Shown piece by piece: positions 1 through 64,000 of a stretch of DNA of 64,000 nt (positions are counted from its first letter, which is position 1; the number at the start of each line of letters is the position of its first letter). Position numbers and translations under genes: made by a program. Origin of the DNA: Candidatus Nanoarchaeia archaeon (GTDB taxonomy: Archaea; Nanobdellota; Nanobdellia; Woesearchaeales; WJIZ01). The DNA lies in contig JANQND010000030.1 of NCBI GenBank assembly GCA_028279765.1, positions 1 through 64,000 on the forward strand. Reading direction: 5' to 3'. The notes beneath the pieces are model-generated. The model did no database searches. It saw nothing but the letters and a program-made list of their open reading frames with translations, and was not told where the DNA came from.

Positions 1-58
1 AAAAACTTTGTTCTTTAGATATCATTCATAGTCGCATTATCGACGATAAATATTGGAG

Positions 59-196
59 GTGAGCAAAATCGCAGCAAAAAAGAAGAAAAAAGCAGCTAAG
101 AAAAAGAAAGCAGTAAAGAAGAAGAAAAAAGCTGTTAAAAAGAAAAAAAAGAAAGCTACGAAGAAAAAAGCAGCTAAAAAGAAAAAGAAGAGATAA
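59..196 (+). CDS. Lys/Ala-rich histone-H1-like small basic peptide
   Basis: This 45-residue reading frame is almost entirely Lys and Ala, with blocks of four to six Lys separated by AA, AV or AT, and it ends in KKR. Such tails resemble eukaryotic histone H1 and bacterial HC1/AlgP-type DNA-binding tails, so a nucleic-acid-binding role is plausible but inferred. A strong ribosome site GGAGGTGA lies at 55-62. It overlaps the GTG at 59 used here, while an in-frame ATC at 68 sits at ideal spacing, so the true start may be non-canonical or the frame may be a remnant of a longer gene. The protein encoded at 35139-36092 ends in a similar Lys/Ala tail. Confidence 0.5.
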   Translation: MSKIAAKKKKKAAKKKKAVKKKKKAVKKKKKKATKKKAAKKKKKR

Positions 197-216
197 GCTC
201 TTCTTTTATTTTTTTC

Positions 217-2121
217 TTATTTTATTTCTTTTTCTTTTATCCCATAAATGAAGATGTATTTCCAGGCAAATCCTTGTTTTCTCACGACGGACACATTGAA
301 TCCTGATTCAGAAAAAATATTCTTTATCCGCTGATCTGAATTGAGCCATTCAACATTAGGAATAATATCAAAAAATTTATCATAATCCACAAAACATATT
401 TTGCTTCCTTTCTTGAGTTTCTGGTTCATTTCTTTAAGAACGTTGCCTACGTTCTGCAGGTACCCAAGGCTTCCTATAGAAACAATCATATGAATATTGG
501 GGACTTTCGGATGAACACGAACAGTGTGAAAAGGATCATGCAAGACTTCAATATGATTATGCCCGTTTTTTACTGCACGCCTCCTGGTAATAAATACTTC
601 TCGCTTAGAAATGTTTGTTGCCCAGATTTTGCCATCAGGTCCTACTTCCTCTGCAAGATGCATGGTGAGTGTTCCGACGCTGCATCCAAACTCGAGTACT
701 GTTTTTCCTTTAATGTTTCCAAGCAGGTGAATAATCTGGCGTCGCACAGACAACGGAAGAGCGAATCGCTCAAAAAGAAGAGTAAAATATGCAAGTGCAT
801 CGTCAACAAATCGAATGGCCTTGGGATTATGATACATCTCAAGGAGCAGGTAAAGGGGAAGCCCCATCAGGATAAACGAAATTCCCAGGCTCAGTGTAGT
901 AAGTGCGCTTTCAGTAAGGGCAAGCCACAAAATTAAGAGCACAAGAAAAATACCTACGATAACAATCGGGCCGACCTTCCCGAGGGGGGCATGAAAGTAT
1001 CGTTTTGCGTTAGGCATTTTGTAGCGAAGGACAACCACGCTGACCATCACGCAGGAATAAAGAATCAGGAGTAGCGGGACAAGAAGATGAAGCAAAGTAA
1101 CATAAGACCCTACTCCAATCAATACAAAAGCAATAGAGAGAATAGTCTGCAGGACAATAGCGTAGTGCGGCGTGTGATATTTTGGATGAATACGGTCAAA
1201 CTGGGAAACAAAAAGCTTATCCTTAGCCATTGCGAGAATAAGGCGTGGGGCAGAGACAACCCAGTCAGCAACAGAGCCAATAATCGATAAATAGACAAGC
1301 AAAGTAAACACCGTTACGCCAATAGCACCATAATGAGTGTCGGCAAGAAACAGTAATGGGCTTGATGAATTGGCAAAGCCTTCCCAGCCTGCTCCACCCA
1401 TAGCAGTGAGTACAAAACCAAATGAAATGATTGCAATGATAATCGTTGCCAGAACCAGTGCCTTTGGCATAACTTTGTGACCATTCTTCGTCTCTCCGGC
1501 CAGAAAAGTTGGCGATTCCCATCCGAAGAATGTTTCAGCGATAAAGAAAATCGCAACAAGGATCATAATCTTTGGCTGAATAAAAAAAGGAATAAGCCGG
1601 GAAGGATCAAAAGAGAGAAGCCCGGGAACCATTAGGCCAGCCAAGGTAAAAAGAGTGATAAAAGAAAACACGACCAGCATAGTTGCACTGGTCTTCATTC
1701 CTCTGTATGCGATAAAATTGAAAACGAGAATAAAAAATATAGAAACAGCAATGATAGCAAGGCTTGCCCGAACTCCCTCAAAAGGGAGAAGATACTGAAT
1801 AGCACCGATGATAAGCATGGCAAGAGTAATATTTGCCGTAACCAGGGTAAGCCAACCGATCAGAAAAGAAGGGAATTTCCCAAAGGCATGCTTGCAGAAC
1901 TCATAGATTCCGCCGGAGGTTGGAAACATGGATACCAGCTCTGCAAAACACATAGAGATATAGATAGCAATTACGGAAAGGATAAGCCAGGAGAGAAGGG
2001 ATGCAGGTCCTGCATATAAGGCTCCAAGAGCAGGCAGGAAAAAGATACCTGTTCCCATAATCGAGTTTATCGTGATTAAGAGAATAGTGCGAAAGCTCAG
2101 CACTTTTTTTAGTTCAGCCAT
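217..2121 (-). CDS. APC-family amino acid permease fused to a SAM methyltransferase domain
   Basis: Residues about 1-440 form a 12-segment amino acid/polyamine/organocation transporter. The first helix carries the family pattern TINSIMGTGIFFLP with the unwound GTG substrate-binding stretch. From about residue 472 the protein becomes a soluble class I methyltransferase with motif I VLEFGCSVGTL, an acidic/Asn-containing strand 2 and a later FVDYD strand. The two halves are in one continuous frame without a stop. An ATG at 2121 sits 26 bases after a TATA box (2143-2151), so the transcript is probably leaderless. Transport of an amino acid or amine is likely; the methylation substrate is unknown. 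Free-standing permeases of this family end near residue 450, so the fusion is unusual. Confidence 0.85.
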   Translation of the reverse strand: MAELKKVLSFRTILLITINSIMGTGIFFLPALGALYAGPASLLSWLILSVIAIYISMCFAELVSMFPTSGGIYEFCKHAFGKFPSFLIGWLTLVTANITLAMLIIGAIQYLLPFEGVRASLAIIAVSIFFILVFNFIAYRGMKTSATMLVVFSFITLFTLAGLMVPGLLSFDPSRLIPFFIQPKIMILVAIFFIAETFFGWESPTFLAGETKNGHKVMPKALVLATIIIAIISFGFVLTAMGGAGWEGFANSSSPLLFLADTHYGAIGVTVFTLLVYLSIIGSVADWVVSAPRLILAMAKDKLFVSQFDRIHPKYHTPHYAIVLQTILSIAFVLIGVGSYVTLLHLLVPLLLILYSCVMVSVVVLRYKMPNAKRYFHAPLGKVGPIVIVGIFLVLLILWLALTESALTTLSLGISFILMGLPLYLLLEMYHNPKAIRFVDDALAYFTLLFERFALPLSVRRQIIHLLGNIKGKTVLEFGCSVGTLTMHLAEEVGPDGKIWATNISKREVFITRRRAVKNGHNHIEVLHDPFHTVRVHPKVPNIHMIVSIGSLGYLQNVGNVLKEMNQKLKKGSKICFVDYDKFFDIIPNVEWLNSDQRIKNIFSESGFNVSVVRKQGFAWKYIFIYGIKEKEIK

Positions 2122-2142
2122 ACCCAGTGCCTGACGTTCGGA

Positions 2143-2151
2143 TTATATAAA
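2143..2151 (-). promoter_or_regulatory. TATA box of the permease-methyltransferase gene
   Basis: The box reads TTTATATAA on the minus strand. Its centre is 26 bases upstream of the ATG at 2121, as expected for a leaderless archaeal mRNA. Confidence 0.6.
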
Positions 2152-2186
2152 AGATGCGGTTTGGTGAGCAAGGAGAGAAAAAACAG

Positions 2187-5100
2187 TTATTTCTTTTTCT
2201 TTTTTCCTTTATTGGAATTAGTCTTATTCAGCATATACCATGTAGAAACCAGCAAAAGAACAAAAACAATAACACCTAGTAAGAAGAGGTTGATAGTATT
2301 CTCCTTTTCGTCCTTTGAAGTAAGCCCGGTAGAATTACCCTCCGGTTCAGAAGTAGATTCATTAGCCACAGCAACTGCAACTTCTTCAACAACCTCCGCC
2401 TCTTCAACCTCTTTCTTATCACCAACAATCGCAAAATAAGAAAAACCAGGGATACTAGAAGAATAGTGCACAAAATCTGAGTCTTGCTTTAAACGATTAG
2501 CGGCATATCGCTCCCACTCGTCAGTCAGATTATTATAGCGAAGTAGAGCAATAGTTGTTGTGTCAATATCATTGTCTTCTATCCAGAAGAGAGGTATTCG
2601 ATACTCCACCTGTGCACGAACCACATCCGAGGAAGTAAGCTGTACAGAAGGGGTAATCTCAAAATATTGATACGCTCCCTTTGCTACCGGAATAGAAGAA
2701 GGAAGCGCTTTCTTCTCGACAACTACTTCACCTTTAAGGATAAATTTGTCTATGGAAAAAGAAACAGAAGTTACGGCAAGATTTTCTCTTCCTCCTTTGA
2801 CAGTGTATGTCTCGCCGGATCTCATGGAAACAAACGTAGAGCTCAGCCTATCTGAGCTGTCCGGAGTAGTAAAGCTGCCTCCGCCTCCACCCCCTCCACC
2901 GCCGCCTCCGGAAGAAGAGGAGGAACTTGATGGGCAGGAGCCGCAATCAGTAGAGCAGGAGGAACAAGACTCTGCCCCGTTACAGGTGTTGTCTCCGCAA
3001 TAGGTGGATTGCTCACGAACACCGCTATGAGAGAGGCCGGTAACGTAGTATTGCGTGCTGTTACCTGCAAAAGAGCAGGTATAGTTAGCACTGGTTCCCG
3101 GACAGGCAAGCCAGGCCTCACCGCTGGCAGTGCAGTCTGCAGAGATATCGTCAATAGAATTAATTTCCTTGTCCTCGATACAAATACCGGTGCCGTTAAG
3201 CCTGCGATCTAAAAAAACATTTTTTGTGGTGTTCTGCGCAGCAAGGTTAAGTCCTCTAATCAAGAGAGAGCTATTTGAGGAGTTAGTAGTATGCCTGATA
3301 ATAGTAAGGTTATAGAGGTCAAGTATATTCGTCGCATTAAAGGTCCAGTTAAACTCAATGACAGTAACGTTTTCGGAAGAGACATTGACCAAAAGAGTAG
3401 TATTAAACACTTGAGACAGATTAAGAGACCCATTGAGAAAAACAGACACATTGCCTATATTTGATGCATTGATGCTGCTCACGTTTCCCAGCAGATAATC
3501 TACACTATCATTGAGTCCGTCATTATCATCATCAGTGTCCTTGTAGTCAGGAACAGCATCTCCATCATTATCTATTGCATCAATGATCGTAGCATAGGCA
3601 GTGACATAAGAGAGAGATTCAGAATCATTTACAGTTATATTGAGAACATATGTTCCTGAATCATTGATTGTTGTGTTCCAGATAAATGTGCTACCCTCAA
3701 TACCAAAATTACTGTTATTAATAGTATAGGCCAGAGCATCAGTATCTCCATCGCTGGCATTAACCGTAATATTGAGCTGTTCGGATTCGTTAACGCTGAT
3801 ATTGCTCAGAGGGTCAATTTGCGGAGCTGAGTTACGGATACCAATACTTACATTCGACCATGAACTATAACTCGTGCCATCAAAAAAACGCACACTAAAT
3901 GTCCAGTTCTGGTTTTTAAAAGTAAAATTAGAATGTACGGTCGAAGTATTCGCAAAAGCCAGGGTAAGAACAGAGTTATTATACCAATGAGTCTCATTAG
4001 TAATACTATCAGCATTAACATCTGAAACAGAATAAGAAATGCTAAGGGTTCCATTTGTTCTATTGCGGCTATCAGTAGAATTGATCTGAAGATTGGAAAC
4101 CTGAGGCGCTTGATTTTGCACATTAGCGAGCCTTGATTCGCTTGCTCCTATATTGCCCGAAGAGTCGTTTCCATAAACCACATAGTCATGTGCGAATCCG
4201 ACCAGGTAAGAAAGATTGATCCACCAAGAAGATGCCGAGCCATTCAGGGTAGTATTTGTATTATTAATCTGTATCCAGGCACGTTGCAGAACCTCATTCG
4301 AAGTAATGTTAACGATCTGGTTCGTTGATACGTAAGAAAGATTAGCAAGCGAAGAATTAGTGAATGTAATAACCGGAGCCAGAGTGTCCAGGTATAGTAT
4401 GGCCTCATAAGCATCAACCCTTGAATAATTCTTGCCTGAGCTTGACGTATCATCAATAGTAATTCCGCTGGAGATGAGTGCGTTTTCAGCCTCTGTGTGA
4501 GTAAGGTTTGTTCCGTTCTGAAGGTGAACAAATTGGCGCATGAGGGCAATAAGGCCGGAAACATGAGGCGCTGCCATTGAGGTTCCTCCTTTTGTGGTAG
4601 TTCCGTTGTTGTTATTCGCTGAAACGATTTGAGAGCCCGGAGCGAGGATGTCAAGGATTAATCCTCTGTTTGTGTGGCAAACCATCTTATCTGCAGAGGT
4701 GGAAGAGTCCGTACAGGCAGACCATGCGATGCCCCCTACGTTCGCATCATACACACCTCCAACAGGAATCGCACTCTCAACACAGGCAGGAGCACTTATT
4801 CCTGCAGTATAAGCATTATTTCCAGAAGAAACAACGACAGAGATATTTTTCGCAGCAGCTGCATTAATAGCAGAAGCAGTTGAATGGGAGTTGCAATATG
4901 CATTATTCTGCCCGCTATCACCCAGACTCATACTAATAACAGAAATATTAAGCTGCGAGGAAACATTGGTACACCAGTCAATAGCGCTGATTACGTCGCT
5001 AAAGAGCCCATCCCCTGCACTGTCAAGAACTTTAACGGCTACAAGATTTGCCTCATAGGCAAGCCCTCGATAGGTGGAGTGATTTCCTGCAGCAATACCC

Positions 5101-5774
5101 GCAACATGCGTTCCGTGGCTCTCGTCATCTTCTGCAGTGTTTGCCTCATTGGTACTACCTGCACAGCAGCCGTTGCAAAAGCACTTCTCATCAATGATCC
5201 TGCCGGTGAAATAAGGATGATCGGTATCGATTCCGGTATCAATAATACAAATGCTCTGCCCCTTCCCAGTAAGGTTAGTTCCATTGAGTACGATTTCATT
5301 TGCTTTCGTGCCGTTTATCAGCGGAATACTTGCATCAAGAGTTGCGTGAACCTCCCTGTCAATAAACACGGCTTTGACCGAAGGATCATTCTCTAAAGCT
5401 TCAAGTCCCTGGCCAGACACTTCTGCAGTGAACCCATTGAAACTCGAAAAGGTCCGCTCGATTGCAAGACTTCTCTCTTGCTCGTCTGCTTTGATCTGCT
5501 CCTCCGCTGCCTGATGAGAAATTGCTGCCTTTGCATATTGACGAGATCCCTTACTCTCACTAAGAGCCTTTGCAAGAGCTGCCTTAGGCTTTATGTCATC
5601 GGTATCCTCTTCCATAACAACAATGACTCGGGCGGTTCCGCTCTGCTCTAATTCTTCAACTATCTGAGCATCAACATGAACTACAGAAGAGTCTGATGCG
5701 AACGAGCCGGAGGCTAAGAAAAAAACTAGGCAAAAAAGTACTGAAAAAAATAAAGCCATTCCCCTCGACGCCAT
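2187..5774 (-). CDS. Secreted membrane-anchored subtilisin-like serine protease (S8) with PGF-pre-PGF domain
   Basis: The 1195-residue protein has a signal peptide, an inhibitor-like propeptide (about 40-145) and an S8 catalytic domain with Asp179 in IIDTGID, His220 in SHGTHVAG, the oxyanion Asn in SGN near 319 and Ser399 in GTSMAAPH. Ig/cadherin-like repeats follow, rich in N-x-S/T sequons, then a thrombospondin type 3 Asp-rich calcium segment (DNDGDAVPDYKDTDDDNDG), a Cys cluster, a Ser/Gly run of about 18 residues, a PGF-pre-PGF-type domain ending in PGFSYFAIVG, a transmembrane helix and a Lys tail. The start is the ATG at 5774, 27 bases from a TATA-like box, not the TTG further upstream. 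It probably degrades proteins at the cell surface. Confidence 0.92.
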   Translation of the reverse strand: MASRGMALFFSVLFCLVFFLASGSFASDSSVVHVDAQIVEELEQSGTARVIVVMEEDTDDIKPKAALAKALSESKGSRQYAKAAISHQAAEEQIKADEQERSLAIERTFSSFNGFTAEVSGQGLEALENDPSVKAVFIDREVHATLDASIPLINGTKANEIVLNGTNLTGKGQSICIIDTGIDTDHPYFTGRIIDEKCFCNGCCAGSTNEANTAEDDESHGTHVAGIAAGNHSTYRGLAYEANLVAVKVLDSAGDGLFSDVISAIDWCTNVSSQLNISVISMSLGDSGQNNAYCNSHSTASAINAAAAKNISVVVSSGNNAYTAGISAPACVESAIPVGGVYDANVGGIAWSACTDSSTSADKMVCHTNRGLILDILAPGSQIVSANNNNGTTTKGGTSMAAPHVSGLIALMRQFVHLQNGTNLTHTEAENALISSGITIDDTSSSGKNYSRVDAYEAILYLDTLAPVITFTNSSLANLSYVSTNQIVNITSNEVLQRAWIQINNTNTTLNGSASSWWINLSYLVGFAHDYVVYGNDSSGNIGASESRLANVQNQAPQVSNLQINSTDSRNRTNGTLSISYSVSDVNADSITNETHWYNNSVLTLAFANTSTVHSNFTFKNQNWTFSVRFFDGTSYSSWSNVSIGIRNSAPQIDPLSNISVNESEQLNITVNASDGDTDALAYTINNSNFGIEGSTFIWNTTINDSGTYVLNITVNDSESLSYVTAYATIIDAIDNDGDAVPDYKDTDDDNDGLNDSVDYLLGNVSSINASNIGNVSVFLNGSLNLSQVFNTTLLVNVSSENVTVIEFNWTFNATNILDLYNLTIIRHTTNSSNSSLLIRGLNLAAQNTTKNVFLDRRLNGTGICIEDKEINSIDDISADCTASGEAWLACPGTSANYTCSFAGNSTQYYVTGLSHSGVREQSTYCGDNTCNGAESCSSCSTDCGSCPSSSSSSSGGGGGGGGGGGSFTTPDSSDRLSSTFVSMRSGETYTVKGGRENLAVTSVSFSIDKFILKGEVVVEKKALPSSIPVAKGAYQYFEITPSVQLTSSDVVRAQVEYRIPLFWIEDNDIDTTTIALLRYNNLTDEWERYAANRLKQDSDFVHYSSSIPGFSYFAIVGDKKEVEEAEVVEEVAVAVANESTSEPEGNSTGLTSKDEKENTINLFLLGVIVFVLLLVSTWYMLNKTNSNKGKKKKK

Positions 5775-5796
5775 AGGGAAAATCAAAAGGAATGTA

Positions 5797-5805
5797 TTTT
5801 AAATA
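5797..5805 (-). promoter_or_regulatory. TATA-like box of the subtilisin gene
   Basis: The plus-strand sequence ttttaaata reads as TATTTAAAA on the minus strand. It is centred 27 bases before the ATG at 5774, which fixes that start codon as a leaderless one. Confidence 0.5.
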
Positions 5806-5931
5806 TCTTTCGACAGGTATACGATAAATGTCATAACTAAGGGCACGTTAGTAGCAAATCTTTGGAGAACTATCAGTACAAAGGATAAAGGAAGTAAAGT
5901 TAATATAAAACTAAGGATATGACATAAAACT

Positions 5932-6408
5932 ATGGCTAAAATTTCAATTTTGCAAGTAGAAGATAATGACATAAAAAAAAGAGTAAATTATGCTGAAGTA
6001 TTGAGAGAGCAAATTGAGCGTCAGGATTGGGAGTATCAAATCACTGACAATCTGAAATCAGCTATGAATAAAATTGATGAGCAAGATTACGACTGTTATG
6101 TGCTTGACGGTCAATTTCCTAGTGACTCAAAGGGCGATCCAAACAAGACGAACTTTATAAATTTGTATGAATACATGTCAAATAAAGTCAGTAAGGAAAA
6201 AATCGTTGTTTGGTCTAATAGTACGACTGTCCATAACTTCTGCCATAAGAATGGAATTACCTATTTCAGTAAAAAACATATGGTTCCACAAGACTATATC
6301 AAAAAAGGAAACAATCCAGTTGTGATCGCTCAAAGAAGAGATGCTGAAGGGATAATAAAAGAAATCCTGCAAAAGCTCTCCTCTATCTTTGCTTCGCCTA
6401 AATCCTAG
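5932..6408 (+). CDS. Stand-alone receiver-domain (CheY-like) protein
   Basis: The 158-residue protein follows the response-regulator receiver plan. It has an acidic pocket VEDND at residues 9-13, the probable phosphoacceptor Asp59 in YVLDGQFP, a Ser/Thr stretch after a hydrophobic strand (VVWSNST, 92-98) and a Lys at 114 in YFSKKH. There is no output domain and no histidine kinase nearby. An insertion rich in polar residues after Asp59 makes it longer than CheY (about 125 residues). A TATA-like taatataaa about 27 bases upstream suggests a leaderless start. Phosphorylation and its partner are unknown. Confidence 0.7.
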   Translation: MAKISILQVEDNDIKKRVNYAEVLREQIERQDWEYQITDNLKSAMNKIDEQDYDCYVLDGQFPSDSKGDPNKTNFINLYEYMSNKVSKEKIVVWSNSTTVHNFCHKNGITYFSKKHMVPQDYIKKGNNPVVIAQRRDAEGIIKEILQKLSSIFASPKS

Positions 6409-6422
6409 TACCCTTCAAAAAT

Positions 6423-7343
6423 TCAGCCAACCCAGCCAATCCTTCCCTGCTGCATTCCTTCTGCAAGTCCCTTGCCAAAGAAAAAGCTCCGATCATTCAA
6501 AAGGCCAGACAAAATTTCCAGCAGGCTTGGTTCATGCTCATAAACGACGATTTCAGCAGTAATATTAAGTTTTTTCTCTATATGCTCAATCGCCTCGCGC
6601 TCTCCGCCGAGCTGGTCAATGAGGTTAAGGTTTTTTGCCTCAGATCCAAGATAAAATTCTCCTTGCGCCACATTCTCGATCTGGCTGTTAGTAAGCCTGC
6701 GGTTTTTTTGCACAGAATCCTTGAATTCCTGGTGAAGCAGGTCTATCTTTTTCTGAAACAATCGTCTCTCTTCTGCAGTCAGTTGTCGATAAGGAATACC
6801 GGCATCCTTGTACTTTCCACCGACTAGTCGCTCATAACTCACATTCCAGTCGTTGAGGAATCCGGAGAAGTCAAGATATGATCCGATTACCCCTATTGAA
6901 CCGGTAATAGACATTCTGTTTGCAATAATATGGTCTGCTGAAGAAGCAATCCAGTAACCTCCTGAAGTGCCGACCTCTCTAATCCAAGCAACCGTAGTCT
7001 TATTTGATCGCTCAAGCGCCTGTGCAATCTCATCCGTTGCTACCGGTGCGCCCCCTGGAGAATTAATTTCTAAAAGGATAGCCTCTATCATAGGATTCGC
7101 TGCAGCATCTTCAATATCTGCAACAATAGTAGTAGAGTCAGCAACCGAAGACCCAAAGAAGTCTTCCGTATTATCAGTCATAATTACCCCCTTTACGCTA
7201 ATCTTTGCCACGTTTCCCTGCTTGAGTTCATCACCTGAAAGGAACACAGAAAGAAGAGCAGAAAAAAGGTATGCCATGATGAACAGAAATATAATCACAC
7301 CAAGAACAACACCCCAGTTGTTTTTTTTCTTTTGTTTTGCCAT
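6423..7343 (-). CDS. sppA: Signal peptide peptidase SppA (S49 serine protease)
   Basis: This is a 306-residue S49-family protein of the short archaeal/Gram-positive type. A Lys-rich N-terminus is followed by one membrane helix (about 10-32). The core shows LEINSPGGAP, the nucleophile Ser127 in GTSGGYWIAS, TGSIGVIG, and the probable catalytic Lys in VGGKYKD (about 177-179), the Ser/Lys dyad of the family. It cleaves left-over signal peptides and misfolded membrane proteins, with the active site outside the membrane. The ATG at 7343 has a clear GGAGG ribosome site seven bases upstream. The gene is transcribed toward the receiver gene and the two ends nearly meet. Confidence 0.92.
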   Translation of the reverse strand: MAKQKKKNNWGVVLGVIIFLFIMAYLFSALLSVFLSGDELKQGNVAKISVKGVIMTDNTEDFFGSSVADSTTIVADIEDAAANPMIEAILLEINSPGGAPVATDEIAQALERSNKTTVAWIREVGTSGGYWIASSADHIIANRMSITGSIGVIGSYLDFSGFLNDWNVSYERLVGGKYKDAGIPYRQLTAEERRLFQKKIDLLHQEFKDSVQKNRRLTNSQIENVAQGEFYLGSEAKNLNLIDQLGGEREAIEHIEKKLNITAEIVVYEHEPSLLEILSGLLNDRSFFFGKGLAEGMQQGRIGWVG

Positions 7344-7379
7344 AAAAAAGCCTCCGCTTATTAGTTAATCTATAAAGTG

Positions 7380-7880
7380 TTAGTAATGATAATCCTCAAC
7401 AGTGCGTGTCCTGGAGAGAATTTCGCTCAATCTCCTGCTATCCTTTGTGAAGATCACGAAGAGTGGATCAAGTATCCACAGCAGGGTAAAAGGAAAAATA
7501 AAAAGGAACAACATATTGCGCACCATACAGGACAAAAAGGAAAGTTCTTTTTCCTTGGATTCTACCTTTATGTTAAAGAGCATTTTCCCTACCGTCTGGC
7601 CAAGTGAAAATTCAAGGATAACAAAGTAAAGCGAAGCGAGCAATCCAAAAAAGGCAACGACAATAGAGAGCAACGCAGTTAAGTTTGGATTTGCAGCAAA
7701 AAATGCGTAGCTGGATTGAAAGTCATTTGAAGGGATAATTCTATTGATGATAGCGCGAAAAGGTGTTCCGATGACAAAGTCCAGAATGATAAGATCAATA
7801 ACAAAAGCAGCCATTCGCTTCCAAAGCACTGCCGGTCCTTTGAACGTTACGTTTTTCGGAAGATTAAGACCTTTAGCCAT
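7380..7880 (-). CDS. RDD-family membrane protein
   Basis: The 166-residue product has the RDD pattern: WKRMAAFVIDLIILDFVIG near residues 20-40, then SLYFVILEFSLGQTVGKMLFNIKV, a short RNMLF helix and a final membrane segment. The family is broadly distributed, integral to the membrane and of uncertain function; some members help ion homeostasis. The ATG at 7880 (MAKGLN) is preferred to the longer open frame, which would run into the divergent aIF1A promoter and start codon. Confidence 0.8.
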   Translation of the reverse strand: MAKGLNLPKNVTFKGPAVLWKRMAAFVIDLIILDFVIGTPFRAIINRIIPSNDFQSSYAFFAANPNLTALLSIVVAFFGLLASLYFVILEFSLGQTVGKMLFNIKVESKEKELSFLSCMVRNMLFLFIFPFTLLWILDPLFVIFTKDSRRLSEILSRTRTVEDYHY

Positions 7881-7947
7881 GCAGAGAGTTAACAAGTAGT
7901 AGTATAAAAATTTAGGGGTTGGTATATTTTGTCCTACAGGGGTTACC

Positions 7948-7956
7948 TTTATAAAT
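7948..7956 (+). promoter_or_regulatory. TATA box of aIF1A
   Basis: TTTATAAAT is centred 27 bases before the aIF1A start codon, so transcription should begin at or next to the ATG, giving a leaderless mRNA. Confidence 0.65.
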
Positions 7957-7978
7957 TGACCAGCATTTAAGAAGGGAA

Positions 7979-8350
7979 ATGGCTGCAAAGAAACGTGTAT
8001 TCAAGAAAAAAAAGCCGCTCACAGAGCAGGAATTAGCTCAGAGAGCGCAAAGTGAGATTTCTCGCATCAAGATGCCCTGGAAGAATCAGAGTTTTGGTAT
8101 TGTTGATCAGAGACTTGGTGGATCACGCATGAGGGTGCGATGCCTTGATGGCCATACCAGAGTCTGCCGAATTCCAGGCAGGTTAAAACGATCATTATGG
8201 GTACGCGAAGGAAACATTGTGATCATCGAACCCTGGGAACTAGGCGGTGAAGATAAGGGTGATGTAGTGTACAAGTATACCAACGCCCAGGCAAATTATC
8301 TAAGAAACAAAGGTCATCTCAAAGCATTAGAAGACACAGACGAATTCTAA
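7979..8350 (+). CDS. eif1A: Translation initiation factor aIF1A
   Basis: The 123-residue protein has a basic N-terminal tail, then an S1-like OB fold with GSRMRVRCLDGHTRVCRIPG, RLKRSLWVREGNIVIIEPWE and GDVVYKYTNAQANYLRNKGHL, followed by an acidic C-terminus, the normal archaeal/eukaryotic IF1A layout and length. It binds the A site of the small ribosomal subunit and supports start-codon selection. The gene is monocistronic-looking, with its own leaderless promoter, and is followed 38 bases later by the kinase gene. Confidence 0.97.
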   Translation: MAAKKRVFKKKKPLTEQELAQRAQSEISRIKMPWKNQSFGIVDQRLGGSRMRVRCLDGHTRVCRIPGRLKRSLWVREGNIVIIEPWELGGEDKGDVVYKYTNAQANYLRNKGHLKALEDTDEF

Positions 8351-8358
8351 CACGAAAT

Positions 8359-8367
8359 CTTATATAG
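8359..8367 (+). promoter_or_regulatory. TATA box of the Bud32 gene
   Basis: CTTATATAG lies between the aIF1A stop and the next ATG, centred 26 bases before it, again indicating a leaderless transcript. Confidence 0.6.
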
Positions 8368-8388
8368 TATACCCCTATTCTCAATATC

Positions 8389-8991
8389 ATGAAGCTTATT
8401 GCACAAGGAGCAGAAGCGAAGCTCTACAAAGACAAGGATGTCCTCATTAAAGAGCGAATCCAAAAATCGTATCGCATTAGCGAAATAGATAATAAGCTCA
8501 GAAAATCCAGAACAAGAAGGGAAGCAAAAATTCTCAAAAAGCTCCAGGAACTTCATTTCTCCTCTCCCGAATTGATCAAAACAGATGAAAAAGAAAATAT
8601 CACTATGCAGTATGTTCAGGGAGAAAAGCTAAGTGCGATATTAGAAAAACAAGACTACCTGTCGCTTATGAAAGAAATCGCGCAAAAAGTTTCCATTCTG
8701 CATAACAATGAAATCATCCATGGTGATCTCACCACCAGCAACATATTGCTCGAAAAAGAGATAGTCATTATTGATTTTGGGCTAAGCTTTTTCTCTAAAA
8801 GAGTTGAAGACAAAGCAGTTGATCTTCATCTCTTTCGGCAAGCCCTGGAATCCAAGCACCATACCATCTGGGAAGAATGTTTCAGCACATTTCTACAGGA
8901 GTACAAGGGAAAAGCAAAAGAGAGCAAAGAGATTCTGGACAGGTTTGAGCAAGTAGAGAACAGGGGAAGGAATAAGAAAAAAAGCTCTTAG
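8389..8991 (+). CDS. bud32: Bud32/PRPK kinase of the KEOPS complex
   Basis: This is a 200-residue minimal atypical kinase. It has the glycine-poor nucleotide loop QGAEAKLY, a Lys in strand 3 (about 20-21), the KSYR and RTRREAKIL signature, HGDLTTSN with catalytic Asp113 and Asn118, and IIDFGLSFFS with Asp129. These are diagnostic of Bud32, the P-loop-independent ATPase partner of Kae1 in tRNA t6A synthesis. In many archaea bud32 is fused to or next to kae1; no kae1 is visible here. The C-terminus is Lys-rich. Confidence 0.95.
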   Translation: MKLIAQGAEAKLYKDKDVLIKERIQKSYRISEIDNKLRKSRTRREAKILKKLQELHFSSPELIKTDEKENITMQYVQGEKLSAILEKQDYLSLMKEIAQKVSILHNNEIIHGDLTTSNILLEKEIVIIDFGLSFFSKRVEDKAVDLHLFRQALESKHHTIWEECFSTFLQEYKGKAKESKEILDRFEQVENRGRNKKKSS

Positions 8992-9013
8992 CTTCTCCGT
9001 TAAAAAAAGAATA

Positions 9014-9022
9014 TTTATAAAG
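9014..9022 (+). promoter_or_regulatory. TATA box of the DUF2238-like gene
   Basis: TTTATAAAG is centred 28 bases before the ATG at 9046. Confidence 0.6.
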
Positions 9023-9045
9023 TGTAATTCGCAAAGAGCCTTCTT

Positions 9046-9666
9046 ATGGATGAAAATAAGATCCTGAAATGGATATTTAGCATATTCGCACTCATCTTAA
9101 TTGGCTTGGAATTTGTTGCACTCGGAATGGATAGCCATTACAAATACGACTTCATTTTTCTGATGATTCTTCTCACGGTCTTATATGCAGTGAGAGAGAA
9201 AATTCACCTGCATTGGTCTCATTATCTTGTATTCTCACTGTTTCTTCTGGTGCATGATCTCGGTATGTTTGACCTGTATCGAATGTCTCCGCTGGGAATT
9301 GAGTATGATCATTGGGTGCATATCCTCTTTGGGTTTATAGCCGCTCTTATGATCATGCGATTCTATCAGTATTCTGACATGCCTCATAAGAAAGCCGCAC
9401 CGATTATCGTAATCTTACTCGTGCTTGGCTTCTCTGCTGCTCACGAGCTCTATGAATTTACTGGTGCAATACTTCTTGGTGAGGGCGAGGGAGTACTGTT
9501 CATAGGAGCAGGTGACTTAGACGAATGGGATACGCAAAAAGACATGCTCAATAATCTGATTGGAAGTATTATAGGAGTTGTATTCTATGCAGTACTGGAA
9601 AATACAGGTGCAAAGCCTGAAAAAAAGCAAGCAGCTGCAAGGAAGAAAAAGAAAAAACCGCGGTAA
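9046..9666 (+). CDS. DUF2238/YjdF-like polytopic membrane protein
   Basis: The 206-residue protein has about six membrane helices. It keeps the conserved polar motifs of the DUF2238 (YjdF) family: EYDHWVHILFGF, SAAHELYEFTGA and DTQKDMLNNLIGSIIG. The His/Glu/Asp set inside the membrane could bind a metal, but the function of the family is not known. The C-terminus is a Lys-rich cytoplasmic tail. The start is fixed by a TATA box 28 bases upstream. It stands alone between bud32 and a tiny membrane-peptide gene. Confidence 0.8.
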   Translation: MDENKILKWIFSIFALILIGLEFVALGMDSHYKYDFIFLMILLTVLYAVREKIHLHWSHYLVFSLFLLVHDLGMFDLYRMSPLGIEYDHWVHILFGFIAALMIMRFYQYSDMPHKKAAPIIVILLVLGFSAAHELYEFTGAILLGEGEGVLFIGAGDLDEWDTQKDMLNNLIGSIIGVVFYAVLENTGAKPEKKQAAARKKKKKPR

Positions 9667-9680
9667 AGCATTCAGAAAGT

Positions 9681-9690
9681 TTTATATAAT
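9681..9690 (+). promoter_or_regulatory. TATA box of a small-peptide gene
   Basis: TTTATATAAT is centred about 26 bases before the ATG at 9711. This supports the small open frame as a transcribed gene. Confidence 0.6.
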
Positions 9691-9710
9691 TCTAAAAATA
9701 TAGCTGCAAT

Positions 9711-9839
9711 ATGAATAATGCCCTGCTTATTGTTCTTTCTGTTTCTGGACTTTTGGCACTCTATTGGGTACTCATAGGACAGGCAAAATACAATAAAATG
9801 ATGCGTGATCATGAAGAACCTCCTCATAAAACTCAATGA
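9711..9839 (+). CDS. Small single-pass membrane peptide (42 residues)
   Basis: The peptide begins MNNALLIVLSVSGLLALYWVLIG, one membrane helix, followed by a charged tail ending HEEPPHKTQ. A well-placed TATA box 26 bases upstream and an ATG start support a real leaderless gene. Its 3' end overlaps the next gene in another frame, so the two are probably translated as a coupled pair. No family is recognised. Confidence 0.6.
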   Translation: MNNALLIVLSVSGLLALYWVLIGQAKYNKMMRDHEEPPHKTQ

Positions 9840-10392
9840 TTTGGTTGTAGACATTTCTACAAGCAGCAATGGGTCCAAGCGAAAAGCTGCTGAATTTTTC
9901 TTAGGAAGGATGCTCAACTCTGAAGAGGATGAAAAGTGTAATTCAGGTACATCGCAAGTCGATCCCATTGATTGCCTGCAGGTATTTCTGGAGAGCAAGC
10001 AAGTCTATCTGAGAAGAGAGGCCATCACAAAAAAGTACAATGAGTATTTTGTGGGTAAGGAATTCAGTGGGCTCATAAGTGAGTGCAGGCCGCTGATAAG
10101 TAAGAGGCTACTCAGTAAATTATCAAAAGGATATAATCTCTCGTTTCTTGCAGTGATGGACCAGGAGCAGGCATCGTTTCTTGCAAAAAAGTGCAGTATT
10201 ACCCAAAGGATAATAGCATCAGATTCTGTCTCTCAGGGAATAGAAAATGCAAAAAAATTATTGCCATCGCTGACCTATGTGAGCAATGACAAAAATGAGA
10301 AATCTATAGCAACTGAAGTCAATGTTCCATTCATTGGTGTCAACATTGAGGGTCCAGAGATAAAAACCGTCCCATCTCTCGAGGAACTTTAG
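9811..10392 (+). CDS. Uncharacterised protein, possibly a degenerate HAD-like fold
   Basis: This is a 193-residue protein of unknown function. Its second half reads like the end of a HAD phosphatase: a LSFLAVMD strand, an IIASDSVSQGIENAKKLL stretch, then TYVSNDKNEKSIATEVNVPFIGV and a PSLEEL ending that parallels the genuine HAD gene at 10729. The N-terminal DxD nucleophile motif is absent, so any HAD relation would be to a pseudoenzyme; this is inference. The start is uncertain between GTG 9805 and ATG 9811. It overlaps the upstream membrane-peptide gene, and its stop overlaps the convergent gene end by four bases. Confidence 0.6.
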   Translation: MKNLLIKLNDLVVDISTSSNGSKRKAAEFFLGRMLNSEEDEKCNSGTSQVDPIDCLQVFLESKQVYLRREAITKKYNEYFVGKEFSGLISECRPLISKRLLSKLSKGYNLSFLAVMDQEQASFLAKKCSITQRIIASDSVSQGIENAKKLLPSLTYVSNDKNEKSIATEVNVPFIGVNIEGPEIKTVPSLEEL

Positions 10393-10631
10393 CTTTGCAT
10401 AGCCTCAAGCGCTTTCTGCATCAAAGGAAGCACAGCTTCAGCTTCTTCTTTGAGCAACCTGCCAAGCTTTGCAAAACTATATTCGCCCGTGTTCTGGTTG
10501 CGGTTTTCCCGTGAGATCTGCATCTTTTTCTCTCCGCCATTATAAGAGAATACACCGACGGTTATCTTTGTCGTCTCGAATTCTACTGTTTCTGCGAAAA
10601 TTTTTTCATCTAAACTCTTATCAAAAGCCAT
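10389..10631 (-). CDS. Small PC4/YdbC-like protein, putative nucleic-acid binding
   Basis: The 80-residue protein has a beta-rich first half (TTKITVGVFSYNGGEKKMQISRE) and a final helix (LGRLLKEEAEAVLPLMQKAL). The pattern, including the GEYSFAKLGRLL turn into the helix, is like PC4-type single-stranded DNA-binding proteins (YdbC/DUF4160-like), but the match is by eye only. The ATG at 10631 has an AGGTGA ribosome site five bases upstream. It converges on the preceding gene with overlapping stop codons. Confidence 0.6.
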   Translation of the reverse strand: MAFDKSLDEKIFAETVEFETTKITVGVFSYNGGEKKMQISRENRNQNTGEYSFAKLGRLLKEEAEAVLPLMQKALEAMQS

Positions 10632-10696
10632 TATATCACCTGATGTTGTGAAGAGGGATTGTTTTTTAAGTGTTTTGGAGTAAGAGTTTTACCAAA

Positions 10697-10705
10697 CCTA
10701 TAAAA
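10697..10705 (+). promoter_or_regulatory. TATA box of the HAD phosphatase gene
   Basis: CCTATAAAA is centred 28 bases before the ATG at 10729. Confidence 0.55.
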
Positions 10706-10728
10706 ATAAGCCCGCGATCATCTTCTCC

Positions 10729-11325
10729 ATGCTCAAAGCAATTTTTTTTGATATGGATGGGGTGCTCATCAACTCACAGGATGCCTGGTTTAGCTCTTTC
10801 AATGCGATGCTCAAGGAATTCGAGAATAAGAAAATTTCCCGTGAGGAGTTCGAAAAGCACATTTGGGCGCAGGAGTTTAGGAAAACATACAAGAAGTACT
10901 TCAAAACTTCCCTCGAAAATCTGGAAAAATTCAGAATCGGTAACCAGGAATCTTTTCTTGATAATCTCAAAGAAATGAGCGGTGCGCAGGCAACGCTTCA
11001 AAAGCTCAAAGAGCGCTACAGGCTCGCTGTGGTTTCAAATTCGAAAGTTTCTATTTGCGAATCCATGCTCAAGAAAAATAGTCTATTTGAATATTTTGAC
11101 TTCATCATGGGGCCAGATAAAGTAAATGCAGGAAAACCCGCACCGGATATGATTCTCAAGGCCCTCCAAGAAATGAACCTGAAAAAAGAAGAAGTGGTCT
11201 TTGTTGGCGACACTCAGTGGGACGCAATGGCAGCAAAAGCAGCAGGAATAACCTTCATCGGGTTCGGGATTGATGGGGATAAAAGAGTGGATAGTTTAAT
11301 TGAATTGATAGATGTATGCAAGTAA
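10729..11325 (+). CDS. HAD-superfamily phosphatase (Gph-like)
   Basis: The 198-residue protein has all four HAD motifs: FFDMDGVL with nucleophile Asp at 9 and acid/base Asp at 11, VVSNSK for motif II, the Lys of NAGKPAPDM for motif III, and FVGDTQWDAMAAKAAG for motif IV. A helical cap lies between motifs I and II (about 20-95), placing it with phosphoglycolate phosphatase/beta-phosphoglucomutase-like enzymes. The physiological substrate cannot be read from sequence. It has its own leaderless promoter, upstream of and convergent with the ribosomal operon. Confidence 0.93.
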   Translation: MLKAIFFDMDGVLINSQDAWFSSFNAMLKEFENKKISREEFEKHIWAQEFRKTYKKYFKTSLENLEKFRIGNQESFLDNLKEMSGAQATLQKLKERYRLAVVSNSKVSICESMLKKNSLFEYFDFIMGPDKVNAGKPAPDMILKALQEMNLKKEEVVFVGDTQWDAMAAKAAGITFIGFGIDGDKRVDSLIELIDVCK

Positions 11326-11409
11326 TTTCTGACAAACTAAGAGAAAGCTTTTCAGATATGCATAACTGTAATACAGAAGAGTAAAAAAGAAAAAATAAGA
11401 AATTCTCAG

Positions 11410-12009
11410 CTATCTACTACTGTCAGACTGCCGCTCAACTTCTAATTTTTTAGAAATCGCAAAAGAATTATTGCTGAGGTTATACGCATTGATAATTTCT
11501 TCGGCAAGACACTCTTCAATAGAGCGCTTCTTAGCAAAGGATTTATCATAACTGCCCTGCACCATATTCTTCATCGCAAGATCAAGCCTTCTCTGCGGTG
11601 CGCACTCAACAGCTTTTGGGTATCTGGCGCCACCGTATTCAATCGTGATGATCTCTTCGCGCTGAGCTGAATTTTCAAGAGCCTTAACAAAAACAGTGAT
11701 TGGGTTTTCTTTTGTTCGTTTCTCAATAAGGCCAAGAACGCTCTCCATGATTTTATAAGAATTTCCTGCTTTTCCACTGATGTGACCGGAAGATTTGTGG
11801 TGCTTCTTTCCCTTATGGCCAGGCACCATTAATTTGTTGATTAATCGCTCAACAATGAAGATTTTGCTCTTATGGAACCTGCTGCCAGCATAGCGTGCTC
11901 CGGTCTTGGGAACAATCTTAGGCTCAACTGAAATATAATTGCGCAGGCCAGGGTCCTCTACCTTAATGCCTGAACAATCCCATCGATTAAATGCTAATAT
12001 GTCGCTCAT
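11410..12009 (-). CDS. rpsG: Small-subunit ribosomal protein uS7
   Basis: The 199-residue archaeal S7 carries the family blocks KIFIVERLINKLM, NSYKIMESVLGLIEKRTKENPI, TIEYGGARYPKAVECAPQRRLDLAM and the C-terminal RSIEECLAEEIINAYN region. S7 nucleates assembly of the 30S head and contacts the mRNA exit. It is the last gene of the RNA polymerase operon in this window. The usual next genes, EF-2 and EF-1A, are not present downstream. An AGGAAA ribosome site precedes the ATG, just after the rpsL stop. Confidence 0.97.
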   Translation of the reverse strand: MSDILAFNRWDCSGIKVEDPGLRNYISVEPKIVPKTGARYAGSRFHKSKIFIVERLINKLMVPGHKGKKHHKSSGHISGKAGNSYKIMESVLGLIEKRTKENPITVFVKALENSAQREEIITIEYGGARYPKAVECAPQRRLDLAMKNMVQGSYDKSFAKKRSIEECLAEEIINAYNLSNNSFAISKKLEVERQSDSSR

Positions 12010-12017
12010 TTTCCTGC

Positions 12018-12455
12018 CTATTTCCTTGCCTTATCTACTTTTCCGGCTCGTAGCGCCTGAAGGCTCTGATCATTTACCTTGATAACCTGCCATCGAATAC
12101 CCGGCAAATCTCCCTTAGATTTTCCCATAGGGCCGCCAATGCATTCAATGATGACCTCGTCATGCTCGTCTACCAGTTTCGTTGCGCCATCACCAGGAAG
12201 GAAAGCTGAGACCTGCTTACCGTTCTTAATAAGCTGCACACGAACTGATTTTCTCATTCCTGAGTTTGGCTGTTTTGCCTCTACCTGAAGTTTTTCAAGG
12301 ACAAGCCCTTTAGCTTGTGAAGAGCCCTCTAAGGGGTCGGATTTTACCTTCAGGTTAAGGGTTTTTCGAACATAATACTTGTTTTTCCATAAGGAAACTG
12401 CCCTTCTCTTAGAAAGCTTGTTTCCTGCGTTTAATCCACTTGGTTTTTTTCCCAT
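12018..12455 (-). CDS. rpsL: Small-subunit ribosomal protein uS12
   Basis: The 145-residue protein begins [18 protein letters not shown] and contains the invariant decoding-site loop [20 protein letters not shown] and the block [25 protein letters not shown]. It shapes the decoding centre of the 30S subunit. The ATG at 12455 is preferred to the GTG six bases upstream, which overlaps the GTGA ribosome site. It lies between nusA and rpsG, the standard archaeal order. Confidence 0.97.
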
Positions 12456-12491
12456 TTTCACTTCACAGAGATGCGCATTGCTTTTTAAATC

Positions 12492-12905
12492 TTACTGTAC
12501 CACAATATCTGAAATATCAAAATATCGCTGAACCAGGGCGATCGTTCGCTTCAGATTAGTTTTATCCCTGCCGATAAGCAGGCTTTTTGTTTTAGTATCG
12601 TGACCCTTAATAATGATGACTGAGCCGTCCTGCGATACATCCAGGCGTTTAAGCGGATATACCACATTCCTGACAAACGCAATCGGATCATCATCATGCT
12701 CAATGACCTTCACTTGTTTTTTGAGTGCGCTCTCCACTCTCTTCAGGTTTTGGGCATTTTTCCCGATTGCAAGCCCCATATCTCCTTTATGAACAATGAA
12801 AAGAAGAGTATCCTGCGTTATGCAGTCCTTTACCTTGGCTCCTGTTAATGACTCAAATAAAGAGATAAGCTTTATGGTTGAGGCATCGAAAATTATCCTG
12901 TTCAA
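12492..12905 (-). CDS. nusA: Archaeal NusA-like KH-domain protein
   Basis: The 137-residue protein consists of two KH-type RNA-binding units, with IGKNAQNLKRVESAL and IGRDKTNLKRTI as the GxxG-containing helices. Archaeal NusA lacks the N-terminal polymerase-binding and S1 domains of the bacterial protein, and this length is normal. It probably binds nascent RNA during elongation. The start is a TTG overlapping the end of rpl30e, with a GGTGA ribosome site inside that upstream gene, so the pair is translationally coupled. Confidence 0.95.
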   Translation of the reverse strand: MNRIIFDASTIKLISLFESLTGAKVKDCITQDTLLFIVHKGDMGLAIGKNAQNLKRVESALKKQVKVIEHDDDPIAFVRNVVYPLKRLDVSQDGSVIIIKGHDTKTKSLLIGRDKTNLKRTIALVQRYFDISDIVVQ

Positions 12906-13181
12906 TTACTTTTTCACCTTAGCAATAACAGAAGTAGGGAATTGTTTTTTGCAAATAATAGCAAGGTCTTCATTAGTAAGCGCCAGCTCAGAGACCATAA
13001 CACCACTCAGGGATGCATAATGCATAATATCCTGCTTCATATCTTCAGCTACATTCACTGACAGCCATACCTGGTCTATGTTGTTAGAGCGCAGGTTCTT
13101 GATAATGTTCTTCGAACCAATAATATATCCTGATCCTGTTTTTACGAGTTTCTTTAATTCCTGTACTTGTTCATCTGCCAT
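12906..13181 (-). CDS. rpl30e: L30e-like ribosomal protein
   Basis: This 91-residue L7Ae/L30e-fold protein has KLVKTGSGYIIGSKNIIKNLRSN near residues 10-32 and the ALTNEDLAIICKKQFPTSVIAKVKK ending typical of archaeal L30e. It binds kink-turn RNA in the large subunit. It sits between rpoA2 and nusA as in most archaea. A GTGAT ribosome site precedes the ATG. Confidence 0.94.
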   Translation of the reverse strand: MADEQVQELKKLVKTGSGYIIGSKNIIKNLRSNNIDQVWLSVNVAEDMKQDIMHYASLSGVMVSELALTNEDLAIICKKQFPTSVIAKVKK

Positions 13182-13210
13182 TCAAATCACACTTCTCTCA
13201 ATTCTTCTCT

Positions 13211-14344
13211 TTATTTTTTAATTTTAGTAACCAAACTGGGAAGGCCTGTTCCAATAGGTACCGGCTGGTTTATCATTACGTTTTCCACTACAGAATCAAG
13301 CGGGTCAACCTCTCCGATCAATGCTGAATTGATAATATGCTTGAGTGGAGTCTCGAATGATGCTTTTGCAAGCACGGATGATTTCTGTGAAACAATACCG
13401 TACCGGGTAATTCCCTTCACGATTCCGCTGTTACACATCGTGTCCGCAACGAGCATGATGTGCCGGATATCAACATTCAGTCCCTGATTTTCGATTACGC
13501 CGAAAACCTCATTAATAATAGATTGTCGTGCAGCTTCAATCCCGAAAAGGTCAGCGATTTCATAAATGTTATTCGTTACCGTGCGTGATGCATCAACAAC
13601 ATCAAGCTTAAGTACGTCTTTGAGGTTTGATCCTGCAGTGATAATGAGGTATTCATTATCACGCTTGACCGGAAGCACCTGGGTAACTCCCTTGATTCCC
13701 TTTAGATGGACTGGTTTTAGCTTTTCTTTTATTTTATAGAGGTCATTGAGGTTTGCATCCTTTGACTTGCTTTTGATAACAAAGGAATCGTCCTGCTGTT
13801 TGAGATTATAGCCCTTTGTATATTTCTTGAGAGCATTAGCAACAATTGTATTCGTGATGCCTGCATCCTTCATGATCTGTTTATCCAGCATGATTTCAAC
13901 GGATAAGTCCACAATATTAATCTGAAACTCAGAAGTGATGTCGTCAAGAGTAGTCTCCTTGATAGACAGTGCAAGTTTCTTAATATCTGTTCCCTGCGAG
14001 TGCGGCTTTTTGAGATAGATTTCCATACTTGGTGTCTTGAGTTCTTTCCTTCCATCAAGAATCTCAATAATACGTGGAAGGCCCACTGTAACATTCATCT
14101 CTGCAACACCTGCAAAATGAAAGGTATTCAGGGTCATCTGCGTACCCGGCTCACCAATGGATTCTGCAGAAATATTGCCTATACATTCGCCAGGGTCTGC
14201 CTTAGACTCATTGTACTCTTTTACTACTTGTTCACAAATCTGCTTAATCTTCGTCTGGCTCGCTTTAGCAGGCATGAATTGCTTAAGGTCAGTGAGGATT
14301 TTTTGAGGAAGCTTGCCCTCATATTCTTTGAAAATATCAGCCAT
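13211..14344 (-). CDS. rpoA2: RNA polymerase subunit A'' (Rpo1C)
   Basis: The 377-residue C-terminal part of the largest subunit starts [10 protein letters not shown]. It contains the trigger-loop region [30 protein letters not shown]-type block (read here as [11 protein letters not shown] followed by NTFHFAG) and the conserved cleft/clamp end [30 protein letters not shown]. In archaea this half is a separate protein. The ATG at 14344 is preferred to the GTG at 14356 because that GTG is part of the AGGTGA ribosome site. Confidence 0.97.
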
Positions 14345-14401
14345 CGTGTTTTTCACCTGTTGTGTTCATCAATTATTGTGTATAGTGTTTATCGAATTGC
14401 C

Positions 14402-17062
14402 CTACATCATTGACTTAATGATTCTCTTCACGTTAATCGTTCCTTTTTCGGACTTAGAAACGTCAATACCATCCTCGCCGTACTGGAACTGAACAATTTT
14501 TCCGGAGGCATCACGAACCGTATAGTCATACTCAACCTTCAGGTCCTGCATTGCGTTTGCAAGCCTGCGGTAGAGGTAACCGGATTTAGGTGTTCGAAGA
14601 GCAGTGTCCATCAGTGAATCCCTTCCGGTCATCGCACCGAAGAAAAATTCTGAAGGGGTAAGGCCGTTTTTGAATCCGTGCGAAATAAATCCCTTCGCAG
14701 AAGGAGTCAAGTCGCCGCGCTTAAAGCAGGACAATGTCCTCTGATAGAAGCCCTTCTCAATTCGCTTTCCGCGCAGTGCCTGCTGACCTACGCATGCAGC
14801 CATCTGGGCTAAGTTAATCAGGTTTCCGCGCGCGCCGGACACTGCCATAATCATGGTGTGGCTATTCTTATTAGCATACTCTGCAACAAGCTCTCCTGCG
14901 CGGTTTCTAGACTTATTCAGAAGCTCAAGAATCTTCAGCTCCAGGGTCTCTGCCTGTGTCTTGCCAGGGAATGTCTCCAGCTTATTTTCTCTGAATTGTG
15001 CAATAAGGCCATCGACATCACGCTCTGCAGTGTCAAGCACGTCCTGGATTTTTTCCTTTGCCTCGGAAGGCAGGTCAGTGTCCGAGATAGCAGTAGAGAA
15101 GCCGTATCGGAGTAAAACCTCTATTCCCAGCCTAAAGATATTTCCAATAAGCTTCACGGCAAATTCTTTACCGTATTTTTTGTGGATGTTTCGAAGGAGA
15201 AGACCGGATCCTTCACCAAGGTTATTCTTATCCATGACTCCCTCAATAAGCTTTCCGTTTGTGATGACAACATCATCACTTCCTTTTTCGTTCTTTGACT
15301 TGGAGTGGCCGGTAAAATTGAAATCTTCCGGAAGAAGTGCAGAGAATACTTCTCTTCCTGAAATACGCTCTTTTCGGGAGAGCTTGGAAAAGTCTGTAAT
15401 GCCTGCTGAATAGAGCAAATCAAAAGCCTCTTCCCTGCTGAATTCAAGTTTACTGGTAAGAATATAGTTTCCGGAAATTGCATCCTGAATACATCCAATA
15501 ACAGACAAGCCATATCGTGGAGAAATAAGCTGGGTCTGCACTTCCATCAATATCTCTGCCTCAGTTCTTGCCTCCTCAGTCTGAGGAATATGCAGGTTCA
15601 TTTCGTCCCCATCGAAATCCGCATTATACGGATGGCAAACCGCAGGGTTTAATCGAAGTGTCCTTCCCGGAAGAACTTTGAGCCGATGGCACATCATGGA
15701 CATTCGGTGCAAAGATGGCTGGCGATTAAAGATTGCAATATCACCATCGAGGAGATGCCGCTCAACAGTGTAGCCGGGCTGAATCTCTTCTAAAGATGCC
15801 TCTTTAGTCTCGTCGGTAATTTTTTTCTTTTTGCCGTCAGGCCTGATAATATAGTTTGCTCCGGGATATTTATCCGGCCCGTTCTCAACAAACTTCTTAA
15901 GATACGTAATGTTCCATTCATTGACCCGCTCAGGAACAGAAAGTTTCATGGCAATAATCTTTGGTACGCCCACTTCGTTGAGGCTGATCATAGGGTCAGG
16001 AGAAATAACCGTTCGTGCAGAAAAATTCGTACGCTTTCCTGCAAGGTTATGCCTGATTCTTCCTTCCTTGCTCTTAATTCTCTCCGTAATGGTCTTGAGC
16101 GGCTGGCCTGAACGGTGCCGTGCCGGAGGAAGCTGAGCAACAGCATTATCGAAGAACGTAGTAATGTGATACTGCAGCAGGTCCCACAAGTCCTCTATAA
16201 TGATTTCCGGTGCACCTGCATTAATATTCTCAAACAATCTCTGATTAATACGAACAATATCACCCAGTTTATGTGTAAGGTCGTCCTCTGATCTCTCGCC
16301 GGATTCAAGCGTGATAGATGGTCGCATGGTCACTGGCGGAATAGACATCACCGTAAGAACCATCCACTCTGGCCTGATAAACTTAGGGTTCATACCAAAG
16401 AGGAAGACATCCTCATCAGGGATTTTTTCAAGTCGGACTCGCACTTCAATAGGATTGATTCGCTTCTCATTCTCAAGGAAAGTCGTTGGTTTCTCTAGCG
16501 AAATTTTGTACTGTTTTGCCTTACAGTGAGGGCATTTATTGACCGTCTTCATGCTGCTGATGATTTTACTCACATGAGCTCGCCGTGCTTCAACACCGGC
16601 TTCTTTTTCAATAGCATCAAGTTCAGCCCTTGCCTTATTGATCTTGTTTTCAGGGATAAGAACGCGGCCACAGGAGCGGCAAGTGGACATAAGAAGATTC
16701 TGAACAAGATTTACAAATTTAATATGAATTACCGGCCTTGCAAGCTCGATATATCCAAAGTGGCCCGGGCATTCTTTTAGTTTTGATCCGCAAGTCTTAC
16801 ACTTCAGCCCAGGATCAATAACACCAAGACGAATGTCCATTAATCCACCATCAACAGGGTATCCTTCCTTATCATAGAGCTCAGGAGTGACTACCTTTGC
16901 TGCCGACATCTTCTTGATCATTTTCGGTGAAAAGATCGAAAACTGGATGCTGCCAATTCTCTTGCTCACCGCAGGTTCAGGCTCACTGATTCTGCCTGAA
17001 TCATCTTCCGAAGGTACCACTTCAGCTTCAACCGGTTCTTGAACATGTTCTTCTTCTGCCAT
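14402..17062 (-). CDS. rpoA1: RNA polymerase subunit A' (Rpo1N)
   Basis: The 886-residue N-terminal part of the largest subunit has the zinc motifs CKTCGSKLKECPGHFG and CRSCGRVL, the switch/rudder region GKRTNFSARTVISPDP, the catalytic NADFDGDEMN triad of Asp residues that bind the active-site magnesium ions, and the bridge-helix region SFFGAMTGRDSLMDTALRTPKSGYLYRRL-type block. Length and order are standard for archaea. An acidic 30-residue N-terminal extension rich in Glu and Pro precedes the first conserved segment and is unusual. Confidence 0.98.
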   Translation of the reverse strand: MAEEEHVQEPVEAEVVPSEDDSGRISEPEPAVSKRIGSIQFSIFSPKMIKKMSAAKVVTPELYDKEGYPVDGGLMDIRLGVIDPGLKCKTCGSKLKECPGHFGYIELARPVIHIKFVNLVQNLLMSTCRSCGRVLIPENKINKARAELDAIEKEAGVEARRAHVSKIISSMKTVNKCPHCKAKQYKISLEKPTTFLENEKRINPIEVRVRLEKIPDEDVFLFGMNPKFIRPEWMVLTVMSIPPVTMRPSITLESGERSEDDLTHKLGDIVRINQRLFENINAGAPEIIIEDLWDLLQYHITTFFDNAVAQLPPARHRSGQPLKTITERIKSKEGRIRHNLAGKRTNFSARTVISPDPMISLNEVGVPKIIAMKLSVPERVNEWNITYLKKFVENGPDKYPGANYIIRPDGKKKKITDETKEASLEEIQPGYTVERHLLDGDIAIFNRQPSLHRMSMMCHRLKVLPGRTLRLNPAVCHPYNADFDGDEMNLHIPQTEEARTEAEILMEVQTQLISPRYGLSVIGCIQDAISGNYILTSKLEFSREEAFDLLYSAGITDFSKLSRKERISGREVFSALLPEDFNFTGHSKSKNEKGSDDVVITNGKLIEGVMDKNNLGEGSGLLLRNIHKKYGKEFAVKLIGNIFRLGIEVLLRYGFSTAISDTDLPSEAKEKIQDVLDTAERDVDGLIAQFRENKLETFPGKTQAETLELKILELLNKSRNRAGELVAEYANKNSHTMIMAVSGARGNLINLAQMAACVGQQALRGKRIEKGFYQRTLSCFKRGDLTPSAKGFISHGFKNGLTPSEFFFGAMTGRDSLMDTALRTPKSGYLYRRLANAMQDLKVEYDYTVRDASGKIVQFQYGEDGIDVSKSEKGTINVKRIIKSMM

Positions 17063-17116
17063 TTTTTTTCTTGTTGTACTCCCTTATTAATTATATAATT
17101 ATAATTCCTTCTTCAA

Positions 17117-24875: not shown

Positions 24876-26933
24876 TCATCCGAGCCTGCTTACTCCATCG
24901 TTTTTCCCAACCGTAATAACACTATCAACAAAACTCTCTACTTTTATCTCATGTGAAACGATAATCGTCTGCTTAATATGTAGCTGCTCAAGGACGCTGC
25001 GAACCCGATCGAGCTGATCGGTAGAAAACCCTTCCGTCGGCTCATCTAAAATAAGAAGGTCACTGGTCTTGATTTGGGACATGACATCATTGATAACATG
25101 ATTGAGTGCCAGGCGATAGGCAAGGGCAACAGAATTTTTCTCTCCTCCGGAGAGATTATCCAGCGTAGTATCATATCCGTTCTGATCGATAACAACGCTG
25201 AAGGTATCATCAAGTCGAGCAGAGATGTGCTCATCCTCAAGCATGATGCCCAGCCAATGCTTGAAGAGTTCGTTGAACTCGCTGTATACACTTACAAAAA
25301 CATGCTTTTCAATAGTGCCAACGAGAGGGATAAACTTGCTTTGCAGGAAATTTTGAAGAGAAACGATATTTTTGAGTTCTTTTTGAACCTCTTGCTTCTC
25401 TCCTATCTCTTGGTCAAGAATACTACTCTGCCTGGTAATTCCTTCAACCTCCTTGACCAAGGAATTATGCTGCAATTCACATTGGCGCTCCTGTTCAAGA
25501 AGGGACTGGTGCTGCGCTCTGGCGCGCTCATAGTTTTCCTCCAGATTAGCCGTATCCACAACTTCCTTCTGCAGATCCAGTTTCTTCGTATTAATAGAAG
25601 CAACCTGTACTCTGGATTGCTCAAAGCCACTGCGAAGAAGGGCAAGCTTTTTTTCACTCTCAAGCAAATGCTCTTTCTTCACCAGAAGTGCCTGACGCTG
25701 AGATATCTTCTCCTGCAGTGCTTTTAGTTCAGCTCGCAAAGAGTCCGCATGATTGAGGAGTTCGTGCTCTTTTTGTGTATGTTTCTCCTGGCTTTCAGTG
25801 AGCTCTTCAATAGAGCGGTTCGTTTTATTTGCAATAGACTGCTTGTGGTCATGCGGGACCTGCTGCTGGCACAAAGGGCAATGATCCAGGCTCTCTACTT
25901 TTCCAGCCTCTTCCTTAAGGTGCATCACTTTCCCTAATAATTGAGCCTTTTGTTCTCTGGCATGCTGCAGTTCTTTTTCTGTAGTTTCCATGCGGCGTGA
26001 TTTATCCTCGAAAAGCCCCCGTTCATCCGAATTATCTGAAAAATCCTTGAGTTGATCTTTGAGCAGGAGAATAGTGTCTTGAAGGGAATCAATTTCCTGC
26101 TTGTCACTTTTGCGCTTTTCGAGAACTGCTGCAAGCTCAACATCCAAAAGTTCGATGGATTTTCGTACTTCCTGTGACTTCTTTACTTTTTTCTCAAGGA
26201 GCAAAATTTTCTCAGCCTCTGATTGTGTTTTCCTTTTCGATTCTATCAGCGTTGTTTCAGCAGTTTTCTTCTTCTCCTCAAGTTGAGCGAGGGTATCCTT
26301 GAGCTCTTTTTGCTGCTGTTTTTTCTGCTCCAGGCCTTCTATTTTTCCCTCATAGCGATTGCGCTTCTCTTTAATGGAGCGAAGGTAAATGAAAGCATTA
26401 TCACGAATTCGCTTGTATTTATCGATGTTAAACACATGACGCAAAGTATCGAGCCTGGTATCTTTATCTTCGTACAGAATCCTCTTCATATGCTCCTGAG
26501 GAGTATAGACTGTATAACGATAGATGAGGTCCTGATTTTTTGAGAGCACGCTTTTTGGGTAAGAGAAAAGATCAAGTATCCTTGCCTTGATTTCTTTGGG
26601 CATCAGATCTGATTTGACTCCTTCCTCAATAAGATACCCCGGGCCCTGCCCAATACGGTCTTTTACACGCTTAAGGGTCCTCCTTACGCAAACCTCCCTT
26701 CCATCAATAGAGAAAGTCAATTCTACAAAGCCTTCTTTGGATCCATGCCGAAGAAGCATATTGCCAGAAAGCTCTCCGGTTTTTAGCCCAAAGAGCGCAA
26801 ATTCGATGGCAAGGAGCAGGGTCGATTTTCCAGAGCCAATATCTCCGGACAAAAGCACCGATCCTAAAGGAAATTCAATCGATTCAGAAACATAACTGCG
26901 AATATTCTGCAGTTTCAGTGACTTGAGGAACAT
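24876..26933 (-). CDS. Rad50-like SMC-family ATPase
   Basis: The 685-residue protein has the N-terminal Walker A GDIGSGKST, long coiled coils (about 180-330 and 370-520) flanking a zinc-hook CPLCQQQ, and a C-terminal signature LSGGEKN, Walker B LLILDEPTEGF and SHEIKVE switch. This is the Rad50 layout, though shorter than the usual 850-900 residues because the coils are short. Rad50 works with the Mre11 nuclease at DNA ends, but no mre11 lies beside it here. The ATG at 26933 is 27 bases from the TATA box at 26955-26963, so the upstream TTG is not needed. Confidence 0.9.
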   Translation of the reverse strand: MFLKSLKLQNIRSYVSESIEFPLGSVLLSGDIGSGKSTLLLAIEFALFGLKTGELSGNMLLRHGSKEGFVELTFSIDGREVCVRRTLKRVKDRIGQGPGYLIEEGVKSDLMPKEIKARILDLFSYPKSVLSKNQDLIYRYTVYTPQEHMKRILYEDKDTRLDTLRHVFNIDKYKRIRDNAFIYLRSIKEKRNRYEGKIEGLEQKKQQQKELKDTLAQLEEKKKTAETTLIESKRKTQSEAEKILLLEKKVKKSQEVRKSIELLDVELAAVLEKRKSDKQEIDSLQDTILLLKDQLKDFSDNSDERGLFEDKSRRMETTEKELQHAREQKAQLLGKVMHLKEEAGKVESLDHCPLCQQQVPHDHKQSIANKTNRSIEELTESQEKHTQKEHELLNHADSLRAELKALQEKISQRQALLVKKEHLLESEKKLALLRSGFEQSRVQVASINTKKLDLQKEVVDTANLEENYERARAQHQSLLEQERQCELQHNSLVKEVEGITRQSSILDQEIGEKQEVQKELKNIVSLQNFLQSKFIPLVGTIEKHVFVSVYSEFNELFKHWLGIMLEDEHISARLDDTFSVVIDQNGYDTTLDNLSGGEKNSVALAYRLALNHVINDVMSQIKTSDLLILDEPTEGFSTDQLDRVRSVLEQLHIKQTIIVSHEIKVESFVDSVITVGKNDGVSRLG

Positions 26934-26954
26934 AAGGAGAGGCAAGTGAGAGAT

Positions 26955-26963
26955 GTTTAAAAG
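26955..26963 (-). promoter_or_regulatory. TATA-like box of the Rad50 gene
   Basis: CTTTTAAAC on the minus strand is centred about 27 bases before the ATG at 26933 and decides the start. Confidence 0.5.
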
Positions 26964-27040
26964 TATTGTGCGTCTTGTTATATTCTATATCATAGAAATT
27001 AGAAAGAAAAAAGAAATCAAAAGAAAAAGGAAGGAAGAAA

Positions 27041-27745
27041 TTACCGTGAGCAAATTCTTCCCATGATCTCTGTATCAGAGCGGGTGTCAATCAGGTACTC
27101 ATTGCTTTGCTCGATACGATCATATACCGGAGTCTGATTAAAGGTCATCCGAAAGATGTATGCGGTATCTGGCTGCAGCCTAAAATCACCCTGCCTACAA
27201 TAATCGCAAACAGCAAAAGAAGCAAATCCCTGATACACCCCTTTTCTGGTATAGATTTCTTCAAAATCCTGTGCCTGTCCGACTTCTTTTATCTGATAGC
27301 TGATATCTGAGGGAACCGTGCCGACCTTAAAGAACACTTCGCCGCCATTTACTCCCTTTATACAGGCACTGCTAATCTCAATCGTTTCGATGACTGTTTT
27401 CTCTTCACTGGAAGTATCAAGAAGAGGGATGTTGAGTTCTGCCTGTGTAGGCTCATCTGATGAGTCCGTTTCTATCGGACATTCTGCTGGGTCTTCAACG
27501 ACAGAGCCGTCTGAGCACACGTAGTTATTGATTTCTTTTTCAACAATAACCGGCTCTTTCTCTGTGACGACAATCCGTGTGTCTTCAACAAAGGTCTCGT
27601 CGGCATCGCAGATCTTATTATCGTCGTTGTCAAGACAGCATTCTGTTCCTACAAGAAGGTATGGCTTGTTGCAAACTACTGGTTGCTCACACCCATACAA
27701 AAAAAGCAATGCTGATACCATTAAAACTAGAGTTATTGGTTTCAT
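27041..27745 (-). CDS. Secreted lipoprotein of unknown function
   Basis: The 234-residue protein begins with a lipoprotein signal peptide ending LLFLYGC, with the Cys at about 20. A Cys/Asp-rich segment follows (TECCLDNDDNKICDADE, an EF-hand/dockerin-like Asp loop), then a Glu-rich linker and a C-terminal beta domain containing CDYCRQGDFRL. The start is the ATG at 27745, which overlaps the stop of the upstream isomerase gene by four bases; a longer in-frame extension lies inside that gene and is rejected. The sugar-phosphate link suggested by operon position is only positional. Confidence 0.75.
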   Translation of the reverse strand: MKPITLVLMVSALLFLYGCEQPVVCNKPYLLVGTECCLDNDDNKICDADETFVEDTRIVVTEKEPVIVEKEINNYVCSDGSVVEDPAECPIETDSSDEPTQAELNIPLLDTSSEEKTVIETIEISSACIKGVNGGEVFFKVGTVPSDISYQIKEVGQAQDFEEIYTRKGVYQGFASFAVCDYCRQGDFRLQPDTAYIFRMTFNQTPVYDRIEQSNEYLIDTRSDTEIMGRICSR

Positions 27746-28713
27746 TCTTTTAGTTGTTGTTTGAGGTTTTCTATTACATGTACAGGTGTTGGATCCACCC
27801 GTTTCCAAAGGGCAAGATGATATGAAACCCAATCTCCCAAATAAATAATAGAAAACAACTGAGCAAAGAAAGAGTCTCCCATAGCAGGGACTTCAACCAC
27901 ATCAACGTGCTCTTCAAAAAGATCCTTCAAAATAGTCATGCGCTTTCGGTTGCGCTCATGATCTGAACTATTTCTAATAAGGAAAATGACAAATTTGCTG
28001 CGTTCCATTCCTTCAATTCCAACCAGTTCGTTGTGGCACAGCTCAGGAAAGACATGATGGTAGGAGGGGTGCTTAGCGTTTTCATTGATTTCGCACTTAA
28101 AACGATATGCCGCCGGCTCCATCCTTGACGTACTAAATATAATAGGAGTTTTGTCTTTGATTTCTTTTGCAAGCTCCCTTCCTTTCTCATCAAATGAATC
28201 AACATCAGAGAGAAGTTCGATCATTTCATTGAGATCGCTATTTTTAATATTAACAATACTGGAATTAAAAAGAACACCAACCATTGGAAGGAACAGGTAT
28301 CCCACTGCATTTCGTGGTTGCAGTCCTGTCGGGACCGTGATTACAGTATCAACAAGATCTGCCAGTTTACCGCCTGAAGTGATCGCAACGATTTTTGATC
28401 CGCGGTTCTTCGCCTGAGTGACCGCACTAAGGGTCTCCTCAGTGTTGCCAGAGTAACTGACTGCAAAGACCAGTGTTTGATCGTCCACAAACGCCGGAAT
28501 ATCATAATCTTTGACCACATGAACGGGAATCTTCTCGGTTGCCATGAAGGCCTGCAAAATGTTCCCGCCTATGCCTGAGCCGCCAAGGCCGGCAACAAGA
28601 ATCTTCGTTATCGGGTCGCTTATCTTAATTCCCTGCGCAAGGCTGAGTGCTTCGCGGCATTGTTTGGGAAAATCAGTAAGAACTTGTTTCATATTTGACT
28701 TATCTATTACCAT
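27742..28713 (-). CDS. Bifunctional phosphoglucose/phosphomannose isomerase
   Basis: The 323-residue protein has two SIS folds: AGLGGSGIGGNIL, VFAVSYSGNTEETLSA and VAITSGGKLADL in the first, and the isomerase C-terminal part with KCEINENAKHPSYHHVFPELCHNELVGIEG, which holds the catalytic Glu and His residues. This is the archaeal PGI/PMI type, interconverting glucose-6-P, fructose-6-P and mannose-6-P. It could supply sugars for glycosylating the many sequon-rich surface proteins here, which is inference. Its stop overlaps the lipoprotein gene start. Confidence 0.94.
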   Translation of the reverse strand: MVIDKSNMKQVLTDFPKQCREALSLAQGIKISDPITKILVAGLGGSGIGGNILQAFMATEKIPVHVVKDYDIPAFVDDQTLVFAVSYSGNTEETLSAVTQAKNRGSKIVAITSGGKLADLVDTVITVPTGLQPRNAVGYLFLPMVGVLFNSSIVNIKNSDLNEMIELLSDVDSFDEKGRELAKEIKDKTPIIFSTSRMEPAAYRFKCEINENAKHPSYHHVFPELCHNELVGIEGMERSKFVIFLIRNSSDHERNRKRMTILKDLFEEHVDVVEVPAMGDSFFAQLFSIIYLGDWVSYHLALWKRVDPTPVHVIENLKQQLKE

Positions 28714-28888
28714 TTTCGAAGTATAACTAAAATGTAGAAGTATTTATAGTTTATGGTTTAGTGAAGATGCACTGAAAACACTCTTTTTTCCTGTGTTTTT
28801 GAGTGTTCAAAGAGCCTTTTATTTGCTAAACGCAAGTTTATTAAAGCAAGAGAAATTGGTAGAACTATCAAAAATAGAAGGTGAGAAA

Positions 28889-30190
28889 ATGGTATTCAAG
28901 CGCGATCTATGTTCTACGGAAATCTTTGATAATGCACTCAAACACATACAGAAAGCCTATGGTTTTGTCGAGATTAGCGAAGATATCAGGAAAATCTTAG
29001 AGCATCCAAAGGAAATTTTCCTGGCTAATCTTCCGGTTGAGATGGATGATGGCAGCACGAATATTTATCCGGCTATTCGCGTTCATTACAATGATATCCT
29101 TGGTCCCACTAAAGGAGGGATACGGTTCCATCCCAGTGTAAGTGAAGATGAAGTAAAAGCGCTTGCATTCTGGATGACGTTCAAATGTGCAGTAGTTGGT
29201 ATTCCGTATGGTGGCGCAAAAGGAGGAGTTGCTGTTGATCCTAAGAACATGTCCGCCCATGAGCTCGAGCATTTGAGCAGGGCCTATGTTCAGGCAATGG
29301 CGGATTTCATCGGGCCGGACAAAGATATTCCCGCACCTGATGTGTACACGAATGCAACTATCATGGGCTGGATGATGGATGAGTATAATCAAATCACCAG
29401 AAAGCAAAACCCAGGAGTCATTACCGGAAAGCCAGTGCATCTTGGCGGATCAAAAGGAAGGGAAACGGCAACCTCTCTTGGAGGGTACTATGTGTTCCTT
29501 GAGGCGGCAAAGAGGTATGAGATCAAGAAAAACGCAAGAATCGCTATTCAGGGTTTCGGGAATGTAGGAAAATATCTTGCTAAGTTCCTCTATGATGATG
29601 GATACAAAATTGTCGCGGTATCTGATTCAAAAGGTGCAGCATACGATGAAGGAGGCATCGATATCCATAAGATGCTGGAGTACAAAAAAGCCCAGGCCGA
29701 AGGAGCGCCGACGAAGAAATCTATTTGTGACCTCTCTGCCGACGGAACCTGTCTTACCAACGAGCAGCTCCTGGAGCTTGATGTAGATGTTCTTATTCCT
29801 GCCGCTCTTGAAGATGTAATCACCAAAAAGAATGCAGACCAAATCAAAGCAAAGGTCATCCTTGAGATGGCAAATGGACCTACATCAAGCGATGCTGCAG
29901 AACTGCTCAAAGAAAAAGGTATAATCATTATCCCGGATATTCTGGCCAATGCCGGGGGAGTTATCGTGAGTTATTTCGAATGGGTGCAAAACAAAACCGG
30001 CTTGTACTGGGAGGAAGAAGGAGTTCATTCAAAGCTCAAGGATAAAATAACCAAAGCATTTGATAAAGTGCATTCTGCATCCCTTAAACGCTCGACAGAC
30101 TTGAGAACCGCAGCCTATATCGTTGGCTTGCTTCGATTAAAGTCAGCACTGGAATCCCGGGCAACAGAGAAGCATTTGAAGAGAAAGTAG
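28889..30190 (+). CDS. gdhA: Glutamate dehydrogenase
   Basis: The 433-residue hexameric-type enzyme has RVHYNDILGPTKGGIRFHPSV for glutamate binding, catalytic Lys111 in PYGGAKGGVAVDP, and the Rossmann motif GFGNVGKYL near 222-229. It oxidises glutamate to 2-oxoglutarate plus ammonia or runs in reverse; cofactor preference cannot be read with certainty. The ATG at 28889 has a strong GAAGGTGAG ribosome site, so the 32 codons of open frame upstream are leader. Confidence 0.97.
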   Translation: MVFKRDLCSTEIFDNALKHIQKAYGFVEISEDIRKILEHPKEIFLANLPVEMDDGSTNIYPAIRVHYNDILGPTKGGIRFHPSVSEDEVKALAFWMTFKCAVVGIPYGGAKGGVAVDPKNMSAHELEHLSRAYVQAMADFIGPDKDIPAPDVYTNATIMGWMMDEYNQITRKQNPGVITGKPVHLGGSKGRETATSLGGYYVFLEAAKRYEIKKNARIAIQGFGNVGKYLAKFLYDDGYKIVAVSDSKGAAYDEGGIDIHKMLEYKKAQAEGAPTKKSICDLSADGTCLTNEQLLELDVDVLIPAALEDVITKKNADQIKAKVILEMANGPTSSDAAELLKEKGIIIIPDILANAGGVIVSYFEWVQNKTGLYWEEEGVHSKLKDKITKAFDKVHSASLKRSTDLRTAAYIVGLLRLKSALESRATEKHLKRK

Positions 30191-30197
30191 CTCTTTC

Positions 30198-30599
30198 TTA
30201 TTCTTTTTCTTTCTTAAATTCAAGTGACGCAGAATTGATACAGTAGCGTTTTCCGGTAGGCCTCGGCCCGTCATCAAACACATGTCCTAAGTGTCCGCCA
30301 CAAGCGCGGCAGAGTACTTCAGTTCTTCTCATAAACAAGCTGTTGTCTGGTTTGAGTTCAATATGGTTTTCATCAGCAGGATCCCAGAAACTCGGCCAGC
30401 CGGTTCCGGAGTCAAATTTTTGCCCCGAATCAAACAGTTTTTGCCCGCAACCTGCACAGAGATAAGATCCTTTCTCTTTCAGGTCATAATATTTCCCGCT
30501 AAAAGCAGGCTCTGTTCCTTTTTCACGCAGAATGTGGTATTGCTCTTCAGAAAGTTTCTTCTTCCACTCTTCATCTGTGCCTGGAATGGAAGATATCAT
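30198..30599 (-). CDS. msrB: Peptide-methionine (R)-S-oxide reductase MsrB
   Basis: The 133-residue protein has the zinc-binding pairs CAGC and CRAC, the substrate segments GTGWPSFW and [11 protein letters not shown], and the catalytic Cys in [11 protein letters not shown]. It repairs oxidised methionine with thioredoxin-like reductants. Presence of the full motif set makes the assignment safe. It lies convergent with gdhA. MsrB in an apparently fermentative archaeon implies exposure to oxidants. Confidence 0.96.
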
Positions 30600-30614
30600 A
30601 AAGAAAAAAAGAAT

Positions 30615-30839
30615 TTATTTCCCCCGGGTATTTCTCTCGCGAATAGGCTTTGAGGGAGGGTTTTTATTAAACCTCAAGAATCGTGAGATTTTCAGCTCAT
30701 CCTCCTGCTTTTGTTTCGTCTGTTCAGGAGAAAGGTCAGGCATCGTCAAATCGATGCTGGATGGTTTCTCTTTGTGAAATTTTGCATATTTCTCCTTTTT
30801 TGCGGAGACTTTCTTCGGTTTTTTGTTCTTTTTGCTCAT
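30615..30839 (-). CDS. Small Lys-rich protein of unknown function
   Basis: The 74-residue protein is highly basic at its start (MSKKNKKPKKVSAKKEKY) and has a Pro/Glu-rich middle and an Arg-rich end. Disorder is likely throughout. It precedes msrB on the same strand with 16 bases between them, so it may be cotranscribed. No family is recognised; the frame could be by chance, but composition and position favour a gene. Confidence 0.5.
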   Translation of the reverse strand: MSKKNKKPKKVSAKKEKYAKFHKEKPSSIDLTMPDLSPEQTKQKQEDELKISRFLRFNKNPPSKPIRERNTRGK

Positions 30840-30929
30840 TGAAAATCAACTCATATTATAGTACATAGTGAGTACCTCACTCATTTAAAAAGCTTACTTT
30901 ATGGGTCCAGAAAGTGACTAAAAAGGAGA

Positions 30930-31003
30930 TGAGCCCGCGAGGATTTGAACCCCGGTCAATTGGTCCGAAGCCAACCGCACTATCCAGACTATGCTACGGG
31001 CCC
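30930..31003 (-). tRNA. tRNA-Arg(UCG), intronless
   Basis: The 74-base fold has acceptor GGGCCCG/CGGGCTC, D arm GCAT/GTGC, anticodon stem GTTGG/CCAAT around CTTCGGA, T arm CGGGG/CCTCG and discriminator A. It is the only tRNA of the window without an intron. Its first 11 bases recur upstream at 31096-31106. Confidence 0.95.
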
Positions 31004-31019
31004 ATGAAAATTGCTATAA

Positions 31020-31106
31020 GCCCATAGCGTCGTGTGACTCCAAGCTTTGCTTGGATGTTATACCCTTTTACGAGATTTTCGAAAAATCTCCTATCGCTAC
31101 GGGCCC
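31020..31106. repeat. Hairpin-rich element duplicating the 5' end of tRNA-Arg
   Basis: On the minus strand this runs just upstream of tRNA-Arg. It starts with GGGCCCGTAGC, identical to the tRNA 5' end, and has an outer stem (31020-31029 with 31095-31104, ten pairs including one G-U), a CCAAGC-TTT-GCTTGG hairpin (31040-31054) and a GAGATTTT-CGA-AAAATCTC hairpin (31072-31090). The outer stem plus two hairpins plan resembles the three palindromic elements elsewhere in the window. It could be a leader RNA, an insertion scar at the tRNA gene, or a divergent copy. Confidence 0.6.
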
Positions 31107-31156
31107 AGTAATAGATTGGATAGCAAAGAATGAGGATCAAGCACCCCTTTTAAATC

Positions 31157-32845
31157 TTACTCATAACTGGGATCAAGCTGTTTTGCCCTGCGAATAAATG
31201 TTTCTGCTTCAGCAGTATTCCCCAGACTTTGATGCAACAGGCCCATATTATAATATGCCTCAGCATAATAAGGATTAGCCTCAATCGCTCGCTTAAAATA
31301 CGAAGCAGCAGTGCTCGCATCATCTGCCCTGCCATAGAGAGTACCAAGATGAGAGAGTGCTGGGGCATAATCCTCTTTAAAATGTAATGCCCGATCAAAA
31401 TATTCTTTTGCTTTGTCAAAATTATTATTCTTCAGGTAAACTACTCCTACTTTATCAAGCGCTTCATAGTTGTAAGGAGTAATTTTGAGCGCATTCTCAA
31501 AAGCAGAGAGGGCCTGTTGGAACTGATTCGATGCCGAATAGAGTGTACCAAGATTTGTCCAGGCCTTGAAGTTTTGCGGATCATTATCTGTTGCTGCTTT
31601 GAAATGAATTAATGCCTGCTGAAAGTTTCCCTGTTGATAATAATATGTGCCTAAGTTATTATGCGCCTTCGAGTCAGCTGGATTAAGCTCAATTCCTCTG
31701 CTCATCAGGGTATGATTATCCTTCCAGAACAGGCTATTATGCACCGTAAGAGAGAGTAAGCAAAGGGCGGCGATCGCAAAAGCATACAGCACTTTCTTCC
31801 CCCATTTCTTTTCCAACAATGAAAAGCCGTAAGCACACAAAAGAATAACACCAAGCGAGGCAACATAAAAATACCGCTCCGCCATGATTTTTTGCAGCGG
31901 AGTAATATTATAGAACGGAAGCAAGGTAATTGCTATCCATCCCAAAGAAAAGAGTATGTGCTTGTTTTTTCTGAAACGATAGCCGAAGTAAACAATCCCT
32001 ATCAGAACTATAACAGGCAAAATAAACCATAAATCAAACGCTGAGCGCACAAACGTAAACTCTCGAAACGGCGAGAGCCCAACAGGGAAAAACATCAATA
32101 AGAAATACTGTATCAACACTTTTGGCATGCTAAGCAGAGTTACAATGATACTTCCTCCAGGATACTCGGTCACTCGCTCTCCAATACTCAGAATACCTAC
32201 CCGAAGCATGAGGAAAAGAGCGAGCAAGCCAAAGTAAGGAAGTGAACTTTTCCATTGCTTTTTCCCAAAGACAAATTCATAGAGAAGGATCAAAAACGGT
32301 AGGGTAAAGATTTCTTCAGAGGAGAAAAGACCAATAATAAAAAGCCCCAGTGATCCATAAAGGAGCGCTGAGAGATTCTTTTTCCTATACAATAGATAAC
32401 AGTAAAAAGACGAGAGCAAAAACAAAATGCCAATCAAATCAAACGATCCGGTAGCATTTGCAACCCTTCCGATATGCAGAGGATGTACTGCAAAAAGGAT
32501 ACCTGATAATAAAGCAAGTTTTCGATCAAAAAGGGTCTTCAAAATGTAATAAATCAAAATACAGGCACCGCTATGAAAGACGATAGAGAGCACATGATAC
32601 CAGAAAGGATCCAATCGAAATGCGGCAAAAGCAAAATAGTAGGCTAAAGTTCTGACAGGGCGATAAATGCCATACTCGTGCTCTGAAAAAGACTCCAGAG
32701 TAGTGCTTAGCTGCCTGGTTTGTGGGCGATCCACAATAAATTTCTCATCATCCCAGACAAAGCCATTAGAAAAAATAGGAAAATAAGCAAGAATACTCAG
32801 AATAATCAATAACAGTATTGATGCCGTATTCTTCTGCAGTTTCAT
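31157..32845 (-). CDS. TMTC-like membrane glycosyltransferase with TPR repeats
   Basis: In the 562-residue protein the first 370 residues hold about ten membrane helices, with the GT-C-type acidic motif FVWDDEKFI in the first extracytoplasmic loop and LFAVHPLHIGRVANATGSFD downstream. Residues about 385-560 form five TPR units (AHNNLGTYYYQQGNFQQAL and similar). This is the layout of TMTC/PMT-related O-mannosyltransferases and many archaeal membrane TPR proteins. It probably transfers sugar from a lipid carrier to surface proteins; the substrate is not known. Confidence 0.8.
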   Translation of the reverse strand: MKLQKNTASILLLIILSILAYFPIFSNGFVWDDEKFIVDRPQTRQLSTTLESFSEHEYGIYRPVRTLAYYFAFAAFRLDPFWYHVLSIVFHSGACILIYYILKTLFDRKLALLSGILFAVHPLHIGRVANATGSFDLIGILFLLSSFYCYLLYRKKNLSALLYGSLGLFIIGLFSSEEIFTLPFLILLYEFVFGKKQWKSSLPYFGLLALFLMLRVGILSIGERVTEYPGGSIIVTLLSMPKVLIQYFLLMFFPVGLSPFREFTFVRSAFDLWFILPVIVLIGIVYFGYRFRKNKHILFSLGWIAITLLPFYNITPLQKIMAERYFYVASLGVILLCAYGFSLLEKKWGKKVLYAFAIAALCLLSLTVHNSLFWKDNHTLMSRGIELNPADSKAHNNLGTYYYQQGNFQQALIHFKAATDNDPQNFKAWTNLGTLYSASNQFQQALSAFENALKITPYNYEALDKVGVVYLKNNNFDKAKEYFDRALHFKEDYAPALSHLGTLYGRADDASTAASYFKRAIEANPYYAEAYYNMGLLHQSLGNTAEAETFIRRAKQLDPSYE

Positions 32846-32876
32846 TATGCATCAAAGATGCCGAGAATATAAAAAA

Positions 32877-32963
32877 CTAATGCTGCTTTCGAAATAACTC
32901 TTTAAAGAAATAGTACATCCGTTTCCAGATGCTCATTTGAACATCATAAATCTCAATTTTCAT
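32877..32963 (-). CDS. Possible small basic peptide after alba
   Basis: A 28-residue frame starts seven bases after the alba stop: it reads MKIEIYDVQMSIWKRMYYFFKELFRKQH, an amphipathic, aromatic and basic helix candidate. A GTG-containing site lies just upstream. Evidence is only position and composition, so this may be chance. Confidence 0.3.
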   Translation of the reverse strand: MKIEIYDVQMSIWKRMYYFFKELFRKQH

Positions 32964-32969
32964 CGTACA

Positions 32970-33251
32970 CTAAGCTTTTATTAAGGTAATATCTATAGTG
33001 CTTACACGCACTTGTTTTCCTTCGTTATTCTTGAACTGATCCGAGCTGATTTGCACATCAGATACCTTCGCTGACTCATTTAAAAAGCGCTTGCAGGCAA
33101 CCTCGGCTACATCAACTGCCCTACTGATAAATTTTCCCCGTGCCTTGACGATGACTGATGTCGCGTTTTTCGTGGTGAACTGCATCACCACGCTGGTCAC
33201 ATAGTTCATAAACGGCTTGCCGCCGATAAAGACAGAGTTGTCACGCTCCAT
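32970..33251 (-). CDS. albA: DNA/RNA-binding protein Alba
   Basis: The 93-residue Alba-fold protein reads VFIGGKPFMNYVTSVVMQF, then IVKARGKFISRAVDVAEVACKRFL and RVSTIDITLIKA. The conserved Lys of the GGKP loop corresponds to the acetylatable Lys of crenarchaeal Alba. It dimerises and coats DNA or RNA as a chromatin protein. It lies 26 bases downstream of rps17e on the same strand, probably in one transcript. Confidence 0.96.
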   Translation of the reverse strand: MERDNSVFIGGKPFMNYVTSVVMQFTTKNATSVIVKARGKFISRAVDVAEVACKRFLNESAKVSDVQISSDQFKNNEGKQVRVSTIDITLIKA

Positions 33252-33277
33252 CTATCCCACCCCTGGTATTCCTGGCA

Positions 33278-33469
33278 TTAATAGTTGTCAGTCTTTTTCA
33301 GTCGAGCTGCATATCCACTGATAATATTACGCAGCTTCTTGCTCGTGATGGTCACTGATTCATTCACAACCTGTTTATTCTTATCAAAATCAGTATCAAG
33401 CTTATCAGCATGCTTATCCATAATATCTTTGGTTACTGCCTTTAAGAGTCGTGTTTTTATTCTTCCCAT
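33278..33469 (-). CDS. rps17e: Small-subunit ribosomal protein eS17
   Basis: The 63-residue protein MGRIKTRLLKAVTKDIMDK...SKKLRNIISGYAARLKK matches the archaeal eS17 core, a three-helix protein of the 30S subunit. Length is normal. A TATA box CTTTATAAA is centred about 27 bases before the ATG, indicating leaderless transcription of the rps17e-alba pair. Confidence 0.94.
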   Translation of the reverse strand: MGRIKTRLLKAVTKDIMDKHADKLDTDFDKNKQVVNESVTITSKKLRNIISGYAARLKKTDNY

Positions 33470-33590
33470 AGGTCTATGATATTGTCGGATTGTTTATAAA
33501 GCTTGCTAATGCTGAATGAAAAAAGTTATTACTAACTAGTAAATAAATATAAAAAGATTTAAATAGTCCGAAGATAAATCAATACAAACC

Positions 33591-33600
33591 TTTAAATAAT
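33591..33600 (+). promoter_or_regulatory. TATA-like box of the 33623 gene
   Basis: TTTAAATAAT is centred about 28 bases before the ATG at 33623. Confidence 0.5.
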
Positions 33601-33622
33601 TAGCAAATTGGGGTAGAATACT

Positions 33623-34270
33623 ATGGTTGCAAATACAAAAGATCCCTCTCTAGATAGTGTTGTTGAGAAGCTAATAGATGAAATTGATGAATCTATTATG
33701 GATCCAGATAAATCTTGGAATGAATCAAAGAAGAGGCTAAAGGATGCGAACGCTACATATGGGAAAAAGTTCAGTTCTAGTGAAGGCGTAAAAGATTCTG
33801 CTTATACCGATGCCTTTAATGAACGTGCTAAAGTCTACCTTCAGGGTTTAGGAAGGAAAGGGAACGAATCTGCAGAACAGTATGGTGTAATGATGACAAA
33901 TATGTTCGACAAATTGGGGCAGCAAGGCAGAGTGCTTCTAGAAGAAACCGAAAGAGCAATTAAGAGAGGAGACGAGCAAACTGCGCTAACAAATATGCAA
34001 ACAGCGTACCTCGCTGAAGCGGATTCCGCAACTCAAGCCAGAATTCATGGAAAAATAAGCAATATTAAAGACGTTAAGCAAATGGAAGAAGTTACGCAAT
34101 ATATTGGGCGTAGAGCAATGGATTTAAGAGATAATGAAGACGTCAATTCTCTCTATACGATTCAAAATCATCCTCAGCTTCTGAACTCTGTACGTAAAAG
34201 TAGGAGTGATTATAGGGACGCAAAGATGCACAACAAGGCAAATGATTATCACGCACCATCCATGAATTAA
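33623..34270 (+). CDS. Helical protein of unknown function
   Basis: The 215-residue protein is soluble, charged and predicted mostly helical, with segments such as SVVEKLIDEIDESIM and TNMFDKLGQQGRVLLEETERAIKRGDEQ. There is no signal peptide or known motif. It starts a two-gene unit with the next gene two bases downstream, so the products probably act together. Codon use is A/T-rich relative to the polymerase operon, consistent with a recently acquired or fast-evolving island, but this is an impression. Confidence 0.65.
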   Translation: MVANTKDPSLDSVVEKLIDEIDESIMDPDKSWNESKKRLKDANATYGKKFSSSEGVKDSAYTDAFNERAKVYLQGLGRKGNESAEQYGVMMTNMFDKLGQQGRVLLEETERAIKRGDEQTALTNMQTAYLAEADSATQARIHGKISNIKDVKQMEEVTQYIGRRAMDLRDNEDVNSLYTIQNHPQLLNSVRKSRSDYRDAKMHNKANDYHAPSMN

Positions 34271-34272
34271 TA

Positions 34273-35031
34273 ATGAAAAAAAGCACAATACAACGATTAG
34301 CAAAACTGGAGAGTTCAGTATATCTTGATAAAAGAGTTCTAAATAGCATCGAGAAAGAGAAATCCCTTATCGGAAAACAATTATTGATCCTAGAACAGAT
34401 AAAAATTGCAGCAAAAGTCAGAAGCCAGGCAGGCAGGAACCAGTTGCTTGCTCTTTTATATCGTTTACACCAAGTAAACAAGCAAATTGAAGACTCTCTT
34501 AAAGCGGAACTCAAATCAAAAGCTATGACATTAACCAAGAGGGTTAATACTGGGCTAAAGAAGAAAGAAGTTCTAAATGACTTTCATGCAAATATTTGGA
34601 GACTTGCTGAATCTCACTTCCGAAAAGGTAATCTTCACATGCAAAAAGTTCAGCATGAAAAGAAAGCAACACATCAACATGCATCAATTGCTTATCAGCA
34701 CCACGCTAGGGCAAAAAAAATCTATGATTCGATGCTCAGAAAAGATTCTAAAGTGATTCTAAAAAAGTTGGCACACAAAAAGCTTTCAGATACGTACAAG
34801 CAAATTATGGATAGAACAAAACTATTGGATAAAATAATTGAAGACTTGGTAAACGCGATAGAAAAACAAAGTAAAGCTATTAGAATAAGAATAAAAAATG
34901 TTGAGAAGCTTGTGAATGAAGAAAACGATTTGCTGATCCATTTCGCCACAAATTATTCAAAATCATTAATTCATTCTGCCGAATTTGTAGACAAATTGAA
35001 CAATAAGGCAGTTCTCTACGAGCACAAGTAG
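34273..35031 (+). CDS. Coiled-coil protein of unknown function
   Basis: The 252-residue, very basic helical protein has heptad-like stretches over most of its length (LAKLESSVYLDKRVLNSIEKEK; LLDKIIEDLVNAIEKQ; RIRIKNVEKLVNEENDL) and no membrane helix. It directly follows the 33623 gene. It may form a filamentous or scaffold partner of that protein. No homologous family is recognised. Confidence 0.65.
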   Translation: MKKSTIQRLAKLESSVYLDKRVLNSIEKEKSLIGKQLLILEQIKIAAKVRSQAGRNQLLALLYRLHQVNKQIEDSLKAELKSKAMTLTKRVNTGLKKKEVLNDFHANIWRLAESHFRKGNLHMQKVQHEKKATHQHASIAYQHHARAKKIYDSMLRKDSKVILKKLAHKKLSDTYKQIMDRTKLLDKIIEDLVNAIEKQSKAIRIRIKNVEKLVNEENDLLIHFATNYSKSLIHSAEFVDKLNNKAVLYEHK

Positions 35032-35138
35032 TTGAATTTGATCACAGTAAGATTCTTCAATGCAGATGTTATTATCTATATAGCAAATAATTAAAAAACC
35101 CAAAAGTTTATATATTTTAACCACTATTAAGTAATAAA

Positions 35139-36092
35139 ATGGTAGCTATTGGTAAACTAAATGGAAGACTAACCCAGGATGATCGAAGCCTCTACATGAA
35201 GGGCTGGGAGAGCTGGAAAGCTGCTCCAACGAGTCTCGTAGATAAACATCCGGACAATGGAGTTCTCATGCCATTTGGCCATGACCAAAACTTCTTCTCA
35301 AAACTGTTTGGAAATGCAGCAGCAGCCGCCATATATGGAGAGCTTGATACAAGCCTGAACAGTACTGGAAAATATATTTCCAAAGCATACAACACAAAAG
35401 TGGCAATGAACGAGATTTTCAATCCTACGCCAGGAACTCCCGAGGCAAGAATCTATAGTGCCTTCAAAAAAGAAATGAAAAGGAGAGGAGGAAAGAGCTG
35501 GGAAATAATTGGTTATGGATCGGGAACAGATAGAGGTGAAATCGCGCTATCCTTAATTCATGGTGATAGCACTGGCTATCTCCTGTTTAACAAGGATATT
35601 TCGAAGAAAGTCAAAGAAGGGGCAGCGATGCACGAAGTATCAGAAAAAGGCTACAGAGGAAACCTTCACCTGCACGAACCAATACATTATTATCTCATCA
35701 GAGGAGGAACTCCTGAAGCAGAAAAAAGCCTTGAAAAAATCCTCGCTTCCTTCGCAAGAAAACAAATGAAAGACATTTCAAGAGGATTTGCCTATGATGA
35801 AAAAGAGAAAACAAGATTAGTTTCCTATTTAAGAGAAATTGCGGAAATCTCAGAGTGTAGAGCAGAAACAGCACATATCACCTACAGAGACTATAAATCA
35901 ACCGCATACTCTTCAAAACAACTCCAGCAAATGGCAGGCAAGTATATGAGCAAAGCAAAAGAGCTAGGCTACGAAACCAGATCTGCACAAATGGGTTATG
36001 CGCTCAAGGAAGTAAAAAAAGAAGTTGCGAAAAAGAAAAATTCGAAAAAAAAGAAAGCAGCAAAGAAAAAAGCTGCAAAAAAAGCAGCATAG
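35139..36092 (+). CDS. Putative zinc metallopeptidase-like protein with Lys/Ala tail
   Basis: The 317-residue protein has an HExxH-type motif at 179-183 (HEPIH in NLHLHEPIHYYLIRGG) and a downstream acidic helix YLREIAEISECRAETAH (230-246) that could supply a third zinc ligand. HEVSE just before (165-169) is a partial second motif. There is no signal peptide, so it would act inside the cell. The last 30 residues are a KKKKAAKKKAAKKAA tail like the peptide at window start, suggesting nucleic-acid or ribosome binding. A peptidase function is inferred from the motif alone. A TATA-like box lies about 27 bases upstream. Confidence 0.55.
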   Translation: MVAIGKLNGRLTQDDRSLYMKGWESWKAAPTSLVDKHPDNGVLMPFGHDQNFFSKLFGNAAAAAIYGELDTSLNSTGKYISKAYNTKVAMNEIFNPTPGTPEARIYSAFKKEMKRRGGKSWEIIGYGSGTDRGEIALSLIHGDSTGYLLFNKDISKKVKEGAAMHEVSEKGYRGNLHLHEPIHYYLIRGGTPEAEKSLEKILASFARKQMKDISRGFAYDEKEKTRLVSYLREIAEISECRAETAHITYRDYKSTAYSSKQLQQMAGKYMSKAKELGYETRSAQMGYALKEVKKEVAKKKNSKKKKAAKKKAAKKAA

Positions 36093-36110
36093 TTTTCTCA
36101 AACTCTAGAA

Positions 36111-36212
36111 GGCAGCAACAATAGCGCAGACGAGCCGAGGGTTGGCTCCTTCGGAGTGGCTCGTAGGATTTTCTGCAGGAAAATCCGTCTGCTTGCTAAT
36201 GTTGTTGCTGCC
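36111..36212 (+). repeat. Palindromic intergenic element, copy A
   Basis: The outer arms GGCAGCAACAA/TTGTTGCTGCC (11 pairs), TAGC/GCTA and GCAGAC/GTCTGC enclose two hairpins. Hairpin 1 is CGAGCC/GGCTCG (36131-36163) with an inner CTCC-TTC-GGAG. Hairpin 2 is GGATTTTC-TGCAG-GAAAATCC (36166-36186). The 3' arm carries extra unpaired ATG and TT. It lies between convergent genes. Core 5' sequence CAACAATAGCGCAGAC and 3' CTGCTTGCTA recur in copies B and C. Confidence 0.9.
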
Positions 36213-36247
36213 ACTACCATTTAATTCCTAATTCCTTTTACAACAAG

Positions 36248-37069
36248 TTATCCAATCCTTTTCATCATCAAAAAAAACAAAATCCGAGAATAACTCAACA
36301 GAGGAAAGAGAACAAAAAACAAACTAATGGCAAAAGCAAACTCATTAAGTTGCAACAAGATAAAGCAAAGCAGAGCACCGCTGCCAAACACTAATACAAT
36401 CTTTCCATATACCAGCAACACAGAAAAAAACTCTCGAACACCGACACGAAAGCTATCCAAAAAAGAAGCAATAGCTCCTTTCTTCATAATCAGCACAACA
36501 CAAAGAGACCAAAAATAATTAATCAACACGATAAGCAATACAAACAGGAAGCTAATAATCTCATCACTAAATAAAGCAATAATCATGCGCGCATTAAGAG
36601 TAGACAAATACACCGTAAGCCAAAAGCAAAGTAAAATCAAAGCATAAAAAGCAACCGATATAATACTAAACCGAAGCAAATATTTCAGGCGTGAAACCTT
36701 CTTACTCACGATCCGTGCAGTTAAAGAAAATACCGGGCCGTTAAACGCAATAACAAGAACTAATACAACCCCTGCAAGCACCAGAAGCCATCCCAAAAGA
36801 TTCGAAAACAGCGCATAAAACTCAAGGTTAGCAGCAAGCGTTTTCATTGCCGCAGCCTGCGTTTGCAAATCAGCAGTGTCTGATGGGAGAACCGCAAGCA
36901 TCTGAGAGATGCGAAGAAGAAGCGGGAAGATGCGATCTTTCACAATCTCTAAGAAAGTAAAGATAAATCCTGTAAAGAAGCTCACATCTAGAAGATAACA
37001 AAAAAAAAACATCCATTTATGCTTCTTCACCAGCCTCCATGCCTTTATGTAATCAGAATAAAACTGCAT
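36248..37069 (-). CDS. Polytopic membrane protein ending the surface cassette
   Basis: The 273-residue protein has about six membrane helices. It opens MQFYSDYIKAWRLVKKHKWMFFFCYLLDVSFFTGFIF and ends with YSRILFFLMMKRIG. The plan and end pattern match the 240-residue protein at 44678-45400 (IDIASFTAMYF; CRFFLHDLFKKRG), so the two are probable paralogs. It begins 12 bases after the stop of the giant protein gene, with a GGGG ribosome site. It could be a channel, assembly factor or anchor for the secreted proteins; function unknown. Confidence 0.7.
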   Translation of the reverse strand: MQFYSDYIKAWRLVKKHKWMFFFCYLLDVSFFTGFIFTFLEIVKDRIFPLLLRISQMLAVLPSDTADLQTQAAAMKTLAANLEFYALFSNLLGWLLVLAGVVLVLVIAFNGPVFSLTARIVSKKVSRLKYLLRFSIISVAFYALILLCFWLTVYLSTLNARMIIALFSDEIISFLFVLLIVLINYFWSLCVVLIMKKGAIASFLDSFRVGVREFFSVLLVYGKIVLVFGSGALLCFILLQLNEFAFAISLFFVLFPLLSYSRILFFLMMKRIG

Positions 37070-37080
37070 AATTAATACCC

Positions 37081-40000
37081 CTAACTTGCAGCAGCTACAG
37101 CTCCTTCTTCGCACGTTACTATTGTTGAATTTGCACTATCTTCATTGCAGAATATCGCTTTTCCTGTTTGTGGCTTACAGAGATTAGCCCCACAAAGGCA
37201 AGAGCCAGTCACTTCATTATTTTTCGCGCAGGAATCAGGTTTTTTGCACAAATATTTATTTGGATTAGTGGGGTCAGCTGGATTACTAAAGCAATGTATA
37301 TTCTCTCCAGAAACAGGGTTACAAATCGCTCCGTCGCAGGAGCAGGAATCAACAACTTTATTATCAGGAGTACATGGAATCAATAGCGACTCACTCGGTC
37401 GCTGGCAGCGGGCAATGATTTCCACATCTCGCTGCTGAGGCTCTCCCTCATAGGTCGATAGTTGTCCTGATGGCTCCTCAGCGGTGGGGGACTTCTCATA
37501 CAGGGAGATTTCCATGCGCCATCGCTGCGGCTCGTCCGTACATTGACCACTACTAGCACTAACTCCCTTATAGGTCACGCGAATGGTGTCGTCCGTTGTT
37601 GGTTCCTCCCTTAATTCAATAAGATATGTCGCCTTGGTATCGTCATTAGCCGAGTCAAAAATATAGTATGCATTATTATAATTTCTAACCTGACCATCTG
37701 TCACAATGTCCACTCGCTCACTATTTGCTCCCTTATAGTAGAAGATGTTATAGCGCTGTGGACTCGTGAATTCAATATGCATATCATTGTGAGAAGGCCC
37801 GACACCCCTATCAGTAAGCCGTATTCTTTTCACAAGCCTTCCGGTAGCACTAATGCTTGGATTCGTTCTCCTGAAATCACTTTCCTGTATCCGATAGTTA
37901 GGCAGGTTGCTAAATTCATGAACACCATCTCCGTTCAGAGGATAATACTGTGAAGCATGCACTTCCACACCCTGTTGATTAAATAATTTCATGTGCAAAA
38001 ATTTCGTATATTCATTGATCTCCCTGCCTGCCTGAACTTCACTAGGTTGGCGCTGCGATAAGCGAACATCCACATTGACAGGCTCGTCTCCTGCATAATA
38101 CTCAGAGGAAACAGAGACAGGATCATTAAAGAAGCGCACATAGTTCGCCTCATCAAATCCAAGCTCGCAGCGGAACGCACCTTCTGCTGCATCCAGCTGG
38201 CAGAACGCAGGAGCGCTTCCTCCTTTCTCATTGATTCGGCACTCAACACTGCCCGATTTAGGAATATTCGTGGTCTCATACGTATCTGATGTGGTTTCCC
38301 AACTCAATATAGCCTTATCATAACGTACGTTCGAATCGCGCACATTTTGCAGAATCTCTTCTTCAATAGTAGCTCCACGTGCGGCCTGGCCTGTTCCAGG
38401 AGTAATCAACAGTGTCTGCTTGCCGTTGGGTCCAGCACAATCGCACTGCCCGGTCGGAGTATCGCAGCTATAGTCATCAGAGCAAACCAGTTCCAGCCAG
38501 TATCTTATCTGAGATCCTGCAACCATCCCCATTCCAATATGATAATTATATGTTGTTTTACCCTCAGGAACAGTTGTCGGATTAAACGAAACAAACCGCC
38601 GGGTGCAGGGATACACCGCTGCAACCGTCTCTACGTCAATAGAGACATCCTCTTCAAGCACCGCAGTCACCTCAAAATCCCAGGTTCCGGTAAAGGCCCA
38701 CAAGCAAGCAGAGTGAACCAGTTTTTTCTCTGCAAAGATCGCCCGATACACCGAAGACTCGCTGTACCTGCCGTTGATTCTAGAAGACACACTTCCTCCT
38801 GCAGAGGTAAGCGCGCCAAGGAAATTTCCTATGCCCGAGCCGGTATCACGCTTCTCTCCTGCACCGTATTTTTTCTGAAAGCATGAAATCAAGTCATACA
38901 CCAGATCACACACATACACCGACAGCACAGCCTGGCACATGCCTGCGCTGCCGTCTCCAGTATTAAGCACTGTTTGTAGACATACTTTAATTGCCTCCAG
39001 TACTCGTTTCCACAAATTCAGATACGACGTAATCCCCGGCAAACAACCGCATTGGAATGCACGAAGGATTCCTGAAGTAGGATCAACAATATAATCTTTA
39101 TCTACAACACCTAGCGCTTCCTGCAGTCGCAGGTACACTTCTTTTGCTTTCACGCTGCCTGAACCTGCCTTCTTAGGATCAATTGATTTAGCGTTAACAA
39201 CCCTATCATATTGCCTGACAAAATTATCTCTTGCATCATCATTGTATTTCTGAGAGGTTGGATCGATACTGGTCACATCAATTTCAAAAAGAGTGTTATC
39301 AGCAGGCTGAAAGACTCTCTCGGTAGCAATCTTTGAAGACTCGCCTCTTTCATATTCAAACTGAGCATTTTCTATTTCATTACCAACAAAACCAACTTCC
39401 GCATGATGAATATGAGCATTATTTTCAGATCGAGAACTTCGAGCAGATTTGGGGAGGAATCGGAACCACACCGAGCTTCCGCTACCTGCAATAAAAGCAT
39501 CCTGTGGACCACGCGAATAACTGTTCGGGATTTTCTGCAGAATTTCCGGGTTAGTAAACGAATCATAGGCAGGAATAATTGGCTGAGATGTTCCTCCATC
39601 CTCTGTGCAACTCAACCCGGCAACTTGTTCATACACCCGCCCAGCTCCATTGTAATGGCGATCTTCAGTCAAATCCAGCCCCTGGTTATCCATAGCAAGG
39701 AACTTGGATTCCTTGAGCTCATCAAAGAATAAGCAGGCAGAATTCCACTCCTGCATATATTCATAGCCGCAACATTCATTGTTCGGAATATGCAGATCAC
39801 CGCATTTATTCTCATCATCCTCTGATCCAACCAGTTCTTTTTGTTCCAGATAATCTTCATACGCCTTATACACTCCGGAATCCTCATCCCCATACAAAAT
39901 AGCCTGCTGGTAATTTTCTTTCCCATACGCACAGTCACTTACGATTTTGAAATCCGCATTCGCCTCAGCAACAGAAGACCCCTGGCTATTATCCCTTACA

Positions 40001-42549
40001 TATTTCTGAAACGTAGGAGCAGAAGGGCAGAAAATTCTATCACAGAGCATGTCCATGGTTTTGTGAAAATTATTCCGAGAGCGCACTGCATCCTCGCAGC
40101 TCTGGCACGAAGACCTCGCCTCATCATCATCGCTATATTGATTTTCGCATTGGCCCACCCGAGCAAAGTACGGATCCCATTCTCCCTCTTCACCAGAGCC
40201 TATTTTTCCAATAGTAGATGAAAATTCACAGGCATAACTCTCTTTAAAGGCCATGCCAAAATCAAGGAGAATAGACCCTGCGCATCCATAAAATAAGACC
40301 TGCTTAACCGTATTGAGGGGAGTAAGCAATGAATTAATAGCGTCAATAGTGGTGTTCAAAACGTCAATAGTGGATACCAGGAACTCTTCAGGGATTTGAT
40401 CAGTAGGAACTCGCCGATCTATTGCAATCTCCACATCCCAGCACTGGCGCTGGTTGCGCAGTTCGATCTCCTGCCTGCTTCGTGCAAGCCGTGGGTTAGA
40501 AGTAGAAATGCGTTGATCGTCTGTACGATAATAATTAAAGTCAATTTCCATCATTAAGGGGATGCGCACGCAGCCAAAACCAGGAACCTTGCAGTCATCA
40601 TTGATGCGATGATCGCTCAGCAGATTCTCCATGCGCAGCGTCGTGATATCCTCTTCCAGAGTATCATCTTCCAGTTCAGTCACGAAATCCCCTGAATCCA
40701 GTTTCTTAAGGGTAATAAGAACGTAACCCTTGTCTCGCTCAATGTTATCGATGTACTGCACGTCCTGCACAAAATCCAAGTCATATCTGTTCTTGTCACG
40801 CTCATTGAGCGGCACATCAGAGCTTACGGATACGTGAGAGATGCTGCCGTTTCGTACCGTCCCTCCCTGCCATTTGATATCTAAAACCGGAATTCCAATT
40901 TGTGCAAGGCCCTCAAGTGCAAGGCGGGGAGTAAGGATTTCTGGAGTAGGCTCGCCAAGCCTCACGCTGTACCACGATCCATAGCCACAGGTAGCTAGTG
41001 AAACAAACTCCGTAACAGGCTCAGAAGTAAGGCCCGATGAGGAACTCGCAGTCAAAGTAATTTCATTATCCCAGGAAGCACCAAAGCTCGAGTAATAGTT
41101 ACTTTCGGATCGCTGAGGATCATAATCCGTTTGCGTATCAAACTCTGATTCCACTTTTCGCTCAAGCTCGATAGGAATTTCAAATGATCCGTCTGCTTTT
41201 GCAAAATCGGTATAGCTTTTGTCATCATTGATTGTTACCTTCACCAGTATCTGCTGGTCTTCCTGCTTCGATACCTTTCCGCGAACAGTCACATCCAGAA
41301 TATATGCAGGAGTAAGATCGCCCAGATTATGTTCAAGAATTTGTGGAACATCAGTATCAAGAATGATCTCCTGTTTGGAAATAACAGAATTTCCTGCTTT
41401 ATCCGTTGCATTAATAGTAACCAGATTCTTTCCTTCTTCGAGCTGAACAGAGCGCGAAAATCTGCCCGTAATTCTCGTTTCTTCATAGGTTTCGTCTAAG
41501 GTGCAGTAATCCGTGAGCTCCTCAAACGTGTCAGTTAATTCAGCACCGGAAGAAGACGTAACCACCGTAAGTGCAGGAGATTTAGGGCCAATACGGCACT
41601 GCTCATCAAATGCAGCAATTTCATAAGCATAAGAAGTATTGCGGTTAAGAACTGCGTCAACAAATACCGTATCTGAGTAAGAAGTAAGCAGTTTTCCATC
41701 ACGATATATGAGATATCCTCGAATATTTTCTTCCTCTAAGGGATCCCATTGGAGTTCTGCAGAATTATCTTCCTGCTCCACTAAGTGTAAGCCATTTACC
41801 GCAGCAGGAACAGACGATTCAGTGCTGCCCGAAACAACAGAGACCGCAAGCGTAACCTCCTCGTTTACATCTCCTTCAATAACAATGGAATCATCCTGTG
41901 TATAGGCATCAAGAGGAGTGATATTCATGATTGGTGGTTGCAGGTCCAGTTCCACTGAGCGCTCCAGCGAACTCTGAAATCCTGCCTTATCAATCACCGC
42001 GATCCTGATCATATTCGACGGTTTACTGGTATCCATAGCAACATTGTTAAGTGCAAATACACCGCTTGAATCCGCAGTCACTCTTCTCTTTAATTCCTCT
42101 TCTACAAAAATACGCACATCAGAGAAAGGCTCAGTGGCACCTTCGATATCAAGCCGATTGCTGTTAAATGCCTCGGGAAGCACCACATCAATAGTTGGAG
42201 GTTCGGTATCAGTATCTGTGGTAAATGTTGAAACAGATCCCTGACTACACTCTCCCTGCGAATCACAGGACTGCGGCTGATAATAATAGGTAGTAGCGCT
42301 CTCCAAACCTGTGAGATTAACACTATGAGTACTTCTTTGCCCGGATGCCTGGGCTGAGCTTCCTAAAGACTGATCAGTACCATAAGAAACAAAAGAAGAT
42401 CCGGGAACATCTGTCTCCCACGTAACCGTTGCGGAGTATGGAGTTGTAGAAACCGCTGGACCAGATAAGGCAATCGAATAGGAGATCGGCATAGAGACCA
42501 CTAAGAGAACCAGCATAATCGATACTATTTTTGATCCCTTGTACTGCAT
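37081..42549 (-). CDS. Giant secreted Cys-rich surface protein with FN3/Ig-like N-terminus
   Basis: The 1822-residue protein has a signal peptide and a fibronectin III-like domain (about 30-110, TPYSATVTWETDVPGSSFVSYGT). Next come Ig-like repeats with PPTIDVVLPE starts, a second FN3 (SAELQWDPLEEENIRGYLIYRDG) and a long Cys-rich central and C-terminal part with many CxxC-like pairs. A module CxPGI-x16-CLQT...C-x8-C-x2-VY near 38895-39055 is shared with the 1051-residue protein of the same locus. The ATG at 42549 is 25 bases from a TTTAAAT box. It probably is an extracellular adhesin or structural component; nothing catalytic is seen. Confidence 0.8.
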   Translation of the reverse strand: MQYKGSKIVSIMLVLLVVSMPISYSIALSGPAVSTTPYSATVTWETDVPGSSFVSYGTDQSLGSSAQASGQRSTHSVNLTGLESATTYYYQPQSCDSQGECSQGSVSTFTTDTDTEPPTIDVVLPEAFNSNRLDIEGATEPFSDVRIFVEEELKRRVTADSSGVFALNNVAMDTSKPSNMIRIAVIDKAGFQSSLERSVELDLQPPIMNITPLDAYTQDDSIVIEGDVNEEVTLAVSVVSGSTESSVPAAVNGLHLVEQEDNSAELQWDPLEEENIRGYLIYRDGKLLTSYSDTVFVDAVLNRNTSYAYEIAAFDEQCRIGPKSPALTVVTSSSGAELTDTFEELTDYCTLDETYEETRITGRFSRSVQLEEGKNLVTINATDKAGNSVISKQEIILDTDVPQILEHNLGDLTPAYILDVTVRGKVSKQEDQQILVKVTINDDKSYTDFAKADGSFEIPIELERKVESEFDTQTDYDPQRSESNYYSSFGASWDNEITLTASSSSGLTSEPVTEFVSLATCGYGSWYSVRLGEPTPEILTPRLALEGLAQIGIPVLDIKWQGGTVRNGSISHVSVSSDVPLNERDKNRYDLDFVQDVQYIDNIERDKGYVLITLKKLDSGDFVTELEDDTLEEDITTLRMENLLSDHRINDDCKVPGFGCVRIPLMMEIDFNYYRTDDQRISTSNPRLARSRQEIELRNQRQCWDVEIAIDRRVPTDQIPEEFLVSTIDVLNTTIDAINSLLTPLNTVKQVLFYGCAGSILLDFGMAFKESYACEFSSTIGKIGSGEEGEWDPYFARVGQCENQYSDDDEARSSCQSCEDAVRSRNNFHKTMDMLCDRIFCPSAPTFQKYVRDNSQGSSVAEANADFKIVSDCAYGKENYQQAILYGDEDSGVYKAYEDYLEQKELVGSEDDENKCGDLHIPNNECCGYEYMQEWNSACLFFDELKESKFLAMDNQGLDLTEDRHYNGAGRVYEQVAGLSCTEDGGTSQPIIPAYDSFTNPEILQKIPNSYSRGPQDAFIAGSGSSVWFRFLPKSARSSRSENNAHIHHAEVGFVGNEIENAQFEYERGESSKIATERVFQPADNTLFEIDVTSIDPTSQKYNDDARDNFVRQYDRVVNAKSIDPKKAGSGSVKAKEVYLRLQEALGVVDKDYIVDPTSGILRAFQCGCLPGITSYLNLWKRVLEAIKVCLQTVLNTGDGSAGMCQAVLSVYVCDLVYDLISCFQKKYGAGEKRDTGSGIGNFLGALTSAGGSVSSRINGRYSESSVYRAIFAEKKLVHSACLWAFTGTWDFEVTAVLEEDVSIDVETVAAVYPCTRRFVSFNPTTVPEGKTTYNYHIGMGMVAGSQIRYWLELVCSDDYSCDTPTGQCDCAGPNGKQTLLITPGTGQAARGATIEEEILQNVRDSNVRYDKAILSWETTSDTYETTNIPKSGSVECRINEKGGSAPAFCQLDAAEGAFRCELGFDEANYVRFFNDPVSVSSEYYAGDEPVNVDVRLSQRQPSEVQAGREINEYTKFLHMKLFNQQGVEVHASQYYPLNGDGVHEFSNLPNYRIQESDFRRTNPSISATGRLVKRIRLTDRGVGPSHNDMHIEFTSPQRYNIFYYKGANSERVDIVTDGQVRNYNNAYYIFDSANDDTKATYLIELREEPTTDDTIRVTYKGVSASSGQCTDEPQRWRMEISLYEKSPTAEEPSGQLSTYEGEPQQRDVEIIARCQRPSESLLIPCTPDNKVVDSCSCDGAICNPVSGENIHCFSNPADPTNPNKYLCKKPDSCAKNNEVTGSCLCGANLCKPQTGKAIFCNEDSANSTIVTCEEGAVAAAS

Positions 42550-42569
42550 ATTCATTTTTTGTACTTCTG

Positions 42570-42578
42570 ATTTAAATG
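42570..42578 (-). promoter_or_regulatory. TATA-like box of the giant 1822-residue gene
   Basis: CATTTAAAT on the minus strand is centred 25 bases before the ATG at 42549. It gives this gene its own promoter inside the cassette, just downstream of palindromic copy B. Confidence 0.45.
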
Positions 42579-42606
42579 GTTTATCTTACCTATTAAGCTC
42601 ACAAAT

Positions 42607-42692
42607 TGAAAACAACAATAGCGCAATGGGCGAATACTTGCAGCCCAAGATTTTCGTAGAAAACCGGCTGCCTGCTATTATTGTTGTTTTCA
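42607..42692 (+). repeat. Palindromic intergenic element, copy B
   Basis: The outer arms TGAAAACAACAA/TTGTTGTTTTCA (12 pairs) and TAGC/GCTA enclose a TGGGC/GCCCA hairpin (42627-42647) and a TTTTC-GTA-GAAAA hairpin (42651-42663). The 5' core CAACAATAGCGCA and 3' core GGCTGCCTGCTATTATTGTTG match copies A and C, in the same strand orientation. It lies between two minus-strand genes of the surface cassette, upstream of the 1822-residue gene promoter. Confidence 0.9.
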
Positions 42693-42717
42693 TGGTGCTA
42701 TGTTAGTACTCCAATTA

Positions 42718-44703
42718 TTATTCAAAATGCGGCGCAATCTGATCATGATAATCTCCGGTCAAAACATAACTGACCATCTCAAGTTTCTCCTCCTTCGTAA
42801 AGGGCATGGGGATATAGCGAATCGCATGGAACACAACCTTCTCTGAATCAGCAACAGCAGCGCCATCGGCAAACCATTTTCCATTATATCCTCCGATGTA
42901 TTCATCATCCTGTGTAAGCACTATGGTAAGATCATAGGTTGCATCAGCCTCGATTAAGTCCAGAGTTCGCAGGTGTGAAGGAACATTCAGCGAAAGAGGA
43001 TAGACCTTATGCGCAGTATAATCAGGTCCAACTAACTGGATCGAAACATTCATTCCCTGTTCCAGCTGCTGGGCTTCTCCCAGTGATTCAGCAAGGCTAT
43101 TATATTCGTGAATCACTACCTCATAATCCATCTTCTTTAATCGAGTAAGCTCCAGGGTGAGTTCACTGCCGCTAAGTTGTTTTTTAGAAGGCAGATAGCC
43201 CTCTTTTTCTGCAGTGATGAAAGGATTTGCACAAGACGAAGGAAGCGCAGTGTACAGCCGATACGCTCCCGAATCCGGCTTGGTTTTTCCGAGAGGGCAA
43301 TAATACTTAAAGCACTCTAGGGAAAGATTAACATCATTGAGCTCAAGGTTCGAAAATCCGTCTTCTGAGCCGACAGCGCGGATGTCTACGAAATCCAGTC
43401 CTCTCTCTTCACAAAAGCCACGATCAAAATAGGTTGTGGTAAAGAGATCATACCCATAGTCTTGCTTGAATGGCTCATTATTTTTGATAGTAACCGGAAG
43501 GGCAAAGGAAAAGGTGTATCCCTTACCATCAAAGGATTTACTGTCTCTCAAACTAATACGCACTGGATAGTTCACATCATAGAGAAAATGAAAGATATTC
43601 ATGCAAAAAAAGGAAAACAGCTCTCGGTTTCCCGGCGCCAGCTTTGATCGCAATATCCCATTGTCATGAGGCTGAGCAGAAAGATCAATACCTACTGAAG
43701 GAAGAAATTCAATACCTGCACTGATACTCTCATCTTTTTCCAGTCCTGCATCCCAGAACATACGCAAGTACTCGTAAGCATCCTCTGGAACATGATCCGG
43801 GAAATTTCCCTCTGCAATATCATCCATCGTGTGCTCTTTGAGCTTCTCATATACTCGCTCGTTCTCTAGGAAGGGACTGTGCGCGGTGTTCTTGATACGA
43901 ATCCGTGGATAATTTGAGGTAAGCATCTGCTCAATCTCAGAGCGGACATCATCAATCGGCCATTCCAGCCTATTGCAAGTGAAGCGTACGTCAGTAAAAG
44001 GGACGTCTGGATTTGATGCCATCAAATCGATGGTGAAATTCTCAAGGAAAAGACCGCTGAGTTCTGCCTCCATCAACTCTTCAGCAGTAGAGAGCACCTT
44101 GCGAAGCCGCACAGGAATACGTGCCTGGTACTCTTCAATTACCGTATGCGTGCTATTCGTTTTTGCAGCAACACGGATAGGGAAATTCATAGATACCACT
44201 ATATCTTTCTGGTTAAACGCAGAGCTTACTTTTTTCTCTCCGAGCACCGTGATATCATACTGCTCAGAAAACGCCTCGAAGTTATTAAGGCACAGATCCA
44301 CCTGCTCTTCTACATAAGAAGACAATTCCCGCTGCGCAATACGCAGTGAAGGATTATAGCGCTGGCCTTTGTAGAACCAAAGAGGAATCTTGATAATGCC
44401 TATCCCATCAGGGTTAAGATACCGTGAAGGGTTGAATGCAATACTGGTTGGGATAGTAATAAATCCTCCCTGCTGGCCCATCAATCGAGCACCCCGCTCA
44501 GCGGTTTGTTCAATGCAGGCCTCTACATAGCGCTTCACCGGATCAATTTCCTGCGTATCGGTTTGTGGTTGCCGGTTAAGGACATTGGTTTTGAAGGAGA
44601 TTAAGAGAACTACTGAAAGCAGGACAATAAGTCCTAAAATCATAAAAACAGTAATCTGAGCTTTCCTCGAAATACTATCAACCCCTTTTTTTGAACAAAT
44701 CAT
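42718..44703 (-). CDS. Pilin-like anchored secreted protein, paralog of the 53073 gene
   Basis: The roughly 661-residue protein starts MICSKKGVDSISRKAQITVFMILGLIVLL: a short basic leader ending RKAQ followed by a hydrophobic helix, like archaeal class III (type IV pilin-type) signal sequences. The large extracellular part shares blocks with the protein at 53073-55151: VEACIEQTAERGARLMGQQGG, the PLWFY segment, YVEEQVDLCLNNF, and NYPVRISLRDSKSFDGKGYTFSFAL. The start overlaps the end of the upstream membrane-protein gene by 26 bases. The region between arms of the fold looks like Ig/carboxypeptidase-regulatory repeats. Possibly a pseudopilus or scaffold subunit. Confidence 0.75.
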   Translation of the reverse strand: MICSKKGVDSISRKAQITVFMILGLIVLLSVVLLISFKTNVLNRQPQTDTQEIDPVKRYVEACIEQTAERGARLMGQQGGFITIPTSIAFNPSRYLNPDGIGIIKIPLWFYKGQRYNPSLRIAQRELSSYVEEQVDLCLNNFEAFSEQYDITVLGEKKVSSAFNQKDIVVSMNFPIRVAAKTNSTHTVIEEYQARIPVRLRKVLSTAEELMEAELSGLFLENFTIDLMASNPDVPFTDVRFTCNRLEWPIDDVRSEIEQMLTSNYPRIRIKNTAHSPFLENERVYEKLKEHTMDDIAEGNFPDHVPEDAYEYLRMFWDAGLEKDESISAGIEFLPSVGIDLSAQPHDNGILRSKLAPGNRELFSFFCMNIFHFLYDVNYPVRISLRDSKSFDGKGYTFSFALPVTIKNNEPFKQDYGYDLFTTTYFDRGFCEERGLDFVDIRAVGSEDGFSNLELNDVNLSLECFKYYCPLGKTKPDSGAYRLYTALPSSCANPFITAEKEGYLPSKKQLSGSELTLELTRLKKMDYEVVIHEYNSLAESLGEAQQLEQGMNVSIQLVGPDYTAHKVYPLSLNVPSHLRTLDLIEADATYDLTIVLTQDDEYIGGYNGKWFADGAAVADSEKVVFHAIRYIPMPFTKEEKLEMVSYVLTGDYHDQIAPHFE

Positions 44704-45400
44704 GCAGGAAAAACCGGCAAAAAGCAAAGTAAAAAAAGATTATTACCAAGCTAATAACCCACCCAACAAGCGAGGCAGTAATGATATTTAAAACTGCGTA
44801 CAAAACAACGAATATCAGCAGCAAAATAACGTAAGCAATAAACAAATCATACCTGCTTGCCGCAACAGATAAAGCAGAAAGCCAGCAGGTGATGTTTTTT
44901 TTTTCTGCATATATCATAAAGAGCACTACGCTCGAATAGGTGAATAACATAACATAGCCCAATATCAGATAAGGGACAAGATTCTGCCTTACGGTGAAAA
45001 AAGCAAGAAACAGAGGGATGCCTCCAATGAGAAACCACACAAATCCCATCGGAATAGATTTTAAGAGAAACATCATTGATGGATTTTCTTTTTTTACCAG
45101 CGACCAAATAGCAGCGCGTGATGCAATCCAGATGCCCCATACGAGTACCAGTGCTATAACGATAAGAAAAATAAAATAAAAAAAATCAAACTGCATGGAA
45201 GAGGCAAGGGCATTGACCTGAGCCTCAGAGAGCTCAAACACAGAATCAGGAAGATCGATTGCGTCAATCTTATGATAGAAAAGGAACGTAAATAAACTGG
45301 CAACAAAATACATTGCCGTAAAACTTGCGATATCAATAGTTACACTAATTAAAAAAAATCGATCAAATACCATAGTCTTGAAAAGGCTCTTTTTTTTCAT
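44678..45400 (-). CDS. Polytopic membrane protein of the surface cassette
   Basis: The 240-residue protein has about six membrane helices, a Lys-rich start (MKKKSLFKTMVFDRFFLISVTIDIASFTAMYF) and a basic end CRFFLHDLFKKRG. It has the same size and helix plan as the last gene of the locus (36248-37069). Its ATG directly abuts the TAG stop of the 1379-residue gene, with a GAGAGGG ribosome site, and its end overlaps the next pilin-like gene. Its position between secreted genes suggests an assembly or retention role in the membrane, which is inference. Confidence 0.7.
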   Translation of the reverse strand: MKKKSLFKTMVFDRFFLISVTIDIASFTAMYFVASLFTFLFYHKIDAIDLPDSVFELSEAQVNALASSMQFDFFYFIFLIVIALVLVWGIWIASRAAIWSLVKKENPSMMFLLKSIPMGFVWFLIGGIPLFLAFFTVRQNLVPYLILGYVMLFTYSSVVLFMIYAEKKNITCWLSALSVAASRYDLFIAYVILLLIFVVLYAVLNIITASLVGWVISLVIIFFYFAFCRFFLHDLFKKRG

Positions 45401-48400
45401 CTAGAAATCCCTCTCATTGTTCTGCAAATTAGGAGCAAGTCGCTGCGATCTGCGATCTGCCTTCGCACCAACAATAGAATTGCACACCCTGCTAACACTG
45501 GTTCCATCCCCTTTAGAGATTGCTTCCTTAAAAACAAGGCAAATCTGATTATATCTCTTATCACTATATTGAATAAGGATATTATCGCCGGATCGAGAAA
45601 ACGTATCATCCTGAGCAACACTCTGATACTCATCATAAAGAAGAGTAGTCTCCTCTCCGCTTAGCTCCACATTGACCTTAAGGGTCTTCTCAGAATTAAG
45701 GGGATTTCTTACTCCGAAGCTTAATTTATAGAGGAATTCGTTGCTCTCATTGCCACCGTCCACAAAACTCAAATCCTGCCGCTCTCCCTCAACATGCGCT
45801 GCAGGCTCAAGCAATCCGGAAGCAGTTTCTATGACGAGAGTACTATCAGGGATCTTATCAGCATACTCCGAGCACATCAGGCTTGTCCAGCACTCTGTTC
45901 CGCCTCCTATTACCGTACTGCAAAGGAAATCATCAACATTCGCGCGCCATTGCGCAAGGCTCTCATCGCTCATGAAGAGTGTAGCCGCAAGTTTACCAAA
46001 GCCTGTACTTGATGCCTCAAGGAATTGAAAAGTACCGAGAGCTCTTTTCTCTACATTATTCGGGCCGCCATTCCGAACTCTGCTTCTTTCCAATTCTTTG
46101 GACACCTTCTCTTCCAGCCTTTGACAGTCCTCATTGGTGCAGCGCTCGACTTTGTCTTCATCATTTTTAGTGTAGAACTTACCATCATCCAGATTAAAGC
46201 ATCGATCTTCATCGCAATAGAAGCCGTGGCCATTCACATCTTCATAGGTATAGGTACCGCTTACTCCATCTCCAAGGACCTCAACACTTTCAGTATAGAG
46301 CACTTCTCCTTCTTTGCATTCATCAGTCAGGCAACCCCTTTTATTATGTATTACAACCTGGATTCCCTCTTCAGAGAAATCACCTTCGATTGGCTCGATT
46401 CTTATTGCATCCCAAGTGCCCTGGCTATTTTTTTCATAAACGGTTGCAGTACCTTCTTGATTATATATATCTTCAAATTCCTGCAGAACTATTGAGCTTT
46501 CATCTGATCTAAATATAGCGTATTGCCCGTCCTTCGACACAAGAGATTCTGTACCCTCTGTTGTATCATATCTCAAATCATCCCAGCTAATTCTGCTATT
46601 TTCTGCAGCCGTAAAAAATGAAGTGGGAAGGTCAGACAAAAATTCGTCGCTTGCCTTATTTACACCAAATCGCTCAGACTGCTCTTCATTGAGGAAAAAC
46701 TTAGGCTCTCCTTTCTGAGAAATCGTTGTTTGTCCTTCGGCATCCTGCTCATAGACAACTCCATTGCCAACGAATCTTACCAAACCCTTTCCTTTTTCGT
46801 ATTCAAACCACACTCCTTTGCGCTCTCCCCGAAGATCCTTAATCTCGATTGCTTTTCCCTTATACCTCAGCTCTGTTGTAGTTTTCTTCTTTTTTAATTC
46901 TAATTTTACATCTGTTCCAATAGGAATGCTCTGGCCATTGTTTTGGTCTTCAATTTGTATCCATTTAGATGTTGTTTCTCCATCGGCATCAAGCTCCTCC
47001 GTTATAGTGTATTTATCAAGACTTGTGGAAATCTCTGACTTGATTACGTTGGATTCTGCATCTGTATATCTTCGCTCTTGCACCAACATACCGTCCTTGT
47101 TTTCAACCGGTTTGGAAGTGTAGTATGAAATACCTCCACCCTTCTCGAATTGTGGGTCGTTTCCCTCTGCTTTTTGTTTCAGGTATAAATCACGAACTTC
47201 ATTGGTATATTTGTTAGATGCAAAAGCTTCAGATTCATCCTTGGAGAGAGTAGTCAATACTTTTCCTTTATACTGAACCCATTGTCCCACCTTTCGAAGT
47301 CCTGGAGTTGTAGACTCTTTTGCTGGCGATCCTGTACCTTCTGCGATTTTAAATCCTGCTTTTAATTGGCTAACAAATTCTGCTTTTTGATTATCGCTCA
47401 TTTGCTTATACTCATCGCTATCATACACTTCCTTTAAACCAAGCCCTTTTTCTTCAGCTTCCTCAATGCTTTCGGCTGTAACCGTTGCAACAAGCTCTCC
47501 ATTTTCATTCTTGATCTCAAATGTCTTTTGCCTTGATTGAATGATCTGCTGCTTCTCAGAGATTTGCTTTTCAAGAGTATTCTTTTTTGCTTCCAAGTCT
47601 TTTGCATCAGAAAGGCGGGTTTCAGCTAAGCTGGGTTTAGAATTCTTATCTCTTTTTGCTAATCTTTTCAGACCTTCTATCTGCTTACTATATTCATCAA
47701 CCTGAGACTGCAAACCATCTATTTGCGTTTGCAATTCAGCTGACGGCCTATTTTCATCGGGATTTATTTCAACAGGAGCGGAAGATTGTTGTTGATCAGC
47801 AGGTTTTGTGGTTGGGTCCGGAGCTGTGGATGTAGTAATCTTCTGTCTAAGTTCTTCAGCTTCTATTAAGAGATCATCACCCTCCTGATACTTGCCTTGA
47901 TCGTACAGATCTCCAGCTTGGTCTTCCAATTTCTTGATTTGTCCCTCTATTCCTTTTGTTCTTCTCTCCTCAAGGGTAAGGTCATTATTTGAGTTTTTTT
48001 TCGAAGTATCTGCCTGGGATGATGCAGCAGTGCTGGGGGCAGTGGGAGATTGATCTTGCTCATCGCTGGGGTACCCTAGATAATTATTTTTCTCACTTTC
48101 CAGTATAGCAATCCCATCATTCATCCAATCTTCTTTATCTGGGTCCTCTTCGATTTTTGCAGTTTCTGCCTGCTCTTTAAGATATACTAATTGCTTCTCA
48201 TATGCTTCTTCTTTCGCCTCTTGTTCGTTAGTAGCAACAATCTGATGTTTTGAATCATCAGGAAGGGTAACATCAATTAATTTCCAATCTTTTTTTGAAC
48301 TCTCAGAATTTTGCCTTGATTTAGTTGCCTCTTCCTTAGCCATATTACCCCAAGTTATGGCTTCCTGCTCATACTTCTTAGATAATGCCAAGAGCCGTTC

Positions 48401-49540
48401 AGCCTCGGGTTCATCCTTATTTTCTCTTGCCTTAGCTGCATCGTCCGACGCTTTTTTTGCATTAGCTGCAGCATCTGTAGATTTTTGCATTGCCTCCTTT
48501 GCACTGGTTAAATGTTTTTCAGCTTGTTTCTTGTAACTGTCAACTACTTGTCCTACTTTCTCACCCTCAAGCTGGCTCCTTTTGTCAGCTTTTATTGTAT
48601 CGAGTTCGTTTTGTGCTTTCAGCACTGCATCTCCTGCTGAAGTAACAGCATTATTCGCATTTTGAATTACTTGAGTTGCGTCTTCTTGGATATCATAAAC
48701 CTCAGTTTCTTTCTTAGGTAATTTATTCTTATACTCCTGAACTCCTTTTATCTCTTTGATGGACAACTTCACTTGTTCAAGTTCCTTTTCTGCACCATCC
48801 CTTTTGCTTTTAGGTTCATTAGAATTCTCAGAGATCAATTCCAATTCTTTTCTCCGTTCCTCAAGTTCCTCAAGATCAGCACCTTTTTTATCCAGCCCAT
48901 CTGGATAAGAGATAGCTTCCTGGTAAGAGGAAGATTGATCTATGATTGAAGATTTCTGAGCCTTTGTTTCCTGAAGGAGTTTACCTACTTCTTCAAGCTC
49001 AGACTGCTTTCGAGATAGCTCATCTTCGTAAGATTCTTTCGCTAGATTGCTTTTTGATTTAGAGATATCTTCATCTAATTGCTTAATTTCTTTATCCAAA
49101 GTCTCCTCCTTTGTTTTCAAAGTGGAGATTTGTTGGTCAATAAGAGTAAGTTCATCGCTAGTTTTTGACCGGATGTATAACCCTGCATCGAACTCATATT
49201 TTTCAGAGGATTTTGACAAGTCTACCTCCTCTGCCCATTTGTGCCATACATCTAGCCTTACTGTTTTAATGACTACATCATCACCCACTATAGCAGGCAC
49301 AGTTTCAACAATATAGAGTTTATTATCTCCTGGCTTAACCACATAATAATCGTCTCTGCCTTTCACATCAAAGTATCTCCAACCATCAGAATCAATATGT
49401 GAAGGCGTAGCAGAAGAGAGATCTTCTCCTAGTTTGTCTGGATGAATATCATAGTTTCCTTCAGGCATATAGTCTCCGCTATACACACTCACACTACTCA
49501 CTAAAAAAACCATCAAAATCAATAAAACCCTAATCCTCAT
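45401..49540 (-). CDS. Giant secreted coiled-coil protein
   Basis: The 1379-residue protein has a signal peptide (MRIRVLLILMVFLVSSVSVYSG), a conserved N-terminal beta segment, then long coiled coils over about residues 130-520 and 530-720 rich in Lys, Glu, Gln and Ser. Several beta-rich units follow, and a C-terminal Cys-containing part with FLCSTVIGGGTECWTSLMC leads into a beta domain (FLYKLSFGVRNPLNSEKTLKVNVEL) ending near RDF. The coiled coil could span the envelope or form a stalk. Its ATG overlaps the stop of the upstream 125-residue gene (ATGA). No enzyme motif is seen. Confidence 0.75.
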   Translation of the reverse strand: MRIRVLLILMVFLVSSVSVYSGDYMPEGNYDIHPDKLGEDLSSATPSHIDSDGWRYFDVKGRDDYYVVKPGDNKLYIVETVPAIVGDDVVIKTVRLDVWHKWAEEVDLSKSSEKYEFDAGLYIRSKTSDELTLIDQQISTLKTKEETLDKEIKQLDEDISKSKSNLAKESYEDELSRKQSELEEVGKLLQETKAQKSSIIDQSSSYQEAISYPDGLDKKGADLEELEERRKELELISENSNEPKSKRDGAEKELEQVKLSIKEIKGVQEYKNKLPKKETEVYDIQEDATQVIQNANNAVTSAGDAVLKAQNELDTIKADKRSQLEGEKVGQVVDSYKKQAEKHLTSAKEAMQKSTDAAANAKKASDDAAKARENKDEPEAERLLALSKKYEQEAITWGNMAKEEATKSRQNSESSKKDWKLIDVTLPDDSKHQIVATNEQEAKEEAYEKQLVYLKEQAETAKIEEDPDKEDWMNDGIAILESEKNNYLGYPSDEQDQSPTAPSTAASSQADTSKKNSNNDLTLEERRTKGIEGQIKKLEDQAGDLYDQGKYQEGDDLLIEAEELRQKITTSTAPDPTTKPADQQQSSAPVEINPDENRPSAELQTQIDGLQSQVDEYSKQIEGLKRLAKRDKNSKPSLAETRLSDAKDLEAKKNTLEKQISEKQQIIQSRQKTFEIKNENGELVATVTAESIEEAEEKGLGLKEVYDSDEYKQMSDNQKAEFVSQLKAGFKIAEGTGSPAKESTTPGLRKVGQWVQYKGKVLTTLSKDESEAFASNKYTNEVRDLYLKQKAEGNDPQFEKGGGISYYTSKPVENKDGMLVQERRYTDAESNVIKSEISTSLDKYTITEELDADGETTSKWIQIEDQNNGQSIPIGTDVKLELKKKKTTTELRYKGKAIEIKDLRGERKGVWFEYEKGKGLVRFVGNGVVYEQDAEGQTTISQKGEPKFFLNEEQSERFGVNKASDEFLSDLPTSFFTAAENSRISWDDLRYDTTEGTESLVSKDGQYAIFRSDESSIVLQEFEDIYNQEGTATVYEKNSQGTWDAIRIEPIEGDFSEEGIQVVIHNKRGCLTDECKEGEVLYTESVEVLGDGVSGTYTYEDVNGHGFYCDEDRCFNLDDGKFYTKNDEDKVERCTNEDCQRLEEKVSKELERSRVRNGGPNNVEKRALGTFQFLEASSTGFGKLAATLFMSDESLAQWRANVDDFLCSTVIGGGTECWTSLMCSEYADKIPDSTLVIETASGLLEPAAHVEGERQDLSFVDGGNESNEFLYKLSFGVRNPLNSEKTLKVNVELSGEETTLLYDEYQSVAQDDTFSRSGDNILIQYSDKRYNQICLVFKEAISKGDGTSVSRVCNSIVGAKADRRSQRLAPNLQNNERDF

Positions 49541-49914
49541 TGCAATGACCTCATGAACAAATCTAAATCCTCGATCTTTTCCTGTTTAAAATAAATATCA
49601 GCATCATAGGTTTTCAAATATACTAATCCCTCATACAACGTATCCTTCATATCCACACGATACTCCCAGCGAAGCAAGTCTTTTGACTCGTACCATTCAC
49701 CATCCGAAAAAATATAGTAATACTCTTTTCCATCAACAGCAGCATCAAAAGATAATCCTGACAACACCCCTTGATCGGGTTGATACTCGGGTGGAACATG
49801 CACTGCATAGCCACTCACGCTAACAAGAGAAGAATCACTAAAATAAAATGCCGCAAGACTAAGAGCTATGCTCATGGCAATTCCCAAATATCCGAGTAGC
49901 ATTCTATGTTTCAT
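49537..49914 (-). CDS. Small single-pass membrane protein of the surface cassette
   Basis: The 125-residue protein has an N-terminal membrane helix (about 5-27: LLGYLGIAMSIALSLAAFYF) and a compact extracytoplasmic domain with YYYIFSDGEWYESKDLLRWEYRVD. It lies six bases after the 1051-residue gene and overlaps the 1379-residue gene start. It may be an accessory or chaperone for the coiled-coil protein. No homologous family is recognised. Confidence 0.65.
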   Translation of the reverse strand: MKHRMLLGYLGIAMSIALSLAAFYFSDSSLVSVSGYAVHVPPEYQPDQGVLSGLSFDAAVDGKEYYYIFSDGEWYESKDLLRWEYRVDMKDTLYEGLVYLKTYDADIYFKQEKIEDLDLFMRSLQ

Positions 49915-49920
49915 AGTACT

Positions 49921-52900
49921 TTATTCTATTCGTGAACAATAATCCTCTCCAATTTTCCATTCGTCCTGGATGCCTGAAATATCAGCATACACATCAGCAA
50001 TCATTCCGGCAACGTCATTAAACAAACACGTTGTCGTACGCGTGTTTCCATCAAAACCGGGAATAAAGATAAAACCGCTACATATGGCTCCCAAAGCCAT
50101 ATCCACCACCGCATACGGACTAGATAAGGTTTGCTTTACAAGGGAGATCAAGTTATTAAGCAGTCCAGCAAAAGGAATCAGTTGGAAAATCTCTCCGTAC
50201 ACATACTTACAGGTTGCCTGTGCTTTTACATCCTCGCAGGCGGTAAGTGGGACCCCTACTTCTGCATGCGTCTGCACGCAATCAGCGTAAAGACACTGTA
50301 TCTGCCGATACTTGTCCAGGTTATGGACTATGCCTGGAATACACAATGTCGCCAGGCTAATAATCAGGCTATCCTTAGGGTTCAGCCTGCCCCCTTTCAA
50401 TGAGCGGGAAGGAGAGACACTGCCTTGTTCTCCTCCTTTTTCAGTATCGTAGGCGCTCACCCCTTGTCCGCCCAAACCGATCTTTTCTCCACCAAGGCCT
50501 TGGCCGGTAGCAACGGCATCAGCAACCGCTAAAACCCGACGCTGCCAATCTCCGATTGCTTTTCCGATATCATTACCCCAAACCTCATCATAAAACAGTC
50601 TACAGGAAATAAATTTGCAAAATTTGTCAATGCCTCCCCCTGACTTCCCTACAAAGCGAGCTTTTGTGAACACATTCGTAAGGCTGGATTTTCCATGAAC
50701 TACCTGTCCTTGAGTTTCCTGTGCAACACCTGCTGGATACGTGACCGGGTTACCTTTGAGAATATTCCCAATATTCCTCAATGCCCATCCTACTCCTTTA
50801 AACATGCTTGCAACTCTATTAATCGTTGTAATGAGTGAGCAGAGCCGCTCAGCATAAAAGAAAATCTTATTCAGGGAAGTCATCAATTCAAAAATTCCAC
50901 CGGTTGCATCCGCTTTTGCTTCTTCAAGTTTCCTCTCAACACTCTTGCCAAAGTCACCTAAAGGAGAATTCATAAAAGGAACAGAAATCTGTACGTTTTC
51001 AATTTCAGGAACACTGGTGACCGAGTCATCAGTGCGGGAAACAATAATCAAAGGACAGGAAGTCTTCAGACGGTTTGCATCGATTTGGGCAGGATACAGG
51101 CTGAGCTTAATATAAGGATCCGTCGTTCCCCGCTGACTATTCAGCAATTCTTCTGTTCGAATATACTGGGCAGATTCATCATCCTGTGAACACTCACCCA
51201 GAGAAATCGAAACGACCTCAGCATTGCCACGTAGGGAAACATGACAATACATTCGCTGCTCAACAAGCGTGGATACCTCCCTATCCAGAGGAGAAGGAGA
51301 GCATCGTACCGAATGCTCCCAATGATCCACAGCACTCTCCAAGATATTATACACCGTAACATCCGTAGAGTATTCTGCAAGGTTTCCCTGGAAGTCCTCA
51401 AAGCTGAGCCGAATTGAATCATCAATGAAGCCTTCAATATCAATAGGGTCAGAAATCCAGCGGCACTCCCAGACATTGTCCCGAATCTCACTGCAATCTT
51501 CTGCCTGTACAGAATCAGCATCAGAAATAAAGGATGAAAAGTCAGCATGCGCTGAAACGATCTCGCCTGGCTCAAATATCTGAGCGCGCACCTCAAGCGT
51601 ATCGCCAAATGTTGCAATACCCTCATAAGTATTCTCAGTGCCTCCAATAGGCCGAACCGTAATAGTAACAAACTCAGGAGAACTGGTATCCATTACCAGC
51701 TCACCGGAAAACGACTCCTTCAACGGATTATCCAGAAGGTCCACCGTATCTTCGTGCACTGAAATCGTATAGGAACCATCATCAAGCACAAAATCAAGAT
51801 GATGCCAGGAGCACATCCCGCTTGCAGAACACTCACTTGCTGCAAGCTTGTCTGAGCCACCAACAGAAGAGAGATCAAGGAACACCTGCTCAGCAGAAAG
51901 CCCAACACCCTCTTCATCAAACTCAACAATAATAGTATTATCTGAAGGGCCCAAGTAATTAATTCCATTAACTCCCTGGTTTGCTGTTTGCAAAGAGGAA
52001 ACTTTAGGACCTACTGTATCGCGCCCAATCTGCTTAATCACGCGCTGAATATTTGTATTTCCAAGATCGTCTGAACCCTTAAAGGTCATCTCTCTCTGGC
52101 CATATGCAGTCGTGCGCATACCAATATCCCATGAACAAAGAACAGCATCACCCGCAGTTTCACAATCACCACTAACCTCACCAGTCGTGCTGCTCAGGGA
52201 AGAGACATCCGCAACTACCGTAGACACATCAACATCCCGGCTTACCTCAACCTGCACTACCGCATCAATACTGTCTTTGCCGATAAAAGAGATATCATTC
52301 CCTCTGCGATCAACAATGCGCATGTTCGAAAATTGCGGGCCACTGCGGTCAACCTCTACCGTGAAGTTAGTAGAAGATTGGTGATTCAAATGGTCAGTTG
52401 CCTGTATGATTACAAGATATTCTCCTTCAGGAACGGAACTTACGTTAAAGATGAATTGTTCAGAACTCTCGCAGGTGTTCACCGGATAAGAAAACGTCTT
52501 ACCAAACTGAGGATGGGATGAGGAAAACGATACGCTCTGCAACCCTGCACAGGAATCATAGTTATTAGCGAAAGCGCCATCATCATAAGCAGTAAATGAA
52601 ACAGTGATGCTATCCCTTGATCGATAATTGCTCAAGGTATGCCCTACACGAGGAGGAAAACCATCAACACTCAGCACTCCCTGCATGCTATCAACTATAG
52701 TGAATGCTGTTGGCGGGTTCTGAATGGAATCGGTATGCAGATTAATGCTGTAGGGAACAGCCTCCGGGAATGATGCCGTTCCGGTTGCAGGGAACTTGAG
52801 GGTACATTTGTATGCTTTTTCCAGAGGATACGCAGGGTCCAGCACGCAGGTGTCAAAGGAAGCTGAAAATCCAAGCCAGACTTGATCAGGTGTGACCACA

Positions 52901-53076
52901 CTGCCATCCATCTCCACTACTGCCTCCACTTCATAGGCATCTTCGTTGCGAAGAGTATTCTGCACGCCATCCTGTCCGGAAATGCTATGTGCTAAAACAG
53001 ATCCCTGCGCAGAAACAAAGAGCGGAAGCTGTACAATCAGCAGAATCATCAGCATTGCAATCAGTTTTTTTCTCAT
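49921..53076 (-). CDS. Giant secreted Cys-rich protein with Ig-like repeats
   Basis: The 1051-residue protein has a signal peptide (MRKKLIAMLMILLIVQLPLFVSAQ). Several Ig-like domains follow (about 100-600) with repeated DDGAFANNY/DDGSYTISVHEDTVD-type loops, then a helical, Gly-rich part (about 690-880) and a C-terminal Cys module CIPGI-x16-CVQT...C-x8-C-x2-VY (about 912-960) shared with the 1822-residue protein, before hydrophobic segments near 965-1005 that may insert in a membrane. Its ATG overlaps the stop of the upstream pilin-like gene. Probably a surface-exposed structural or adhesive protein. Confidence 0.78.
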   Translation of the reverse strand: MRKKLIAMLMILLIVQLPLFVSAQGSVLAHSISGQDGVQNTLRNEDAYEVEAVVEMDGSVVTPDQVWLGFSASFDTCVLDPAYPLEKAYKCTLKFPATGTASFPEAVPYSINLHTDSIQNPPTAFTIVDSMQGVLSVDGFPPRVGHTLSNYRSRDSITVSFTAYDDGAFANNYDSCAGLQSVSFSSSHPQFGKTFSYPVNTCESSEQFIFNVSSVPEGEYLVIIQATDHLNHQSSTNFTVEVDRSGPQFSNMRIVDRRGNDISFIGKDSIDAVVQVEVSRDVDVSTVVADVSSLSSTTGEVSGDCETAGDAVLCSWDIGMRTTAYGQREMTFKGSDDLGNTNIQRVIKQIGRDTVGPKVSSLQTANQGVNGINYLGPSDNTIIVEFDEEGVGLSAEQVFLDLSSVGGSDKLAASECSASGMCSWHHLDFVLDDGSYTISVHEDTVDLLDNPLKESFSGELVMDTSSPEFVTITVRPIGGTENTYEGIATFGDTLEVRAQIFEPGEIVSAHADFSSFISDADSVQAEDCSEIRDNVWECRWISDPIDIEGFIDDSIRLSFEDFQGNLAEYSTDVTVYNILESAVDHWEHSVRCSPSPLDREVSTLVEQRMYCHVSLRGNAEVVSISLGECSQDDESAQYIRTEELLNSQRGTTDPYIKLSLYPAQIDANRLKTSCPLIIVSRTDDSVTSVPEIENVQISVPFMNSPLGDFGKSVERKLEEAKADATGGIFELMTSLNKIFFYAERLCSLITTINRVASMFKGVGWALRNIGNILKGNPVTYPAGVAQETQGQVVHGKSSLTNVFTKARFVGKSGGGIDKFCKFISCRLFYDEVWGNDIGKAIGDWQRRVLAVADAVATGQGLGGEKIGLGGQGVSAYDTEKGGEQGSVSPSRSLKGGRLNPKDSLIISLATLCIPGIVHNLDKYRQIQCLYADCVQTHAEVGVPLTACEDVKAQATCKYVYGEIFQLIPFAGLLNNLISLVKQTLSSPYAVVDMALGAICSGFIFIPGFDGNTRTTTCLFNDVAGMIADVYADISGIQDEWKIGEDYCSRIE

Positions 53077-55151
53077 TCTAGCCTCGGTCGTAAATCAAAC
53101 AAGTATTTTCCGGTCAATTCATCGAAGTTCCCCTGCACCTGTAAATCCTGGATCCTGCGGTCAAGAAGATTGATCGCAGTCAAGTCAGCCGAAAGTGCAT
53201 ACAGGATAATTTTGTTACTCTCCATCTCCGATGCAGTAAAGGTATGATTATAACTTGAAGAGCCAAGCAGGAAAGAAGAACTGTTATATCCATCAATGTT
53301 CAGGGTTTCATCTTCTACTTTAATAGTTCGCTCAGGGACATCCAGTCGTCGCTCAGCAATAAGCTGGATCTCTATTTCATACGATCCCGGGCTCAACGTG
53401 ATATTGTCCTGATGAAGTGCACTATACTCTGCGAACTGAATATCGTTCCCTCTAATGATAGTTACCGTAGCGCTCTCATCCTCCAGCAAAAGAGACTCCT
53501 GGCCTGAATACAGCCAGTCATCACCTAACTTACTAAGTTGAAGTTTCCGTACCTCTAATGTAAACTCTTTTTGAGGAACCATAGAAACAGACAAACTATC
53601 TGCGCGATTCAGGGATGCATCATAAGGAATCGCTGAGGTCTCGTATCCCTCTTTCATAAAGGAAAGAGTACCTCCTAAGCAGACAGGAAGAGCAGTCTGT
53701 AACCTTCCTCTCTCTATCTTACCAATATAACAGCTATCAATACAAGAGTAGAACACATCTACCCCATCAACTGCACTGCCACTTAAAGAATCGTCAACAG
53801 AGAGAGTGATAGCCCCTGAGGTTCGCTTATTAAGGTCACAAAATTGAGTATCACCCGATTCCACTGCCGGCAAAGAAGTAAATACTGCAGGAAGTGGCCG
53901 GTTGTTTCGCATGTTGGATTCCAGCATGAATTGGAAAGTGTAGCCTTGATCATTAAACGCAGTAGGATCTTCAATTTCGACCAGCACAGGGTAACTCATA
54001 TCATAAGCAAATTGATAACGCTGAATTCCCACAGGAAGAAAATCAAAGAAGCCAGATTCCGCCTGGCAATTCTCGCCATCGCAATTAAGATCAAAATAAG
54101 GTTCCCATAGGTCGAGGTAATTAAAATTCACAGCCAGGTGAGTCTCGTTTCCCGGGATAATCATATCAGCATTATAGGTATTATCAATAAATCGGTTGCC
54201 GGTATTAACCTCACGATAGTTTGAACTGCCAACCACTCGAAGAAGGGGAGTGTACGAGGAGAGAATGGACTTTAGTGAATTCTTAACCTCGGATTTTTGC
54301 CAGCGTAGGTTGCTTGAGGTCTCGAAGCTGGAATCAGACATCGGCGGGAGCTTAGCTGTATCCTTCCCGGAAAAGCCAACAATCAGGTTTGCAGTGAACT
54401 TTTCTAAGAATCGGTATTCTTTTTGCAGTTCAGTGAGTCGGTGTGCCATGTCATAGATTGATTGGAGGTCCAGATCGATACGACTAGTAAACCGGTCAAC
54501 CTCAATAGTAGATCCATCTTTGGAGATTTTGAGAGGATAATTCAGATTCACACTAACATCTCGCTGGGCAACAACAGCCCCTGCCTGCAAAGAGTCAAGC
54601 TCCTCTACACTGAAACCAAGTTCTTTCAGAGAATTGAAATCGCTAAAACAAAATTCAATATTCTCCTCTATATATCGGCTAAGTTGTTTCTCAATAGAGT
54701 GCACGCCTGAAGTGGTCCTCAGTGGGATTTGCTTGGTGCTAAAGTCACATCTTCCCTCGCAGTTGTTTTGAGATTCCAGATAGAACCAGTACGGAATAAT
54801 CAGATCAGATCCGGAAGAGAACTGAACAGAGTCTCCAGTTGTTGGTGGGTTCCTTGGAGTAAGAGTGTCACTATACGCATAGCCACCTCGCTGTCCAAGA
54901 GTAACCAGCCCATTTATTGCTGTTTTCTCAAGACATTGTTCAACAAAAGGGCGAATAGGAAGCAGCTCTGAAGGAAGCTCCTGTACAATTCTTCCTGCAT
55001 CGTCCTCAACATCAGCCTGCTCATTTGATCCCCGCAGGACAAAGAACAACCCTAAGGAGAGCAATACAATGACTCCAAGGACCATAAATATACTGATCTG
55101 AGCTTTCCTTCGTGATCGAAGATGCAAACCAGAAAGAGGAGGAGGACTCAT
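53073..55151 (-). CDS. Pilin-like anchored secreted protein
   Basis: The 692-residue protein has a basic leader RSRRKAQISIFMVLGVIVLLSLGLFFVL, again an RKAQ motif before one hydrophobic helix, as in archaeal pilin-type signal sequences. The extracellular part has paralogous blocks to the 42718 gene: VEQCLEKTAINGLVTLGQRGG, PYWFYLES, YIEENIEFCFSDF and SYPVLVEIEDPTAFNDQGYTFQF. A Cys-containing carboxypeptidase-regulatory-like repeat lies near 455-520. Its ATG overlaps the stop of the ribbon-helix-helix gene, so it is the first structural gene of the operon. Confidence 0.78.
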   Translation of the reverse strand: MSPPPLSGLHLRSRRKAQISIFMVLGVIVLLSLGLFFVLRGSNEQADVEDDAGRIVQELPSELLPIRPFVEQCLEKTAINGLVTLGQRGGYAYSDTLTPRNPPTTGDSVQFSSGSDLIIPYWFYLESQNNCEGRCDFSTKQIPLRTTSGVHSIEKQLSRYIEENIEFCFSDFNSLKELGFSVEELDSLQAGAVVAQRDVSVNLNYPLKISKDGSTIEVDRFTSRIDLDLQSIYDMAHRLTELQKEYRFLEKFTANLIVGFSGKDTAKLPPMSDSSFETSSNLRWQKSEVKNSLKSILSSYTPLLRVVGSSNYREVNTGNRFIDNTYNADMIIPGNETHLAVNFNYLDLWEPYFDLNCDGENCQAESGFFDFLPVGIQRYQFAYDMSYPVLVEIEDPTAFNDQGYTFQFMLESNMRNNRPLPAVFTSLPAVESGDTQFCDLNKRTSGAITLSVDDSLSGSAVDGVDVFYSCIDSCYIGKIERGRLQTALPVCLGGTLSFMKEGYETSAIPYDASLNRADSLSVSMVPQKEFTLEVRKLQLSKLGDDWLYSGQESLLLEDESATVTIIRGNDIQFAEYSALHQDNITLSPGSYEIEIQLIAERRLDVPERTIKVEDETLNIDGYNSSSFLLGSSSYNHTFTASEMESNKIILYALSADLTAINLLDRRIQDLQVQGNFDELTGKYLFDLRPRLE

Positions 55152-55303
55152 TTTAGCCCCCTCTGTATGATCTGCAGATCATACATTTTTTGTTCCATAA
55201 GCTCGCGTGCAAGCATGGATTTCTTCTTGCCCAGCTTCTTTGCAACTTCATTCAGAAGCCTATCAATTTCGCGAGAAACAGTAATTCGGATTTGTTTATT
55301 CAT
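55148..55303 (-). CDS. Ribbon-helix-helix (CopG/Arc-type) regulator heading the operon
   Basis: The 51-residue protein begins MNKQIRITVSREIDRLLNEVAKKLGKKKSMLARELMEQKM: a KQIRITVS beta strand for DNA contact, then two helices with the SxxxR spacing of ribbon-helix-helix repressors. It ends in an ATGA overlap with the pilin-like gene, so it is translated with the whole surface operon. RHH proteins usually repress their own promoter; two palindromic boxes (55320-55330 and 55389-55401) flank the TATA box. It could also be an orphan antitoxin, but no toxin gene follows. Confidence 0.85.
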   Translation of the reverse strand: MNKQIRITVSREIDRLLNEVAKKLGKKKSMLARELMEQKMYDLQIIQRGLK

Positions 55304-55319
55304 TTGTCCTTAAAAGAGT

Positions 55320-55330
55320 ACTTTCAAAGT
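55320..55330. promoter_or_regulatory. Palindromic box 1, candidate RHH operator
   Basis: ACTTTCAAAGT is a perfect 11-base palindrome (odd centre) directly downstream of the TATA box and upstream of the regulator start codon, where a bound repressor would block transcription initiation. Confidence 0.5.
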
Positions 55331-55332
55331 CA

Positions 55333-55343
55333 TTATATATAAA
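55333..55343 (-). promoter_or_regulatory. TATA box of the surface operon
   Basis: TTTATATATAA on the minus strand is centred 35 bases upstream of the RHH start codon, giving an expected leader of about eight bases with an AAGGA ribosome site. Palindromic boxes lie on both sides. Confidence 0.6.
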
Positions 55344-55388
55344 TATTCTGTTTTTCATCATTAAAATAGAGGAAATAGGCAAATAATA

Positions 55389-55401
55389 TACTTTAAAAGT
55401 A
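55389..55401. promoter_or_regulatory. Palindromic box 2, candidate RHH operator
   Basis: TACTTTAAAAGTA is a perfect 13-base palindrome sharing the ACTTT/AAAGT halves of box 1, about 70 bases further upstream in the divergent intergenic region. A third palindrome, CCTTAATTAAGG, lies at 55457-55468. Confidence 0.45.
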
Positions 55402-55536
55402 CTAAATTAAAGTCAACTAAAGCATAAATAAAGACAGAGAAAAAACTTAAAAAAGCCTTAATTAAGGATAAATAAAGGATAAAGTAAGTATAGACGAGAA
55501 ATGGCTCCTTATAGATGAGCAGCAGCGAAAGAAAGA

Positions 55537-55545
55537 TTTATATTA
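55537..55545 (+). promoter_or_regulatory. TATA box of the 55566 gene
   Basis: TTTATATTA is centred 25 bases before the ATG at 55566 and supports that start over the ATG at 55515. Confidence 0.5.
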
Positions 55546-55565
55546 TCTGCACACACAGTGAAGGT

Positions 55566-56762
55566 ATGCCTGATCTCAAGGAATACATTAAAGACCTGCA
55601 AAAGCAAGGGTATCCCCTGCAATCAATCAAAGGAATCCTTCTACGATATGGATATCAGGAGCAAGTAGTTGATCAGACAATCTATAATCTCGATCACAAA
55701 CCGCAGTTCCACTTAACCCCTCAAGTAATATTAGCAGCACTCGGCGTTATCCTAATCCTTTCCGGCTCGCTCTATTTTCTTATCAAGCCACCACAGCAAA
55801 TACCTCAAAAGCTCCTCGATGTTTCTATTGAAAATATCCCACTCAAGATAAAGCCGGGAGAGGCGCTTGAAGCCGATGTGCTTTTCACAAACATGGGATC
55901 CCGGCAACGCTATGATATATTCACAAAGTATGAGATATTTGATACAGGCTCTCGTCGCCTCACCTTTAAGAGCGAGACACTTGCGCTTGAAGACCTAAAA
56001 AATAAGATAACACAAATAATCATCCCGGAAAATGCAAAGGCAGGAAGTTACGTGCTTGTTGTTACTGCACGCTATCAGGCAGAAATAGCAAAAGCAGAGC
56101 AGCCATTCGAAATAGTTTCAGAGCAGCAGCAGATTCAGCAGTCAACCTGCAGCGATGGCATACAAAACCAGGGCGAAGAAAAGACAGACTGCGGCGGACC
56201 CTGTCCTGCATGCTCAGCATGCATTGAAGAGTGCGATGATAATGACCCCGCAACAGAAGATATCTGCAATGCCCAGACGGGATTCTCCTGTGTTCACAAA
56301 AGAATTGCGGTCTGCGGCGACAAAATCTGTGAATCACCGGAAACAGATATCACCTGTCCAAGTGACTGCACTGCCCTTCAGGCGGTTTCTGAGGGCAATG
56401 TGTGGGACAAGCTTGATGAAATAAAACAAATGGCAAATACCCTCCCTCAGCAAGCGCTAAGAGAATGTGGCAACATTGAACCCTCTTTCAAAGATCAATG
56501 CCTGCAACAAGTAGGCACCGTGAGTCAGAATGCAGACATCTGCAATGATATTGAGGATGCAATGCGTAAGGATCGATGTTATACAGAGATCGCAAAAACA
56601 ACGGAAAAAGTAGTTCTCTGTGAGCAGGTAGCAGAAAAAAGAAGAGATTCCTGCTATATGAATTTAGCACTCAAAGAGCATTTCGAAGTATGCGGAAAAA
56701 TCAATAATCCTTATCAGAAAAGATCATGCGAGACGCTGCGAGATGCAAATCAATTTGGGTAA
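55566..56762 (+). CDS. Membrane-anchored Cys-rich protein
   Basis: The 398-residue protein starts MPDLKEYIKDLQKQGYPLQSIKGILLRYGYQEQVVDQTI, a small cytoplasmic helical domain found at the N-terminus of many DPANN membrane proteins. A membrane helix (about 56-76), a CARDB-like beta domain (about 90-190) and two Cys-rich parts follow: CSDGIQNQGEEKTDCGGPCPAC with CGDKICESPETDITCPSDC, then C-terminal repeats with Cys spaced about every 15-20 residues (KDQCLQQV, RKDRCYTEI, RRDSCYMNL). It faces the divergent surface operon and may share its regulation. Function unknown. Confidence 0.75.
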   Translation: MPDLKEYIKDLQKQGYPLQSIKGILLRYGYQEQVVDQTIYNLDHKPQFHLTPQVILAALGVILILSGSLYFLIKPPQQIPQKLLDVSIENIPLKIKPGEALEADVLFTNMGSRQRYDIFTKYEIFDTGSRRLTFKSETLALEDLKNKITQIIIPENAKAGSYVLVVTARYQAEIAKAEQPFEIVSEQQQIQQSTCSDGIQNQGEEKTDCGGPCPACSACIEECDDNDPATEDICNAQTGFSCVHKRIAVCGDKICESPETDITCPSDCTALQAVSEGNVWDKLDEIKQMANTLPQQALRECGNIEPSFKDQCLQQVGTVSQNADICNDIEDAMRKDRCYTEIAKTTEKVVLCEQVAEKRRDSCYMNLALKEHFEVCGKINNPYQKRSCETLRDANQFG

Positions 56763-56773
56763 TAGTAAAGAAG

Positions 56774-58861
56774 TTATCGTACGCGGGCACCATCGCCCAC
56801 TTTCTCAGCAGAAACAGTTTCTCCACTTGCAGTAAGAACCTGATCACTAACCATTGGCTTACCATCCTTAACAACAATTTTCGTTTTCAGGAATTCTTCA
56901 AAGCTGATTTGTGCAGAGTTATTCTCATAGCCTCCAATTCCAACTGAAGTTCCTGCTTCCGCATCAGTAGTAAGCAAGCCGAGCTTCTCTCCGCCATCTG
57001 CTGCGAGAAGCATTCCCTTGCTCTCTATTCCGCGAAGCTTAGCAGGCTTCAGGTTAGAAACAACAATGATCTTTTTTCCTTTCAGCTCCTCAAAAGAGTA
57101 ATGCTCTTTAATTCCAGCAACAAGCTGCCTTTTCTCGTCGCCAAGATCAATCTGCAAAACGAGCAGCTTATCTGCTTTTGGGTGTTCTGCAGCATCAAGA
57201 ATAGTGGCCACCTTCAGGTTCAAGGGAAAAGTTTTCTTCTCTTCAAGCTGCATCTTCTCAAAAAGAGTTGAGGGAACACCAATGCGATGCTTCAGGAGGC
57301 TAAAATTAATATCTTCCCAGCGAAGGTTTGGCTGGTCAATTTGCTGGCGCAGGCGATGAGCAAAATCAGGCAGTATCGGCTCTAAAACGATCGAGAGAAT
57401 TTTAACCAGATTGACACAGCTGCCAAGCACACGCTGCGCGCGCTCCTTTTCTGTTTTAATCAGTTTCCAGGGCTCATTATCCTGAAAGTACTTATTTCCC
57501 AGGCTGCTGATATGAAGAATCTTTTGAACCACTCCCTTCAAATTGACTTTCTGATAATCGTCCTTAATCTCTTCGCATTGCTTAATGATTTCTCCGAACA
57601 GGGTTTCATCCTCTTCAATACCGTCAAACGAAGAGTCAAAATGCTTCTCTAAAAAGGACAGCACGCGATAGCAAAAATTGCCGATATTTGCAACCAGCTC
57701 ATTATTTACGACATCCTGAAAATCTTTGAAATCCAGGTCAATGTCTGACATTTTCTTGCTCAGGGCCCTAGCATAGTAAAACCGTAGATATTCAGGATTA
57801 TAGGATTTCAAAAAGTCCTTAGCCGTGTAAAACGTTCCCCTGCTCTTGGACATCTTCTCACCATTCACCGTCAGAAATCCATGCACAACAATATCAGTAG
57901 GAAGATTAAACCCTGCCTCCATTAACATTGCTGGCCAGAACAGGAAATGAAAATAGATAATATCCTTACCAATAAAATGAATAATTTGTGATTCAGGGTT
58001 TTTCCAGTAATCCTTCTCTGCATCAAGATTATGTTGTTTGCAATAATTCTGCGTTGATGCAATATAGCCTACCGGAGCGTCCAGCCACACATAATAATAC
58101 TTATCCTCTTCGCTTGGAATCTTAAAACCGAAATAAGGGCCATCCCTGCTGATATCCCAGTCCTGCAAGCCTTCCTTGATCCAGTTCTTCACATAGTTCA
58201 CCATTTCAGGTTGCAGGTTCTTATTGGAGAGCAGCCATTTCTCAAGCTTATCTGAGAGTGCGCTGAGTTTGAAAAAATAATGAGAAGATGATTTTCGAAT
58301 AGGATTCTCTCCTGAGAGTGTTGAGTACGGATTAACCAAATCTACCGGCTTATACGTAGCATTGCAGATCTCGCACACATCACCATACTGATCTTTTGCA
58401 CCGCACTTAGGGCACTCGCCCTTCACATAACGATCCGGCAGGAAGCGCTTTTCTTTCTCATCATAAAAGTTCTCCACATCCTTTTGATAGATCAGGCCTT
58501 TATCGTTGAGTACATGAAAAATCTGATCTGAGAACTGTTTATTTTCTTCGGAATTAGTAGAATAGTAGGAATCAAAGTGAATATGAAATGCTTTGAAATC
58601 CTCCAGGTGCTCCTTATGCACCTGCTCAATCAGCTCCTCTGGGGTGATACCCAGCTCCTCTGCCTTAATCTGAATAGGAGTGCCATGCGTATCATCAGCG
58701 CAGCAATAGATCGCATCTTCGCCAATAAGTTTGAGAAATCGTACAAAGATATCTGTCTGAATATATTCCACTAAGTGTCCCACATGTATCGATCCGTTCG
58801 CATACGGAAGCGCAGAGGTTACCACAATTCGCTGAGGATTTTTCGTTTCGAAGGCAATCAC
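56774..58861 (-). CDS. metG: Methionyl-tRNA synthetase
   Basis: The 695-residue class I enzyme has the HIGH motif as HVGH at 26-29, an inserted zinc knuckle with CPKCGAKDQYGDVCEIC (about 150-170), the KMSKS motif as EKMSKSRGTF near 340, the anticodon-binding helical domain, and a C-terminal EMAP/Trbp111-like tRNA-binding OB fold (LKVATILDAAEHPKADKLLVLQIDLGDEKRQLVAGI). It charges tRNA-Met. The start is a GTG about 27 bases after a TATA box (CTTTTATAAAC), hence leaderless. Confidence 0.98.
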   Translation of the reverse strand: MIAFETKNPQRIVVTSALPYANGSIHVGHLVEYIQTDIFVRFLKLIGEDAIYCCADDTHGTPIQIKAEELGITPEELIEQVHKEHLEDFKAFHIHFDSYYSTNSEENKQFSDQIFHVLNDKGLIYQKDVENFYDEKEKRFLPDRYVKGECPKCGAKDQYGDVCEICNATYKPVDLVNPYSTLSGENPIRKSSSHYFFKLSALSDKLEKWLLSNKNLQPEMVNYVKNWIKEGLQDWDISRDGPYFGFKIPSEEDKYYYVWLDAPVGYIASTQNYCKQHNLDAEKDYWKNPESQIIHFIGKDIIYFHFLFWPAMLMEAGFNLPTDIVVHGFLTVNGEKMSKSRGTFYTAKDFLKSYNPEYLRFYYARALSKKMSDIDLDFKDFQDVVNNELVANIGNFCYRVLSFLEKHFDSSFDGIEEDETLFGEIIKQCEEIKDDYQKVNLKGVVQKILHISSLGNKYFQDNEPWKLIKTEKERAQRVLGSCVNLVKILSIVLEPILPDFAHRLRQQIDQPNLRWEDINFSLLKHRIGVPSTLFEKMQLEEKKTFPLNLKVATILDAAEHPKADKLLVLQIDLGDEKRQLVAGIKEHYSFEELKGKKIIVVSNLKPAKLRGIESKGMLLAADGGEKLGLLTTDAEAGTSVGIGGYENNSAQISFEEFLKTKIVVKDGKPMVSDQVLTASGETVSAEKVGDGARVR

Positions 58862-58946
58862 CTAAACAAAGAATGGAGAAAGTGTTTATAAAAGTTTATA
58901 ATGGATATACATAAATAAGTGTCAAATTTTAAACTAAATAATCGAA

Positions 58947-60359
58947 TTAGGTGCCTTTTTGAATGGAGAGATGATATTTACTTTCATGTACACTGAAATC
59001 TTTAGGGACACTTCCCTCAGAGATGGAAGCAGAAAGAAGTTCATTATAGTCATCTCTTCTCACTGTTAAATTAAGTATGTTTCTCCTATCAATAGTCATG
59101 CCAGGATAAAGTTCTTTGACTTCATCGCCAAGGAGTTGGAGCATTGCATCTGGTATAAGCTTATTTGCAATTTTACCTTGAAGCATTCCTGAAACATACT
59201 GCATGCGAATAACATCCTCTCCAGTATGCTCCTTGATGTATTTAGTGTCTTTTTCTAGAACAGTATCAAATCCCAGCTGTTGTGCAGCGTACTCTAGGAG
59301 CTTAAAATTGACAGGAGAAGAAATCTGTCCAGCAAAAATAGAGTAAGCCTCCAATGGTTTCTCAAGTGAGTCAAAACCATAGTCAAAAATATCTACTTTC
59401 ACCTTCTTTTTTTGACGAATATTCCACAGAAAATCAATTGCTTCTAAAGGGATACTCACTGCTACTGGATCAGCCGGGTCCATTCCATCAATCTCAGCTA
59501 ATTGACTTTGATAGAGTTGCAAAATAGGGGAAGCGAATTCCTTGAATGGTCCGGAAGCTCTTTGCCAATAAGTTCGAAAAAAATAGGGTTGTAGATCCTC
59601 CTGAACAAATTGCTTTTCTGCCACCACAAGAGAAGCCAAAAATGAGGGGTAAACATCGTTCAGTTTTTCCCATTGGTTAGGGTCACTAAAATAGGACATG
59701 ATTTGTGAGGAAGTATAGTCCCGTGCTCCCTCGTTTGACAATAGAAGATCAGTTTCTTTAGTAAACTTTCCCATATTCAACCTTCTCTTTCCGACTTTGC
59801 CTTTACTTGGAAAATCACCCTCTTTCATCGCAAGGGTAACAGTCAGGTTATATGGCTTACCTTCATGCATAGTAAAGAAATCAGTAAATGTATCGTCAAA
59901 TAATTCAACAACAACTACCTCCAAAGGGTCCTCTGTTACTTTTGCTGGGAATTCAGAAAGAGAGTTTCGTTGAAAATCAATGTCGTAAGGCTCAATGTCC
60001 TGCTTGTGCAATATAAATGATGAATCAGAAAAATCATGGCAAACATAATGTGGCTTCTTTCCTAATTCCTGTGCATGGTCAAGAAAAGCAGTAGCAAAAG
60101 CGAAATTTCCAGGCCCTATTTCATGAACTATCTCAGAAATGCCTTCTTTAGAATGAGATGCCGCTTGCGCCCTTGCAAGCATAGGTTCTTGACCCAATGT
60201 TCCCAATAATGTCAAAGGAGATTCCTCCATAGTATAGAAAAGAGAGTTTACTTTAGATTGTAGAATTGAAAGAGGAATGGAGATATCAGTCTTTACCCAT
60301 TTCTGATTATATCGGGATGGTAAAAATAGTCCTCTATGCTTAGTATATGATTCATCCAT
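58947..60359 (-). CDS. MidA/NDUFAF7-like SAM methyltransferase-fold protein
   Basis: The 470-residue protein carries IVHEIGPGNFAFATAFLDHA (about 77-96), a motif I with the E-GPG pattern of MidA-family methyltransferases, then HYVCHDFSDSSFILHKQ and VVVVELFDDTFTDFF, corresponding to the acidic strand 2 and the vhELFD motif of the family. KVDIFDYGF follows later. MidA homologs methylate Arg on complex I subunits in mitochondria and proteins of unknown identity in bacteria; complex I is not in evidence here. The C-terminal half is unlike known members, so the family call is tentative. Confidence 0.6.
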   Translation of the reverse strand: MDESYTKHRGLFLPSRYNQKWVKTDISIPLSILQSKVNSLFYTMEESPLTLLGTLGQEPMLARAQAASHSKEGISEIVHEIGPGNFAFATAFLDHAQELGKKPHYVCHDFSDSSFILHKQDIEPYDIDFQRNSLSEFPAKVTEDPLEVVVVELFDDTFTDFFTMHEGKPYNLTVTLAMKEGDFPSKGKVGKRRLNMGKFTKETDLLLSNEGARDYTSSQIMSYFSDPNQWEKLNDVYPSFLASLVVAEKQFVQEDLQPYFFRTYWQRASGPFKEFASPILQLYQSQLAEIDGMDPADPVAVSIPLEAIDFLWNIRQKKKVKVDIFDYGFDSLEKPLEAYSIFAGQISSPVNFKLLEYAAQQLGFDTVLEKDTKYIKEHTGEDVIRMQYVSGMLQGKIANKLIPDAMLQLLGDEVKELYPGMTIDRRNILNLTVRRDDYNELLSASISEGSVPKDFSVHESKYHLSIQKGT

Positions 60360-60416
60360 ACATAGGAAATCACAGATATACTTTTAAGATTTTCCTATTT
60401 TACTACTCAAAAGAAA

Positions 60417-60818
60417 CTACTTCTTCGGCTCTTTCATCTTCTTCGTAATCGGAATCTTCTCATTGCAGTCATTACATTGAAAAACATATGCATCCACACC
60501 CTTGAACTTTTTCCGTTTGTAGGGCGTGGTTGTCTCTCCACTTTTTCCACAATGAGGACAGGTATACTGCACGTTCATACTCAAAGTTGGTTCAAACTCC
60601 TCCTTTGGGACCGAATAATCACAAGAAGGACACACATATTCTGAAGACCGGGTCTTAACCTTTCCCGTTTTACTATCCACTGGCTTTCCTATTTTAGCCT
60701 TGCCGCAGGATGGGCAATCAGGCCTGAAAACCCAGGCAACAACTCTTCCATTATTATCTAACGTTCTTCTGCTAAAATAGAAGCATTCATCCATTGAATC
60801 TGGCATTGTTATGGTCAT
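60417..60818 (-). CDS. Small zinc-ribbon protein
   Basis: The 133-residue protein has four CxxC pairs: CPSCGKAKIG, CPSCDYSVP, CPHCGKSGE and CNDCNEKIP, enough for two zinc ribbons separated by a basic linker. Its N-terminus (ECFYFSRRTLDNNGRVVAWVFRPDCPSC) is a conserved beta part. Such proteins are common in archaeal translation, tRNA or nucleic-acid contexts, but no specific role is assured. A GGTGA ribosome site precedes the ATG. Confidence 0.7.
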   Translation of the reverse strand: MTITMPDSMDECFYFSRRTLDNNGRVVAWVFRPDCPSCGKAKIGKPVDSKTGKVKTRSSEYVCPSCDYSVPKEEFEPTLSMNVQYTCPHCGKSGETTTPYKRKKFKGVDAYVFQCNDCNEKIPITKKMKEPKK

Positions 60819-60864
60819 TCATTTCACCAATTTTTATTTTAAAGGGAGTAGTATTAAAGGTTTA

Positions 60865-61728
60865 TTATTTTGATTGGTATATCAGTGTTCTTATTTGGTC
60901 TATGCGCCTCATTATTTCTTCATCAAACACCATAGGTGCTCCATCAAGTTGTTGTTTAAGTGGATCCCCAAAGGAAAAGTTTTTTAGGATATCAGAAGTC
61001 CAGCCGGGATAGGCAACAGAATGAGAGAATTTGTTTCTAGTATCCCAAAATTGCCATGCGTATCTGTTTGTCGTTTTAGTTTTTAAGATTTCTTCTTGAT
61101 CTTGCGCCGTTATAATATTACTTCCCTGATTGGATTCTTCACTTAGTGTGACTGCACCCTTCTCGTAAATAGATACTGCGTTTATATTAAAGAGAAAATG
61201 AACTCTTGGTTCTGAATGTAAGTTAAGATATTTAACTAATTCTGCCATTCCACTCCCAATATTAGACTCCTTGTCAATAATTGGTTCCTCTTTATTACGA
61301 GACATTCTCTGGTTAGGATCATAAATCATTTTAAAATTGTGTTCAAACAATTCACGCAGTTCCCCCACCATCCTTTCTTGTCCCAGATTTGTTTTTGCCA
61401 GTTTTATCAATGTTTGTCCTATTAAGCTCCTATAGATTTCCGTTTTGTCCTTCTTATACTGGTACGTTTCTTTATCATACTGCATCCAAACATGGCTCTC
61501 ATCAAGAGGGAAATGCAGAAGTGGGATCTCCCAATCTCCACTAATCTCTTCTGCCTTATCAAAAAGCTCATTAAAGGCACCGTTTGCATCATCTCCATAC
61601 TTTTTTAGCAGGAGTGGGCGAGAATAATGTTCTTGGCTAGTAACGGAGGCATACAATTGATCTGCTAATTTTCCCAGATTATCTCTATCTATCTCCCCAG
61701 CGCTAGAAAGCAAGGTCATATCGTTCAT
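60865..61728 (-). CDS. Protein of unknown function
   Basis: The 287-residue soluble protein has no signal peptide or membrane helix and no recognised motif. It is mixed alpha/beta with an Asp/Asn/Gln-rich middle (MSRNKEEPIIDKESNIGSGM) and ends in a helix EEIMRRIDQIRTLIYQSK. Its ATG overlaps the stop of the PLP-fold gene by four bases, so the two are cotranslated and may act in the same pathway. Confidence 0.6.
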   Translation of the reverse strand: MNDMTLLSSAGEIDRDNLGKLADQLYASVTSQEHYSRPLLLKKYGDDANGAFNELFDKAEEISGDWEIPLLHFPLDESHVWMQYDKETYQYKKDKTEIYRSLIGQTLIKLAKTNLGQERMVGELRELFEHNFKMIYDPNQRMSRNKEEPIIDKESNIGSGMAELVKYLNLHSEPRVHFLFNINAVSIYEKGAVTLSEESNQGSNIITAQDQEEILKTKTTNRYAWQFWDTRNKFSHSVAYPGWTSDILKNFSFGDPLKQQLDGAPMVFDEEIMRRIDQIRTLIYQSK

Positions 61729-62549
61729 AAAGAAGGAGAATCAGTTATCCTTTTTAACCGTTTCACTTCAATGCTAATCGCATTTCTATTGACACGAATA
61801 TATCGCGGGCACTCAGTGTAAGGAAAAGAATTGCGCTCGCAATACTTTATAATCCTTTCCCTTTGCACATCATCAGAAAACCCAACCACTACATTAATCC
61901 CCTTCTTATCTGAATGAATAATCTCAAACATGGACAAGTCTTTTTTTATCTTCTCATGCTGCTGCTCAAAAAAACGCAGTTTCTCCTGCAGCATCCCTAA
62001 TTGCTTATCTAACGATCCCATCTTATGCTTATCAAAAACCAGATTATCCAGCATGGATCGATCAAAAGAAAGCTCATCAAAAGCAAGAAATCCTCCATAA
62101 TGCAGATTGACCGGCTTATCTTCGCCAAATGATCCTATAACGATATCGCCAATCTTTGCGATTTCAGATCCGATGCTTCCTGATGCATCATTAATAAGTA
62201 AAGCACCTTTCTGTTTAGTCATCGCATACAACAGTCCCATCGGCTGCTCAGCAAAATAACCGGATAAGGAATTAATCAGCAAAACAGATTGATCATCTAA
62301 ATGCCGTCCCAGCTCATTCGGCTCAATAATCCCATCATCTGTTTTAAGCTTCTCCAGGCTCATTCCTAAGCGTTCGGGAAACTGCAGGTAGGTAATCCAG
62401 CCGCCCTGATCCTGCACAATAACTTTCCGCTTACCTAATGCCTTAGCTATTTTCAGGGCAGTTTGTATGGATACATTCCCCCGTTGGGTCAGATAAATAT
62501 TTTTCTTGAGGGTATATCGTTTCAAGTATTGTATAGCATTATTCTCCAT
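61725..62549 (-). CDS. PLP-dependent aminotransferase-fold protein (DegT/Cys-desulfurase-like)
   Basis: The roughly 274-residue protein is shorter than the usual 370-400. It shows the fold-type I core: a QTALKIAKALG start, VIVQDQGGWITYLQF, GALLINDASGSIGSE (the Asp that contacts the PLP ring nitrogen), and DIVIGSFGEDKPVNLHYGGFLAF, where the Lys of EDKPVNLHYGG is at the position expected for the cofactor Lys. The C-terminal small domain is reduced. Whether it is active is uncertain. It is cotranslated with the 60865 gene; the spacer upstream holds palindromic copy C. Confidence 0.65.
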   Translation of the reverse strand: MENNAIQYLKRYTLKKNIYLTQRGNVSIQTALKIAKALGKRKVIVQDQGGWITYLQFPERLGMSLEKLKTDDGIIEPNELGRHLDDQSVLLINSLSGYFAEQPMGLLYAMTKQKGALLINDASGSIGSEIAKIGDIVIGSFGEDKPVNLHYGGFLAFDELSFDRSMLDNLVFDKHKMGSLDKQLGMLQEKLRFFEQQHEKIKKDLSMFEIIHSDKKGINVVVGFSDDVQRERIIKYCERNSFPYTECPRYIRVNRNAISIEVKRLKRITDSPSL

Positions 62550-62610
62550 GCAAAAAATCACTCAGACAAAATTTAAAAAGCTTGTGAAAGTGCAAACAAT
62601 AAAGCAAGAG

Positions 62611-62700
62611 AGCAACAACAATCGCGCAGACGAACTTAGTCTCTAAGCTCGAGATTTTGCCTAGAGCAAAATCGCTCTGCCTGCTATTATTGTTGTTGCT
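62611..62700 (+). repeat. Palindromic intergenic element, copy C
   Basis: The arms AGCAACAACAAT/ATTGTTGTTGCT (12 pairs) and GCAGA/TCTGC enclose hairpin 1 (62631-62651, CTTAG-TCT-CTAAG extended by CGA/TCG) and hairpin 2 GATTTTGC-CTAGA-GCAAAATC (62653-62673). The core CAACAATCGCGCAGACGA and 3' CTCTGCCTGCTATTATTGTTG match copies A and B in orientation. It lies in a divergent spacer, and its last bases run into the TATA box of the downstream methyltransferase gene. Confidence 0.9.
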
Positions 62701-62707
62701 ATAAAAG
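62699..62707 (+). promoter_or_regulatory. TATA box of the 62726 gene, overlapping copy C
   Basis: CTATAAAAG is centred 23 bases before the ATG at 62726. Its first two bases are the end of the palindromic element. Confidence 0.5.
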
Positions 62708-62725
62708 CGAAATAAACAGTTTAAA

Positions 62726-63205
62726 ATGACCTACTACGATGATATAGCAGAAGGATATGAAGAACTTCATAGAGAGGAACAACTAAAGAAGATAGAAATA
62801 ATAAAACAATATTTCAAACCAAAAAAAGAAGAAAAGCTCTTAGATGTTGGCTGCGGGTCAGGCATCTCAACAGAGAATTGGAATTGCAAAACATATGGCA
62901 TTGACCCATCAGAAAAACTTGTTCAAATAGCAAAACAGAAAGGAATAGAATGCGAAGTAGCAAAAGCCGAGAACATCCCTTGCGAGGATCACTCTTTCGA
63001 TTACATAATATCCATAACAGCCATTCAGAACTTTGACAACATCGAAAAAGGGTTACAGGAAATAAAACGAGTGGGAAAAGAAAACTTTGTCCTCACCTTT
63101 CTCAAAAGAAGTCCCAAAAGAGAAAAAATTGAACAAGCAATAGATAAGATATTCACGATCAGAAAAACCATAGAAGAAGAAAAAGACATCATTATAATCG
63201 TCTAA
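62726..63205 (+). CDS. Class I SAM-dependent methyltransferase
   Basis: The 159-residue protein has motif I LLDVGCGSGISTEN near 39-52, an acidic strand 2 (YGIDPSEKLVQIA), AENIPCEDHSFDYIISITAIQNF for the strand 4 region, and a strand 5 NFVLTFLKRS. This is a type 11-like small methyltransferase. It is short because the C-terminal substrate-binding part is minimal. The substrate is not evident. The gene reads away from the PLP-fold gene with copy C between them. Confidence 0.85.
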   Translation: MTYYDDIAEGYEELHREEQLKKIEIIKQYFKPKKEEKLLDVGCGSGISTENWNCKTYGIDPSEKLVQIAKQKGIECEVAKAENIPCEDHSFDYIISITAIQNFDNIEKGLQEIKRVGKENFVLTFLKRSPKREKIEQAIDKIFTIRKTIEEEKDIIIIV

Positions 63206-63245
63206 ATACAAACATTTAAGAACGCCAAACAACAAGAAAAAACTG

Positions 63246-64000
63246 ATGAATAAAAACCTTCTTCTCTTCCTTGCATTGATTTTACTAACTGCCTGCATCT
63301 ACGAGACTCCTCAGGCAACCCAGATAAGCAGCCAGGCCTTTAACTCTACGCAGGATACGTTCGCACAGCAGGAGGAGCTTAAAGAAAAAGAGGCCCAGCA
63401 ATTCACATTAAAGAGAAGAATTGATGCAGAATACACCGCAAAAGCAGCCGAAAACATTCATGACGAGTGCAAAGGATGCCTGGATATTATTGCTGCATCG
63501 GCATCTGCAATCAGATATTATGATCCGTCCCTGACTTATCCCGCAATCCTCTCTCTTTCAGGAGCATTACGATTAGACGAAAGAGAAAAGCTCATCCACA
63601 CCTTTCTTACACACAGAGTTAGCCTGCTTGGATATGAACCATTCTATACAGCAAACCAGCGACAGACCTCTAAAGCAGCCCAGGTATTTCGGGATGCAAA
63701 GAACAAGCCTGCACGGGTAGGGATTGCAGATGCAAATTATCTCAAGGCGCTTCTCTTCTCTGGTGCAATTCCTATAGCAAGTATTGATCGATTCTACATT
63801 TTTGAAGACCAGTTAGGAAGATATCTCAATATTTCGGGTTTCAAAGCAGAGCACGAAGAAATATTTGTCGCCCTGGTAGGCTACAAGAATGAAATCTTCA
63901 TCCATGACCCAAGAGTAGATGGGCTCAGGGCATCGTATCAAAAAATCGACCTGCAGCATTTCTCTCAGGCATGGGCAAGCGATCAGAATACCTATGGAAT
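63246..64000 (+). CDS. Lipoprotein with C39-like peptidase domain, cut by the window end
   Basis: At least 251 residues are visible and the frame is open at base 64000. A lipoprotein signal peptide ends LLTAC, with the Cys at about 17. A charged linker (AQQEELKEKEAQQF) and a helical part with CKGC follow, then a domain resembling C39-like/papain-fold peptidases: GAIPIASIDRF, EIFVALVGYKNEIFIHDPRVDG (with the catalytic-type His position replaced by EIFVA) and AWASDQNTYG. Activity cannot be judged without the rest of the protein. Confidence 0.65.
   Translation, partial: MNKNLLLFLALILLTACIYETPQATQISSQAFNSTQDTFAQQEELKEKEAQQFTLKRRIDAEYTAKAAENIHDECKGCLDIIAASASAIRYYDPSLTYPAILSLSGALRLDEREKLIHTFLTHRVSLLGYEPFYTANQRQTSKAAQVFRDAKNKPARVGIADANYLKALLFSGAIPIASIDRFYIFEDQLGRYLNISGFKAEHEEIFVALVGYKNEIFIHDPRVDGLRASYQKIDLQHFSQAWASDQNTYG

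Follow-up and report, generated by a model that had tools for sequence, protein, structure and literature searches.

A candidate mobile foldback element of Woesearchaeota with compensatory change in its stems

Three copies of a foldback element in one window

The window (the whole stretch of DNA that was analysed, 64,000 nt of contig JANQND010000030.1) belongs to a 1.5-Mb Woesearchaeota genome, here called the own genome or G000. Three of its spacers carry a palindromic element that folds back on itself, each time on the plus strand (Table 1). A preliminary description had placed three copies at these sites in a single orientation, which we confirm, now with exact limits for the paired arms, and the motifs that it had given for arms and hairpins proved correct on direct reading of the three spacers. 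The arms are longer than it had stated (GGCAGCAAC/GTTGCTGCC, GAAAACAAC/GTTGTTTTC and AGCAACAAC/GTTGTTGCT), and their outermost letters vary among the three copies yet stay complementary. Folded as DNA, copies 1, 2 and 3 reach z-scores of -6.3, -3.5 and -4.4, each beating 200 of 200 dinucleotide-preserving shuffles; the RNA folds of all three likewise beat 200 of 200 dinucleotide shuffles. For hairpin 1 of copy 2, the minimum-energy fold of the single sequence differs from the hairpin obtained by comparison. The window also holds two tRNA genes that were identified by Rfam and missed by ARAGORN with the bacterial code; being 111 and 123 nt long, they are probably intron-containing archaeal tRNAs.

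Table 1. Positions of the foldback copies, their inner hairpins and the two tRNA genes in the window.
Feature	Position	Strand	Description	Basis
Foldback element copy 1	36111..36212	+	type II hairpin 1: GAGCC-GAGGGTTGG-CTCCTTCGGAG-TGGCTC	sequence, fold, models R1 and R2
Copy 1 inner hairpin 1	36131..36163	+		fold
Copy 1 inner hairpin 2	36166..36186	+	GGATTTT..AAAATCC	fold
Foldback element copy 2	42608..42691	+	type I	sequence, models
Copy 2 inner hairpin 1	42627..42647	+	TGGGC..GCCCA	comparison with other copies
Copy 2 inner hairpin 2	42649..42665	+	GATTTTC gta GAAAACC, one mismatch	sequence and fold
Foldback element copy 3	62611..62700	+	type I	sequence, fold, models
Copy 3 inner hairpin 1	62631..62651	+		fold
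Copy 3 inner hairpin 2	62653..62673	+	GATTTTGC..GCAAAATC	fold
tRNA gene	20687..20797		111 nt	Rfam
tRNA gene	22803..22925		123 nt	Rfam

Structure of the element

The folded element is T-like. Its outer stem measures about 12 bp, more in some copies, and on the 3′ strand it is interrupted by a bulge of a fixed 3 nt and, further inward, by one of 1–2 nt; beyond it lies a three-way junction from which two inner hairpins branch. The 5′ half consists, in order, of the outer arm NNNAACAACAAT, the stem GGC, the inner stem GCAGAC and hairpin 1. Next come a short linker, AG or TAG, and the A/T-rich hairpin 2, and the 3′ half closes the structure with GTCTGC, a C or CT bulge, GCC, the 3-nt bulge and ATTGTTGTTNNN. 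Hairpin 1 is of two kinds, either simple (GAGCTTAGTCTCTAAGCTC) or containing GAGGGTTGG-CTCCTTCGGAG.

Some copies hold additional two-hairpin modules, within hairpin 1 or ahead of the closure of the inner stem. The module types are CATG-hairpin-GGATCC-hairpin-GGATG and TCAGA-hairpin-GAGCATGCTC-hairpin, and they sit at set places in the element, so that these copies branch further; they occur in the own genome (L058, L063, L064, L065, L129, L130 and L018) and in genome G005 (L029, L044 and L128). Fragments of the 5′ part are also found immediately upstream of complete copies (at 1475–1500 in L020, near 2115 in L057 and near 957 on the minus strand in L131), an arrangement that could come from insertion of one copy into another or from replacement of one by another.

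When exact pairing of the GGC stem is demanded and any offset from 0 to 6 is allowed, the bulge on the 3′ side comes out at 3 nt for 93 of 115 distinct copies, and at least 17 different triplets occupy it; the C/CT bulge is present in most copies. The fixed size and the free letters of the 3-nt bulge point to recognition by shape. A kink-turn was considered for this bulge and rejected by eye, no tandem G.A pairs lying beside it.

Template switching at replication forks can make arms complementary one copy at a time, and the palindromes might have been passively perfected in this way, without any selection for shape. This process would, however, erase bulges, so that their retention argues against arms perfected by template switching alone. 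It also leaves the build shared across genomes and the appearance of new copies unexplained, and we judge it very improbable.

Compensatory change in the stems

In the alignment of the own-genome copies 94.1% of the cells pair and 31 of 33 pairs are changed on both sides; among relatives 94.4% of the cells pair, and all 33 pairs are changed on both sides. The covariation score is 0.488 in the own genome, against 0.193 for shuffled and at most 0.118 for slid controls, and 0.485 among relatives, against 0.148 and at most 0.113. Both alignments had been fitted to the model, and for this reason the outer arms were examined separately in ungapped form. Of their 12 pairs, most then score above every one, or almost every one, of 2000 shuffles, and the covariation also holds within the own genome alone and within genome G021 alone. 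The clearest compensated arm pairs are AAAAATAATATTGG/CCAATAATATTATTTTT, AATACTACTACTGG/CCAATAGTAGTAGTATT and AAATCCAGCCATGG/CCATGGATGGCTGGATTT. All stems covary, the outermost arms included, which bears out the earlier statement that stems are kept while the letters of the hairpins differ; the check for covariation in arms and hairpins that had been proposed with it gave values far above the shuffled and slid controls. In the ungapped outer arms there are 16 G.T against 10 A.C combinations (p = 0.33), and the case for one particular strand being the one that folds is weak.

Size and distribution of the family

A covariance model built from the three window copies (R1) recovers 32 own-genome places with E≤1e-5, and a second model built from 110 matches (R2) adds seven, so that the union of both comprises 39 distinct places at this threshold. 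With at least four further copies that carry nested hairpin modules and were found in fetched loci, the own genome has about 45 places in total. Among 98 other genomes of the order, 17 also have copies, in a patchy distribution (18 of 99 with the own genome), and the richest three besides the own genome give 36, 24 and 16 matches. The preliminary description had proposed to look for further copies in the genome and its relatives with such a model, and many were found. A wider draw of 371 genomes gave matches in 39, with per-genome counts that are lower bounds, 11 candidates per genome having been scored.

An exact two-arm pattern run over GTDB contigs retrieved 22 stretches, of which 21 are labelled Woesearchaeota or Nanoarchaeota; the remaining one lies on a 4-kb contig of a Thioploca MAG and is a probable case of mis-binning. 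The same pattern had no match in IMG/VR, and BLAST of one copy against phages and against plasmids gave none either. We found no description of this element in Woesearchaeota or DPANN in the open-licence literature. The curated covariance models of Rfam do not match it. The earlier remark that no known family name fits still stands.

Genomic context and mobility

The genes on either side of a copy may be convergent, divergent or tandem, and copies occur in both orientations, with no orientation bias (23 co-directional with and 24 opposed to the neighbouring genes among relatives). The flanking genes are mostly unrelated across copies, as had been noticed for the window. For 88 of 124 copies the most similar copy belongs to the same genome, where 22 would be expected, and pairs of copies that are 92–97% identical have flanks that are mostly no more alike than random.

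Two comparisons between congeners revealed sites that have the element in one species and lack it in the other. The copy in L029 of G005 is missing at the orthologous spacer of contig C23 in G003, where the aligned flanks meet; the extra block between the aligned flanks is about 195 nt long for an element of 143 nt. Likewise, the copy in L213 of G245 is absent from G203, in which the flanks join at 2698/2699 of L214 read in reverse; the element here has 85 nt and the extra block about 120 nt. ATGAAT stands on both sides of this second block. In both cases the extra block exceeds the palindrome, so that these sites do not settle where the moved unit ends: more than the palindrome may have moved, or divergence of the spacers may account for the excess. 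Target-site duplications were sought at fixed offsets as well as at all positions within 40 nt, and none was found. Palindromes, dispersed family and covariation are matters of direct observation, and the mobility of the element is well supported.

Could the fold be that of an RNA? A structured RNA family (mRNA-stabilising, processing or small RNA) that spread by duplication and was kept at each place by selection on RNA folding would also be expected to show strong compensatory change. The element does fold as RNA, and over all pairs G.U outnumbers A.C (37 vs 15 and 112 vs 46), although the model itself favours such an excess. Against this explanation stand the absence of orientation bias, the unrelated neighbours, the lack of the element in most relatives and of a match in Rfam, and the finding that no positional TATA-like or T-tract consensus, as of an own promoter or terminator, exists over all copies. 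We therefore regard a structured RNA as rather unlikely, and the new non-coding RNA of the preliminary description is not supported as the main reading. An RNA-level role of some copies is possible and would not account for the spread. Flanks with A-tracts and T-tracts occur in only 9 of 27 copies from genomes other than G000, G021, G009 and G065; left A-tracts and right T-tracts extend the palindrome in L027, L030, L033, L036, L043, L049, L105, L106 and L107, which is the build of a two-way terminator or else reflects a target preference for such sites.

Candidate enzymes and comparison with known elements

What could move the element? One possible answer is a Y1 transposase of the IS200/IS605 type, or another known cell-encoded transposase, acting on a classical MITE or a REP/REPIN repeat. 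REPINs are REP doublets that form a hairpin; they are palindromic and intergenic, show compensatory changes in their hairpins, and both a clover fold and mobilisation by the RAYT transposase have been proposed for them (PMC3116915). The present element resembles them in being a short, intergenic, non-autonomous palindrome with a hairpin or clover fold in single-stranded DNA and with compensatory changes, as well as in its genome-specific subfamilies and its random spread in extragenic space; the missing target-site duplication is also as in Y1 elements. However, the ends of REPINs are strongly conserved REP sequences, whereas here the outermost arms vary with compensation. REPs also have a GTAG tag and a tied RAYT. 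In the element no such tag marks the boundary: just 4 of 130 copies have GTAG close to their 5′ boundary (it is found inside type II copies, between the hairpins). The Y1 (IS200/RAYT) family PF01797 has no match in G000, G009 and G065, which in that search are three of the four most copy-rich genomes. PF01797 is present in G021. Reverse transcriptases are absent from G000, G009 and G065 as well.

With classical MITEs the element has in common that it is short, non-coding and dispersed and bears terminal inverted repeats; as for the differences, neither a target-site duplication nor a parent transposon with the same ends was found. With the arm pattern, about 20 extra sites were read in four genomes, which are incomplete MAGs, and no long copy with a gene between the arms was seen: what this recovered was more copies, short or with nested modules, together with chance hits inside genes. 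Movement by one of these known transposases is, in our opinion, quite unlikely, and the element, although closest to REPINs in its logic, lacks their defining partner. What remains of the earlier proposal of a MITE/REP-like element or a new non-coding RNA is a dispersed structured mobile element (about 45 copies, unrelated flanks, near-identical copies at unrelated sites, empty orthologous sites); it does not qualify as a MITE in the strict sense and is REP-like in its logic only.

ERIC, bcr1, YPAL and other bacterial stem-loop repeats are also imperfect palindromes, of about 100–170 nt, with tens to hundreds of copies and a conserved secondary structure (PMC2267715). Compared by description, they are bacterial and defined by sequence, whereas the element is Woesearchaeal and has two inner hairpins, fixed bulges and nested modules. 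Since the palindromic CGTC repeats likewise have no known transposase (PMC3733652), an orphan palindrome is not unprecedented.

Another explanation is that the element is an attC-like folded site of an integron-type tyrosine recombinase, dispersed as single sites. The attC sites of integrons (for archaeal integrons, PMC9668308) similarly conserve shape over sequence and have a long stem with fixed extrahelical bases and a variable terminal structure. Each of the eight copy-rich genomes searched has Xer/IntI-like tyrosine recombinases that score below threshold, with a weak signal in G009; one candidate is at 532–1326 of contig C27 in G000. The four that were checked each contain PF00589 and a SAM-like N-terminal domain. 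In L213 of G245, 33 nt separate the element (2508–2592) from an Xer-like tyrosine recombinase gene downstream of it (2625–3425). Nevertheless, the R″ (RYYYAAC) and R′ (GTTRRRY) boxes occur together in 0 of 130 copies, there are no cassette arrays, and the integron integrase model TIGR02249 has no match over the cut-off in the eight genomes. The adjacency itself was rejected as evidence of a partnership because it concerns one of about 12 recombinase loci examined, and a relative of this recombinase in the sister species G203 has no element at that site. An attC-like site appears improbable to us.

Discussion

The reading that we prefer, with a probability of roughly 0.55, is that of an undescribed non-autonomous mobile foldback element of Woesearchaeota, probably moved as a folded single strand by an enzyme acting in trans. 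The mobile form would be this folded strand or an extruded cruciform, and the putative enzyme would read its shape rather than its letters. If only those copies that still fold were copied onward, selection would favour compensatory change, and also the bulges, as marks of strand and ends. The moving enzyme might be a tyrosine recombinase. In a more specific and tentative form, which we consider doubtful, the element would be a shape-coded mobile element of DPANN archaea: folded strand and bulges would be the signal, the sequence would be almost free to drift, and the enzyme would be neither a Y1 transposase nor a reverse transcriptase, possibly an Xer-like tyrosine recombinase working on folded DNA outside integrons.

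Were the element indeed mobile in the way that we prefer, it would be an intergenic repeat whose ends and interior alike are free to drift under a preserved fold, a step beyond REPINs, whose ends are conserved. Such an element would also offer a direct route to a shape-reading recombinase in DPANN archaea, in whose small genomes mobile elements are poorly described. The family is also a rich natural source of covariation data on how a recognition site in folded DNA (or RNA) is shaped.

A second, larger foldback family was observed in the own genome, with one member of 298 nt on contig C20 near 20125 (L203) and another of 231 nt on contig C23 near 2644 (L204). Their ends (GGCTCTGTTGAAA/TTTCARCAGAGCC) presumably recall the inverted repeats of the IS6 family, and the direct repeat TCTTAATAC flanks L203. 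Both members have a GAGGGTTGGCTCT..CCTTCGGAG hairpin and a nested CATGGAAATC..CATGA module, as in type II elements.
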